Source: Nereocystis luetkeana (Eukaryota; Sar; Phaeophyceae; Laminariales; Laminariaceae). From it: a stretch of 64,000 bases of DNA. Shown here one piece after another: positions 1 to 64,000 of the stretch; position 1 is the stretch's first letter, and each line of letters begins with the position of its first letter. The DNA is taken from contig JARUPZ010000001.1 of NCBI GenBank assembly GCA_031213475.1, positions 21,757,642 through 21,821,641 of the forward strand, given 5' to 3'. The notes under the pieces were generated by a model. That model did not search any database, was not told the origin of the DNA, and saw only the letters and a program-made list of their open reading frames with translations. The position numbers and the translations under genes were made by a program.

Positions 1-3000
1 ACACGGGTGAGGTAAAAGCTCGATATAATCCTAGCTCAATGACCGTCTGGAACAGGTGTCGGCGGTAACCGACGGAGGTCAGGGCACAGCCCAGGCTGCC
101 ACACGATGCTACCTCGGCGTAGTATTGCCGAGAATTGGCGGTAGGCTAGTGAAGTACAAACACAAATGAAAATTGCGGTAACGCTACTACTCGGCGGCCT
201 GAACGTAAGGAGGTGACACGGAGGTGTAGGCGACGGGTAGAAAACAAAGAGAAGACGGGTACGAACACACCCAAGAAGCTGGCTGCTGATGACTACACTC
301 CCAATCATGGTTAGTGCTCTGGTTTTCAACGGGAGAATACGTCAGCCCTTTCGTCTTCCGTCCAGTCCCGGAAGATTCGCCTATCCATGCTACGCGGTCT
401 CAGCAGTCGATACATTTGTATTTTCTGCGTAATAATGTACAGCTGATAACATGAACTGAAGTTGAACAACATTAAAAACCGACCATCAACAATATGTCTA
501 CATTCGTGAACGTGCCGGACGCTGTACACATACAGGCGCGCAACTAATCATGACCTTGTAAATTGTCTAAAAAACATCACCGTTGGCCCTCACCTACCCC
601 TTGTCCCTTCCCGGTCTCATTTGGGATCTTTTAAATGTCGTTTTAGTCCATCTCATCCGCTCAAGGTAAACCCTCCCCCACGAAACCCCCAACCTCAAAA
701 CTGACATAGAAATCGGTGACCGAAACGCGGTCGAAGTCGAAGTCGTTCGAAAATCAACTTAGGACACTAGAGCCGTCTTCACCCGAAATGTAATTGAGCG
801 TACCCCCCAATTAAAGCGTCCCCCATCGAACTCCCACCCTCCACCCTCTGCATCTCCGCCTTCAGGGTCGGCATCGATCGTCGTGACTGCGGACAATAGG
901 GGGCCGAGGTAACAGTGCCCCCTTCCGCGACACAAACGTGAACACTTGCTCTCCGTACAGCTACAACGTTTGCGCCTTGGGGCTGTCTGTCGCGGCGTTC
1001 TCGGGGTCGCAGCCGCACTAAACCAATCGGCTCTTTCTCTCGGTATGGAAGTAACGATAACCGGACAATTCTATGACTAAGCTGCCCGTCGTTATAGGCG
1101 CGTCCTTTTCCGTCTTCCCGCTTGGGTCGACACCCCTCCCCTCAACCCTGGACTCCAACCCTAACACATCTTGCCTTCCAGCCCGCCCTGCCACATATGG
1201 AAGACTCTCCTGCTTCGCGGAACGGGCTTGACGGGAAACTTGTAGGGTGCGGGACAGTTGGTAGGCTTTCCTTTCCCGAGTCTTGACACGAACCCCGCGA
1301 TCTTGCTGGCTTACGGTCTGACGTTACCATCATGACAAAATGTGACGCCCGGTGCTATGTGTCTAGCTCGAAGCAACGCTTGCTTGCGCTGAAAGGGCCG
1401 TGACGTCGCCCAAAGCTTTAAACCCTCGGGAAGGTCCACGGTCTACACGCCTCATTCTCGGAACAAATATGGGTTTGACGAAACGTCCCGGTGGCCGCAC
1501 ACGGTTGCCAGGGAAGTTCCATATCTTCCAGGACGGTAGATTGGACACGGCAGGGACAACGTCGCGGCCCGCCCAGACGTAGACGAGCAGGAATAGACGC
1601 ACCTTTTCGGTGTGATCCGGATACCACCTGCTGTACGCATTGTCGGGCCACGCCGATTCTCTCCCATCCTGCAGTTGGCAGATTTATATGTATCTGAGAC
1701 CCCCGCCCACCTCATTCCGCACCGTCATGTCCACCGCCCCTTCACCATTTCACCAAGTGAAACAATGCGCACGCTGCTCATTCCCAACTAGATAATTATC
1801 CACAATTCGGCGTCTACAGATGATACAAGTCTACTTCAAAGGCGATTTCCGCAGTATTTTTCGCGGTGAACCAGAAAATGGATGGCAGCAATCTACACCT
1901 TGCCGACGTCTGTTCCGCGCGCACTCCGGACCCCAACATCAACGCCCTATCTAGCCGGCCAATCGAGACATGTGTAGCCCCTCCATGGCCGTGCCCACAC
2001 TAAGACCAGCCGCTTTCAAGAAATCGACTTCGCATTCGGCTGGCGAAGCCGAACCCCCCGTTGCTAACCCACTGACCGTCCCCTCCTCCGCATTTCCCTG
2101 GTCACCCCCCTCTTAACTGCGGTAGACCTCGATTTCACCAGCTTTGGCAACGACACCCGTTCATGCGAACGGTTCGTCGATGTTCTCACCCCCCTCCGAG
2201 TTTCTCTTCAACTCGATTTCGAAGTGCTTCTTCTTACCCTCAAACGGCGGGTGGCCGGCGTCAGCTGTCACCTAGAAGTTCCACTGGTAATTCTCTGAGT
2301 ACGGACACCGTACCACCCCATCGCCGCCATCTTGCGTGTTCCTTTATATTCGTCGAAATCTAGGCAACCCTTGACCGGGTGTGCTGTATTCGGCGTCAAT
2401 TTCAGCAACGGTGCCACAGGGGCCTTGAAATTCACGCGGTAAACTGCGATCGTCGCTCGGCGTGTATCGTTGGCCCATGCTCCATGGGTAGAGTACGCCA
2501 AGAGCAAGATCCGTGGTAAACCTTTCTCGCACCGCTTTTCGTCCCTCTTGGTCCGAAGCCACGATTGAGAGTCTGTGCCGCCGGCAAGGACGCCCGTGGA
2601 CGTCGTGTCAAACGTTGTGTTGCACTCACTGATCATTGGCTTTTCTTCACGAATGCCCCTGACCTTTTGGCTACATATACACAAGGTCTTTCACTCACTT
2701 CTTCTACAGTGCGACCCCAACTTGCCCCCACTAGACCGAAGACAGCGCCCAGAGTCCGCCGTGGTTCGCTTGCCGGGACCTGTTGGAGCTCTCATGGCTT
2801 GACTGCTTTTCTCAGCTCTTTGATTGATATTGACAGAGCAGGGCCATACGGCCGATCCCGCGCTTGCCGTTCGGTATATGCGGTGTCGACGGGACATCTG
2901 TCTCGCTTCCAACCCAGGTCGACCGCTCGGCATTCGGCGTCCGAGCCGGCGTGCGTAGCGCACTTACGGACAAGATGGGAGGTGACTCCCACAAAATGAG

Positions 3001-5592
3001 GGGGCATGGCGTATTGTGGTCTCCGTGCGCAGGAGTCAACACATGCCGTGCTCTACCGACCAAAACATGGAGTGAGGTAAGCAAGCGGATGCACAATATG
3101 TCCGGGACTACCGGAGGGTGCATTCGGTCGGGCCACGGCGCACTAATATTCATGGCGCGAGTGGCTCAGGCGAGGAATGATGTGTGTCCTATCGGGAGAG
3201 TGGACAGAACTTGCGCGTCGAACATGGTGAATACGTCTGCAAAGCCGGCAGCGTACAGGAGTTGCGACCCACGTGAGTCTCTTATTTTCTGCCCAGCACC
3301 TAACGTCTGGCATTAGCACTATGCTCTTACACCGAAGAGGGTGCATGTGTAGCCTAGCAAACTCGGTTCGGCATACTCCCGCCCGCCCGGCACGTTTTCG
3401 TCTGCCGCTGCGCCTCATATCCACGTCAACCTCCACGCCACCTCATAGAGTATGTGGAAGAAAATAATAACGAAGATAAGGGGATGCCAGAAGTATCACA
3501 CACATCGTGATGCGCCGTTTTGGGAGAGTACCGCGTAGTAGGTGGGGAGCATGGGCACTCTAGTATTAAGTACACTTCCGGGTTGGGGCTCATACAGACG
3601 CGCGTATTGCAGCCCCACCTTCCCATATAGTTACACGCTCGACAAGCTCAAGATTTCTCTGCTCGCAATCTTGGTGGAGGCAGTACGGAAAGGGTCGGGG
3701 GGCCTGTGACGAACAAATAGGGGGTGAGGATGTAGTCGGCTCATGGACTCCCTGCAGGGGGACCAAGACCTGAGCGCTCAGCTCACGGGGAGCCTGCGCT
3801 CGAGGCTATCGGAAGGATCCACCAAGAGTTAAACGTCGATTCCTAATATGTGTCAGTTGCCATAGGGACTGCTTTCTGGGATCGGGGGGCAGCTCGACCA
3901 CGACGAGCGAGTTTTGTATGCGTGGTGAATTCCTGAAGGGTCGCGAGTAGAATTAAGAGGTACAGCCGTACGACCAAAGGGGGTACGTGTGGTCGTGCAG
4001 GAATAACACGGCACGTACGTGGGTGTTGTATTCGAAAGTACTATATGGGTGTGTCTTGTATGCCGACCACCTGGGCGGGCTGACTGCGCAACTGTTCCAC
4101 AGACTTGTCTCGTGGGTGGTACACGGTCGCCTCGGCCGATGGTTGGGCTCGCGGCAGATGGTCACGACCTTTGGGAAAAAACGATTTTTTCCACCAATTA
4201 GGGAGTAACAAGGCTTTAGTGAGCTGACATGGTTCCGAGAGATGAAGTCGTCCAATGCACCAGGGGACATTCTGTCACAGGTTACCCGAAAGCCGTCATG
4301 GGCGAGAGGCTGCTTCAATCTTTCCCGGTAGTAACGTTGGTGGGGACCGCCCGTAAGGCTGACACAGGCGAGACTCTACGGTGATATTTTGTTTGGGGGA
4401 TATCCGTTCTGTCAAAGGTTAGGTTAGAGGGTACATGGCAGGCAGGTATACATTGAAACTGTTCGCTGTTTGCGCACGAAGGTTCTGTATGTACCATATT
4501 ATAATCGGCCACGCTGGGTCGTGCGACGATCGATGCAGTCAGGTTGACGTCGACAGTAAGAGCTGTAACAGCATACAGGTCTGACCGTTGCGTCTGGTCG
4601 CATCAAGCGCATGAACAATGATAACTACACAAGAGATATGTAAGTATGTCGCGTGAGCGTACGGCTGAGGTCGACGGCGAACGAGTGGCAAAGCATCGAA
4701 AGGAGCTGTGGGTAGTCGTTGGGAAAGGCACCAGACCGGAGACAGAGGAAGTCGCGAAACAAATAAATCGTCTACAGTCGAACCTACACTATCACACGGA
4801 GAGAAGCTACGTCACACGGGGCAGGGCAATCTACATCGTCACTTGATACTGGGTAAGCTTCATCGCCACGCGAGGCTGGGGTAGCGGCTTGGCTGTGTGT
4901 GGTCAAACGATCGAAAAACACCCTGATCCCGCGATGGGGCTATCATGCTGCGGTCGAGCAACCCAGGCGTGAAAGGTGAATTCAAACAAGGTAGGGTGGA
5001 CAGTTGCAAGTTTCTGGACTATCACGAGTCTGACCAAATACGCCAGCAGGTCTGTGGTTACGCACGCTTTTGGAGGCAGACAAACTGTTCCAGGTGCTGT
5101 ACCGCTACCATCATTACCATCGAAACATGTGCATTCTGAGGCTTCGACGCCTACGGGAGTAACGCGAGACTAGGGGTTGGGTTAGAAGCTACATGTAAGC
5201 TGACGGAGCCAGTGAGGGACGCTCTGAAGAACCCTAAACAAATAGTACAATAAAGAAATTCGCGAACAACTAACTATACATTATCGTCGCCGAAGCTGTC
5301 GCAGTTTTGGTTCTAGAGGGAGAGTAAACACACGCGCTCTACAGGTTTTGTACGTGTCAACGGCCATGCCATGTTTGATAGCTTACCTAGACGTAGGTTC
5401 ATTGCCGGATAACAATTGGGCAGTATTGGACCGGCCCGATTTCTGTATTGCAGGCTGAGCTGTAGACGCTTCCAGTCACTCGCTGAATCGATGTCTTATT
5501 TGATAAGTTCTGCTTGCATGACTCTGAGCAGGTTGATAGCGGGGTGCTGATATGCGTTTTTCTCTTGGCGCGTTTCATCGGAACTCGTCATC
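1..5592. other. Stretch with no recognised gene or repeat
   Basis: I see no recognisable protein family, RNA gene, tandem repeat or mobile-element end here. Several open frames of 60-150 codons overlap in both strands between about 2.2 and 3.4 kb, which is GC-rich and poor in stop codons, but none reads like a known protein. The TACC(A/T)GGTA motif common between 5.7 and 49.6 kb is absent from this part. Confidence 0.5.
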
Positions 5593-6031
5593 TCAACAAT
5601 AGAGCGGTACCGGGGTAACAACGGATACCAGGACAATGTGTGGTATATCTCTTAGAGCGTATTTGTCATACATGTTCTGCCTCACAATCCACGACCCTAC
5701 TATATCTTGTACCAGGTATAGGGTTAGTGGGATATATTCACGAGGGACACTCTGGCGTATTACAGTATCAATGGGATACTTGGGCACAAACATTGGTACA
5801 AATGTGAGGACAAAACACGCTTTCTCTTGTGTATTTATTAAGTTCCGTCGAAGGGATTTCACGTCCGATACTCCGGCACCGACAAAAAACGATGGTTTGT
5901 TCAACTTCTTGAAACGATTTTCCGTATCAAATCCGACGCATAAACAACAGTTGGTTTCACGGAGAAGCCACAGCGTTGAATGCAAATGCTCTACCAGTAT
6001 TAATGACAAGTTCGATCAACGCCCACCGTAA
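5593..6031. other. Overlapping unassigned open frames on both strands
   Basis: Open frames of 138 codons (minus, 5593-6009) and 131 codons (plus, 5636-6031) lie opposite each other. Neither resembles a family I know, and two long frames facing each other usually means low stop density and not a gene. One TACCAGGTA motif sits inside at 5710-5718. I do not call a gene. Confidence 0.2.
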
Positions 6032-6239
6032 ATTACATTATTTTTATGAGGCTTGCCATCCGACTTGTGCAACATGAGCTTTCACGTTGATCAATCAAAA
6101 CATTCTTGGAAGAAGAAATCTCCGTATACGAAGGAAACCTATACACCAAGTCTATCCTTGTCTACTTCTTTTATGTTCATCTACGGTAATCCATGTGTTG
6201 TTTTTTCTCCCTACTACATCTTATATTTACTCGTTACTT

Positions 6240-6779
6240 CTACTTTTGAACCCCAACCCGCATCCAAGCTCCACCCCCACGCCATCGGCTTGGATCTGTC
6301 ATGCCCCCCCCCCCCCTGCTCCTTCTCGATTCCTGACGACCCCTAAGCTGGAGTCTGAATCGTGATACCCTCCTCGAAATGGCGACCTGTGTAGTCACCG
6401 AGACGATTTGGAGTAGGCGTTCCTTCACCAATCCTTTCCGCCCCATCGACCCACCATCCCTCCCCCCCACTACTACACTAACAGCCATCTGGTCAATTAA
6501 CTTACTGACCTCTACCCCGAGACGCCCAAAGCTTTCCACTGCTAAAGTGACCAGTTCGTGCCTCCGTTCGTCAAAGGACACATGTCTCGGACGAGCGTAG
6601 TGTTGGCGCTTGCGCGCCACGGAGGAAGAGAGAGCTGAACCATCTTGATCGGCACTGCCTCCCCGCAGGTGTATCGGCAGTTGAGGGTCCGCATGGGTGA
6701 CGCCCAGCAGGATGGACTTCTCCCTAGACTCCCCAATAGGAACATCCCGTAGACCTCCTCTCCTGACGACAATGCCCAT
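6240..6779 (-). pseudogene. C-terminal nuclease-like domain of the retrotransposon
   Basis: This minus frame begins with GIVVRRGGLRD, followed by KSILLGVTHADPQ. The spacing resembles the PD...DVT core of a restriction-like endonuclease, but both expected aspartates appear as glycine here. A conserved block, VSFDERRHELVTLAVESFGRLG, comes next (first 20 residues or so), then QIVSVTTQVAISRRVSR. The same block occurs in the plus-strand fragment at 11984-12304. The endonuclease reading is inference from architecture; the homology between the two fragments is directly visible. Confidence 0.6.
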
Positions 6780-6806
6780 CCGCAGATTTGGTTCTGCGGT
6801 GAACGG

Positions 6807-7136
6807 TTAGCCGCTTTCCACGAGTTGTGGAATTCCCAGCCGCTTCAACGTTCGGGTCATCGTGTGGACGAGCGGTTGAGGTTGCTTTACCTGCGCCCCC
6901 GCTCTGGGACAGATGCGCGCGCGGCAAGTGTCCACGTCCACTGCATCGCAGCAGGGGCACCACACTGCCACGTGTTCCTCTATCCCAATGAACCGCCTTC
7001 CCATGCCCACAAACTCTTCTGCGGGTATGACCCGGAGTGAGTCCGTTGGTCTCGCCCGAAGGCATGTCGTAGCTCCTGCCCCCTGTAGGCTCTTATAGCG
7101 AGCCTTGACGAGGGCTTTGGTTTCGGTCCCACCCAT
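6807..7136 (-). pseudogene. Zinc-motif segment of the retrotransposon
   Basis: This minus frame of 109 codons has Cys60, Cys62, Cys63, Cys71 and Cys76 (CPCC followed by CRARIC), which resembles the CCHC zinc motif that precedes the nuclease domain in RLE-type non-LTR elements. An Arg seems to occupy the expected His position, so zinc binding may be lost. It lies between the RT thumb and the C-terminal domain, as expected for that architecture. Confidence 0.55.
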
Positions 7137-7211
7137 CGGGTCGCCCGGTCCGGGGGGGCGTGCTGTCTCCGGGAGCTCCTCCAGCCAGGCAGTGTGGGCT
7201 GCGTGCCGACT

Positions 7212-7971
7212 TTAGTTTACCAACCTGCCCAACTTCTGTTGGACTTTGCGTGAGTTCGTGATTCTGGCGTCGTGTGCAGCCAGCATGTCAGTCCCTGGGG
7301 GTCTTGCGGCCCTGCCCTCCTCTGCGCCTGGACCCCATTTTAACCAAGATTCGGGGACGATGCCCGCCATCGCTTCCTGTGACACCCCCCATGTATCCCT
7401 CATCTGCCGCAAGCTGTCGACCAGCTGAGCAATGATGCTCGACTCTGGGAGCCCCTTCTCAACGTATCGTCTAACGGGTCTTTGAGGTTTGCTAGGACCT
7501 CCGGCAAGGTCCCCACCCTGCTCCCGATGGATGCCGACATTCTCTTTACTTCTGTCGACGGCAGCCTTAAGCCTGCCGCTCCCGTAGAAAGGCGTGCTTG
7601 GGCTTGCTGGTAAGGTTTGAGAGTCAGCCGACTATTCGGGCACCCCTCCTGGAAAACCGGTTGTGCTTCCGCCGCTCCAGGTAGTTCGAAGATTTTCTCG
7701 TGAGCCCACTGGGCCCCGTTGTCTGCTCTTTTACATGCCTCGAGGAACAATCCCGGGTCCAAGGCCCTTTCGAGGTAACTCGCCCGTTGCCCGAGAGGTT
7801 CGACGGTATCAGGGTCGCTGTCTGTTTGTCGGACATGTTAGCGAGGCAGCGCGCAAGGTGGTCCGCGCCCCCATCCCTCACTATCTCCATTGCTCGCCCC
7901 TGTATGTACTCTTCCGTGCCGATCGGGACACCCCCCTCCTTTGTCTGCAATGCGGACCTCAACGCTTTCAA
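7212..7971 (-). pseudogene. RT thumb/connection region of the same element
   Basis: Minus frames at 7624-7971, 7400-7762 and 7212-7412 continue the polyprotein downstream of the HMDD box. A recognisable stretch is QAQARLSTGAAGLRLPSTEV, the kind of glycine/leucine-rich segment found after the palm in this RT family. The reading jumps between frames several times, so these are decayed remains and not separate genes. Confidence 0.6.
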
Positions 7972-7991
7972 GGAGCAAACTCTTCTTCATC

Positions 7992-9028
7992 TTAAGATGG
8001 AGTGCCTTTTGGTGGTAGCGCCACTGATTTGGCGGCGTTGACCACAATGCCGATGCCATCTAGCTCTCGTCGGATGAAGGCGAATGCTCTGATCGTGTTG
8101 GCCGTGATCCCTGAAAGGCCAAGAAAAACATCGTCCATGTGATGTACGCGAAGGCTTCCCCTCCTTCTCTCTCGAATGCCTACCGGAGTCGCTTCAGCCC
8201 CGGTCGTTACGCCAGGCAAAACAATTGCTGGTCCCATGGCATCCCCTTGCAGGACACCGCTGGAGCAAGCGATCGTCCTGGTCTCTCCTGAGTCCATCCG
8301 GAAAAACACGTCGGCTGGTCTTGTGCCGTAGCACTTGGCCACTAAACGCATGAGCGTCGGCACGCATTTTGCCACATCTTCTAGCACCTCCGTCCTTTGT
8401 ACGGTGTTGAAGGCGTTGGAGCAGTCCGTGAGAACAAGCCAGTGGCCCGCCTCGCCCTCAATCCCACATGCTCCACTCCTCCGGGTACGGCGACCCCAAA
8501 CTGTCTCACTTCTCGGTTTGCGTCCTCCAACCGCGGTCGCCATGGTCGCATAGCCCCTGCGGTGATGAGCCTCCTCCATGTCATACCCACGCAGACCGGC
8601 CGGCACTTCTCCTCCAACGCAGTGAGGCTTGACTGCAGGAAGAGCTGCCATAACTCGGGTGGGAACGCGTTCGGCTCATGGACGATTCTCCGCCAGAAGG
8701 CTGTCATACCACTTCCGAACTCCTCTCTGCCGATATCAGTTTGAATGCTGGATTGTAGATGAGCAAATCGTTGACCGTCGTTTCCCGGGCCTGAGAGGGC
8801 GCTCCGGGAGTTGATGACGTCGAAGAGCACCTCGGAGGCGTACTCATTGTCAGGGCACCACGAGGGGTCATTTCCACCTACCACCTCGGTGTCGCTCGCT
8901 AGCACTGTGGCCGTCGCCACCGCGGACACGGCTGTATGGTGTTCCGGGGGAAACTTGACCACCAATGTGTTCCACGGTTCCTCGTTTCCCGCTGATCGTG
9001 GTTCTGCCAGAAGGTTGCGTGCTGCCAC
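7992..9028 (-). pseudogene. Reverse transcriptase core, frameshifted
   Basis: Two overlapping minus frames carry the RT core. Frame one (8381-9028) has a conserved fingers stretch with PVCVGMTWRRLI and a following FGVAVPGGVEH segment. Frame two (7992-8651) continues with TDCSNAF (first catalytic Asp), GVLQGDAMGPA (template/primer grip region) and HMDD. HMDD corresponds to the YADD/YMDD box and keeps both aspartates, but has His where an aromatic residue is usual. The change of frame falls near 8.45 kb, and another near 8.0 kb moves into the downstream thumb region (7624-7971). RT function in copying element RNA is known for the family. This copy cannot make a full protein. Confidence 0.8.
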
Positions 9029-9535
9029 TCTGACCCCACCCGCCTGGCGACACGCCGACGACGCTCGTTCATGTTTCGCCTCTTCCGAAACTTCCTGGGC
9101 GCCGTTGGTGTGGGGGTCAGGGGGTGAGTCCCGGTCGTACCTGGTGGCGATGAGCCCCGAGGGTAAATCGGGGCAGGTACCATCAGTGTCGGGGGTGACA
9201 GTGCCCTCACCGTCGATGTTTTCAGTCTATCTTCTGCTGTCGACTGTGCACCCGTTGACGGACGATCCCGGCTCGACGTCCCCGGCTGGGCCGACGATAT
9301 CGGCGACTGGAGCTCTAGCGGCGTGGACGTCGTCTCCGCCGGCGATACCGAGGGCTCCCCATCCTGTACTATCGAACGCCCCAGAAGGAGGTATTATTAG
9401 CTTTTGACTGCCTTCGGTAGTTTAATGTTTGGATAGAATCAGGCAGTGACGTTGAGCGAGACATATGTTTCTGGAGGTTTATGGAGGGTGGCTCCGTTGG
9501 AGGTGTCGGCCTTGTCTTTGTGTAGGACTGGGTTA

Positions 9536-9553
9536 GCCTAACCCTAACCCTAG
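9536..9553. repeat. Short interstitial telomere-type repeat
   Basis: About two and a half units of CCCTAA, preceded by an inverted GGGTTAG nearby. It lies about 0.3 kb upstream of the 5' side of the minus-strand retrotransposon. Confidence 0.7.
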
Positions 9554-9881
9554 CCGAGGCCTTGACGCGCACGTTTTCTTTGTTGATATGTGGCAAGGAG
9601 GTGCCTCCACAAGCCTCCCTCGCGTCTCGCAAGGAGAGAGCTTATATAAATTGGGAGAGTGCGGGTCTTTCCCCGAAATATCATTTTCTCCCTGGCGCGT
9701 CCGGACTTCATGGGCCGAACGTCAACCATTGCGAAGATATATCCGTGATGGCGGATCTCATAGACCACACTTTGGTTAACGCATCTTCATAGTTTACATT
9801 TGTGATCACAGATTGACGGTATTTACGTACCCTGTCCTCCTCAGGTTGTAGGAGATGTATCACCAGTGACCAATCCTTTTA

Positions 9882-9966
9882 GGACTGCAGTCTAGTTTGG
9901 GGGACAATTGAGGACAAATTCCTTGGACTTTGAGTCGTTTGTTCTCAAAACGGAACTGGAGTTCTG
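9882..9966. repeat. Small fold-back element, GGACTGCAG family (copy a)
   Basis: The left end reads GGACTGCAGTCTAGTTTGGG and the right end is an imperfect reverse complement (ends in GGAACTGGAGTTC). Two related structures are at 14903-14960 and 60591-60665. It is probably a short non-autonomous DNA element. Confidence 0.5.
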
Positions 9967-10012
9967 ACAGGTATACTATATACGCCATCATGAAGGAATA
10001 CATTTTACGATT

Positions 10013-10772
10013 TTCATTTTATTTTTTCTCTTCCTTTTCTGATTGATAAGCCGTACTGAAGGAGCCGTGTGGCGTGGTTGGATGACGAACCTGCTCTACT
10101 CGTTTCGTATTGTCTGACGCCAAGGGGTTGGGCATTGTTGACGAACGCAGGGCGGAGACGGCAGTCTGGGTAGCAAGGTACCAGGCGGATTAGCAGGGAG
10201 AACCTGGCTATACTACTCGTACCACAAACTGCTGCCGCCACCTGGAAGGTGCTTTGGGCTTCGGTCTGCCTGTTATTTCCCCCTTTGTTATTTTTCCTTG
10301 TTACTTTTTTCCTTCGTTCTTCGTCTTATACTCTGTTTACAAGCAGTGGTGTTTTTGTTAAATGTTTTTTTTCCTTCGTTCTTTTCCAGCTCGTTCTTTT
10401 TCAAGTGTTGGCCACCTCGCCTGCGGGGGGGGGGCACGACAGATTGTTTCTCCTAGATTTTGCTTTCTGTTTTTTCTTTTTCTCTTTCGATTTGTCTACC
10501 TTGTTTTTGTTTTCTCTTTGGTTGTTTCTTTTTGTTTCACTATTTCATAGATTGCGTATGTCGTGCCTCTCGTACTCTAGTATGATGACATGGCTTTGCA
10601 TTGCCCACTGCAGTGCATACTGCACACGTGGCAACGTAGTATCTCTGTGGCGTAGTTTTGTGACCACATAACTTGTATATCTTCTAGGATTGAAGAATCG
10701 ACACGGACACTGGTTGTGCTGGATGTCGACGGGTAGAAATAACGGTTTAATGTGGAGAACACACACACACAT
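10013..10772 (+). repeat. Modular repeat family, copy A (3' end in (AC)n)
   Basis: The copy has four parts: a pyrimidine tract, a GC-rich block of about 220 bp, a long T-rich tract ending in TTTCATAG, and a conserved 3' block. The 3' block contains GAATCGACACGGACACTGG and ends with GAACACACACACACA. The same order is seen at 12515-13313 and, 5'-truncated, at 13312-13827 and 17280-17774; a diverged copy is at 32860-33651. Variable 5' truncation with a constant 3' end is typical of retroposed sequences. The short open frames inside encode phenylalanine-rich peptides from the T-rich tract and are not genes. Confidence 0.7.
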
Positions 10773-11266
10773 TTTACGATTGATACAACACTTAACATCA
10801 ACGATAGACATCGAACACAAACGCACGGCGAATGTATGTATAAAATACATATATATAGATATTTAAGATCACGTGTGTTGTATGTGTACGACTATATCAA
10901 CGGGTAGATATACCAGTAACAACAGGCAGGAGATACATTCTGTCACCGGCTGATATGGGTTTCGCGTTTAAAAACGAATGGATGAAATTATTTACCATCC
11001 TTCCATTCTTTGCCAAAACCGACCTATAATCGAGTCATATGATACCAGGTACACAAGATCACCCGATAAAGATATGCATCATCACGCATTACCGCTCTCT
11101 TTCTCCCCCGTTGAAATATATACCATCCTCACATTGTTCGAGAAAACCGTGCTATTAATATGAGACTCTACAACACGTGGCACAAAATTGCATCATCACC
11201 CATTGCCTCATTCTATTTCACCCGTTGAATTATTTAACATCCTCATATTGTTCGACTAAACCGGTC

Positions 11267-11290
11267 CAAAAAAAGGGGGGGGGGGGTGGG
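11267..11290. repeat. Homopolymeric A/G tract
   Basis: A run of A is followed by about 11 G. It marks the 5' side of copy D of the modular family; a similar G-rich lead-in precedes copy E at about 32.66 kb. Confidence 0.6.
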
Positions 11291-11983
11291 GCAGGAGGGG
11301 TGGATAAAACCCCGACCAAGGGGATGCGGGAGGGGGGGAAACAGGAGCAGAAGGGAAACAGCGATGGATGAAAGTAGGAAGGGAATGGCAGATAGGAGAG
11401 CAAGGCGCCAGGCCGACCAGGACGTAGAACATACCTATGCTACTCGTGCCGCAAACTGGTCTAGCTCGTTTGAACGTGGTCTCCTTTTGGCTTTATTTTT
11501 TTTTCTCGGTTGGTCGTCTGTGATTTTTATTGTATGTATTTCTCTTTCTTTTTCCTTCTATCATTAATTGTTATGAAAGGAGTCGTGTGGCGTGGGTGGA
11601 TGATGCGAGTCTGCTTTGCTGGTTAGGGTTAAGGTATTTGTCTGACGCCGAGGGGCGGGGCATAGTTCATGAAGTCAGGGCGGAGACGGCAGAAAGGGTA
11701 GCAAGCTATCAGACTGATCAGAAGGGAGAGCCTGGCTAAGTTACTTGTCCCACTGCTGCCGCTACCTGGAGGGTGCTTGGTGCTTTGGTTTCACTTTAAT
11801 TTCCCTTTGGTTCTTAGTCTCACTCTGTTTATGTATAGTGGTGTCTTCCGTTTAGCTCATTATTTTCAGGTGGCTGCCACATCCACTGCGCGCAGGCATG
11901 GCACTTGTTTTTTTTTTCTCGTCTGATTTGATATCTTTGTTTTCTTTGTTTCCATTCGTTTTCTCCCTTTCATAGAATGACAA
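11290..11983 (+). repeat. Modular repeat family, copy D, joined to RT C-terminus
   Basis: The segment contains two related GC-rich blocks (around 11395-11470 and 11580-11770), each followed by a T-rich tract. The second tract ends in TTTCATAG and then passes directly into the retrotransposon C-terminal frame. In copies A, B and C the same TTTCATAG is followed by the (AC)n-ending block instead. The two GC-rich blocks are similar to each other (GCAAGG..CCAGGC ... GCAAACTG), so the family is built from duplicated modules. Confidence 0.6.
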
Positions 11984-12304
11984 GTGTCCTTCGACGAGCG
12001 CAGCCCAAAACTTGTCACCCTCGCGGTGGAAAGCTTTGGACGCCTCGGGAAGGAAGGTAGCGATTTCATCGACCAGCTGGTGGCGAGCATCGTTGGAGGA
12101 ACGGACGAGGGATCTTTAGCAAGACAAGGGGTTTGTAAGGAGCACCTTTTCCAGGTCATATCGGTGACTACCCAGGTCGCGATCTCGCGCAGAGTGCACC
12201 GATATAAGCTCGCCCTGCGAGACCGCCAGACCGCCAGGGGGAGAAGGGAGGAGGAGGGAGGACTACTTCCCATGGCGTGGGGGTGGAATGTAGATGCGGA
12301 GTAG
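11984..12304 (+). pseudogene. Second copy of the retrotransposon C-terminal domain
   Basis: This open frame of 106 codons starts MSFDERSPKLVTLAVESFGR and continues with QVISVTTQVAISRRVHRYKL. It is clearly homologous to the C-terminus of the minus-strand element at 6240-6779. Similarity continues past the coding part: both copies have a GATGCGG-type 3' tail following a GGCGTGGGGGTGGA stretch. Only the last fifth or so of the element is present. It is fused upstream to copy D of the modular repeat, so it is a fragment and not a free-standing gene. Confidence 0.75.
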
Positions 12305-12514
12305 GAAGCATGGCGTATAGATACAGAGCAGGTAAAATATCTCGGTAAATGGTGGGGGTGCAAATTCAAGCGAGTATACGCTGGGAAGGACAATTGGTTA
12401 GATGAAGTTAATGGTATTCGATGAATTGAGTCAGCTTTTTCATTTTGAATGTATAACGCCCTGCACATTGTCAGAAGGCAAATAAATATTAAATGTATAT
12501 GTCGTGCGTAGTAT

Positions 12515-13313
12515 TATGACATGGCATTTTTCTTTTCCTTTTCTGATTAATAAGCCGTACTGAAGGAGCCGTGTGGCGTGGTTGGATGACAAACCCGCTC
12601 TGCTCGTTTCGTTTTGTCTGACGCCAAGGGGCTGGGCATCGTTGACGAACGCAGGGTGGAAACGGCAGTCTGGGTAGCAAGGTACCAGGCGGATTAGCAG
12701 GGGGAACCTGGCCATACTACTATTCGAATATTAATAGTACCACAAACTGCTGCCGCCACCTGGAGGGTGTTTTGGGCTTTAGTCTGCTTGCTATTTCCCT
12801 TCGTTATTTTGTTATTATCCCTTTCTTTGTTATTAGTATTACTATTTTTTTCCTTGGTTCTTTGTCTTATACTGTACTCTGTTTACAAGCAGTGGCGTTT
12901 TTGTTAATTTTTTCTTTTTTCCAGCTTGTTCTGTTTCAAGTGTTGGCCACCTCGCCTGCGGGGGGGGGCACGACAGATTGTTTCTCCTAGTTTTTGCTTT
13001 CATTTTTTTTCTTCTTCTTTTTCTCTTTCGATTTGTCTACTTTGTTTTTGTTTTCTCTTTGATTGTTTCTTTTCGTTTCTCTAATTCATACCAGGTAGAT
13101 TGTGTATGTCGTGCCTGTCGTATCTAGTATGATGACATGACTTTGCATCGCCCACTGCAGTGGTTACTGCATAACGTAGTATCTCTGTGGCGTAGCTTTG
13201 TGACCACAGAACTTGAATCTCTTCTAGGATTGAAGAATCGGCACGGACACTGGTTGTGCTGGATGTCGACGGGTAGAAAGAACGGTTTAATGTGAAGAAC
13301 ACACACACACACT
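12515..13313 (+). repeat. Modular repeat family, copy B
   Basis: Close match to copy A over its full length, with a 3' end of (AC)n at about 13300-13313. At 13089-13097 the TTTCATAG junction carries an extra 7 bp, giving TTCATACCAGGTAGATTG where copies A and C read TTCATAGATTG. This is the cleanest empty-site comparison for the TACCAGGTA microinsertions. Confidence 0.75.
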
Positions 13314-13708
13314 GCACACGTGGCAACGTAGTATCTCTGTGGCGTAGCTTTGTGACCACTTAACTTGTATCTCTTCCAGGATTACCGGTCGCCCCGGTGG
13401 TTCAAGTGGTTAACCTCGAATTCTACTTGTTTGAGTCCTGGGTTCGAGCCCTAGGAGGGTCGGACATTGACTTTATTTGCAAAAATAAAAAAAAGGGATT
13501 CAATTGTTGAGAGCGCCTTGCAGCGTGGGTAGGCACAATTCGATGCGAGTCGACGAGGGAAGAAAAGGCTGAAATCTTCTCGCGATAAAAATGAAGGCAC
13601 GTACCGTAGCGGGAAGGGGGGAGAAGAGCCTGCTATGTGACCCCGGATCTGAGTTACGAGTTGGAAGGAGAGAGAGAAGAAGATGTGCGAAGATAATGAA
13701 TGGGATGG

Positions 13709-13745
<37 letters not shown>

Positions 13746-13827
13746 TGAAGAATCGGCACGGACACTGGTTGTGCTGGATGTCGACGGGTAGAAAGAACGG
13801 TTTAATGTGAACAACACACACACACCT
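13312..13827 (+). repeat. Modular repeat family, truncated copy B2, split by a SINE
   Basis: It starts within the 3' block (TGCACACGTGGCAACG), immediately after the (AC)n of copy B. It is interrupted at 13378-13746 by a SINE and resumes with GAAGAATCGGCACGGACAC up to (AC)n at 13827. Without the SINE and one copy of AGGATT, the sequence matches copies A and C. Confidence 0.8.
13384..13740 (+). mobile_element. tRNA-derived SINE, copy 1
   Basis: The 5' head resembles a tRNA gene with both internal RNA polymerase III promoter boxes: an A-box-like TGGTTCAAGTGG and a B box GGTTCGAGCCC. A body of about 240 bp follows, then a poly(A) tail of about 32 bases. A 6-bp target duplication AGGATT flanks it (13378-13383 and 13741-13746), and the target is the modular repeat, whose empty sequence is known from copies A and C. 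Copy 2 at 18234-18567 is nearly identical. The head has a plausible T-arm, but the acceptor stem does not pair well, so it is not a functional tRNA gene. Confidence 0.85.
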
Positions 13828-13859
13828 GGTCTGCTGCTGTTACGGCATACGGGAAAATG

Positions 13860-14233
13860 TGGTATGCCTGTGTCGTAGTTTTGTTCCCTCCCACAGAGGT
13901 GTTCTACGATTGAAGTTCACCCTATTCTTTCTGAGACTTCTCACTTTAGGGGCTCCATGCCCCATCCGAAAACTGACTTGGGCAAAAAAACAAATTGCAT
14001 CCCGACGAACACTCCCATGGCCCAAGTATACCAATATGTCCTCTTCGGAAGCAAGATTGGCATTCCGACAATTTTGGTTCAAGGAACCCCGTCATCCAGA
14101 AAAAAATCTTGAACGGAAAAAATGTGCTACCTCTATCGTAGAATGCGCCATAACTCGTATTTCTTTACGTAGGATTGAAGAATCGGCACAGACACTGGTT
14201 GTGCTTGATGTCGACTGGTAGAAAAAACAGAGA
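13860..14233 (+). repeat. Diverged fragment of the modular family
   Basis: It begins near a GTGGTATGCCTGTGTCGTAG motif and ends with AGGATTGAAGAATCGGCACA followed by the GTTGTGC..GATGTCGAC block and an AC-rich end. In between is about 250 bp of sequence not shared with the other copies. The 120-codon open frame here (13859-14221) spans the repeat and is not a credible gene. Confidence 0.5.
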
Positions 14234-14731
14234 GCATGCACACAAACACACAAAATTACACCCTACAGCACCTGACAATATAATAAGTATCACCACCCAT
14301 TGCCCCTTTCTAGATTTTACCCGTTGATATGATCGTTGATATATGATCTCTCCACATCACTTGCTAATAGGAACATCCTGGTATGTGTCCGTATATAATA
14401 ATATCAAGACGATATTCTATCAATAGATCACCACCAGGTTTGCCTACATTGAAACTCTGCTGCAGCCCGGGTAGTTGTGCCCTTTATCGTCCTTGGCACT
14501 CTGCATCTCACCGCTCGCTGCGGAGTGAGTTTTTGTTTCGACGCGTGGTATTCTGTACCACCGGCGACAACGGTGTATGCTGTAAAAAAGCTCGTACCCA
14601 GCCCGGTGATACTCTACACCACCTACCACCTACTACCTGATCTTCGGATGCTACGATACAATACACCAACGTTAGGCAGTGGTTGATGTTCTGTACGACG
14701 TAATGCTGTGAGGGCGGTATATATTCGAGGC

Positions 14732-14791
14732 ACCCCGCTATACCTCGGTACGCGTACACCCAAGTATCCGGGTACCGAGGTATAGCGGGGT
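14732..14791. repeat. Perfect 20-bp inverted repeat (hairpin)
   Basis: Arms 14732-14751 and 14772-14791 are perfect reverse complements with a 20-nt spacer. The arm core is CCCCGCTATACCTCGGTA. It could be a palindromic remnant of a small element or a cruciform-forming site. Confidence 0.8.
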
Positions 14792-14902
14792 ACGATGGAG
14801 GTGGAACGTTCAGGCCTAAATATGTAGGACTGAGAATTGAACTCCTTGAGGTCACATGGAAAGTTTGTGTTTGTGCTTTCGCTATTCTTCATCTGTCATA
14901 TA

Positions 14903-14960
14903 GGACCCCAGTCCTGTGTTGGGGACAAGCTACTTATAATTAGAGTGTTTTGTCCCCACT
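14903..14960. repeat. GGACTGCAG fold-back family (copy b, degraded)
   Basis: The left end, GGACCCCAGTCCTGTGTTGG plus GGACAAGCTA, resembles the terminal repeat of copies a and c. The right half, GTTTTGTCCCCAC, is the inverted counterpart. The outer right end is missing. Confidence 0.4.
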
Positions 14961-16170
14961 TATGAGAGTGAGGTGCTAAAAGGGTTAAGGCACAACAATG
15001 CCCATCGCAGGTATCATGGTAGGGGTGTTTTTCTTGTCCATCCTCATCGTTTTTGGCTGCTACCGCGGGACCACGACGAACACAGTTTGCGTGTACTACT
15101 GCTGCTGTGCGCTTGATGTTGTACTCGAACCGCTATGCTACAGCAGTGGCGGAATGGTGGCACGAAATACGTTTCCCGAGTCGCATCGCCTGAGGAGCTA
15201 TTGCAGCTCCATACATATATATGGTACTATTGCAGAATATAGGCAGCAGTAAGTAGTGGTGCCCGCAGTCAAGAAGCATTACGATGAGGAAAACAGACTC
15301 CGATCGGCACGAACAGCAAGAAAAAGACGGTTGGGAAACACGACTCAACAGGGACAGACTCTAAATCTTATACCTGGTACGGTACAGTTAGATCAAAATT
15401 ATTCGGGAAAAAAATAAGATTTTGTGAGCCTGGACGCGGTGCTGACGATTCTTAACACCGGGGGCCCCTGTTGCTGTACTTTGTGAGTCACCCAAAACCA
15501 ATGTTTTAGAATATGTGCAGGCTTAACCATTGTAGGACTGCAGACACATTATGGCCCGTGAGTACGCACGAATAAAACTATAGTACGCCACAAGCAGGTA
15601 GGTGTTAGGTATGGCGATTGACGTGCGCACCAGCGCGGAGCTGATATGCATGCCGAGACACGCACGACCAAATTACAAAAGTGTTATCGAGTAACGACTA
15701 TGATGTCTACTGACAAGTATAATCTCTAACAACGGGATGCCGGTTACAGTGGGGTTCCGCCAGTAAGGCGGTCGTGGGCTAGGGCAATACTTCTGTCTTT
15801 TGTTGGGGAAAGCCGCCTTATCCATTGTACAGTAGGTGTTGTATGCAGTTCCCCAGTAGCACCATCATATTTTTACCGTCTGATATCGGGATGCCGCCTC
15901 ACTCAGACTGTCGTATGGGGTGACACTTCCTTGTCCCGCCATCAGAGGAGAGGAGCTCTGCGAGCCAGACAATGCCCGACCAAAAGATACAACTCTTCCA
16001 AAGCCCTGTTTCTCAGAAACCCAATCCACTATGCAAGGCTCCGGTAGTGTCGCTTCAAGACAAGCAATCCCGGTTGTTGGACAATTGAAGCAGCTTGCTC
16101 TTGTGGTCGATTTCGTGTATCGCCATCTTTACGGCGAGTCAGAAAACGTGGAATACGTCGTTGTCACTAT
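14961..16170. other. No recognised gene; one motif
   Basis: Short unassigned open frames only (for example 14998-15252 and 15920-16192). A TACCTGGTA motif is at 15371-15379. I cannot assign a function to any frame. Confidence 0.4.
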
Positions 16171-16175
16171 TATTA

Positions 16176-16272
16176 CGGGTGACCATAGTTAATAGGACCA
16201 AATATTTAAAGTAAAAATGGTTTAATATAGGTTTTTATGTATACCATAGGCCCTGTCAACTATGATCCCCCG
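16176..16272. mobile_element. TA-flanked MITE, copy 1
   Basis: A 97-bp element with terminal inverted repeats starting CGGGTGACCATAGTTAATAG and ending in the inverted GATCCCCCG, flanked on both sides by TA (16174-16175 and 16273-16274). Relatives are at 37170-37279 and 46137-46235. The TA duplication points to a Tc1/mariner-like or related transposase supplied in trans (inference). Confidence 0.7.
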
Positions 16273-16847
16273 TAATAGAATGCCGATTTTTTCATTCATT
16301 CCTATTAGTATCCTATAGTTCGCTGGAGTGAATATTGTTTCGAGCCTGGGCAATGGCTCTGAAATGTGTACATAATTATTCCGAGACCGGTTTGTGACGG
16401 GATCACGCAAGGAGGCCCAATCACAACGCCTTCGGTTCCAGCTACAAGGTTGCCTCAGGCGTGCCCCGCCCTCATCTCACCTCACACTCCTTGTCAGAAG
16501 CTAGAAGCCAGAAGCTATCACCAGCACACACACATTAGATGCGAGACACGAGCGCGTCATATATATATAATATATATGCCATCAGTCATCGACGAAAAAA
16601 TCGAGGGGAGAGAGTCGACGGAAGTTCGAACCCACACCGTATGCAGCGAGCTGGCACAAAGGAATGAGGAAGGGAGAAAAACTCTCTTTCAGTCACCAAG
16701 ATACGCCATTTTGCACATAGGCGAAACGTCAAACGTGAACACAAGTTGCTTAAATAAATGTGTGGTTCTCATTTTGGCCCGTGGTTCTATTTCTGGCCTC
16801 ATAAAAATCCAGGCTTCCGGGAGAGTCCCGTTTAGCCTTCAACAGCG

Positions 16848-16874
16848 TACCAGGTACGTACCTGGTACCTGGTA
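16848..16874. repeat. Cluster of three TACC(A/T)GGTA motifs
   Basis: TACCAGGTA (16848-16856) is followed by TACCTGGTA at 16859-16867 and again at 16866-16874, the last two sharing a TA. The first two units form a perfect 20-bp palindrome. Confidence 0.9.
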
Positions 16875-17279
16875 GGTGATAAGGTACGAGTATTTCACTA
16901 CATTTTACAATTAATACAGTAGAAGTGCAACACAAACCTGATACCGATACGTACGTTGGTAAAAGAGACAACTTGTGGCCGATTGTCACTGCGAATTAGT
17001 TCAACCCTAGACATATCATATTCCGCACTTACTTGTTATCAAGAGGGACAGACACCCAAAGGCGAATATAGAATATATTCCTAAAACGGAGCTTACAATG
17101 GAGAAACTTGCAAATGTTGAACTTAGAGCGACTTGAGACGGAGCCGAGCCCACCTTTGGAGAAATGGTATGATGATGATATCTGTTTATATCGAGGTCAA
17201 CCGGAGAAAGTTTACCGTCACGTTCGATGTTTCAAAACCCAACCTAAACGTTGGATTCACGTGATCCTTAGGTCTTGTT

Positions 17280-17774
17280 CCGTAAAAACGATTCCTACAT
17301 GTTCCTTGTTACTTTCTCCTTGGTTCTTTGTCTTACTCTGTTCACAAGCAGTGGTGTCTTTTGTTATTTCTTCTTTTTTCCAGCTCGTTCTTTTTCAAGT
17401 GTAGGCCACCTCGCCTGCGGGGGGGGGGGCACGACAGATTGTTTCTCTTAGATTTTGCTTTCATTTTTTTTCTTCTTCTTCTTTTTCGACTTGTCTACCT
17501 TGTTTTTGTTTTCTCTTTGATTGTTTCTTTTCGTTTCACTATTTCATAGATTGCGTATGTCGTGCCTGTCGTATCTAGTATGATGACATGGCTTTGCATT
17601 GCCCACTGCAGTTCACACTGCACACGTGGCAACGTAGTATCTCTGTGGCGTAGCTTTGTGACCACAGAACTTGTATCTCTTCTAGGATGGAAGAATCGGC
17701 ACGGACACTGGTTGTGCTGGATGTCGACGGGTAGAAAGAACGGTTTAATGTGAAGAACACACACACACACATGT
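17280..17774 (+). repeat. Modular repeat family, copy C (5'-truncated)
   Basis: It starts in the T-rich tract (CCTTGGTTCTTTGTCTTACT) and matches copies A and B to the terminal (AC)n at 17756-17772. It keeps the uninterrupted TTTCATAGATTGCG junction, so it serves as an empty-site reference for the 7-bp insertion in copy B. Confidence 0.75.
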
Positions 17775-18233
17775 GGTTTATTCTTCTAATTTTAGCCCCA
17801 GTAGTATTGAAAGTGAGCAATGTAACGAACTTGGTCTAAGTCCACGATGAAGATGAAAACAATCCGGTTGCTATTTTGTTTTTCCGATGGGGTGAGTGAG
17901 CAGTAACTAACTAACGTTCAGCAACATATACTTGAAGAGTGGGAGCAACGTACGATGTACCACGGGTGATATGCTTCATACAGCAACGTATATACCACAT
18001 TTTAGTAGTCAAGGGTTGATTGTTGTAGAGTGTCCCAGGCTGAAACGGATTAATGCTCAGCAGAGAGAAAGGGCACGACATCCCTTTCTCTCTAAAGGTG
18101 ACGTGAAAAATGCTCTGTATCAATTCCACAGTAAGTAGTATTCTGATCTGAATCGCCGCTACGCTCGATACGGACGAGTACCGACTGAGCTGTGAATATC
18201 CTATGACGCTAACTAATACTGTATTTTTTTTTT

Positions 18234-18567
18234 TTTTTTTTTTTTTTTTCCATCCCATTCATTATCTTCGCACATCTTCTTCTCTCTCTCCTTCCAACTC
18301 GTAACTCAGATCCGGGGTCACATAGCAGGCTCTTCTCCCCCCTTCCCGCTACGGTACGTGCCTTCATTTTTATCGCGAGAAGATTTCAGCCTTTTTCTTC
18401 CCTCGTCGACTCGCATCGAATTGTGCCTACCCACGCTGCAAGGCGCTCTCAACAATTGAATCCCTTTTTTATTTTTGCAAATAAAGTCAAAGTCCGACCC
18501 TCCTAGGGCTCGAACCCAGGACTCAAACAAGTAGAATTCGAGGTTAACCACTTGAACCACCGGGGAA
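18234..18567 (-). mobile_element. tRNA-derived SINE, copy 2
   Basis: Nearly identical to copy 1 (13384-13740) but inverted, with the poly(A) tail seen as 16 T at 18234-18249 and the tRNA-like head at about 18480-18567. I see only a handful of differences, mostly in A-run lengths and one CATT/CTTT change, so both copies are young. The first few head bases differ (GGATTCCCC here, GGTCGCCCC in copy 1). I could not find a convincing target duplication. Confidence 0.85.
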
Positions 18568-18606
18568 TCCGTGGATATGAAAAACAAACTCCATAGATTG
18601 TCGTCG

Positions 18607-18670
18607 CACTAACCCTACTGTACATTAACCCTAACCCAATAACAATACACCCTAACCCTAACCCTAACAA
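18607..18670. repeat. Interstitial telomere-type repeats, interrupted
   Basis: Three short blocks of TAACCC or CCCTAA units are separated by AATACAC-type spacers. The longest block has three units at about 18650-18668. Confidence 0.75.
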
Positions 18671-18679
18671 TACACCGGA

Positions 18680-19980
18680 TTACAATATATGTCACCTGTT
18701 TCCACTTGTGCCTAGGAGTTTGTAACGGCAGGATATATTTTATTGAAGAACAAGTGGGATCGGAGAACGAATGAATGTAACTGGTACGTAATTGCCGTCC
18801 AGTTTTCGCATAATTTGGGAGGTGTGTAAATATATACAACCTGGTAGGTGTTTTAATTACTTCGTCTCGTTAGACAGTTGATCCACAGAGATGACACTGT
18901 GAGTGCAGCCGATCTTAAGTGCATCATACAGCATAATATATAACATGCACACCAAGGAGATAATGATAGACAGTCCAACGATATTGTCAATATCACAACA
19001 CATTAAAAAAAAAAATATACTTAGAAATCTCCGCAGTAAGTACGCACAATAAAATCATGTCATATATTTGAAAACAAATGAGATTCGGCCAAAAATGCTC
19101 GCTCTCGCGGCTGGCCGAACACATTTTTTTGTACTGATCATGTTCTCGCCCACCCCCCATCATAGCTGATAAATCTGTATGGGAAAATTCCACTAAAAAA
19201 GGGCGTGCTGGAACAAGATGGGAAAGCGTCGTTGAGTAGGTGTGAAAGGAAAAGGTGGAAACGAAGAAGAAATTATGTCCGCCGCGACGTTTGGGAGGTA
19301 CATGGCAGAAGACTTATTGTAAAAAAGGGCAGAAATAAGAGAAAGGCTAGCCCTAAGAAACAAGATGGATTCGAAGAAACAGTTAGAGATATACGGGGGG
19401 TTGATAGAAAAAATATGATTGAAAACGCATATGCACGGCCCAATGGACGTCGCGAAGACGCTGAAACTGCGCTTTCGTGCAGGTGACCCGGACCTTCCAG
19501 AAAAAAGAAATAGGTATACCAGTAGCCGGGGGGAGGAGTGAATATATGCACAGATGTGCCCGTGTGGCAAAGCAATAGAGATCAAAATTCACATATTAAT
19601 AGCAGTTGCTGCAGGTGAAGGTGAAATACACAAGGAAGTCTTAAGAGCGGGAAATGTTAGAAGAAGATATTAGGGACATAGACGAACGTCACATAGATAA
19701 GGTTGATACACTAGATTCCAGCGGGAAACCGATCGCTATCAGGAAGGGGATACTATTAGCAAAACGTTTCGATGGAATACATGGAAACAAAACCTAACGA
19801 GCGCCCAATTGTTGGAGTTGTTTTTCGTTGGAGTAGGAACGGTGATCCGGGTCTCGAAGGGGATGCGTGGTCAATCGGCAAATGACTAAGGCAAGTGGCA
19901 CATGACCCCCCCTACCTAGGGGAACGTTTATTGATGCCTATCATTAAAATAGTCTTACATTAGTCCAATACTGTGGGGAA
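18680..19980. other. No recognised gene
   Basis: A lysine/arginine-rich open frame of 93 codons (19205-19486, plus) lies opposite frames on the minus strand. It shows no motif I know. Nothing else was recognised. Confidence 0.35.
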
Positions 19981-19984
19981 GACC

Positions 19985-20745
19985 CCCAGGTTCGACCCGC
20001 CATCTATGGCACCCTTTCTTTAGAGGGTAGCGTGTGGGACACGCTATGTTTGGGCATAGGATCGGTAGGGACGATCCACGAAACGACCATCGACGATGAG
20101 GGAGAGGAAGAGTGAGTGTGTGCAAGGCACGGGCCTCGCATCCCAATCTGCAGTGACTACTTGTCACGGGACAATACCACTGCTGACGACAATAAAAAGT
20201 CCCGGAATATGGGTGACCAAAGTCGTACAATAAGAAACGGATATATATCCACGACCTCGACGAATGGTGAGATCTCCGCGGGACAATACCCGTGCGACGG
20301 TCAGGTCGATAATCTGGAACGCAGAATACTCCAGTTCATAGTACCCACGTTCTTCGTATACTAAATCCACCGTATGTATGTGGGTTCCAGGTTTTCGACC
20401 AGACTGTCGCATGGGTATCGCCCCGCGGAGGTCCCACCATTCGCCGAGGTCGTGGATATCCGTATCTTATTGTACCACTGTGGTCACCCATATTATTCCT
20501 GGACTATTTGTTGTCTTCAGCAGTGATATTGTCCCGTGATAAGTAAACACTGCAGATTGGAATGCAAGACCCGTGCCTCACACACGCACGCACTCTCCTC
20601 TCCATCATCGTTGATGATCGTGTCGTGCGCTCGTCGGTACCGATCCTATCCCAACAACAAACTGGCGTGTCTTACACGCTGTCTTCTTCAGAACGAGAAT
20701 GTGCCGTATCTGTCGAGTCGAACCAGGCCCGCCCCCACACGTACG
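19985..20745. repeat. Large fold-back (inverted duplication), about 370-bp arms
   Basis: The left arm (about 19990-20340) is repeated in reverse complement on the right (about 20375-20740) with a very short loop. Matching landmarks are CAATCTGCAGTG, CACGGGACAATA, GATATCCACGACCTCG and GAGGTCG. Arms differ at scattered positions, perhaps a fifth of sites, so this is an old structure or an element whose halves diverged. The outer ends share a GGTTCGACnCG motif. Open frames inside are symmetric by-products. Confidence 0.8.
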
Positions 20746-20749
20746 CACA

Positions 20750-23220
20750 ATCTTGTTAGAGCACACGGCTTGGAAATATGAGGTTCGACAAAATACTTGA
20801 TTTCACAGCAAAAAAGTGATCACTCTGGCGTCCGCTTTTTGACAGAACACGTATTATTGCGCATTACATTAGAATAACAAATTAATTGATAACATTACTT
20901 CTTGACTTTCCTGTGTGTAGAGTTTGGTTTTCGAACGCCGCATCTAATTAGGTTCTCTCTAAAAGGCATATCCTTATTACCCAATAATGCTGCTCCGTGG
21001 TAGTGCCGATGATATCCAAATATTTTTGGAATAGAGTGTAACACAAGACATGACAATCCTCCTCAATCGACGTGATAGTTGCAGCAAATATTGCGTGGAA
21101 CCCGAATTCCACTGCGAAGGCCTCCTGGTATTCGGTGCTTGCACGAACAGTAACTGACAAACGTCGCACAATTATTCCTAAAAAAAAAAACTACGGCCGG
21201 GCGTATTCCCCCGAGACGACCTCGAAGCCCCTCGTATCTGCTGCAAAATCGAAATAGACAATGACCTTTGCTCCAGAGGGCGTTCTTTCACCGAATCCCC
21301 CCAAACCCCCACATTTACCGCATACAAATCGATGCGGACCTCAACGCACGCTGACGACATCTTCAACACAGTGTCGCTCGCGACCAGATGTTTCCCGAGC
21401 ACTTACTTCTCCGCTGAGCTACTTGGTGCTACTGCTGCTGCTAGCGCAGATAATCTTTCTTTGCGATCCTTCTTCCGTTCGTTCCATAATGCATGACATT
21501 GCTGCCTCTTTTTCTTCGATGGCCTCATTATAGGGTATGACAAAGCAACCCCCCACGCATCTGACATGCCCCCCTAACACAGCCAATTGAGCCCCCATGC
21601 ACATCCTGGTTACTGATGTGGTTGGGCACTCGTTTGCTCAGCCAAATTTTGAATCATTGGAAGAGCAACCGCAAGCTTCTCGATGACAGTAGTTAGGCGA
21701 AGGGAATTTTCTTAGGTCTGATTCCCCACACAGGTATCGGCACCCCCGTACCCCCACCGGCGAATCCCTGCTGACCTCCAGCCCCACCTTGAATAGTTCC
21801 TTGTCCCAGAGAATAATAATAGCTGCATTCGCCCCCCCCCCCCCATCCTCACCTCCAGCAAGCGCCACGTGCGCACCATTAGCTGCCGCTACTCGAGTAA
21901 CAGCTTTTTCCGTGCCGAAAGCAGCAGCGGCCATCGCATCAGTGTTCTCCGCGGCCTCATCTTCCGCAATAATAGCAACAGCAACTGCCGCACTTCAACT
22001 AGCCCAAACGTTGCCTAATCCCTCTTCCCGAACCACGCCGCCCCCACCTGGAAGTGTTTTTTCCCAAGCTTCAGCAACTGCTGCTCCTGCTTCGTGTACG
22101 CTCGCGTGGTGACTCATTCTTGTTCCGACTCCCCGACCTCCTACACAGTGACAAGCCCCTGAGGTGAACGGTCTTCGTCCTTTATATCACAACCAATCCC
22201 TGCCAGCGTGTTCCCAGTTCAACCGACTAAACCCGCCCTCATTTTGATGACCCTTACGCCCGTCTCCTCTTCTGATTGATAAAATAGCTCTCAACGAACT
22301 CCAGATTCCCAATGTTTAATCTTCCACACTGGAAACTTTCCCCACTCGTGGCCAGCAGCGCGGAACCTTTTTATTATTATTTTTATTTTCTAAATATAAA
22401 CACACCCACTCCTTGAATTCTGCAGCTTCAGATCTGTTCCGCCCATTGTACGGACATTAGTACCTTGCGCGAGGCCATGCAGAACCCGTAGCACGCGCGA
22501 TTGACGTAACATAACACGTACAGCTTGCCTAGATGGGCTTCGACGAAAGCCTCGACCTCTCAGCCTATGAAATTTTTCGAAAGATGCCCGCAAACGGTAA
22601 TGAAAACATGCGTGCTCATCATGATCGGTCTCGCCCAGAAGACCACAGGAAGTTTCAACTATTTCTCGAAGGTGCCCCCACGTCTAGATACAATGCACAA
22701 ACATTTGAAATATCTTTCGCAACCTCCCCAGCACTGTGGGTGGCGTATTCACGGGAATTTGTCGGATGGCCTCCTGGTCGAGCACGCGGGAGAGTCGTCA
22801 GGGGAAAATAAGGAGGATAGGAGGTATATTAGCAATATGTGACAGTACGAGAGCAGACAAGGTAGATGCGGTAAGTAAGTGTTACTAAGGGTTACCAGGT
22901 ACAGCTATTAATGTTAGGCGGTAAAGGTGTACAGTATTAATAGTACTGTGACACAGTCACCTCCATGCTTGAACCTCTCGTAGTCGAAAACATGGTAGCT
23001 GGCGTTTGGACACGTACGTAATGAAGAGCGGACAGGGCGTGTGAATACGAAGCAAGGTGAGGTCAGGCCGTATATCTGACAGGAATCGATCGCACTGGCG
23101 GCGTGATTACGTGGACTGCGTTGGATCTGAAACATTACATGCGGTTGGATGACAAGTATTGCACACTACCAGGTACTAGTAGATCGATCGCTCGCGAGAT
23201 ATACAAGCTACTTGACAATG
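20750..23220. other. No recognised gene; alanine-rich frames
   Basis: Around 21638-22112 long frames on both strands encode alanine-rich low-complexity peptides in a GC-rich patch with a C11 run at about 21832. No family recognised. A TACCAGGTA is at 22893-22901 and another at 23167-23175. Confidence 0.35.
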
Positions 23221-23234
23221 ATTCACGCCGTGCG

Positions 23235-23400
23235 TGTGTGGTTGTTATGTGGTATGGGTGCGGATGTGTGTATACTGCTGTTTGATGGATGGGAGGACGT
23301 ACTCGTAGGAACTACCGATACTCTGGTGTGCGGAATTGGGAGTGCGGATGTGCGTATACTGCTGTTCGGTAGAGATAAGGGCGTTCTCGTAGAAACTTCA
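23235..23400 (+). repeat. In-frame 87-bp direct duplication
   Basis: Two similar segments each read GTGCGGATGTGxGTATACTG followed by CTGTT. In the plus frame beginning at 23149 they translate to two related 29-residue units (ADVCILLFDGWEDVLV and ADVRILLFGRDKGVLV). The frame is short and no product is recognised. Confidence 0.5.
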
Positions 23401-23567
23401 GGTACGTGCTATTGAGAGTTGCTGCGGTAAGCAACAAGGGGTGACCAGTCGTCAAAAACGTCGGGCAGTCGTGCCGCCGTCTGCCGTGGCTTTTCGGACT
23501 GCGATGTGTGCTGTGTCGTCGTCGCTCTAGTGGTGTCCAACATTAGCATGTTGAATATCACCCAAAT

Positions 23568-23930
23568 TGTAGTAGGGGATCTCCTAAGGCGAGATGGGAT
23601 TCCCTAAGGCGAGATGGGATCCCCTAAGATGTGAGGGGATACCCTAAGATATGAGGGGGCCCCCTATGATATGAGGGGACCCCCTAAGATATGAGGGGAC
23701 CCCCTAAGATATGAGGGGGCCCCCTAAGATATGAGAGGACCCCCTAAGATATGAGGGACCCCCTAAAATATGAGGGGACCCCCTAAGATATGAGGGGACC
23801 CCCAAAGATATGAGGGGACCCCCTAAGATATGAGGGGACCCCCCTAAGATATGAGGGGATCCCCTACGATATGAGGGGACCCCCTAAGATATGAGGGGAC
23901 CCCCTAAGACGTGAGGGGACCCCCTAACTC
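23568..23930. repeat. 20-bp minisatellite, about 18 units
   Basis: The unit is close to GGGGACCCCCTAAGATATGA, repeated head to tail with small changes. The first units differ most (GGCGAGATGGGATTCCCTAA). Each unit holds the near-palindrome GGGGACCCCC. There are no spacers of a constant unique type, so it is not a CRISPR array. Confidence 0.9.
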
Positions 23931-23934
23931 GCAA

Positions 23935-26900
23935 CATAGACATGCATTGGTTCGTGTACAGTACGCGTGTAAGCACCGCTGTTGAACTTCTCAACTACCA
24001 GATGCTACATAAGGTATGGGTGTGTGTGCGCGTGTGCAATATTATGCAGCATGTCCTAGAAGGAGATGGAGACATGTGTGCCGGAAGAAGGCGTAAGCTT
24101 CGTGGCAGCAATAATATTATAGCTGAAAGGAGGTTGCTACAGACTAGGGTGTGGCTGTCGTCTGAGGTGGGTGTACGGACGGCAAACTGTGTGGTGCCGT
24201 AGTCCCTCTGTACCGATCTGTTTGACATCCATTTTTTCTTCTCGTAGATATGTATTCGTGTACGCGTTTCTCAGCTGATGTGTGTGCTATCAATAGGACG
24301 AATCGCATGTATGTGCGAAAATGAGATAGAAACGCCACCGTGCTGAGGTGAGTGTTTTGCAGTGTTGCAAAGGCCAGAATGAAAACACCCGGAGAGATAT
24401 TTGTCAAGGCGGAGGAGATCATTGACGACGCACGGTGGTGCCTCCTCGTATCGTTCGACTGGGGCATGCTTTGCCGTCGTCCGCAGATTAAATAATGTGT
24501 GTGTGCGTCGTCGTCGTCGCTGAATACGCCGCTATGTGTCGGGGTCTATGTTTGTCGTTGGTTTGGCCGTGGAGGTCCTGGCGACGAGGAGTGTTTGTAA
24601 TGGCCGATCTAATCGTTACACTGGACAGACGAAGCAGGAAATGCAGCGAACCGGCAAAAATGTTTTTCGATCCTGCGAAAAATCAATAAAAATACGTAAG
24701 TGGGCATCAAAGCTCAACTTTATTTTCAGTATGTGCTAAGGGGGCATCAGGGCTATCTATGTGTAATTGAAACCTGGGTAGATAAATACGCAATTACCTT
24801 GGGAATTTTGGGGTATTTTTTCTGAGCTCGTATAGTACATCCGATTGATTTTAACAAACTTGTGACCCCCGCTTTGTCTCGCTCAATTTTTAGAGTTATA
24901 AGGCCAAACAAAGTTGCCAAGAACCGGGGGGTTAATAGGAACCCGAATCCGGTGTCATTTCGTTTCCGAAAAAATTGGCCGTTTTCGATAAAAATTGGCC
25001 CGGATTGGGGGGGGAAAGAAAGAAAGAAAAAAAAATACTGGACTTTTTGCTTGTGTTTTCTTCGCTGTACGTGGTAAATTAGATTCTCTATGTAACACAT
25101 GAATATAATTCTACACTATCGATCGGGAATAGCACGTGCACGATTGATGTAACGTTATTCGCTTGTCTTAACGTATGTTCTCTTTCGCATCTCATAGACC
25201 CATACTGCAATGCATCATAATATGATCTCATTGATTTCTTCAGCAGGTAGAACACGTTTCGAGAACCGCCCTACATGCTCAGCTGCGCTTAGCCTTGGCA
25301 CCCCGAGGACACCCAGCCCTCCTCATTGCCGTGTGGTTGTGTGTGGACAGCAGTAGTAGTGTGGCTATCTCTTTGTGTGTCGCTCTGAAACTTAGAGCGG
25401 CCATACAGTATCTCGCTCATTATTTTGTTTTCTTGGGTAATAAATACGAAAAATCCCAGTAGTGCAGGCCCAATACGCCCGAATCCGTAGGGTTTTTCTG
25501 TGTTTCAAATGTAGCGTCAGTTGTTGTTGCGCATGAAACGAAACCCACTCCTCTTAAGTTCAAGCAGGCGGAACACTTTGTATCCCTGGACAGGTCTGCC
25601 TATGAAGTCGGTCCTCGTTGGTACTCACGTGTGCTGTTAGCTTAGAGATAGAAGAAGAGCAGCTTTACTCCTTTCGTGAATGACTAGGAAATTGAGGCCA
25701 AGCTCGTACCTGTCCGGAATACTCCTGGCTTTCCACATAAGATACGCCTTCCAAGTACTACAAATACGATCCCAGTGCCCAAACCGAGGTAATTACCAGG
25801 TTTTCAACCTTACACAAAGCAGTACCGTAACACTAGCCCACTCTGATGAGCCGTATATATATGCAGAATTATGGTAAATTCATGGAAACCCCGATTCCAC
25901 GAACTAGAGCTTGAATCCAAGATGCGGCTCCCCAAAACCTACTCCCACGCCTCTGAACGGCAAGGCAACGAAGCCGGCAAAGTAGGTAAACAATAAATTA
26001 AAGAAGATCTAGCCAGAAGGGGCAGGAAGAAATAATCAAGAAAAATCAACGGCACGTCACCCGCGACGGAGGGGGAGGCGAGGAAGATGCATGGAAAAGC
26101 GAAGAGTGAACAGCAAAAACGAGAAAAAAAATAACACGGAAAACGCCGAGAACCACCGAATACCCAGCATACAAGTCTGGAAACGTGTCCTGTGCCACAG
26201 AAATGAGTGGCCCCATGACCCAGACCAGCTCCAACACTGAGCGCGGGTGTAGGCAGGACGAAATACATACGTAAAAATCATCCCAAACCAAGCAGAAGAA
26301 AAACAAACATACCAGTAGCACACCCAACAGAAACATCCCCGACAAGAGTACAAATTCGATCCCAGTGCCTGAACACAGGGGATTACCGGGCTTGTAACAT
26401 CATACGAAGCATAACACCCCCCCCCCCCCATACAAGGCTTTCTGTGTTTTTGTCTAACGAAATTCGGCAAAAAAACGCTTATTCCACTTGACATGAAGCT
26501 GGTGGACGAGATCTGTTGAAAACCGGCCTAAAATAAATGAGAGGACCTCGAGTTCGTTCATATACAACCAAACAAAACCGCCCAAAAAATCATCGATTTG
26601 CGAATATCTCGCCAAAATATCCAAAACCAAAAAAACTGATCCCTGAAAAAGATCCACCTGAAATATAGCGTTTCAACGGTATATTCCATGGCCCCAAGAG
26701 ATTATCCTGTCGCCCAGAATATGTATGGTTTTTACTATATTTTAAAATAATGGTAAAAATTAACGGATGGCCAATATGATTCGAAAAATCAAGTGTTTTT
26801 CAGTGGTTTCTACAATGAATGGTATGTTTGGTAATTAATTTCAGATATACCAGGTATACCAAGAGCTGCAATTTGATCTACTGTAGTATTCAGTCTTTGT

Positions 26901-27130
26901 ACCGTGTATTAATTATTGTAAGTAATGAACTCCATGAGGCCTCCTGCGCCGGGCAGGAGGTATCGTCTGATATTTCCCCCCGCGCTGAGTAAAGTGGCGA
27001 ATCACATATTCTGCACGGGGTTAGTACCTACCTGTGAATGGCCTGGGTATACGAGCCAAAGATACTAATCCCACTGCCAGGTGGGTGGGATGGTCTCAAG
27101 GAATGATGCGACCAATTTCACTCCCGAGAT
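23935..27130. other. No recognised gene
   Basis: Scattered frames under 150 codons without recognisable motifs. A GAAA-rich run lies at about 25015-25030, a C13 run at about 26417, a TACCAGGTA at 26848-26856, and a CCTCCTGCGCCGGGCAGGAGG hairpin-like sequence at about 26940. Part of the hairpin (ATGAGGCCTCCTGCGCCGG) recurs at about 27300. Confidence 0.35.
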
Positions 27131-27279
27131 TTCAGGAGCGAAAGGAAGAAGGGACGTCGTTACGATACAAATTCTGAGACATTTCGATATCATCAATGGT
27201 TTGATTATTCGAGAACATTTTGAACCCATGGATTGGATCACCATTTTACTGCAGTTTTTTTTTCTCCACCGTGGACCAT

Positions 27280-27693
27280 TTAATGTAAATATCGAGTTTG
27301 ATGAGGCCTCCTGCGCCGGCCTGCGTTCCCGCCCATACTTCGTTGCGCCTCTTTTAGATTGCCTTTGTAGTTGACCGCTGGTCCGGGGGCGAGTTGTCTC
27401 ACCCAAACTTCTATTACAATAACTTGGCCCTTTCCCGCACACGTCGCAAAACCCATTCTGAAATCTGGCGACAATGGTAGCTCGCTAGAGTCCTCGTGGC
27501 TCTGGCCACGTTTCATCTTGTCACATCGCTCTTGTCCACTTGAGTTCGCCCCGATGTAGTATTTTGCAACTGACCCTGTCTTCCAGCCACCTATTTGAAT
27601 GATCTCGTCCACAGCCGTCCCGGCCAGGGATGTACTGAGTGAGCGTCCCACTCGAAAGGAGTGCATCGCGAAGTGGTTCGGCAGGTCTGCCAT
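27280..27693 (-). pseudogene. Tyrosine recombinase, C-terminal catalytic fragment
   Basis: This minus frame of 137 codons carries HSFR (His11, Arg14) and, after IIQIGGWKTGSVAKYY, the likely nucleophile at Tyr45 or Tyr46. That matches the H-x-x-R...W...Y order of tyrosine recombinases, with about 31 residues between Arg and Tyr. The coding frame can be followed a few codons upstream (CKAIYLRMADLPN) to a stop near 27732. Beyond that is a (CT)n run with CCGCAG, which could also be a splice acceptor. The N-terminal half with the first catalytic Arg is not found in frame. Function would be cutting and rejoining element DNA; this copy is probably inactive. Confidence 0.75.
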
Positions 27694-27784
27694 CCGCAGA
27701 TAGATAGCTTTGCAGGTTCGCCGTCATACGGGCTGCGGAGAGAGAGAGAGAGAGAGACGCCCCCGGTCCCCTTCTGCCGTAGCA

Positions 27785-29230
27785 ACGGGGAAGACGTGCC
27801 GTATTGTCATACCCTTCACTCCACCGCCAAAAAGGAGGAAAACGGCGGTATCAAGAGGGAGCAGCGAGTAAAAGGGCACAGGCGCACCAAGCACACAGCA
27901 GCACCGAGAAATGCGGTGAGTGAGAGGGCAAAGCCGTACCAGAGGGCCGTAGCGTAATACCATCCACACCACCGAGAGAGCAGCACAATAGAGCGCCTTC
28001 TACTTTACCCACCGTAAAACCAACAGTCGAACTGCGTGAATACATCGGTATCAAGAGGAGTGAGGGGAATACAGCAGCAGCAGTATCAGCAGCAGCATCA
28101 GCAGCAGTATCGAGAGAGAGTGAGGAGGTACAACCATACCAGACCCCGTAGAGTCGTACCCTCCACTCCACCGTCAAAGCGAGAGAATACAGCAGCAGCA
28201 GTATCAGCAGCAGTATCGAGAGGGAGTGAGGAGGCACAACCGTAGTACTGGACCCTGTAGGGTCATACCCTCCCCTCCATGGTCAAAACGAGATAATGCA
28301 CCAGAGAACAGCAGAATCGAGAAAGAGCCGTGAGGGAGGGCCACGGCCGTACTAAAGGCCGTAGCGTCATACCCTCCACTCTACCGTCGAAAAGGGGAAA
28401 ACAGGGATATCGAGAGGGAGCAGTATACCACAGTATCGAGAGAGCTTAGTGAGTGAGGGGGCAAAGCCGTACCAGAGGTCGTAGCGTTATAACCTTCACT
28501 CAGCAGTCATACTCTCCACTCCGCAGCAGCGGTATCAAGAGGGACCAGTATACCGCAGTATCGAGCGAAGGCAGTGAGTGAGAGGGCCCTAACGTGCCCG
28601 AAAGCATAGCATCATGCACACCACTCCACAGTCAAAGCGAGAGATTATTCAGCTATCGAAAGAGCAGTATCGAGCAACTCGTCAGGTTGCAGTGAGCGCG
28701 AGGGCGCAGCCGTACCAGACGGTAGCCTTCTATCCTCCACTCCACAGTCAGAACGACAAGGAGGATACAGCAGTACTGAGAGAGAGCAGTGAGTGAACAA
28801 CGACGGCCCTACCCGACCCCATAACCTCATACACCCCACTCCCCCATCAAAACGAGAGATGATACAGCAGTATCGATAGTGAGCAGTGAGGGAACGGGCC
28901 CAGTCGTGCCCGACACCATCTCATGATACACCCCCCTGCAGTCAAAAGCGAGAGGGAAGAGAGCAATGAGTGAGGCAGAACCGTGGCAGACCGTGGCCTC
29001 GTCCCCAGCACGAGAGAGAAAGTACAGCAGTATCGAGAGAGAGCCGTGATGAGAGAGCACCGCCGGACCAGGCACCTCGTCATCCGACACTCGACTCTAC
29101 AGACAACAGGGGAGAGCACATACCGCCGTATCGGGTAACTCGAGTGCCCTCCGCGTACGCACGTCAATATGCAGCGAGTGAGAGGGTACAGCATTATCGA
29201 GCACTATAGCATAATATGCTCCACCTCACA
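27785..29230. repeat. Degenerate minisatellite, about 12 units of 95-150 bp
   Basis: Units start near TACCCTCCACTCCACCGTCA and continue with AAACGAGA, a CAGCAGTATCGAGAG stretch, then GTGAGTGAGAGGGC and GCCGTACCAGA. Starts are visible at about 27803, 27957, 28158, 28265, 28370, 28489, 28612, 28731, 28829 and 28926. Some units contain extra CAGCAG runs. It sits inside the tyrosine-recombinase element. Confidence 0.75.
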
Positions 29231-29290
29231 CAATCTCCGATACCAATCTGTGTCACAAAGTACTCCTTTTTTTTCTTTGTTGTTGTCGGT

Positions 29291-30013
29291 TCAACGGCCA
29301 GCGGGCACAGCGGCGCTGGACAACACCACCTCGTATGCGCGAGAGAGCGGCGAACACACTCGTACCTCTGGGGGGTGCGTGGTTGTAGTAAGTCCGATCT
29401 GATGCAGATCATCTTTGCTCCTCGTTCTCTTTTTCGGCGTCTGCACCTGCGGGGCCCCACTCGGACAAGATCCACCAGCCTCAGACAAGCTTGCTCCAGC
29501 CGGTGCGCTCCTACCAGTGTTAGCCCCACCAGCGTTCGCGATCATCTCCAATGGAGCAGCAAGCCCCTCCTCCCCGCAGCCGCAGCCTGGACCCCTGGCT
29601 GACTGGCAGCGTCTTCCTCGTATGCCCCGTGGAGCAGAACACCTAACCCTAACTCGAGGAAGATTCCCGAGGACCAGGTCGATCACATGCCCAACCAAGC
29701 ACCTTGCAGCTGCTACATCGCGGTACGCCCGAGAGGTTCCGGGCCGAACGGATGTGGCCATCTTTCCCGCGGCCTCCAGTACTTAGGGCCATGTGCGTTG
29801 GAATCCGAGCAGGGCGGCACCTTGGATACCACGCAGCCGAGAGCGCGTGCAACCTCGTGCCGTGAACCCATCGCGTAGAAAGACACGGGTGAGGTCCAGC
29901 ACCGCACCGGCTCCCACGGTCCCTTGCTCAAAGCAGAACAGCTGTTTCAGAGGCCTGGGAGGGTCGACACTGGTCGCCGACGCCCGGTTCGGGTTGGGGC
30001 GCGGAGTATCCAC
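29291..30013 (-). pseudogene. GC-rich coding-like remnant in the recombinase element
   Basis: Overlapping minus frames (29291-29761, 29713-29931 and 29783-30013) form an extended low-stop region. Segments such as VLDLTRVFLRDGFTARG and GTSRAYRDVAAARCLVGHV look like real protein sequence, but I do not recognise the family. Position suggests it is the N-terminal part of the recombinase polyprotein. Several frame changes would be needed, so it is decayed. Confidence 0.35.
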
Positions 30014-30279
30014 GGGCGACGCCGGTACCGGAGCTTTCCCAATAGCAGCAGCCGCGTCTGCTGCAAGGGCCCGAATTGAGTGCGTGGTTTGCGGCGTCCT
30101 TCAATTATGTCAAGACGTTCGCGACCGATTTGTAAAGCTTACAATGTTTCTTGAGCGAAAGGAAGAAGTGACCTTGTTACGATACTAATTATTCCGAGAA
30201 ATTTCGATACCATCGATAGTTCCATTTCTCGTGGCAAATTTGAGCCCATGGATTGGATCGCCATTTTACTGTTGTTGTT

Positions 30280-32460
30280 GTACGTATCAAGTTGGAAGGT
30301 CTCTACCCGAAGGTCTCTAACCGGTGAAATCTCTAATATATTCCGAGTACTAGTTGTGGTGAGTGGTGAGTGGGTTCACAGCTGATAACACACAATGAAA
30401 AAATGAAAACAAATGTTGGTCATGTAAGCAGATTGACGATCCCATCGAACCGCGAGCGTCCCATAGGTATACTGCACCTGAACACGCCATTGCGCAAAGT
30501 TAGTGCCCTTCTTTTTCATTATTGTCGGACTGGTACCAGATACCTGGTTCGTATATCTATAAGTAGCACCAAGAATCAAAGAACGACGTTGATGAACCCA
30601 TTCTCTCCTGTAGATAGATAGATATGTTCGAATATAAACAATTCGTTATGCTGCCCGTTGGTTATACACAGAAAAGGTGATTTTTTGGCGTACAAGGCAA
30701 ATCTCATAGTAGTAGGCTAGTGGACAAGTCGCTTCCCTTCGAAGGAATATTAATTTTGCCTGTTCAAGGCCGGTCGAGGATGCTCTGAACTTTTTTGTTC
30801 GTTTTTTGTTGGAAGAATCAACGACGAAACACGACAAAACGAGTAAAAAGTTGCTGAAAGAAGTTGTATCAGGTTGACAGGACTCCTGGAGTAAGTAAGA
30901 GTGGAAACGCCGCTTGCTTTTCTTCAGAGAAAGACGTGTGAAAGTTGTCATATCGAGGCCGGCCAGGCGTTTTTTATTTATTTATTCACCGAAAAAAGAA
31001 TAAAAACAACTTTACTGGGCATAAGCGGCGAAAAGAAACGAAAAATGCGTTTATAAATTGTTATTTTAGACGTACGTGTAAACAACTACATACAGGGAGC
31101 ATGCGCCCCCCCCCCCCCCCCCGCCCCCACAGCGACGGCGTCACGACGAAGCAGCTATTTAACGACACTCGAAGGTGTCGGTACCCGTTATAAATGCGCC
31201 ATTATTTTTTTCGTGTTTTTCTCCTGTCCTATTTAATACCATGAGGCATTCCTTCTACCACTTCTTTCTCAGGAGAAGAAATTAAGGCCTGAACAGATAG
31301 AGTTCGCTCGTTTAATCTCTCTTGGCTAAGGCGAAGGGGCCTCTCTCGGACTCATCGGTGGCCAGCGATTCCCCGGTCTTAGATGCTATCAAATGACGTT
31401 GTTGGTAACCCTATCACAATGTCTTCGGAACCCAGGAATGGCTTGTACCCTAATAATGTATACAGACATCCATGTATGTGCAATAACACTGGAGTTACAG
31501 CAGTATATAGGTTTGATCGTTTCCTGTATACCATACAAATCGAATGATAGACCACGAATAACATTGAAAGGACGTCAATTGTTTTTGTACATTTATTTAG
31601 GCGTCGACACTAACTATAAATATATAGAAAATATCCATGTATATAGGGCAGGGAGTCTCAGACATTGTGGATCCGACTCCTTTGGTTGCGACGCTAGTAC
31701 ATGACAGTGATATGGAATAGATCGCCAGGAGGGGGTGTGGGGAAGTGGTGATTTAGGCTTCCTTTGAGGAGGCTTGTTTCTTTTGTCGACACCCTATACT
31801 GCTCCTGTATAAAGGACCCTAACTCCGACCGCTTGGGATTTGTTTCGGGATAAAGATGGTTGATGTGTGCCCACTACTATTACTGTATATCTGGGTATGC
31901 TCGATGTCGATGGGCAGGTTTAGTGGACTACGAGTGTAACTTTGGGACTTAACGTAATGGAAACGCCACAAGCAAGGCGATGGGACATACGCATGCATAC
32001 ACTTGTATCGCATGACGAAAATCTTAGTGACATAGTGCACCGTAGTGGCATCCGAAGGACGCGCATTTTGTCTGCCGCTTCAACGGCCAAACGGTTCTAA
32101 GGAAAGCCATTACCTGGGCTAGGGAAAATTTCCAAAACTACGATTGTTCTACTCCACACCGCTATAAACCCCGAAAACAATGCCGTTGATACTGTACAGA
32201 TACGTTTCGCAGTGGTCGGACCACGCCACTCTTTCGCTCTCGAAGGCCCTCGAAATAAATGACACTTGACGAGAGCATCGAAATGACCACCGGTAAACTG
32301 CGACTATTCTTGCGGGGGTGGCGGCACGGTAAAGAAAGGAGCGATTATACCAGTGGGTTAATGCTCGTGGCGATAGCTGGCCGGAACAATTCAAGACCGG
32401 GCAGGTAGTTTTAGACTTGGAATAGTTGCCAAGTCGAAGACCTTAGGGAATTGAGGGCCA
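30280..32460. other. No recognised gene; poly(C) tract
   Basis: A run of about 19 C is at 31104-31122. Frames are short (largest about 103 codons) and unassigned. No mobile-element end was recognised. Confidence 0.4.
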
Positions 32461-32486
32461 TTTGAGGGTCAACGGAACACCCCCCC

Positions 32487-32822
32487 TTGGTGTTTGGTGT
32501 TGAGACAACGCCGTGGTCCACTGCAGCAAAAAAAGCGGGAAAGGGGTATCGGGGGATCCGTGAAGCAGCCGAACAATTCATGGTAAGGTGGAACGAGGAT
32601 GAGGCACAGCTGAGTAGGCAGCGCCGCGCATCCACCGTGAATGGTGCCCAAGGGAACGGGGGGAGGGGGGGGCAAAAAAAGGAGGGTTTGAAGGGTTACA
32701 ATCGGCTGGGTAACCGATCGATATCATACCCCATTTGCCAAGTAGGGAACTCCTTTTCACAAGTAGTAGTGGAAGTAACCCGACCGAGGGAATGCGGGGA
32801 GTGGGGGCAACAAGAGGACTAG
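32487..32822 (+). CDS. Unassigned coding-like fragment upstream of repeat copy E
   Basis: This 111-codon frame begins with a charged stretch (STAAKKAGKGYRGIREAAEQ, then FMVRWNEDEAQLSRQRRAS) that reads like genuine protein and not chance translation. The second half is glycine-rich and runs through a G tract. It lies immediately upstream of copy E of the modular repeat, so it may be the N-terminal end of a retroelement protein. I do not recognise a domain, and no upstream promoter or downstream partner was seen. Confidence 0.3.
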   Translation: MVFGVETTPWSTAAKKAGKGYRGIREAAEQFMVRWNEDEAQLSRQRRASTVNGAQGNGGRGGQKKEGLKGYNRLGNRSISYPICQVGNSFSQVVVEVTRPRECGEWGQQED

Positions 32823-33651
32823 AGGGGGAAACGCACTGGACAAAAAAATGAAAGGAGACGGCAGACAGGGTAGTAAGGCGCCAGGCCCACCAGTATGTAG
32901 AACATGACTATACGACCCGTGCCGCCAGCTGATGCGGCTGGTTTGCACGTGGTCTTCCTTTGTCATTTTCGTTTCATTGCCTTGTCTCTCTTTCTTCCCG
33001 TCCTTAACAAAGGACTCGTGTAGCGTGGGTGGAATACTCGCCTACTTTGCGTGTTTCGTATTGTTTCTGCCCCATCATCTATCTCCGGAAACAGGGCATG
33101 TAGTTGACGAACGCAAAACGGAGACGGACAGAGTAGCTATGTGCCAGACCGATTAATCATAGTGAGAACCTGGCCATGCCATTCGTACCACAACCTGCGA
33201 CGACTACTTGTGAAGGGTGGTTTGAGCTCCGGTTTGCCTGAAATTTTATTTGGTTCTTGTAGTCTTACCCTTCTTATTTATACGTAGAGATGTTATTTCC
33301 GTGGCTCGTTCGTTTTAAGTGTCTGCCACATCGCCTGATGGGAGACAGGATCTTGCTTTTCAGTTTTGCTCTTTCGATTGTTCTCTGTGTTTTCTGTTGT
33401 CTGTTGTTTGCTTGTTTCAGTTATTTTTGTCCCTTTCAGATACCTGGTAATAATGTATACGACGTTCCTTGTATGTTCAACATGGCATTGCATTGCCTAC
33501 CCTTCTTACTGCATGGCAACGTACAATAATACCTCTGAGGCTTAGTTTTGTGACCAAATAACTTGGATACCTCTAGGATAGAAAAATCGGCGTGGACACT
33601 GGTTGTGCTGGGTGTCGACGGGCAGAAAGAACGGTATAATGTACCAGGTAA
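32760..33651 (+). repeat. Modular repeat family, copy E (diverged)
   Basis: It has the same module order as copies A-D: a G-rich lead-in, the GGCGCCAGGCCCACCAG block, a T-rich tract, a second GC-rich block, and a long T-rich tract. It ends with the GACACTGGTTGTGCTGGGTGTCGACGGG block. Two motifs of the TACC(A/T)GGTA type sit inside it (33441-33449 and 33642-33650). The first is close to the TTTCATAG junction that is also hit in copy B, but in the other orientation. Confidence 0.65.
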
Positions 33652-33887
33652 AAAATACACCCTCGCCGCAGTGTCTAACATACTTATACAGAGTGGAAAC
33701 GGCACGTCTTGAGTTCGACGGAAGGCCCGCCAAGCCGACGGAGGACATCAGCACCCGCTGCTGGTGGATCCCGCATTGCGTCAGCAGCAGCACCAGCGTC
33801 GTGATATAATGGCGTGTGCGACGGGATTCAAAGAAAATGGCCTGACGAGGGAAGAGGGTTGAGCTAAGCTTCACGTATGTGGGTGTG

Positions 33888-34240
33888 TGTTTTGCGGCTA
33901 TTATTGGAAAAATAACGGTTTTCTCGATTTCCATCGAAACTTGAAAATAAATAAATGGTTGTCGAGTCATTTCGGATCGAAAACATATAGAATCGGTTTA
34001 ATTCTGTCTGAAAGTCAGACACCACAGTACGTTTTGGAGGCTTTATCGGGTGTGTGAGTTTAGCGGCTATTATATTGGGAAAACAACGGTTTAAATTTTC
34101 TCGATTTTCATCGAAATCTTGATCAAAACGGTTTTCGAGTCATTTCGAATCGAAAACATATTAATATAGAATCGGCTCACTTCTGTTTGAAAGTCAGACA
34201 CGGCAGTACTTTTTGGGGGCTTTATCCGCTCTGAAAACAA
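33888..34240. repeat. Tandem duplication, about 180-bp unit
   Basis: Two units share GCGGCTATTAT, AACGGTTTT, CTCGATTTTCATCGAAA, GAGTCATTTCGGATCGAAAA and CTGAAAGTCAGACAC. The second unit carries small insertions (ATATT, TTAATAT). Confidence 0.7.
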
Positions 34241-34776
34241 GTTTGTCGGCTTTTTTGTCTGTACTAGATAGAAATCGTCTCGAAATATACATATTCGGCT
34301 CGTTTGTACTGACACAGGCTTTCGGTGTTGTAGTGGAAGCAGCCTTGATCGGCGCGCACTATCATCAGAGCGCTGCCCACATCGGCCACCGCAAGCGCAA
34401 TAAATTCGAAATGTAGCTCCCCGTATATAATATCCAGATAATTTTCGTTTCAAATGCCTTGAATTGAATTAGGTGTTTTTGCGCAGGGGGCAGATAAAGA
34501 TTTATTTGGCGATTCAGCAGAATTCCCCCCCCGCGACTAAAAATCAGCCCTCTCTCTGCAAAATCGTCTCATGATAAATGTATTCGTTGTTTTCTTCAAT
34601 CCGGACCTTCTCGTTTAGAGCACGCCCTTCTCGTCCTTCTCGGCAAAAGCCATCGTAGGCTCAGCCTGGCGAGGGGTCCTGGTCCGCGCTTGTTGGCCCA
34701 ACCAATTAATTGGATATCACTTGATTCAAGAGTCGAGCAATAATACCTGGTGTGTCACTCTTTCTACGAAAAAATG

Positions 34777-34785
34777 TACCAGGTA
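34777..34785. repeat. TACCAGGTA motif
   Basis: Isolated copy of the dispersed 9-mer, in AT-rich sequence. Confidence 0.9.
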
Positions 34786-35792
34786 TATTTTAAGCGGGTA
34801 ACAGGGAATTCCCACAGTAGTAGTAGCATATTATATAAGAAAGTAACTCAAGTGCGGTCGAGTAGATACGTTCGTAATGGGGTATAGAGTTTAGGTCTAG
34901 CGTAGTTTCTTCATGTATGTATATATAGGTTTGATTTGTAACACCTACGCGTGGAGTAACTGGAAGTAAGATAAATCTCTGCATGTTGTATGTGGATGGT
35001 GCAATCGGAACAAACGCTTTATAACCCTATCACATGGAAAGTGTACAGTACAGCAGTAGTAGTCACAATAATATATCACCCGTGAGGTAACGTTCAAAGA
35101 GAATGTGTGTCCTTGAAAAGGAGGCGGGGTTGTTTAGTAGCAGCAGTAGTAGCAGCAGTACGGGGTACCCGCCGGCTTCGATTGATTCCTGGGTTCCATA
35201 CACGCATGCGTTTCATCCCCGTTGTTCCCACCCACTTTCTTCATTTATTTATTTAAGATGTTCAAACACACACCACACGCACGAATAATAAGTGTCTGTT
35301 CAGGGTGCGTCTACCAGGATTACTAGTACACCCTAAAACCCGCGGCAACCGCCAAAAAGGTATCGCCTAGGTGTACCCCTGCTGGAGCGACGATCGGCCA
35401 CATCTCGGCAGAGTGAGAGCTGCAAATAAAAGGGGATACTATTAATAGAATAGGAAAGAAACAATTATAATATACCCTCTTTTTCAGTCAGAGGAAGAAT
35501 CGATTTGATTTTGGCAGAACAGAAATAGATCGAGGAGGAGAATGGTTGCTTCGTTATTATGTGTGGTTCTACTTTTGGCGGCGGTCGAAATCCAAGCCTA
35601 CTTGTGTGTGGAGGGCCGACTATATGCCACACAAAGTCTAAGAAACCGTGATGTTTTACTGGTTGAGCACAACGAAATTCCCACAAAAAACAAACTGCGT
35701 AACCATGTCTATCTATATACATAACGTCAATATTACACCTGACAACTCTATCCTGGTACCCTGTCCTGCGACCACGGACTGCATTGTATTGT

Positions 35793-35930
35793 GAGTTAAT
35801 GTGAGAACAACAACAACACAACCATGTGCGCGAGTATATGCATCTATCTGTAAATTCGTACACAATACTTTCACTATGCTATTATTTATATTGATAGTAC
35901 TACTTGTTGTTGTTGTTCTCACATTAACTC
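35793..35930. repeat. Perfect 26-bp inverted repeat with 85-bp spacer
   Basis: GAGTTAATGTGAGAACAACA followed by ACAACA (35793-35818) is repeated as its reverse complement ending at 35930. It has the form of a short fold-back element. Confidence 0.8.
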
Positions 35931-35939
35931 TCTGACGAA

Positions 35940-37165
35940 GGCTGGAGCCCTAGGAAGATCCGAAAAACAACCCCCCCCCCGAAAATTCGGCCCCCTCAAA
36001 ATACACGAGACGACGAAGAAGGCGAACACGAGCTAAAACCATTGTGCAAACTGAACTAACATGGCCGCGGGTATACTACTACTACAGCACTTGGACACGT
36101 CAACTGCAGAACCACACTTGTGGTAGTGTATTGCTTTGATTTTTTCGATCGACGAAGACATTCCGTTTACTTCTTTCATCTGTATCCAAGAGGGATCCAG
36201 ATCCGGAACGAACACGCGACACTTACGTAGAGGATTATTGTACGGCTACCGGAACACATTATCACGAACCTTCGGGCTTTGGCATGTATACCCTACTGTC
36301 ACCGGTTTATGCATAGACATATAAACACACAAGGGGGCTTGGTCGGGCGGCGAAATGCCGCCGACGAACCTAAAACCTAAGGATCGCAGGCAAGGCCCGC
36401 AGGTATAACGCTGAGACCCGCAGGCGACCTACAGTTTCTTGCCGGCTAAGGCGCGTCTGTTTACGATGCTAAGGGGCCGTTGATGTACGAGACGCAACGA
36501 GTAATGCTCGAAATAAGTACCGTGTAAACAGGTTCTGATGTTGGTCCCTGACGTAAGGCATGATGCACAGAAGGCCCACGACATGAAAGGAAGTCTCGTT
36601 AAAATATTGTTGAATAGCATCGTTCCCTGACCCATTTGATATGCCGCACTGAAAACCACGTTCTCCAGCCATAAGGCACACAAAACCACGAGATGAAGAA
36701 AAAACCGCCAAATCAGTGAATATAATCGAGCTGCTCCAATAATACGTAAAGTAGTACACTCAGGCTACCTTCCCACAACGAACGACAGACAACCGCCACA
36801 TCCATCTACGTTCTCGTCAACGCTCTCCGGCAGTGATGCACAATAAGCCACAGCCATGTAAAAATCGACAAACAAAACACTCACTCATCATTGAATCCGT
36901 GGGGAAACTATTATAATAGGCGCTGTCCAGTACAACACACGACAGACAGCTCGATTTTATACTTTTGTACGGATGCTGTTGTGCGTGATGCTTGTAAGAA
37001 CGATTTGCTGTAGTACTGGACTGAACGAACGTACACGCGATCCGGGGATGATCGGTACGACGTAAAAATGCCGGTCACACACTGCAGCAGCAGGTACATG
37101 CACATGATATATATGCCAATAATGCCGAAGGCAACAACAAACACTGCTACTACTACTACTGCTGT
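35940..37165. other. No recognised gene
   Basis: Short frames only; nothing recognised. Confidence 0.4.
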
Positions 37166-37169
37166 ATTT

Positions 37170-37279
37170 CGGGGAACCATATTAAATACCAGGTACCTGG
37201 TAGGACCTACGGTACAGATAAAAACCTACCAGGCATATAACCCTAACCCTAACCCTAACCCTATTGTTTTGGTCCCCCG
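37170..37279. mobile_element. TA-flanked MITE, copy 3, with insertions
   Basis: The left end, CGGGGAACCATATTAAATA, and the right end, GGTCCCCCG followed by TA, match copies 1 and 2. Two changes have occurred inside. TAGGACC has become TA-CCAGG-TA-CCTGG-TA-GGACC (37187-37202), and a run of CCCTAA repeats occupies 37241-37263. The left flank reads TT where TA is expected. Confidence 0.65.
37241..37263. repeat. Interstitial telomere-type repeat within a MITE
   Basis: Three to four units of CCCTAA inside MITE copy 3, where copies 1 and 2 have unrelated AT-rich sequence. Confidence 0.8.
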
Positions 37280-37432
37280 TAACGGGACTATATACCCCTA
37301 AACAAAGCAATTCTGCTGTGAGTACAGCGCGGATCTGCCACATACATGTACACATTGTGCATAGTACGCTGCCCACTGCTGCTGTTGGCACACTGTGCCG
37401 AGCACACAGCTGCAGCAGTGACAATGTGGATC

Positions 37433-37872
37433 TGTTACGGTTCGGTTGACCGTCTCAGGAGTTATGATGACATAGAGGCGTTTTCATATTGTAGCTCCGT
37501 TCCGGACGGAAGGTTTCATCCCCCTTCCGTCTCACTCAGTTCCCGCGACCATCACCACGGTCACGGAACAAGCAATCACTTACCATCTAGCCATCTCCAG
37601 TTGGAGCCTCTTCACAGAAGAACCACAAGCTCGCCCTACTCTCCTGGAGACCTAGGAGCGCACCTCTCGACTCGGTCGGACTTAAGCTCTGCTCTGTCAC
37701 TGAGGTCGGTCATTCATGTCTCGTCTTTATGTGCCCCTTTTGGGTTATGGGTCTCTGAGTGGTAACCTGGGGTCCCCAGCTGCCACTCCTACCAACTATT
37801 GCAGAACCCTACATGTGTTGCCTTGTGACAATGACTTAAGACCTCAGCCCAGGCAGCCAGCTTTCCGTTTCA
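37433..37872 (+). repeat. Left LTR
   Basis: 440 bp, TGTTACGG...CCGTTTCA, preceded by the target duplicate GATC (37429-37432). Confidence 0.95.
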
Positions 37873-37901
37873 TGGTGTCCAATCCGAGAATCGAACTCGG
37901 G
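37873..37901 (+). promoter_or_regulatory. Primer-binding site, unusually long tRNA match
   Basis: It begins TGG immediately after the LTR. Its reverse complement has the form of a tRNA 3' end: a T-stem/loop (CCGAG TTCGATT CTCGG), a 7-nt acceptor strand ATTGGAC, discriminator A and CCA. The match therefore covers about 29 nt and not only the usual 8-18. The tRNA would start GTCCAAT. I cannot name its amino acid. Confidence 0.85.
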
Positions 37902-37913
37902 TTTCCACTGCTG

Positions 37914-37922
37914 TACCTGGTA
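37914..37922. repeat. TACCTGGTA inside the young LTR element
   Basis: The first unit of the 5' repeat reads GCTGTACCTGGTACTGCGG, while units two and three (about 38207 and 38488) read GCTGTACTGCGG. The difference is exactly 7 bp. Confidence 0.9.
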
Positions 37923-38700
37923 CTGCGGTGTGTCTGTTAACGGTATGTTCTTTCGTCTTCTGCACGTTTTGCCGCTGTTGTTATTTTTTTTTACTCTAAT
38001 CATTATTTATTTTTGTTCACTTTTGCTATTCATTTTAATGTCTTAACAAAACCGTGTGCGCTGCTGTACTGCGATTTTGCTGCTGTACTGCGATTTTGCT
38101 ACCGCCCGACTGACTACTGCTGTGCCTTGATTTCGCGCCACTGCCTTAGCCTTAGTACGGCTATGCGTGGTTTTCTCGCTGATCCTATGCTAATTTCCTG
38201 TACTGCTGTACTGCGGTGTGTCTGTTAACGGTATGTTCTTTCGTCTTCTGCACGTTTTGCCGCTGTTGTTATTTTTTTTTTACTCTGATCATTATTATTT
38301 TTGTTCACTTTTGCTATTCATTTTAATGTCTTAACAACACCGTGTGCGCTGCTGTACTGCGATTTTGCTGCTGTACTGCGATTTTGCTACCGCCCGACTG
38401 ACTACTGCTGTGCCGTGATTTCGCGCCACTGCTTAGTACGGTTATGCGTGGTTTTCTCGCTGATCCTATGCTAATTTCCTGTACTGCTGTACTGCGGTGT
38501 GTCTGTTAACGGTATGTTCTTTCGTCTTCTGCACGTTTTGCCGCTGTTGTTATTTTTTTACTCTGATCATTATTATTTTTGTTCACTTTTATTTTTTTTT
38601 CACTTTTGATTTTTCGCCACTGTACTACTGTGCCGTGATTTCACGCCACGGTAGTACGGTTATGCGGAGATTTCTCGCTGAGCCAATGCTAATTTCCTCA
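37915..38700 (+). repeat. Tandem repeat, about 285-bp unit, three copies
   Basis: Units start TGCGGTGTGTCTGTTAACGG at 37924, 38212 and 38493 (spacing 288 and 281 bp). Each has a T-rich part and a GCTGTACTGCGATTTTGCTG segment. The third copy is shortened. It occupies the untranslated leader region of the LTR element. Confidence 0.9.
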
Positions 38701-39984
38701 CTCTTGTCGTAATAAATGGGTCTGCACTTGAACGACATCCAAGTCTAATGAGTCTGCGCCTGTCCTGGTTACATTACTGTACTACTGTGCCGTGATTTTA
38801 CGCCACTGTCGTAATAACCGGATGGGTCTGCGGTCGAAAGACGACCACGTCTTTTGAGTCTGCGCCTTTCCCGGATGCATTACGGTACTGCTGTGCCGTT
38901 ATGGTCTTGAACCGAGCCTCCACAAGGTCTGCCCCTATCCTACCTACTACCTAGCATGCGTTCTGTTTTATTGGAGATGGGTCTGTGCCTTGTGGGAACG
39001 TGGTTACGGTCTCTGATCCGAGCCTCCAAAGGGTCTGTGCCTCCCCTACCTGTATTTGTCAAATATAGTATAGAAGAGATAGATATGTGCCTCGTGGGAG
39101 CGGTGTTGTCTCTTCACCCGTCGTGGATGACAGAGACGAAGTTCCACGAGGTCTGTGCCTGTCCTACCTACACGGTCTGTTAGTATGCTGACTACAATTT
39201 TACTTCGTTTATTTTGTGGGCGTACAGCTGCTGAGCGTATCCAGTGTATGCACTTGCCACCTGGAATACAATTCGTTGTCGATCCGCTTATTCATTACAG
39301 GAGTGAGTCGCACTCAACATCTTACTCTGCTTCAGTTGGTTATACTGATTTTCACGCTTGTATCGGTGCTGATATATGCGCTTATCTCATTATGCTGCTC
39401 TGCTGCTGGTTGTACTGATTTTCCCGCTTTTATTGGAGTTGATATTTGTACTATTTTCTATGCTCCGTCATCGCAACATGTTCCTGCAACGAAGGGCGAG
39501 CGGGAGACAGAAACGGCCGGATGCATTATGATTTTCCTATCTCACCTTGTTGGCGCATGCATAACATATATATGGGTTTGTCTGAGCCTGAGAGGACCAT
39601 TGTTGCCGTCTCCATCCGGCAGAGAGATAACAACGAGGTCTCTCTGGAATACTAATATGTTCGGCTGATCTGTACCGCCGATTTCAACACGCTGTGCGGG
39701 CAGCAGGAGACTAACACACTCTCGTATACCGCGTACATGTATATATGTGCTTACCGGCAGCCATTCTGCTGACGTCCCGTGTTCCACTGCTGCTGTACTC
39801 GTCCTATATCTTATCTTGACATTCGCTTATCATTTGCCTGTCTGCGTATCGGCTGCCCTCGCCGTACGCCGCTCGTTAAACCCGCGACGCTTTGCTCTGC
39901 GTCGCTGGGAACGCAGCACATCTTGTTGTATGTTTTGTGTTCGTTGTGTTCGCTTCATTTCTCGGATAGAGAGTGGATGCCCAG

Positions 39985-40285
39985 ATTGGTTGGGTCTGCG
40001 CCTATTGGGACCGTTGTTGCCACCTCCCATGCTGAAGGGAGACGGCAACCAGGCCCCTCTAGGCCTGTGCCTTAGCCACGGGGCTTATACCTGTTTTCTT
40101 TTCTTTTGGTTTCTTTTTATCCGCCTTCTTTTGTTTGTCCGCTCGTTGTTTGTTTTTTTAGACGGGGTGAATGAACAGAATGGTCGGGTCTGTACCTATT
40201 GGGACCTTTGTTGCTGTCGCCCATGCTGAAGGGAGACAGCAACCAGGCCCCTCTAGGTCCGAGCCTTGCCACGGGGCTTGCTGCC
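39985..40285 (+). repeat. Two direct repeats of about 105 bp
   Basis: At 39985-40090 and 40176-40285, each contains CCCATGCTGAAGGGAGACxGC and AACCAGGCCCCTCTAGG. Similar GGGTCTGxGCCT phrases recur from 38720 to 39620. The region has no long open frame in the place where gag and RT would be expected. Confidence 0.7.
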
Positions 40286-40599
40286 TGTTTTTATTTAGTT
40301 CTTTGTCGTTCGTCCGTTTTGTGGCTGTCATGTTTGATCTTGTTGTTTATTCTGTTCGCTAAAGTGGATAGTTCGGTCGTTTGTTTGCTGGTGTGTTTGT
40401 TGCAAACCCTCATGCCCGTGCACCCGACTGCGCTGGCTATGACCTTCACTGACACCCGTACTCTGTCGCATGTGTCCAGCAGTTTACCTGCGTCCCGTGT
40501 TGGCTGTGTATGTTCGTGTTCATCGTAGTTACTTTGTTCCTTACCGCTTTGTTGTTTTCTCTTTAAATGTTGGCCGTGAAAAGGACACATCAAGGAGGA

Positions 40600-41066
40600 T
40601 CTTGCACTGACATGTATGTGTCTTTTTGCCTTTGCTTGACTGTGAGGGCTCTCCAGTTCTCTTCCTCCCCTTCGCCTCGTTTTTCGCTTCCATTCTCGTT
40701 GACGGGGGGAGGGCGACGCGTTCGTCGGAAGCCTGCGACGGCATGACATCTCCCATGTCCCGGTGTCTTGCTCGTCCACAGCTTGCTGCACCGCTCCCTT
40801 GCTCCGACGCGGTGCGTTCCCTCGCTCCGGTGTCTTGCCTGTCCGCCGCTCGCTGCGCCGCTCCCTCGCTCCGACGCCGTGCGTTAGCCCGTTCCAGTGT
40901 CTTGTTCGCCCGCCGCCCGCGGTGTCGTTCCCCCGCTACGACGCCGTGCATTTCCTCGCTCCGCCATTTGCTCGTCCGTCGTTTGCTCGCTCGGAAGCCG
41001 TGTCCGTGCTCTGCTCTATCGCCCCTATGCCTTGATCGTACTGCCCAACGACCAGATCTTGAAGGA
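40600..41066 (+). other. Low-complexity Arg/Ser/Pro-type open region
   Basis: Frames are open on the plus strand in all phases because the sequence is built from short repeats such as TTGCTCGTCC and CCGCTCGCTGCG. I do not think this encodes a conserved protein. Confidence 0.4.
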
Positions 41067-41737
41067 GTCGACCAGCCGCTATATGGAGCTGTTGAAAGAG
41101 GTGCTTTCAGCAGGGGGGCAGGTTCCGCTGTCGTCGGGTAGGAGGACGCCGGTCATCCACCGGGCGGTCGAGGTACTCACCAATCCGGCGTCCCTCGCGA
41201 GAAGGCAACGGAACGACGCTCATCTGGGTCAGTAGTCGACCAGCCGCTATATGGAGCTGTTGAAAGAGGTGCTTTCAGCAGGGGGGCAGGTTCCGCTGTC
41301 GTCGGGTAGGAGGACGCCGGTCATCCATCGGGCGGTCGAGGTACTCACCAATCCGGCATCCCTCGCGAGAAGGCAACGGAACGACGCTCATCTGGGTCAG
41401 TAGTCGACCAGCCGCTATATGGAGCTGTTGAAAGAGGTGCTTTCAGCAGGGGGGCAGGTTCCGCTGTCGTCGGGTAGGAGGACGCCGGTCATCCATCGGG
41501 CGGTCGAGGTACTCACCAATCCGGCATCCCTCGCGAGAAGGCAACGGAACGACGCTCATCTGGGTCAGTAGTCGACCAGCCGCTATATGGAGCTGTTGAA
41601 AGAGGTGCTTTCAGCAGGGGGGCAGGTTCCGCTGTCGTCGGGTAGGAGGACGCCGGTCATCCATCGGGCGGTCGAGGTACTCACCAATCCGGCATCCCTC
41701 GCGAGAAGGCAACGGAACGACGCTCATCTGGGTCAGG
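41067..41737 (+). repeat. 168-bp tandem repeat, four copies, each closed by TAG
   Basis: Starts GTCGACCAGCCGCTATATGG at 41067, 41235, 41403 and 41571, a period of exactly 168 bp (56 codons). The units are almost identical (one CACC/CATC and one GCG/GCA difference seen). In the frame that continues into the integrase, each of the first three units ends GGTCAG-TAG, so the frame is stopped three times. The fourth unit continues GGTCAGGTTAGC and stays open. Expansion of one coding segment created the stops. Confidence 0.9.
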
Positions 41738-42024
41738 TTAGCAAGCGTCTGCGGGAGGATAGCAATGCGAACGCCGCGGAAGTAGATGAGACTGGGTATA
41801 GTCTAGACGAGAACGATGTAATCAGGTTTGCCGACGGAAAAGGTAGGAACCTGCCAGCCATACCCGAATCCATGGTTGCCGATGTACTCGCGTTGGTACA
41901 CACTCTGCATGGTCACTCTGGAGTAGGAGCCACGTTAGCGCTAGTCTTAAGAGCACTTTCACTGGCCTTCAGTCATTCGCGACACGCGACAATACGTGTT
42001 GTCATGCGGGTGCAGGAGACGTAA
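41587..42024 (+). pseudogene. Pol segment with integrase N-terminal zinc motif (frameshifted)
   Basis: From the last 168-bp unit the frame reads through a linker (VIRFADGKGRNLPAIPESMV) typical of the stretch before Ty3-type integrase. It then gives HTLHGHSGVGATLALVLRAL, which holds the two histidines of the HHCC zinc domain. The frame is then lost by a 1-nt shift near 41.96 kb. The two cysteines (CGC) appear in the next frame at the start of the downstream integrase core. The family role is binding the viral-type DNA end; here it is broken. Confidence 0.75.
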
Positions 42025-42424
42025 ACGACCCAACAGCAGACGCGTCGCAATGTTTCCCGGACGCGCACTAGAACCGTGGGATGAACTACAGATGGATATC
42101 CCGAAAATAGACACGCCTTCCCTTTCAGGTAACAAGTACGTTCTGCTGGTAGTAGATCGAGCCTCCAAGTTCCCTTTCGGTATCCCTCTAGAAACTAAGC
42201 AAGCAATAGGCGTAGCACGAGCGCTTACCAAGCTGTGCCTAACGTTCGGTGTACCCAAAACAGTACGTTGCGACGGCGGCAGAGAGTTCAGAGCAGAAGT
42301 AGTGACACACTTATGCCGTTGGATGAATGCGGACATAAAGTTCGGCCCAGCCGACCACCCGCGAGGACAGGGTTCTGTAGAGAGACTAGGAGGTTGGTTG
42401 CAGGAGCTATGCAGAGCTATGTAG
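41996..42424 (+). pseudogene. Ty3-type integrase catalytic core
   Basis: The core has the D,D-35-E triad intact: Asp34 (LQMDI), Asp93 (VRCDGG) and Glu129 (GQGSVERLG), with exactly 35 residues between the last two. The two zinc-domain cysteines are at residues 4 and 6. The frame ends at a stop at 42422-42424, and the protein continues in another frame (WPERWDEYV, then the C-terminal domain). It would join element DNA to the target. Two frameshifts around it mean this copy cannot give a full protein, unless frameshifting is programmed, for which I see no slippery site. Confidence 0.85.
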
Positions 42425-42491
42425 ATCGTGGCCCGAGAGGTGGGACGAGTACGTATCACCGGCAATATGGATCAAACGCACTCTACCAGAC

Positions 42492-42950
42492 GTGTCACTG
42501 CCTTCTAACATGACACCTTTCGAGTTGTTGTTCGGTCGCAAGCCTCGCACGTCTTTAGACTCTTTGGTACCCCTGTCAGAAGAGACAGATCAGAGCGGCG
42601 GCCTGGACAACTTCGTGGAGCGCCGCAGACAGAACCTCCGAGAAGTCCGCCTGGCGCTCGAGAAGCGCGACAGCCAAAGAGTAACGGCGCGGGCCCGAGC
42701 CAACGCTGCCATCTCGAGACCATCAGCCGGAGTTATCGCTGAGAAGGGTAGCCTCGTGCTGGTGCGCGAGTCCGATAGCAGCAAACACCGCGACAGCAGA
42801 GGGAAGAAGCTGCAGCACGACCACTACACAGGCCCTTGGAGGGTCACGGAAGTATTACAGACAGGCCTAAGCGTACAAGTAACGATGCGAGGCAGAAAAC
42901 AACGTACCCGAAATGTATCCACCGCAGATGTGAAGCCGTACCACCTCTGA
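42492..42950 (+). pseudogene. Integrase C-terminal domain
   Basis: The frame begins SLPSNMTPFELLFGRKPRTS, the conserved MTPFELLFG-type segment after the integrase core. An arginine-rich helix region follows, then an SH3-like part with DHYTGPWRVTEVL and VSTADVKPYHL at the end. It is continuous with the catalytic core after one frame change at about 42.42 kb. Confidence 0.8.
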
Positions 42951-43043
42951 CCTCTGACACTAAGACACTCGATAGCAGACGAGTTTGCACAGTATGCGTG
43001 GGGCGCGGATTTCTAACTGCCAGTTGAAGGAGTTAATTCGCAT

Positions 43044-43460
43044 GTGTTAGACTCGCTCGTGAGCTGCCGCAGATCGACCACTGCCTCCGGCACCACTAGA
43101 TGGGAGTACAAGGGGAGATCGAGAGAGGGAGTAGAGACAGGATGGCGAACTGGGAATGACGTGTTACAGAGTTTTACACCCTTGCAGATGGACGGTTTCA
43201 TCGCACTCTGGCACTTGTACAACCCCGACCCTACTAAAGACACGACCCCAGTCTCAGTCACCCCTCGTACACCCGCCCTTCGTCGTCGCGAAGCCTTGAC
43301 GCTGTTTCCGATAGGGTTTACCATCTGGAAGGACTTTGGCGGTGGGTTGCGACTGCAGGGGCAAGTGTACGATTACAGAGACCGCTACTGGCGAGTGCGC
43401 TACACCGATAACAACTGGGAAGAACTGACCCGTCGCGAGATGGAACGGTTGCAGGACTGA
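43044..43460 (+). pseudogene. Terminal domain with DYRDRYWRVRYTDNNWEEL
   Basis: The last part of this frame, GQVYDYRDRYWRVRYTD followed by NNWEELTRREMERL, resembles the small chromodomain/Tudor-like module often found at the end of Ty3-type polyproteins or their tails. This assignment rests on the pattern only. It ends with TGA at about 43460, just before the 71-bp array. Confidence 0.5.
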
Positions 43461-43589
43461 AACGATCCACGCTCTGCATGGACGAAGATCTGCTCCTTCA
43501 TCCGGCAATTCCGGCGAGGATCCTCCCCTGCGAAGACCTTCCCCTGCGAAGATCTTCCCCTGCAAACATCTCTCTAATTCATCTAGTGT

Positions 43590-44705
43590 TTCTGCTTGCT
43601 TTTGGTGTGTCTTGTTTCAACCGAAGAGGCCGTGTTGGTTCTTTTCCGTTTAATTTTCGTGGTTTTCGATTTTATTTAGCTAGTGTTTCTGCTTACTTTT
43701 GGTGTGTCGTGTTTCAACCGAAGAGGCCGTGTTGGTTCTTTTCCGTTTAGTTCTCGTGGTTTTCGATTTTATTATTCATCTCGTGTTTCAACCGAAGAGG
43801 CCGTGTTGGTTCTTTTCCGTTTAGTTCTCGTGGTTTTCGATTTTATTTATCTCGTGTTTCAACCGAAGAGGCCGTGTTGGTTCTTTTCCGTTTAGTTCTC
43901 GTGGTTTTCGATTTTATTTATCTCGTGTTTCAACCGAAGAGGCCGTGTTGGTTCTTTTCCGTTTAAGTTCCCGTGGTTTTCGATTTTATTCATCTCGTGT
44001 TTCAACCGAAGAGGCCGTGTTGGTTCTTTTCCGTTTAAATCTCGTGGTTTTCGATTTTATTTATCTCGTGTTTCAACCAAAGAGGCCGTGTTGGTTCTTT
44101 TCCGTTTTGTTCTCGTGGTTTTCGATTTTATTTATCCAGTGTTTCAACCGAAGAGGCCGTGTTGGTTCTTTTCCGTTTTGTTCTCGTGGTTTTCGATTTT
44201 ATTTATCCAGTGTTTCAACCGAAGAGGCCGTGTTGGTTCTTTTCCGTTTTGTTCTCGTGGTTTTCGATTTTATTTATCCAGTGTTTCAACCGAAGAGGCC
44301 GTGTTGGTTCTTTTCCGTTTTGTTCTCGTGGTTTTCGATTTTATTTATCCAGTGTTTCAACCGAAGAGGCCGTGTTGGTTCTTTTCCGTTTTGTTCTCGT
44401 GGTTTTCGATTTTATTTATCCAGTGTTTCAACCGAAGAGGCCGTGTTGGTTCTTTTCCGTTTTGTTCTCGTGGTTTTCGATTTTATTTATCCAGTGTTTC
44501 AACCGAAGAGGCCGTGTTGGTTCTTTTCCGTTTTGTTCTCGTGGTTTTCGATTTTATTTATCCAGTGTTTCAACCGAAGAGGCCGTGTTGGTTCTTTTCC
44601 GTTTTGTTCTCGTGGTTTTCGATTTTATTTATCCAGTGTTTCAACCGAAGAGGCCGTGTTGGTTCTTTTCCGTTTTGTTCTCGTGGTTTTCGATTGTAGT
44701 CTTGC
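43590..44705 (+). repeat. 71-bp tandem repeat, 15 copies
   Basis: Each unit holds CAACCGAAGAGGCCGTGTTGG, from 43617 to 44641. The last eight to nine units are apparently identical and exactly 71 bp apart. Since 71 is not a multiple of three and the unit has no stop in any plus frame, the array is open in all three frames. That yields long apparent proteins of 203-255 residues, which are artefacts. It lies between the integrase and the right LTR. Confidence 0.92.
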
Positions 44706-45091
44706 CGTGTAGGCTAGCCTACAGTTTTAACCGAGGAGGCGGAGTTGCCTTCTCTGTTGTGTTCGATTTTCGTTGAATTGTTGAGGACGCAATAGAAGCG
44801 ATTTATATGCTTAGGCGTTAGGGGACACTGCGCTTATTTCATCGCTGAATGAGCGTGGGGGGACTTTAGCCATGGAATAGTGGTCGGGCAACCAAACACG
44901 CAGTGAAAAAGCAAGGGTAGGGGTTTTTCTCGGGGATTTCCCTTTGATGGCCTTTGCGATTTCGGTTTGGTTGTTTATCCCTGAGGCCGTTATTTGTGTT
45001 AAAGGGCTTTGCGGCTCTTTAAACTTGGTTATAGTCACAAGATTGCGATAGCATAATGCTCATTCCGTCATTCGCATTATGCTAGGGGGCA

Positions 45092-45531
45092 TGTTACGGT
45101 TCGGTTGACCGTCTCAGGAGTTATGATGACATAGAGGCGTTTTCATATTGTAGCTCCGTTCCGGACGGAAGGTTTCATCCCCCTTCCGTCTCACTCAGTT
45201 CCCGCGACCATCACCACGGTCACGGAACAAGCAATCACTTACCATCTAGCCATCTCCAGTTGGAGCCTCTTCACAGAAGAACCACAAGCTCGCCCTACTC
45301 TCCTGGAGACCTAGGAGCGCACCTCTCGACTCGGTCGGACTTAAGCTCTGCTCTGTCACTGAGGTCGGTCATTCATGTCTCGTCTTTATGTGCCCCTTTT
45401 GGGTTATGGGTCTCTGAGTGGTAACCTGGGGTCCCCAGCTGCCACTCCTACCAACTATTGCAGAACCCTACATGTGTTGCCTTGTGACAATGACTTAAGA
45501 CCTCAGCCCAGGCAGCCAGCTTTCCGTTTCA
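45092..45531 (+). repeat. Right LTR
   Basis: 440 bp, apparently identical to the left LTR and followed by GATC (45532-45535). The purine-rich GCTAGGGGGCA immediately before it is the likely polypurine tract. Confidence 0.95.
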
Positions 45532-45535
45532 GATC

Positions 45536-46130
45536 ACACAGAGCAAGACGTAAAGGGGGCAGCAGGGAGAGAGGTGATCATGGTACAGGTATCATACGTC
45601 AGCCTGAATCTGAAACATTCTGGTACCTGGTAATATTATAATTGTTTCCAAAGTTTGGAAATTATGGGAAAAACGCTCTCCGATAAGAATGAACCTAAAG
45701 CAGACGGTGAAATACGGACGGCAGGTTCCGATAAACGCAACCAGCCATAGTAACACTCTCTGCACATATGGGTAGGTCGCCCACATACAGCGTGTAGGCG
45801 GCAGCGTTGAAACGATGGGATTCGTGCATGTTGTCTGCTGTTGTGTACCTTATATATCCGGACGGTGGTGTGTGCTCACAGCTCATCAGAGCCTAGGGAG
45901 GAAACAGGCAACAACAATATTGTACCGGTGCGTCCGTACAAGATAAGATAACGCCTCTCGTAGTGAAACCAGAGAAATCGTCTTATATCCACTCCCTCCG
46001 GAAAGAAACTGTGAGCGCCCGCCACGCGCTCCAGAGTGCACGGATCGCGCCTGGACCCCCACCAGTGTGTCCGGCCGGGCTTCCCGCGTCGACCCCATGG
46101 CGTTTTGTCCAAAAACGCGCTATTAATATA
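45536..46130. other. No recognised gene
   Basis: Flank of the LTR element. It contains one TACCTGGTA at 45624-45632 and nothing else recognised. Confidence 0.4.
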
Positions 46131-46136
46131 ATATTA

Positions 46137-46235
46137 CTGGGGGCCACAGTAAATAGGACCAAATATTGTTGGTAAAAAAAGCGAAATATATTGGTTTTTG
46201 TGTGTACCGTAGGTCCTATTTAATATGGTCCCCCG
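46137..46235. mobile_element. TA-flanked MITE, copy 2
   Basis: 99 bp, starting CTGGGGGCCACAGTAAATAG and ending ATATGGTCCCCCG, flanked by TA at 46135-46136 and 46236-46237. The interior GGTTTTTGTGTGTACCGTAG matches copies 1 and 3. Confidence 0.75.
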
Positions 46236-46504
46236 TATTAGTACGAAGAGATATATTCGAAAGGGAACGAAAATTTCACGTCGGGTATGTTTCCATATTT
46301 TTTTACGAACATTATTTGGTAGTAAACGAGTCGCGAACTCAGTTACCTGCAATTGACATATCCGCGACGCATCATCATGCTGGGCGAACGAGGATGGTTG
46401 TGCTGAAGTCTCATGCTGGTCTTGAAAGAAGGAACATTTAGACAGAGAGTGCGTACATATGTATACGCGGTCGTATATATCCGTGACGTTTAGGTTCATT
46501 TTAT

Positions 46505-46834
46505 ATGAAAAAAAAACAAAAGTCGTCAGAAGTAACAGCAGCAGCACATCACCAGGCGTGGCGGCGGCATCGACCACAGCAGCCGCAGCAGGGCACACGA
46601 AGCCAAAGTCAGCGTCGTGCACTTGGCGTGTTCACGTTTGTGACAGAAGAACACCTAGCCGTTTTATGGGAAAAGCCCGATGTTTTTTTTTCTGCTTGCA
46701 CTCAACTGGTGAGTATAGATACAGGCTTTAGGTTTTTGTTGCATCGCGCTCGCCGCCGCAACAACGGCCAAACAGCATTGATTGCTTCCATTGTGCATCG
46801 TCGGAAATTCTCTTTCGTACTGTACCAGGTATAG
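46505..46834 (+). other. Unassigned open frame
   Basis: A 109-codon frame with an internal stretch (GVFTFVTEEHLAVLWEKPDV) that looks protein-like, preceded by a CAG-rich part. It contains GGTGAGTAT at about 46709, which could be a splice donor. Not recognised; it may be an exon or chance. Confidence 0.2.
46823..46831. repeat. TACCAGGTA motif
   Basis: Isolated copy. A TACCTGGTA follows at 47088-47096. Confidence 0.9.
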
Positions 46835-47122
46835 TATGCAGGAAGACCGGCGGTCCTACCGCAACCCCACGTGGGGTGTGAAGTGCCGAGGGGAAAATGT
46901 TGCCCGAGTTTGGATGGAACTCGTACTATTAATACTCCGTATATTATTATTATGCTTATTGCCATCCGACAACAATGTGTAGTGTTGTTCTAATAAACGA
47001 CTGACAGAAAGTGAAGAACTCTCCAGAACCAAAGCGCGGCAGTATCCTACGACAAGATGTGACGTATTGTTTCTGAGCCTACCGAGGTACCTGGTACCGG
47101 CTAATCAAAGTATTGCGAACGA

Positions 47123-47480
47123 CGATAAAGAGTAGGGCCCACGTCTAGCGTATGCCAGTAGTATCTAAAACTACTCCCGTGTATGGATTTGCGCCAGTCG
47201 GAGAGACTTTGTAAATCTGCGTTGGATATTTCAGAACTTGATGGTCAACTTGACAAACAACAACAACGATAAAAGAGTAGGGCCCACGTCTAGCGTATAC
47301 GAGTATCTAAAAATTCTCCTGTGTATGGATTTGCACCAGTCGGAGAGACTTTGTAAATCGGCGTTGGATATTTCAGAACTTGATGGTCAACTCGACAAAC
47401 AACCATTCCGCAGAACCAATTCCCAGAAATTGTTTAACGAGGGAAAAGTGCTGTGAGTACTGTACGTTGATGATGAAGAG
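47123..47480. repeat. Tandem duplication, 144-bp unit
   Basis: Two units share GAGTAGGGCCCACGTCTAGC, GTGTATGGATTTGC, CAGTCGGAGAGACTTTGTAA and GATGGTCAACT. A weaker third start (GATGAAGAGTAG) is at about 47470. Confidence 0.85.
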
Positions 47481-48203
47481 TAGAAACCAAGCCAAGCGTC
47501 AACAAGTAATACTCCTGTTGTTGGGATTCGGATCCAGATCTATGAGCGAGCAGTATCGTCGTTGATGACCAGAGATTTTGCCAGTAGTAGAGAACACCGT
47601 AAATTTGTCCGAGTCTCCTGGTATTGGGTGATCATTCCCCCTCCGTCACAACCCACAACTCATCATACATCGTCTCCCAAGGAAAGGAACACATCAGAGC
47701 AAGTGCCAGACCTCCGACCAAGCCAAGGCGCAGTCAGCGAGTGTTCGAGTGGAGGCCGTTCCCAGTGAACTGAAACGAGCAGAGGGAGGAAGGAAGGCCA
47801 GTCGAGTACGTAAGTAAGTGCTACTGCTGCCGTACTGCTTGTTGTAGAGTCGATTGGTTTGGTGTGTACCAGTAGGACTTTTTTTTCCGACAAACAACCT
47901 TCACGTGTCGGGATTTTACACGTAGTTATTTATGTGCAGTTTACAGGAGCTCAAGAGCTTCTCCATAAAGAGCTCGCAGCCACGAGATAGATACGAACCG
48001 ACCAGGCGGCCCTGTGATGATGGCAGCCGGTCAGGTATTAAGGACGGGCCAAAAGCCCCTCGTCACAAGCAGCAGCAGTGGCGCTATACCCATACGGGTG
48101 ATCTGCAGAGGTTCCTCACCCCGTGATTTGACATTATACGCATGAAGTTTGCTGTTGGATTCGCCGAAATACTTCGAAGTATGAATATCAATAATATACC
48201 ACG

Positions 48204-48319
48204 TACCAGGTAGGTATCTAACCTTGAATCGCCGAAAATGATAAGGTGTGGCGCAAGTCGCCGCGGCGGCACGGATACCGCAGTTTTTTTTCCGCACTAC
48301 TAGACGACGATCTGTCCAC

Positions 48320-48360
<41 letters not shown>

Positions 48361-48810
48361 GATACGCCTTGCAAGTTAACAATGCCCTGGTACCCTGCTA
48401 GAACCGTGTGCTGCTGTGTGCTGGTACGTAGCAGTGTTGCTGCAGTATTTATAGTGGCCTGCCGTAAGTTCCCTGATGGTACAGTCTACCTGGTACACCG
48501 GTTAGTGTAGTCAGCATCCACTGATCTCCAGCATCCACAACACGGACCATGCATGGCAGTGGCACGTGACTACTGCTTGCTGCTGCTATTCATAAGAGGG
48601 GCTGTGGACTCTGTGAGGTGTGATGCCACCAGCAGCAGTGTAGCATGGCTCGTAGCATGTTTACGCTGTCAAGCCAGTAATCGATGTTGACGACCTGGCG
48701 TGATATTTTGCAGAGGCGGTGCTGGTATCAACTATTGTACCTCGTATCAACCATTATTGCATCAATTTTACTCTACTCGTCGAGTCTAAACGAATACATC
48801 ATACCAGGTA
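48204..48810. repeat. Three dispersed TACC(A/T)GGTA motifs
   Basis: Exact copies at 48204-48212 (A), 48487-48495 (T) and 48802-48810 (A) within 0.6 kb of non-coding sequence. A further TACCTGGTA is at 49569-49577. Confidence 0.9.
48317..48361. repeat. (CAA)n microsatellite
   Basis: About 14 CAA/AAC units. Confidence 0.9.
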
Positions 48811-49644
48811 CAGAGTGCCGCATCCGCATATACCACGGGAGTTTATTTTTCGGTGGCTGTGCTGTCTCTACCCGACCAAGGCCCTAGGCTTGTCTTGTTT
48901 GCTACATATATATTCTCGTTCGCAGTATCTTTCACTTGCTGCTGCTTCGTGGTGGTCGTGTGTATCTTTCACAAAACAGTATACTTGTACTCGTACGCGG
49001 CAATACACTGGACTACAAGGTTGAACATCCCCCACGCCCACGAGCAACGGACAGCCCTACAACAGTCGAATACTATCAGTTGGTCTGCGCATCGTACTTG
49101 CTCGAGTTTCATACAACGACTTTGAGTTATCTTTGATGGTTGTCCTTGGACGTAATCTGCGGGCAACTGCTGCGTGTCTGCACACAAGTATTTCTTCTGT
49201 CTGGTATGGCTGTTCGCTGTATTTTTGTTTTTTCGAACCACAAAGATACCCCGTCCTTCAATCAACAGGGATCCAGGCACAGAACGGCCACTTGACAACT
49301 ATACCCAAAGATACGGCAGCGGCAGGACCTAAAATCATGAACTATAGGCGACTCTTGGGTGATAGTCTGTACTTGTACTTGCACTTGCACTACGAGTACT
49401 ACTGCTGTTGTACGGCATCAGCATCATCCGTTACTTTGTACTCGTCGGTAGCGTCTGACTCGGGAGACGCATAGGCTCGTGCGGGTATTGAGGATTTTTT
49501 TGTTTCGAAATGGATCCCGCCCGTCAGTCTGACGGTTGGAAACTGAGTGCATGTCGGAACATAATATATACCTGGTATGGTGGTTGGACTCCAAGCACCA
49601 TATATATTATGTTTCGGCACCTACCTATTAATAGGACAGGTGAC

Positions 49645-51160
49645 GATGATCTAGATCATCTAGATCTTTTTTCACATAAATATATATATACGAAAAAGTT
49701 GTGCACATCTAGATCATAAAGATCTCACCCGGCGAAACATGTGCAGATCATGCAGATCACACAGATCCCATCCGGCGAACATGTACTGGTACAGTTTAGG
49801 CAGATCATACAGATCCCACCTTCTGGAACATGTGCAGATCACGCAGATCTGCAGATCCCACCAGGCGAAACACGTATGTATGGTCTAGATCATACAAATC
49901 CCACCCACCGAAACATATATGTAAGATCTAGATTATACAGATCCATCCGGGCATATATTATCATATATATATAAGGCAAACATGTGCAGATCAGGCAGAT
50001 CATACAGATCATACCCGGGCAAACCTGTATGCTAGATCTAGATCATACAGACCCATCTGGTGAAACATGTGGAGATCATGCAGATCATACAGATCCCACC
50101 TGGCGAACATGTGCAGATCGCGCAGATCATGCAGATCCCACCTGGCGAAACATGTATGTAAGACCTAGATGGTACAGATCCCACCCGTGCGTACGATCTA
50201 GATCATACCGATCGCACACGGCCTAATGTGTGTGCAAGATCCAACTCGATCGGTTCGCCTCCGGGATCCGCCGGGGAACCTACTTCCGGTCCGCTGTCGA
50301 CATCATCTGCTGTCCCAATGCCACTATCAGAGCCTGCCCCCGACAGCTGATATCCCGTACGTAGTTTGTAAGCGACGGCATGCTTGCGCAGTTGTGGCTG
50401 TGTGGTTCATGGGGGGGAGTTTGAGCTGCCAGCCGCCACCACCACCGTGGGCGCCGATGCTGTCGATGTATGTCAGATCTCGTATACAACGGTTCCGATA
50501 TACACGAGCCAACGCATATAATCACCCGCGAGCAAACATAGACATGCGCATCTTCATCTGTGAGTGCAATGTGGCAGATCATGCAGATCATACAGATCCC
50601 ACCTGGCAAACATTTATGTGCAGATCACCCAGAAGATCCCACCTGGCGCAACATGTATGTAAGATCTGTAATAGATTATACAGATTTCACCAGGCGCAAC
50701 ATGTATGTAAGATCTAGATCATATAGATCCCACTTTATGAAACATGTGCAGATCACGCAGATCTGCAGATCCCACCTGGTGAAACATGTATGTATGATCT
50801 AGATCATGCAGATCCCATCCACTGGAACATGTATGCAATATCTAGATCATGCAGATCCCTCCAGGCATGTACGATATAGGTCTCGCAGATCATATATGTC
50901 CCACCAGTCAAACACGTGCAGATCAGGCAGATCACACAAATCATGCCCGGGCAAACCGTGTGTGTAAGATCTAGATCATATAGATTTCACACACCTAAAT
51001 ATGTACGTAATATCTAGATCATACAGATACCACCCAGGCAAACGTGTACATAATATCTAGATCGCACATATCCTATACAGCAAACATGATCTAGATCCCG
51101 AAGATCCCTGTAGTTTAGGGATCTATCTACCCCAAAAGATCTAGATCCCGAAAATGGGAT
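49645..51160. repeat. GATC-rich degenerate minisatellite, about 1.5 kb
   Basis: Irregular units of about 40-65 bp are built from three phrases: GCAGATCATGCAGATC, ATACAGATCCCACCTGG, and ACATGTATGTAAGATCTAGA. GATC occurs dozens of times, often as the palindrome AGATCTAGATC. A block of about 350 bp without the repeat (50226-50570) splits the array. Short frames inside are by-products rich in DHADHTDP. Confidence 0.9.
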
Positions 51161-51286
51161 ATGATCTGTCCCAGGTGTGGTATTGCCCTCACCGAGCGGT
51201 CGTACTCGTACCTGCGGCACTACACACAGCACCGGATATCTGATGGGAAACAGGGAAGCTTGATTTCATACGTTAGAGAGGGTTGA
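51161..51286 (+). CDS. Possible 41-codon frame with a C2H2-like zinc motif
   Basis: The frame starts MICPRCGIALTERSYSYLRH and continues YTQH, giving Cys-x2-Cys-x13-His-x3-His. One more residue than the usual 12 separates the second Cys from the first His. It begins in the last unit of the GATC array and ends at TGA 51284-51286. It may be a fragment of a larger zinc-finger gene or chance; no promoter or partner was seen. Confidence 0.25.
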   Translation: MICPRCGIALTERSYSYLRHYTQHRISDGKQGSLISYVREG

Positions 51287-52064
51287 TGTTCAGTAATAAC
51301 AAGAGAAGGACTGTAGTCCATCTCAGCCTCTCTTCCTCGTACTATCGGCTGTGCTTCTTGGTGCTACAGTACGACCTGGTATATAATAGGTGGCATGTAG
51401 TGCTGTTCAACGCAGGGGTTTTGCCCAAGGGGCTACGCACGGGTCTAGATGCATGTAGGTGCGTGTAGTCGTAATGTTCGACGCGCGCAGGTAACAGCAT
51501 TGGTGGTGCTCGTAGTGTTGTACACTTTTCCTGTTAGCTGCGGGGTTCCCACTTTAGCACACGTTGAGTAGTGCCGGCCGCTCTCAAATTGCGTTTGGAA
51601 TCGCATGGCACAGATAGGATTTGCCTGTGTGGCAGTGCGCGAAGTAGTGTTTGTTGCCGCTCAGGTGCTGGCTTGGCGTAGTTGGCTGGCGCATACCACC
51701 GCCACACGGAGACCGTTTTTGGCAATACGCTGCTGCGCAAGGCAGACCCATCCGTCATGATGGTGTACCGCCGTACTGGCCAGCTTTGTGAAACAACACG
51801 ATGGATTGTATAGTTATCCCTCACTTCAGACTTCTGAACGGATCAAATGTGACGAGGCAATCGTAACGCGGTTCTTCACATAATGCTCTAAGATTCCTCC
51901 AAATCCCCTCCGTGTCCACGAACACCAGTAGTAACAGCTCAATCCCCCTTCCCCTCCCCCACACCCTCCTTGTTTCAATGCCGTGCTGCGTGTGTCATGT
52001 ATGTGCTCACTGTGTGGTTGATAGAAGCTGCAGGTGCGTCCGAGAATCTCGAAACAAAACCACG

Positions 52065-52125
52065 ATGCGCGTCGAATGTGTGCTTCTGGGACTGGTGGGT
52101 CTCTCTTCCCTACACGTGTCCAGCG
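52065..52125 (+). CDS. Probable exon 1 of the beta-helix gene (signal peptide)
   Basis: ATG at 52065 starts MRVECVLLGLVGLSSLHVSS, a typical secretory signal: one Arg, then a hydrophobic run, then small residues. It is followed directly by a donor, G|GTGAGC. It ends one nucleotide into a codon. The exon beginning at 56378 needs exactly one nucleotide from upstream to keep the beta-helix frame, and the join gives a Glu codon. The total then becomes 1263 nt, a whole number of codons. The intron would be 4.25 kb, longer than the others, so another first exon remains possible. Confidence 0.5.
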
Positions 52126-52215
52126 GTGAGCACTCGTTTTGACGGTTTCTGATGGGATTCTTCCTCCAACAAGTAGCCACTCAAATCGGTCGGCACAGAG
52201 AGGCACAGGACACCG

Positions 52216-52280
52216 CAATAGCTCACTCACTCCGGAAAGCATGAATCAATAGCTCACTCACTCCGGAAAGCGTGAATCAA
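52216..52280. repeat. 31-bp tandem duplication
   Basis: AATAGCTCACTCACTCCGGA plus AAGCxTGAATC occurs twice head to tail, inside the proposed first intron. Confidence 0.85.
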
Positions 52281-52285
52281 TAGGC

Positions 52286-55080
52286 ACACAATGCAACGAT
52301 GCACGCAGACAGGCGCAGCCCATTGTTCCTGGTACACACACGGCAGCGTAGTGCGGTATTTCGCACGCAGTCACGAGCGGGAAATTATAAAAAAGGGGAA
52401 TACAAGCGCAGCAGGCATGGCAAGTTTTCGATTAAGGCATCCCACGAAAAGCAAAGCATCGGTAGAAGGGACGATCAAGGTGTGGCCGATATGTTTTACG
52501 CACTGCTCATGAGGGCAAGTACTCTTCGGTCCACCTAAAGGCCACTCCTAACAAATAAAAAACATCACAATTCGTGATATCTTAGTCATGAATAGTGATC
52601 AGATTGTCGTGAATCACGACAAAAAAAAACAAGATTCATGACGCCTTTTTTTGGGTTTTCCCTTAGAGCCGGTCTTAACGAGGGAAAAAAAAACAAACAA
52701 AAAACAAAATAAAAAGAACAGACTCTCGATTTTTCGAAGCAAAATGCGGGTCGAGTCCTAACGAGAAAAAAAGACGAAACAAAACGAAACAAAAAGAAGC
52801 CGACTCGATTATTCACGCGATGCAATTTTTCAGAATGATTCAGCCGCCACAGCACGTGATTCCCGGCGATAGCGCTCGACAGTGACGGTGTATACATACA
52901 ACTCGCACACGTGAGGCACCCTCCACAGCATGCGGTTCTCGTGGCCCAACCCGGTCCCTCCGGAGTGCCATAGAACTTGTGTTTCGGCCATCGCTGTTCG
53001 ATAGCAGACGTTTAAATGTTGGGTGGGACTCATGTCGAAAAATGTACCGTCACGGCCACTTCCTGATCCTCCGGTTTCTTACGAGGGTCCCCCATGGTGA
53101 TTTGACAATTTTTTTTTTTCTGAATTCGGGGAAACGAAAGGACGATGTTGATCTCGACACTGACATCGCTTTTTTTTGCTACGAAGTACGCCATAGTTGG
53201 ACAGCAAGTAAGTGCTGCTGATAGGTCGGGAGCTTTGTAGGATAGGACTATAGAGGTGGTGGTGGTGATAGGTAGAGAGCAGACAGCAGGAGCAATAGGG
53301 GAAGAGGCGAGATCGCCTGACGGGCGTCGCACGACGTAAATTAATAATGCAAACATGTTGTCATTCGACAAAAAGTGCGACGTAAAACACAGTATCATAC
53401 ACCACAGGCAACCAGACTAGTTTATCGGTAGTTATGCCACACTGACCGAACATGCCTCCACGAGTTACAGCAGTGCTTATGATGTGTACTACCAACTACG
53501 CACCCTTGACCGTCGCCTTTGACTTGGGCTGTTCGATTCAACGAAACGCATTTGCAGAGCTCACCCACACACTAACCCACCCAGACACACCCACCCACCC
53601 CACGACCATTCCACCGACCCACCCTCTCGCGCTTGCTCGTGTTCACGTTCCTCCTTCTGTGTCAAATGGATGAATGCAGGCACTTCGTGCAGCAATGGCC
53701 TTCAGGGTGTTCAGCTGAGCGAAATTTGCTGCGCAGCTGAGTGCGAGATATGCGGAGGAGTCGGTTGCAGCCAGCGTCCCGGCGGCCAGGTTAGTTAGTT
53801 GGTGATTTGTGCTAGTCTTACTTGCCTCATTCTGCATCCCGTCATCGCCTGCACCAGTCCGTACGCCCCCTCCCCTGCCCACGTCCCACCCAGAAGCATT
53901 TCCGCGTTTCTTCTTGGTGTCCTTTGACGAGAGGCGTGCCTATCTTTTCCGTTTTGTTGTCCGCGTGCTATCTCTTCATGAAACAGTCCTTCGCTTCGAC
54001 GCCCCCCCTGTACATCCTCTCACGTTTCCTTTACCAACGTGGGTTACAGCACCCTACCTGCACAATCATCATGAAACATATTGCCTTACCTGCATATTGC
54101 CGGTTTGACAATGTCGGTACTCTGACATGTTGCCGGTGGAAAAGCTAGACACGGGTGAAGTAAACCAACGCGGTAGTGTGCGGAATAGTGCCGTTGCCCG
54201 CTGTACCGTTGGCAGGTTAACCTGGTACACACCGGCGCGATGGAGTGATCACTACTGTGACGACACGCCCGAAGTTGGGTACTTACGTCAGGACAAGTGC
54301 ACGGTCAGCGATTACAGGGCCTGTTAATAGTGTTCCACACCTAAGCAATACACCGGGAGTACATTGGGGTCCAGTCAGAAACAATGGCAAAAGTGAAGTA
54401 TAACAATATTTTTCACACTCACTCGCGTGGTGCGCGTAATTCAACGCGTGCATTTGTTTTAACCCCCCACCGAAACAGACACCTCGGAAACTCCACGCAT
54501 GAGTGAGACACATCGACCCACGCCTGGGAGGCAGGCGCGTTCGCCCACCCGGTTGCCCTGCCCACAACAAACTCCCAGCTCCACACTTGTGGAGTACCTG
54601 TTTGGTGAAATCTCCTGGTGCGTCAGCACATCTATTTACGCCTGGCAGACAAGCAATCGTATACGCATCGTCTGGGCTGTTTGGGCCCACGGCAACCTCC
54701 CGCCCTGACGAACGCACTTTTTGTGCTGTGACCCTTGGTGTACCGGTTGACAGGACCGTTGCTGTACCAGCCTAATCGAGATAAGCGGGAAAATGTGCAC
54801 CGATACGAAGGCCGCGCCGTGCATAATGGATGACAGTGGTGATAGCGAAGAAGAAGAAGAAGACGAAAAAGACGAAGGTGCGAGGCATAATGCTTAGGGT
54901 TTGATATCGCACCAAAGCATATCGTATCGTGAGTTTCAATGAAATATTGAATATATCTTTGGGTTAGGCTTTCAATAAATATGTACGTATGTCATATCTA
55001 ATATATCTTTGCCCTCCATCCCCTACGTATAGCACCCCTGTGTTTCGTGTGGAGATACAACTGAACGAAATACTCCACGT
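52286..55080. other. Non-coding, within the proposed first intron
   Basis: Frames of up to 144 codons (for example 54283-54717, minus) show no family I know. A-rich runs lie at 52620-52720. If exon 1 is right, all of this is intron. Confidence 0.35.
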
Positions 55081-55086
55081 GTCAGA

Positions 55087-55790
55087 CCCATGCTAATGGA
55101 AACGCGAAGTCAAGAGGTTTTGCTTTCTAAAGTATTGCTTTTAAAGAACAGCAAGCTGTGTGGAAAAAATGAAAATATGTTTGATTTATTCTTTTTTTCA
55201 AACGGTTGCAGGCGGTGCAATGTGTTTTTTCTCGTTTCAAACAGTCAACAAGCTGATAAAAATCAGCTCGTCCGATGATAGACGCTTGATTTCGACATAG
55301 ACTCAGCCCACGGCCAACGAATTATCTTACATTCTCGAAGACAGCAGGTGAATCCATTGTCTAAGAGGCGAGAGCTTGCCGGCGGCGTCCTACGGTATCC
55401 TCCCAAAAACGCTGAAAAACGTTTTCTTCGCTGCCATTCGAGACGGATCGAGGATTTTTTGCCATCGGTTTTGTGCACACGAGCGGCCAATTGGATTATG
55501 TTTATCATACTCCTGACCAGCGCCCGCAACATGTCACCGGCCATTGTGTGAGCACGGTGACCCTAGGGTGGGTCGGAGCCCCTCACGAGCGCCCTCCGTT
55601 CAGAATTAATTATTCATGACGCAGTGGTTCGTTTTGTGGATCGATGTCTTGTCAAGAATTCGGAATCTCGCCGCTTCGAGTCAAACATCCGCCTGAGTTT
55701 TTCTGAAGCTGATTTCGGCCCAACATCGGTCACAGCATTATTTTTTCCCCGGGCTTTTCCAAAATTCGGAACTTTCATTTTTTCAAGAAA
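55087..55790. repeat. Left arm of a large inverted repeat around exon 2
   Basis: Reverse-complement similarity to 56835-57545 is followed through several landmarks: GCTCGTCCGATGAT, CGTCCTACGGTATCCTCCCA, CCTAGGGTGGGTCGGAGCCC, CGAATCTCGCCGCTTCGA and GGCCCAACATCGG. Arms are about 0.7 kb and clearly diverged. It is probably a fold-back element or two inverted copies of one element. Confidence 0.8.
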
Positions 55791-56377
55791 CGTGCCCATC
55801 GCAAGCTGTACCTGAAGAATGCTGACCGCTATCTTGCGAATTCACTTTTTCATGGGAACTCTGCGTTTACGTTGGCATAGGTCTCAAACATCAAAACCAT
55901 CGCATCGATTTGTTTTTTTGTTGATCGGCCTCGTGTCCATGCCGAATACCGTTCGACGTCGAAACACCGTCTGCATATTGGTGCTACTACGGCAGTTGTT
56001 TTTTGCTATTATATTCCGTAAGAGATCTACCGTGTCAGCACGTCTGCACCAGCTTTTGTGGCAATGGCACGCAACGGCGTGCCTAGTATATATATGGGTT
56101 GTAGCTCATGGTGGCGTGGGAGGACGAAACCCGCAATCCAAGACAGTGTTGGAATTTAGCATCGAAAATGAAGGATCGGAACGATTTGCCGACGTTTGAC
56201 ACCAGAATATTATTAGGCGTAGTGAAAGGAAAGACAAAAAACAAAAAATGCGAATCCGACCGGCGGTTCTTCGATTGAAGAAAAATATATTACGTCCTTT
56301 TAAATCTGTTGCACGATCTTACACTCTGAGATGTGACCTTTCTCACCCGCCGCTTGGTTGCCCCCCCCTCTTCGCAG

Positions 56378-59300
56378 AAGAAAACTCATCGGAATCGTCG
56401 CCGACCCCCGTTCCCGCTTCCACGAGTCCCACGACAGCCACGCAACCATCCTCGACTGAGATACCGCCGAATCCCAAGAACCCGGTACCGACGAACGAAG
56501 GTGACGGTACCGAGTACCAAGTCGACCCGGAGGGGAACCCCATGTCGCTCACGGAAGCCTTGGAGATGGCCGGCGCGGGTGACACGATCTCTCTGGCCGA
56601 CGGGCTGTATCGCGAGCCAATCGTGACCATGAGCGGGGTGAGCATGTCATCATTACTGCAGCATTGCTTAGGGTGCACTATGTGGATGAAGAGTGAAACA
56701 GGTTGGTGTTGCTTCGTTCATGTCGTGGAACATGAACATGCCAATGGTACAGCGAAGTTTCAATAAAAAAATTGAATATAAAGATACCTGCCAAAAGGTT
56801 TCAGAACACGCTTCCTATGGGCGACGTAGAAAAACAAAACTATCTTTTGGAAAAGCCCGGAAAAAACAAATCTGGGGCCGATGTTGGGCCAACATCCGCT
56901 TGCTAAAAACTCAGGCTGGTCTGTGGTTCGAAGCGGCGAGATTCCGAGTCCTCGACAGACATCGATCAACAAAACCAACGATTGCGTCATGAATTCTGAA
57001 CGGAGTGCGCTCGTTAGGGGCTCCGACCCACCCTAGGGTCATCGTCTTCACACCATGGCCGGTGTCATGTGGCGGGAGCTGACCAGACGTATGATAAGAA
57101 AACATTTGGCCGCTGGTTTGCACAAAACAGAAGACAAAACTTCCCCATCCGTCTCGAATGGCAAAAAACTAGACTTTTTTCAGGTTTGGGAGGATACCGT
57201 AGGACGCCGCTGGCAAGCTCTCGCCCCCTAGGCCATGGGCTCACCTGATGTCTTCGAGACCGTCATCTATATTCGTTGGCCTTGCCAGATACCGAGCGGG
57301 TTGGCCGTGGGCTGAGACTATGTCGAGCTCGGGCGTCGATCGTCGCACAAGCTGGTTTCTATCCCCGCGTTGACAAATTGCGACCAGAAAAAACAAATTG
57401 CGCCGCCTGCAGCCATTGGGCGGGAAAAAATAATAAATGAAACATTTTTCTCTTTTTTTCCCCACAGCAGCGGTACGAGAATCTTCTCGGCTGTTTTTTG
57501 AAAGCAATATATTTGAAAAACTTTTGAATTCCGCGTTTCCATTGGCATAGGTCTTACTGCTATATTATTTTTCTGGTGCCTCGTTTGCAAGGGGGCAGGC
57601 GCTTGATATAACGTTCGGTTGGTCGACTTTTCGGCACCAGCTGTCGTTGTGTTTTTGGTTTGCACGAAGCGATACCCTTCACCCTTCTTTGGTTAAGGCC
57701 GCCCTCCCGTGTTGGCTACAAGTTACTTGGAACTAGTGTTCAATATGTGTTTGTGTGCAGTGCTGCAGAAAATAAGGTATTACCTACTCCATTTGGACGG
57801 AGAACGTTGGTGCACGTTCTGAACGCAATTTTTGCTGTTGCGCTGTTTACGTGTTTCAAGGCCCTAAACAATTCCGTCGTAGGAATTTGGTTCCTGGTTT
57901 TTCAAACATGAACCGCTCTGTCGTAGTTTGAAAAACCATTAGTGGGTTTCATGACAACCCCTCATATTCTAGTCCCAGTTAGATACCATTATATTACCAT
58001 TGTTGTCGTTGTAGATCGAGCCAGTAGTCTGTTCCTCTGTTGTTGTGGAAGCACGCTCCGGTAACCACCACGTACACACGATGTTTTTCAAGGCGCATAA
58101 CTCAAAACGACTTCAGCGAAAGTTTTACATCTTCGCGACTTCTGTTTTTGACGTAGCATATTGGCTGAGCCTTTCCCCCTGTTCGTTGACTGCCCTCCAC
58201 CAGGGCACTGAAGGCAGCCCTCTCGTGATCAAGGGGGGGCGGGGTGCCGTCATCAGCGCTTTCAGCGGAGACAGGGCCTTGATGTGGGATCAGAAGGTGG
58301 TGGACATCCGGCACTCTTGGGTCACTCTAGAGGTAAGCGATCGTTACTCACCGTTCGAACACCGAAACAATACTCGCTTCAATCACACACCCAACTGTAG
58401 ATCTCCAGAGGAAGAGTTCGTTAGTGGTCTGTGTTGACCAGATGCTGCGTCGCACGGCGGAAGACGTATGATGTCTCCATGACGACCAAGTCCTTAGCCC
58501 CTGGGTAGGATGTGGACGATCACGGGGGATCAAAGCATTCAAAGCACGTCATATACAAAACCACACTCTACCAGTACTTGGTCCATCTAGGGTACTTTTA
58601 CTAAGCATATATGTCCCTGATCTCTATGTTCCCTCGTGTGAATACAATGTAGAGTACATGGGCACCATCTACGAATGGTAGGCCAGGGTGTTGACAATCT
58701 AATTGATCCAGATAGCAACCTGTTCTTTCGTTGGAGGGTGCTGTTGGCGCCGCTCCCCGTTCTCGTTATAAAGTCCAGCCTCTCAGTTGTGTATCACGGA
58801 GAGGAGATCCGTATTTTGTGCCAGTATTAGCAGTGGTTCGTACGGTAACTCCTCATGTGGCTGTGTAGGTCCTACCATGAAGTTTATTGATGCTGTGCAG
58901 AATCTGTACAGCCCCCCCCCTCGCATAGCACTCCCCCCGCTCGACGACGATATGGATTGAACCCACTCGTCTACGCACTATTTACATACGGCAACCCTTC
59001 CCTCTCTCTTCCCCTCCAACCTCACCACGACACCGATTGACCCCCCGCGTCTACAAAAAGACACAACAAACAAACAAGAACCCTCAGCTTACCCCGCACC
59101 TTACGACGACGTATCCCGAACCTGTGTGTATTCAACAGGGCTTCACGATCGACGGACACCTCAACGGGTTGGACGAAGAAGAGGACTACGTAGACAAGTG
59201 CATCTTTGTCGAGGGCCAGGATGCTCCCACCGACCTGCCAATCGGCGGAACCACGGTCAAGAGCTCCCTGATCGGCTTCCACGTCACTGAAATGCACATC

Positions 59301-62300
59301 CACAACTGCGGGTACGTTGTGTTCGTTTTGATGATGGATGCGTTAAGCCAAATACATAAAATAGCATAACAATCCAGTTATAGCACATACCGATCCGTCT
59401 GGCGTTATTCTTGACGACTGCGACTCTTCGCGAGCGCCCACGACGTTGCTTCGTTGAAAACAAAGACAGTTCATGTCCTACGTTTGACTACCGAACTTCA
59501 ATACCAATAATATCCTCGTGCCTTTTCGGCTGCTTTGCTCATGGACCGGCAGGATGGAGTGCATCCGAATGAGGAACTTCGTGACGAACGCTGTGATCTC
59601 GAACAACGTAATCGAGGACTGCGGCATCTACGACTTCCAGTACCAGTTCGACGGAAAGATCGGCGAGGCCATCTACATCGGGACCTCCAGCAACCAGGTG
59701 CCGTATCATCGCAGGGTAGTGTTGAGTTGGGATGCGTTGGGACGCGACAGCTTTGGGGGGGGGGGGCGGTGCGTGGTTGGGTTGGGTTTGTTGTTGCTGC
59801 TGTTGCATTCTCTTGTGTGGCTGCATGGTGCTGTTCGTGGGTGTTTTTGCGTTGTGTGGTCTCCTAGAGTGCACACGCGGGCCCAACGTATGCTACGTGT
59901 AAGAATTATCAAGGGTTTCGGTAGTGACTGGTATCAAGAAGAAATCTGACGGAACGTAAAGTGCTCAGGCGGATCAGAAGAATGCTACTCCTGTTAATAG
60001 TGAAGCCTAACAATATCTCTCGTGGTCACAGATATCAAAGCCGAGAACCGACCGAATGTACGACCTCAACTAGTAGAGTCAACGCCGAGAGACATCCCGC
60101 CCCACCCACGCCTACCTTCGTTGATTGTTTTCCGGCGTTTTCTTTGTGCTCGTTCAATGCTTATCCAGTGGACGGATGGCGTGGGCACGAGGATCACCGA
60201 CGGCCCCGATGAGAGCAACTACAACCTTGTCACCGGGAACCAGCTCATACCTCGGGGAAACGAATGCGTAGACGTGAAAGAGGGTGCCTCATTCAACGTA
60301 GTCGAGTACAACGAGTGCCAGGAGCAGCTCGACGACGAGTCCGGCTGCTACGACTCTCGAGGCAACGACAACACCTTCAGGTATCGCTAACGGAAAAACT
60401 CTTTTCCCAACTACTTCCCTATAAATCACTTGTTGAAATGGTCTCATCTCAACCATTCCACGCCTGAATATATAGGAAACTCCTGATTTTCGAACCAAAG
60501 TTACACAATATTTCGGTCACTAACGACCGACCTTTCCACGAATTCAACTCCCGTAGCGTCGTTTTGCGATGTTGGTGTGTTAACCCTTCTAGAACCGCAG
60601 TCCCGTATTGGGTACAAATCACTCAAACTTCGAGTAGTTTGTCCCCAAAACGGGACTGCAGTCCTAAAACGGTTGATAAGCAGTTTTTTGAACTTGTCTA
60701 CTGTAGGTCCTTTTTTCAGTCGGGTACCGACCCCCACGTATCTCAGTAAGCAGACCCCCACCGTGCACTGCTGGCGATATATATATTGGCCGTATTACGC
60801 GGTGAGGATTTGTTAGCTCCTTGTTTCGGTGTTCCACCTTTTGATTAGGTCCACTCAAGACAGATGGGGCGATTTCTACAGTTCCACGACGTAGCCGAGC
60901 ACAGTGCATGCCGCTTTTCGTGCCGACATCGCTAGACGTCGCACCTGGTGTTTATTTGGGTGAAACAATTGCTATTCCGTCTTTTACACAACTGCTACTG
61001 CGAGAGCAGCGTTTTCGCTCCCAGTAGTCCAGCGGAATATCTGTGACTCTCGCCCTAAAGCTGACGCGTGAGGGAACCTCAACGTGCAACTCGATGAGCT
61101 GTCCCATGCCCCACAGTACCTCACGAATGAATTTGATAAAACCCTGGTGGCATTCCGACACTAATGGGCTAATGGGTCACGGAGCCCCTCCGGCAGGAAT
61201 GTTTCGACATTTCCCTATGTACTTCGCGCTTCGCAAAACAAAAACAAGTGTAGATCGTCTACTATGGCATAGAGTAATCAGGGCAATATATTCCCAGTAA
61301 GCAAACTTCAATATACAGGTATTTATCTATGCTATGGGTACCGTGGCTCCCCGTGATAGGGCATCAAGATAAAAATCAAGATGTTTCAGAGATATGAGGA
61401 GTTCATGCCTGTGCCCCCGTGTAACGGGCATCGCACGCGCTGGTCTAAATATCATGCCGATATATATTTATTCCTATGCATACTCAATACTGTACGCCCC
61501 TCGACGACGGTTACCCCCCTGCTGGTGCTCAAGGTACAACTTCGGCGAGAACTGCGATGGGGCCGGCATCCGCCTCGGAGGGCACGTCATCGACGGCTTC
61601 GTCTACGGTGTCGACAACCACGTGAGTTTTTGTCCCCTTTATGTATGCCTGTCATACAAGGCACAATTGTCACCAGTACCGAAACGTTTCTGGGTTCGTG
61701 CCTGCCAACGATGGCCACTACTCTATCCTAGTCGATGTTCCTCGTCGATGGTTAGAGGCTGGAGCCTGTGGTTGGCTATGCTACCGGGTGGCACTTGATA
61801 CATTTAGGGGTCCCTTTAGTTCGCTGGGGACACCCGAGGGTTACTCTGTATCTGGGGCGTGGAACAGTCGCGCGCAGCCTTGTATGACAATCAGAGAAGT
61901 TTATTCACGAAGCTATTTATTAATAGTTCAAACAGACGTAGCTGCAGTGATTCAAATGGCCACTACGGCAATGTAAGGGCAATCAGGAATATGGATAGAT
62001 CTGTTCGTACAGCAACCGTGTATATGTTTGTATATGAATCAACATCTGTACTAGGGACCGTCTCCGCGAATCAGCTGTCGGGTCGGCACTAGTTTGAGTA
62101 ACATACGCATCGAACACTGTAGTCGTCATTGGCTGAACGGAGCGTAGGACAAATCGATATTGAGCTTGACCTTCAGGTTCGCGAGAAATGAGGGGGTTGT
62201 GTGCGATTCTGACCCGCCTCTTATATTGGTATCGCCGGGCTATCGTCGATAGCATCGCCAGCTGCGGGCCAAGCGCACGCGTTTCGTTCTTGTTAAAATC

Positions 62301-63434
62301 GAGTGGCTGCCCACGAAACGAAACGGACTGGGGGCATGCACAGGGAAGAGTGGAGGCAGTATTGCACGGGAATCTATATATACTCAGTAGCAACCGCTCC
62401 GGAACGACCCTTGCTGCACCGTTGACCGCTTTGAGAGGCATGTATATGTCATTTGTCATGGTATCCCCGCTGAAACTTATGTCGTCGATTCCTCTTTCCT
62501 CCTTATTTCAGGTCTACGGCAACCACTTCGAAAACAACGGTGTTGGGTCCATCAAGGCCATGCAGCACCCCCAGGGCATCATCTGCGGAAACACCTGCTC
62601 TGGTGACTGTGAAGTTCAGGAGAAAGGGTAAGTGTTGCGTGCAGCACATGGCTTATCCCTGGCAGTGTGCTCTACGCATTAATTAGCGGTGTATGAAAAA
62701 GGTGTCACGTCAATTTGCGACACAATGCGCACATCCTCGGCCCATGTTGGCGGCGATATGTTAGTATGTGCGAATATCTATGTACTTGTATGGTACCAGG
62801 TGCCAAAAATATAGCGGGAACTATCATGTTATGTACTCTTTGAACCTTTTCCCTTCAAAACTACTGTTGCTATTGCAGGTTTAATACCGACCAATGTTGA
62901 TACAGGTCGGTCAACGGGCGGCATCTGGTTCGGGCTAGCGATAGGTTTCCATGTCACTTGATCCGAAACTCCTCATCGTCGATAATATATATTTTTCTTA
63001 CATTCATTTCTATGGAGATATATTGTGAATACGTTTTAACGCTCATTTATTTCCATAGACGGCCCCATTTTCTAGTCGGCTGTGATGGGATTGATGGGAT
63101 GGGGTTTGGCCTAAATGGCGACCTATCTGTTCGACGTAGAATCGTTTTCTCGGGCAGAAGTTGTATACCAATAGTGTTGTACCCTAACCCTAACCCTAAC
63201 CCTAAGTATGGTATTCATACTATCCAAGCACGATATTTCAACACGCTGTATTTATTCCACCCATGGACCTACTGTCTGCGTGACGTGATGCTGAGCTAAA
63301 TCTTACGCCAACCCCCGCCCCTCCTATATTCTTATCGCGTTGCTTGTGTAAATAGGGACGACGACGAGATCGAGGCGAGCTGGATGGCCGACTGCCCTTC
63401 TGATATTCCGGGGGTTGCTTTCATCGACCCCTGA
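56378..63434 (+). CDS. Secreted right-handed beta-helix protein, multi-exon gene
   Basis: Exons, all with GT-AG borders and matching phases, are 56378-56637, 58204-58332, 59139-59311, 59553-59697, 60169-60380, 61534-61621, 62512-62627 and 63356-63434 (stop TGA). With exon 1 at 52065-52125 the protein has 420 residues: a signal peptide, a Ser/Thr/Pro linker (SSPTPVPASTSPTTATQPSS), then GDTISLADGLYREP. After that come repeated beta-helix turns (MRNFVTNAVISNNVIEDCG; GNECVDVKEGASFNVVEYNE; FVYGVDNHVYGNHFENNG). Several cysteine pairs suggest disulfides outside the cell. The opening resembles the parallel beta-helix of polysaccharide lyase family 6 and related carbohydrate-active proteins. I see no sure catalytic residues, so a cell-wall polysaccharide role is only inference. 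Confidence 0.85.
56835..57545. repeat. Right arm of the inverted repeat
   Basis: Counterpart of 55087-55790 in opposite orientation. The spacer (about 1.04 kb) contains exon 2 at 56378-56637, so both arms are in introns of the same gene. Confidence 0.8.
57895..57941. repeat. Small inverted repeat
   Basis: TGGTTTTTCAAAC and its reverse complement GTTTGAAAAACCA are about 20 bp apart, within an intron. Confidence 0.7.
60591..60665. repeat. GGACTGCAG fold-back family (copy c)
   Basis: The right end reads TTTGTCCCCAAAACGGGACT followed by GCAGTCC. The left end, GAACCGCAGTCCCGTATTGG, is its imperfect reverse complement. It lies in intron 6 of the beta-helix gene. Compare 9882-9966 and 14903-14960. 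Confidence 0.65.
63181..63205. repeat. Interstitial telomere-type repeat, four units
   Basis: Four perfect CCCTAA units in the last intron of the beta-helix gene, preceded by GTTGTA and followed by GTATGG. Confidence 0.9.
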
Positions 63435-64000
63435 AGGATTAGGACAGCATACCTTTTAAATACCTTTCAGTTGCTCGGACGTGGGTTTTGCGGTGAACAC
63501 CGAAAGCATACGCTCTAGGAACGAGGATGATTGCCGCCAAGTCTTAGAGCATTGTATGATCAATGTACAATCGTCATACGACTACCCCCCGAGATGTCGC
63601 TCCCCGTTTAAGATAGTAAATACTGTGATCTAGTACCTGTTGCTTTTCTAGCTGTCGAGGTTTGTACCTGCCGTCCACAAGAGCTCTTGTACGTCTGGCA
63701 AGCGGTGTGGTGTTTTGGACTTGCATGCAACCCGTATAGACAATGACTTGGTCTACCCCAAGACGAACTAGCTCCCAGCTGCTACTAGGGTGGGTTGATC
63801 CTTCCGACGGGCGAAGGTGTTTATTTTTATTTGTGGTGCTTTGTATGATATTGTTAGGTGACGTTGTAGGAGTGGGGTCGTTTGTGTCTGGTGATGCCGA
63901 GGTTTCGAAACATGTGTGTGTGTTGGTACGTTGCATAATTGTTGCTTAGTTTGTTGATGGGAGAGGAGATAGTGGTTAGTTGACAGGAGCGTGCACTCGG
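63435..64000. other. 3' flank of the beta-helix gene
   Basis: No further gene recognised. Short frames lie on both strands (120 codons minus at 63574-63936; 68 codons plus). An AATAAA-type polyadenylation signal is not obvious in the first 150 bp after the stop. Confidence 0.35.

Follow-up and report, generated by a model that had tools for sequence, protein, structure and literature searches.

The 9-mer TACCWGGTA, dispersed through this DNA, is probably the footprint left where a cut-and-paste transposon that targeted TA and had CCAGG ends was excised by cuts lying 5 nt within those ends. The sites represent a 7-bp gain at TA, fall into two product classes and have a dyad-symmetric target preference in common. 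The window, a stretch of 64,000 nt (positions 21757642-21821641 of contig C1 in a genome totalling 465,085,209 bp), contains the exact 9-mer at all 23 of the 23 starts counted by eye in an earlier note and nowhere else, whereas 100 dinucleotide-preserving shuffles averaged 0.41 and never exceeded 2, close to the roughly 0.5 that the note had expected by chance. Genome-wide (465 Mb), TACCWGGTA occurs 182,395 times against 1,744 for the control, the motif pattern read in reverse, an approximately 105-fold difference and far above expectation. The original observation is thereby confirmed as real.

Within the window, footprints reading TACCAGGTA were placed by exact match and shuffles at 5710..5718, 11043..11051, 22893..22901, 23167..23175, 26848..26856, 33642..33650, 34777..34785, 46823..46831, 48204..48212 and 48802..48810, and those reading TACCTGGTA at 15371..15379, 33441..33449, 45624..45632, 47088..47096 and 48487..48495. 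A tandem pair, TACCTGGTACCTGGTA, with one TA in common, lies at 16859..16874 on the same basis. None of the footprints, here or below, is assigned a strand. Other sites can be compared with unfilled relatives. Repeat copy B carries a footprint, TACCAGGTA, at 13089..13097 and reads TTCATACCAGGTAGATTG, whereas in the A/B/C alignment copies A (10544..10554, + strand) and C (17543..17553, + strand) have the empty site TTCATAGATTG; the fourth row of that alignment, from L040, is out of place and carries no information. The first of three tandem units carries TACCTGGTA at 37914..37922, also an exact match, and reads CTGCTGTACCTGGTACTGCGG, whereas the second and third units, at 38208 and 38489, read CTGCTGTACTGCGG, their empty-site sequence GTACTGCGG starting at 38208..38216 and 38489..38497 (+ strand); as unit 1 diverges to the left of CTGCTG, this case is backed by only about 6 bp of common left flank. 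A fragment of the TTACGGGGGACC MITE has two units in tandem at 37187..37202, within ATTAAATA|GGACC, and the copy at 46121..46250 (+ strand), aligned as its comparator, and other copies have none. The three internal empty sites described in the earlier note are therefore all present. In addition, a paralog of the TACCAGGTA site at 16848..16856 (stretch L018) lacks the unit, and a neighbouring repeat near 49619 is empty relative to the TACCTGGTA site at 49569..49577. Of 90 queried sites, 19 had a spanning paralog, and 14 of the 19 show an empty TA, as judged by reading, with a few weak alignments. Filled and empty repeat copies differ by a 7-bp insertion at TA with the TA doubled, a target and duplication as in Tc1/mariner elements, and the insert is indeed CCWGG plus a duplicated TA, as first described.

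The sites also have a target signature, a second TA 7 bp away, common to the 5-nt class and to a class with 6 nt between the TA steps. A TA at 7 bp was found at 62 of 196 flanks of the 5-nt class, 7 of 20 of the 6-nt types predicted below and 1 of 12 of other 6-nt types. At -7 it occurs in 50 of 184 non-tandem flanks, compared with 6.7% around all TA steps (p = 8e-18), and genome-wide 21,214 of the 182,395 sites have it on both sides. The preference is thus dyad-symmetric and common to both product classes. Tandem pairs number 15,917 genome-wide, against about 9,700 predicted from target preference alone. Among the 59 distinct places listed, 40 pairs have the same orientation, 14 are AT and 5 are TA; part of this same-orientation excess may reflect one copy that recurs at 11 of 73 listed places rather than the mechanism. 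Open frames of at least 600 nt contain 5 of 98 sites, compared with 11% of TA steps (p = 0.034, stretch L023 excluded), a depletion that is no more than suggestive.

We propose that a cut-and-paste DNA transposon would insert at TA, the TA being doubled through repair of a 2-nt staggered cut. On excision, one strand would be cleaved 5 nt inside each end and, because both ends would begin 5'-CCAGG, the flanks would keep CCAGG overhangs that would pair at 4 of 5 positions. Joining in register would yield TA-CCAGG-TA, or CCTGG on the opposite strand, and about 1 in 10 joins, one base off-register, would yield TA-CC[A/C][G/T]GG-TA, each site then being a heritable scar. The W had been read in the earlier note as the trace of a central mismatch repaired either way, an argument we rejected: CCAGG on one strand is CCTGG on the other, TACCAGGTA and TACCTGGTA being reverse complements, so W reflects two orientations with no second allele and carries no information beyond strand. 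Over 282 kb, TACC-N-GGTA is the dominant spacing (89 against 2 in the control) and TACC-NN-GGTA the next (15 against 4); these are the two registers open to CCAGG overhang pairing. The other spacings are not all flat, which was counted against the excision explanation: in the same 282 kb, k=8 was seen 14 times against 2, at least 5 of the 14 being tandem pairs, and k=6, 7, 12 and 13 gave 8/3, 8/2, 10/3 and 10/5 (observed/control).

CCAGG overhangs annealed one base off-register can give only CCAGGG, CCCTGG, CCATGG and CCCGGG. This 6-nt class, CC[AC][GT]GG, occurs 18,845 times genome-wide against 1,198 in the control, a 16-fold excess, compared with 2,215 against 783 (2.8-fold) for KM types and 6,174 against 710 for YR types, among which 35 of the 50 listed are CCCGGG, the member common to the YR and predicted classes. 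Its four members are evenly represented among the 83 places listed in 2.93 Mb (AG 24, CT 23, CG 19, AT 17; chi-square test against equal shares, p = 0.66), whereas the same 2.93 Mb gave 5 listed CCCAGG/CCTGGG and 1 listed CCTAGG. Simple slippage was rejected as the origin, since CCCAGG would be expected as often as CCAGGG. The composition thus supports one-base-slipped annealing of CCAGG rather than of CCTGG overhangs or slippage. The sequence that blunt joining after fill-in would leave, TACCAGGCCTGGTA, was not found in 282 kb. From these patterns we infer a transposon with CCAGG ends, a 5-nt stagger and repair by end joining, the 6-nt spectrum being what suggests that the ends began CCAGG. 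A sample of 15 6-nt places held AG/CT 7, AT 2 and GA/TC 3; GA/TC is a non-predicted type and was counted against the excision explanation, and two of its three places lie 32 bp apart, at window positions 14741 and 14773.

The 6-nt class also bears on the alternative, raised in the earlier note, that a tiny unit is inserted directly; this would be a 7-bp duplex TACCAGG placed at TA by an integrase-like enzyme or templated repair with no longer element involved. One sequence in either orientation would explain the 5-nt class taken alone, a TA preference would suit an integrase, and no resident long element was found. Direct insertion does not, however, predict near-equal CCAGGG, CCCTGG, CCATGG and CCCGGG with rare CCCAGG/CCTGGG and CCTAGG, nor a target signature common to the 6-nt class, and we consider it improbable.

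The searches run for the source found neither the TA-flanked elements with CCAGG or CCTGG ends nor the linked transposase that the earlier note had proposed to look for. A scan of 282 kb for TA-flanked inverted repeats detected no TA-CCAGG...CCTGG-TA element and no such TIR or MITE family; the inverted repeats that it returned were of other kinds, among them the unrelated TTACGGGGGACC MITE. Genome-wide, half-sites show no CCAGG excess (42,856 against 47,239 for CCTGG), with reversed controls differing in the opposite direction (21,005 for CCAGG, 17,816 for CCTGG), and the half-site lists have no recurrent continuation except in evident repeat copies. The many resident short TIR-bearing copies of a MITE family were not found here, with no CCAGG-ended family in 282 kb and no half-site excess genome-wide. 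Nor did CCAGG with other DNA adjoining a footprint have a common continuation (84 of 135 sites compared), and the long insertions listed between paralogs were mostly tandem arrays. Six-frame searches without intron modelling gave 0 matches at E 0.001 to DDE_3 and Transposase_1 (PF01359), the transposase domains of Tc1/mariner; for PF01359 the absence is weak, given that the control genomes were silent too. Pogo elements target TA, and DDE_1, which we take to be a pogo-linked domain, has 28 matches in the genome. No TA-CCAGG ends were seen in the 11 stretches holding 12 of the 28 matches (L029-L038 and L040, with two in L037 and just 1.5 kb per side in L030-L032), and none were seen to flank the DDE_1 gene in L040 or in L039, which is L029 with longer flanks. 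L040 has long inverted repeats similar to the repeat at window 10009-10778.

With 182,395 scars and residents below detection, scars seem to outnumber resident elements widely, a disparity that programmed DNA elimination would account for: the assembly would be somatic, and a germline IES-like element would be removed each generation, leaving CCWGG. The scars nevertheless behave as inherited DNA. Decayed copies with a single mismatch are over-represented, about 53 to 86 exact, as expected of inherited scars; a decayed triple scar, TATCAGGTACCAGGTACCAGGTA, recurs on either strand at 11 of 73 distinct places listed, which looks like amplification along with a repeat; and tandem scars require an earlier scar as target. 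We know of no programmed DNA elimination in the likely hosts and regard this explanation as very unlikely. Still less credible is a binding, methylation (CCWGG) or replication site that selection or biased mutation would maintain or create: a strongly enriched near-palindrome would suit such a motif, but paralogs show a 7-bp insertion with TA doubling, 23 of the 35 TACCWGG in the window are followed by TA, so that the flanking TA belongs to the motif, and there are 15,917 tandem pairs. Methylated CCWGG is error-prone for some long reads, but a sequencing or assembly artefact is scarcely conceivable given the fixed 7-bp insertion at TA, the two-sided TA-at-7 preference and the decayed copies, and we know of no basecalling error of such a kind.

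The footprint idea of the earlier note thus gains from the 6-nt class, the common TA-at-7 signature and the empty paralogs, and loses its W argument; the source transposon was not found. If few or no source elements survive at present, transposition must have been mostly conservative and have produced scars in place of new copies. On balance we lean, by a small measure, towards a TA-targeting transposase that cut 5 nt inside its ends and long moved almost purely conservatively, leaving on the order of 200,000-350,000 inherited scars (exact and slipped ones plus a roughly extrapolated number of decayed ones, repeat copies included) and at most a few thousand residents, possibly a handful. To our knowledge, a 5-nt stagger has no precedent among TA-targeting transposases. 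Cut-and-paste footprints are normally too short to count; one of 5 nt with TA on both sides is countable, and TACCWGGTA scars give a genome-wide tally of excisions, target preference and repair outcomes. If the explanation is true, a transposon has left its history chiefly as scars and far less as copies, the scars can be read as a fossil record of end-joining repair, and excision ranks high among the processes that add small insertions to a eukaryotic genome. Since 7-base insertions shift reading frames, it would also have supplied mutations steadily. It would also predict a transposase whose cleavage offset is not described in the literature that we found or know.

Tc1/mariner (IS630-Tc1-mariner) elements are defined by a 2-3 nt stagger and a 2-3 nt footprint. 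Sleeping Beauty/Tc1 footprints arise by cut-and-paste excision, the TA is doubled there too, and the insert is the element's first bases, self-complementary except for the middle base. The Sleeping Beauty/Tc1-type footprint is TAC(A/T)GTA in the portion of PMC3432063 available. The analogy drawn in the earlier note therefore holds for this form and for the doubled TA and fails for length, 3 nt (CAG) there and 5 nt (CCAGG) here, where the classes are of 5 nt (182,395) and 6 nt (18,845). Those footprints are known from engineered or resident elements, whereas here about 180,000 scars accompany no resident found. Stowaway-like and Mariner families persist as many resident MITEs, whereas here resident ends are not above background. 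In the accessible part of PMC4561436, Stowaway-like MITEs and plant Mariner leave small footprints of the duplication plus end sequence after excision. Passer is likewise a cut-and-paste element, from the pogo superfamily, and this genome does contain the DDE_1 domain of that superfamily; Passer footprints, in the portion of PMC9976928 available, are 0 to 4 bp, against 5-6 nt here, and no examined DDE_1 copy is linked to CCAGG ends. Across the available parts of these papers, footprints of related elements are 0-4 nt. In a search mostly outside subscription journals and preprints, we found no report describing TACCWGGTA or any TA footprint of 5 nt. The main text of the Ectocarpus paper (PMC12477816) lacks the terms footprint and TA dinucleotide, and DDE_3 was not found here. 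Should the host be a brown alga, the Ectocarpus Tc1-Mariner elements, given in the available part of that paper as 17 families with most copies non-autonomous, would be the nearest described set that we found.

All 23 starts that the earlier note gave for TACCWGGTA in the window were exact, with none missed, and its view that the 9-mer stands above chance is borne out by a mean of 0.41 in shuffled windows. Genome-wide, the motif occurs 182,395 times in 465 Mb, a figure that includes copies that travelled with repeats, against 1,744 for the control, the pattern read backwards. Two samples were analyzed: one of 282 kb, comprising the window, 20 stretches of 10 kb and 3-kb loci (L005 and L006 dropped for overlap), and a larger one that adds later loci, omits L008 and L029 as well, and spans 347,768 bp; its 98 sites form 92 runs. 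Spacing is patchy (per 10 kb, mean 2.6 and variance 4.9 across the 20 stretches). No pair among 86 sites in the 282-kb sample shared identical 20-bp flanks, a test that diverged copies would evade. Two stretches, L037 and L038 (contigs C34 and C32), held zero footprints in 14.5 kb, with a GC content of 0.54 and long open frames; they may come from an associated bacterium or from a region poor in scars.

The footprint is an insertion, as seen from paralogs with a plain TA and from MITE copies with and without the unit. The flanks of 90 runs were joined at a single TA and searched against the sample, with at most six paralogs shown per site. A spanning paralog was found for 19 of the 90; 14 of these sites showed plain TA without the insert (on our reading, a few alignments being weak), and in the other five the junction was gapped or the TA altered. 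One site is common to two copies of a repeat (L027:831 and L040:1242), where the right arm of L040 reads TACCGGTA. The MITE, a near-palindromic 109-bp element starting TTACGGGGGACCATAG, lies in the window at 16168-16278 and 46121-46250, with a fragment near 37160-37215, and its target-site duplication appears to be TA or TTA. An alignment of 19 MITE copies from the 348-kb sample shows the unit in three of them, at two positions, one in L030 and the other shared by L035 and L028; the window fragment, which lies outside this alignment, has a double unit at 37187. Copies with a single mismatch outnumber those of the control motif by about 53, compared with 86 exact copies; a single age would imply, as a rough estimate, some 8% divergence, and a mixture of scar ages is likelier.

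Footprints target TA with a symmetric preference. A second TA occurs at -7/-6 in 55 of 172 flanks, compared with 6.7% around all TA steps, and at -7 in 50 of 184 flanks once tandem neighbours are removed; lesser excesses occur at -14, -8, -4 and -2, and W-Y-R is favoured in the bases adjoining TA. Genome-wide, 21,214 of 182,395 sites (11.6%) have a TA 7 bp away on both sides, where an independent background predicts 0.45%; TATCAGGTACCAGGTACCAGGTA, on either strand, is present at 11 of 73 distinct places listed among these sites, an instance of copies spread by a repeat. An existing scar itself places a TA 7 bp from a TA; from this preference by itself some 9,700 tandem pairs would be expected, against 15,917 observed, some of which are repeat copies. 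A TAC-repeat desert, L023 (C4:2000001-2010000), has 204 TA per kb and zero footprints, so TA density alone does not draw insertion.

The argument of the earlier note from W, that a central mismatch was repaired either way, falls away: CCAGG and CCTGG are one duplex and W is uninformative, so neighbouring spacings were examined instead. Scanning TACC-N(k)-GGTA for k of 0-15 over 282 kb gave 89 places at k=1 (control 2), 15 at k=2 (control 4) and 14 at k=8 (control 2; at least five being tandem pairs), with 8, 8, 10 and 10 at k=6, 7, 12 and 13 (controls 3, 2, 3 and 5). Two CCAGG overhangs could pair in register at four of five bases; one base out, two of four would pair, with tandem A.G/G.A mismatches, and the slipped join would yield CC[A/C][G/T]GG. 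By hand check, no other overlapping register pairs. This predicted pattern (MK, by the IUPAC codes of its middle bases) occurs 18,845 times genome-wide (control 1,198), and the YR pattern, expected from CCTGG ends, 6,174 times (control 710). CCCGGG is the sole member shared by the two, and accounts for 35 of 50 YR places listed, the others being 10 TG/CA and five TA. The KM pattern occurs 2,215 times (control 783), so non-predicted 6-nt types are slightly over background.

Among the places listed on contig C1 up to 2.93 Mb, the predicted types number AG 24, CT 23, CG 19 and AT 17, or 17, 22, 13 and 16 when same-type places less than 2 kb apart are merged; equal shares are not rejected (p 0.66 unmerged, p 0.48 merged). 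The YR listing over the same stretch holds five TG/CA and one TA. Counts of 6-nt places across the 282-kb sample were AG/CT 7, GA/TC 3, AT 2, and AA, AC and CC one each, GA/TC being a type outside the slipped-CCAGG prediction. A TA at -7 is found in 7/20 flanks of the predicted 6-nt class, 62/196 of the 5-nt class and 1/12 of other 6-nt strings. The 6-nt spectrum is predicted by slipped CCAGG overhangs and by none of the rivals considered; this, together with the target signature common to the 5-nt and predicted 6-nt classes, leads us to prefer excision over direct insertion of a tiny unit. A 6-nt footprint has been amplified within a tandem array at G000:C1:1304145-1308353, where TACCAGGGTA recurs at eight places, the last seven of them at intervals of 528 bp. 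Longer joins after a footprint, such as CCAGGACCTGGTA, CCAGGCGGTA, CCAGGAGGTA and CCAGGGGTA, appear among footprints abutted by CCAGG and look as though the same ends had been joined blunt or with filler.

If the source element has ends beginning CCAGG, resident copies should raise the TACCAGG half-site count. No such excess was found genome-wide (TACCAGGHB 42,856, TACCTGGHB 47,239) or in the sample (52 and 53, respectively); given the size of the genome-wide difference, up to a few thousand resident ends could go undetected. The TACCTGGHB surplus of about 4,400 runs opposite to the reversed controls and is perhaps a repeat family. Footprints abutted by CCAGG and further DNA, a search covering ends with V and S as sixth and seventh bases, gave no common 8-mer start among 84 sequences listed of 135. 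Six-frame searches, ignoring introns, gave no match to the DDE_3 and Transposase_1 profiles; the pogo-type DDE_1 profile matched 28 times in the genome, and a scripted scan for end motifs and inverted repeats in 11 stretches holding 12 of these matches found no fitting ends. On these results, the source would be a rare element, a member of another family, an element beyond the DNA examined, or one now lost.

The window also holds tandem arrays of 71 bp x 13.8 (43709-44695) and 168 bp x 4.0 (41066-41736), 98-99% matching across both, short interstitial telomere-like TAACCC tracts (18626-18676, 37238-37263 and 63181-63205) and a reverse transcriptase fragment (RVT_1; 7992-8651, minus strand).

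By analogy, the Nereocystis system would work like Tc1/mariner; we do not class it there, because its footprint length differs and its transposase is unseen. The Sleeping Beauty footprint is TAC(A/T)GTA (PMC3432063), Passer footprints are 0-4 bp (PMC9976928) and those of Hsmar2 are variable and non-canonical (PMC3770610). Compared with these systems, the Nereocystis footprints follow the same excision logic, with a longer offset.
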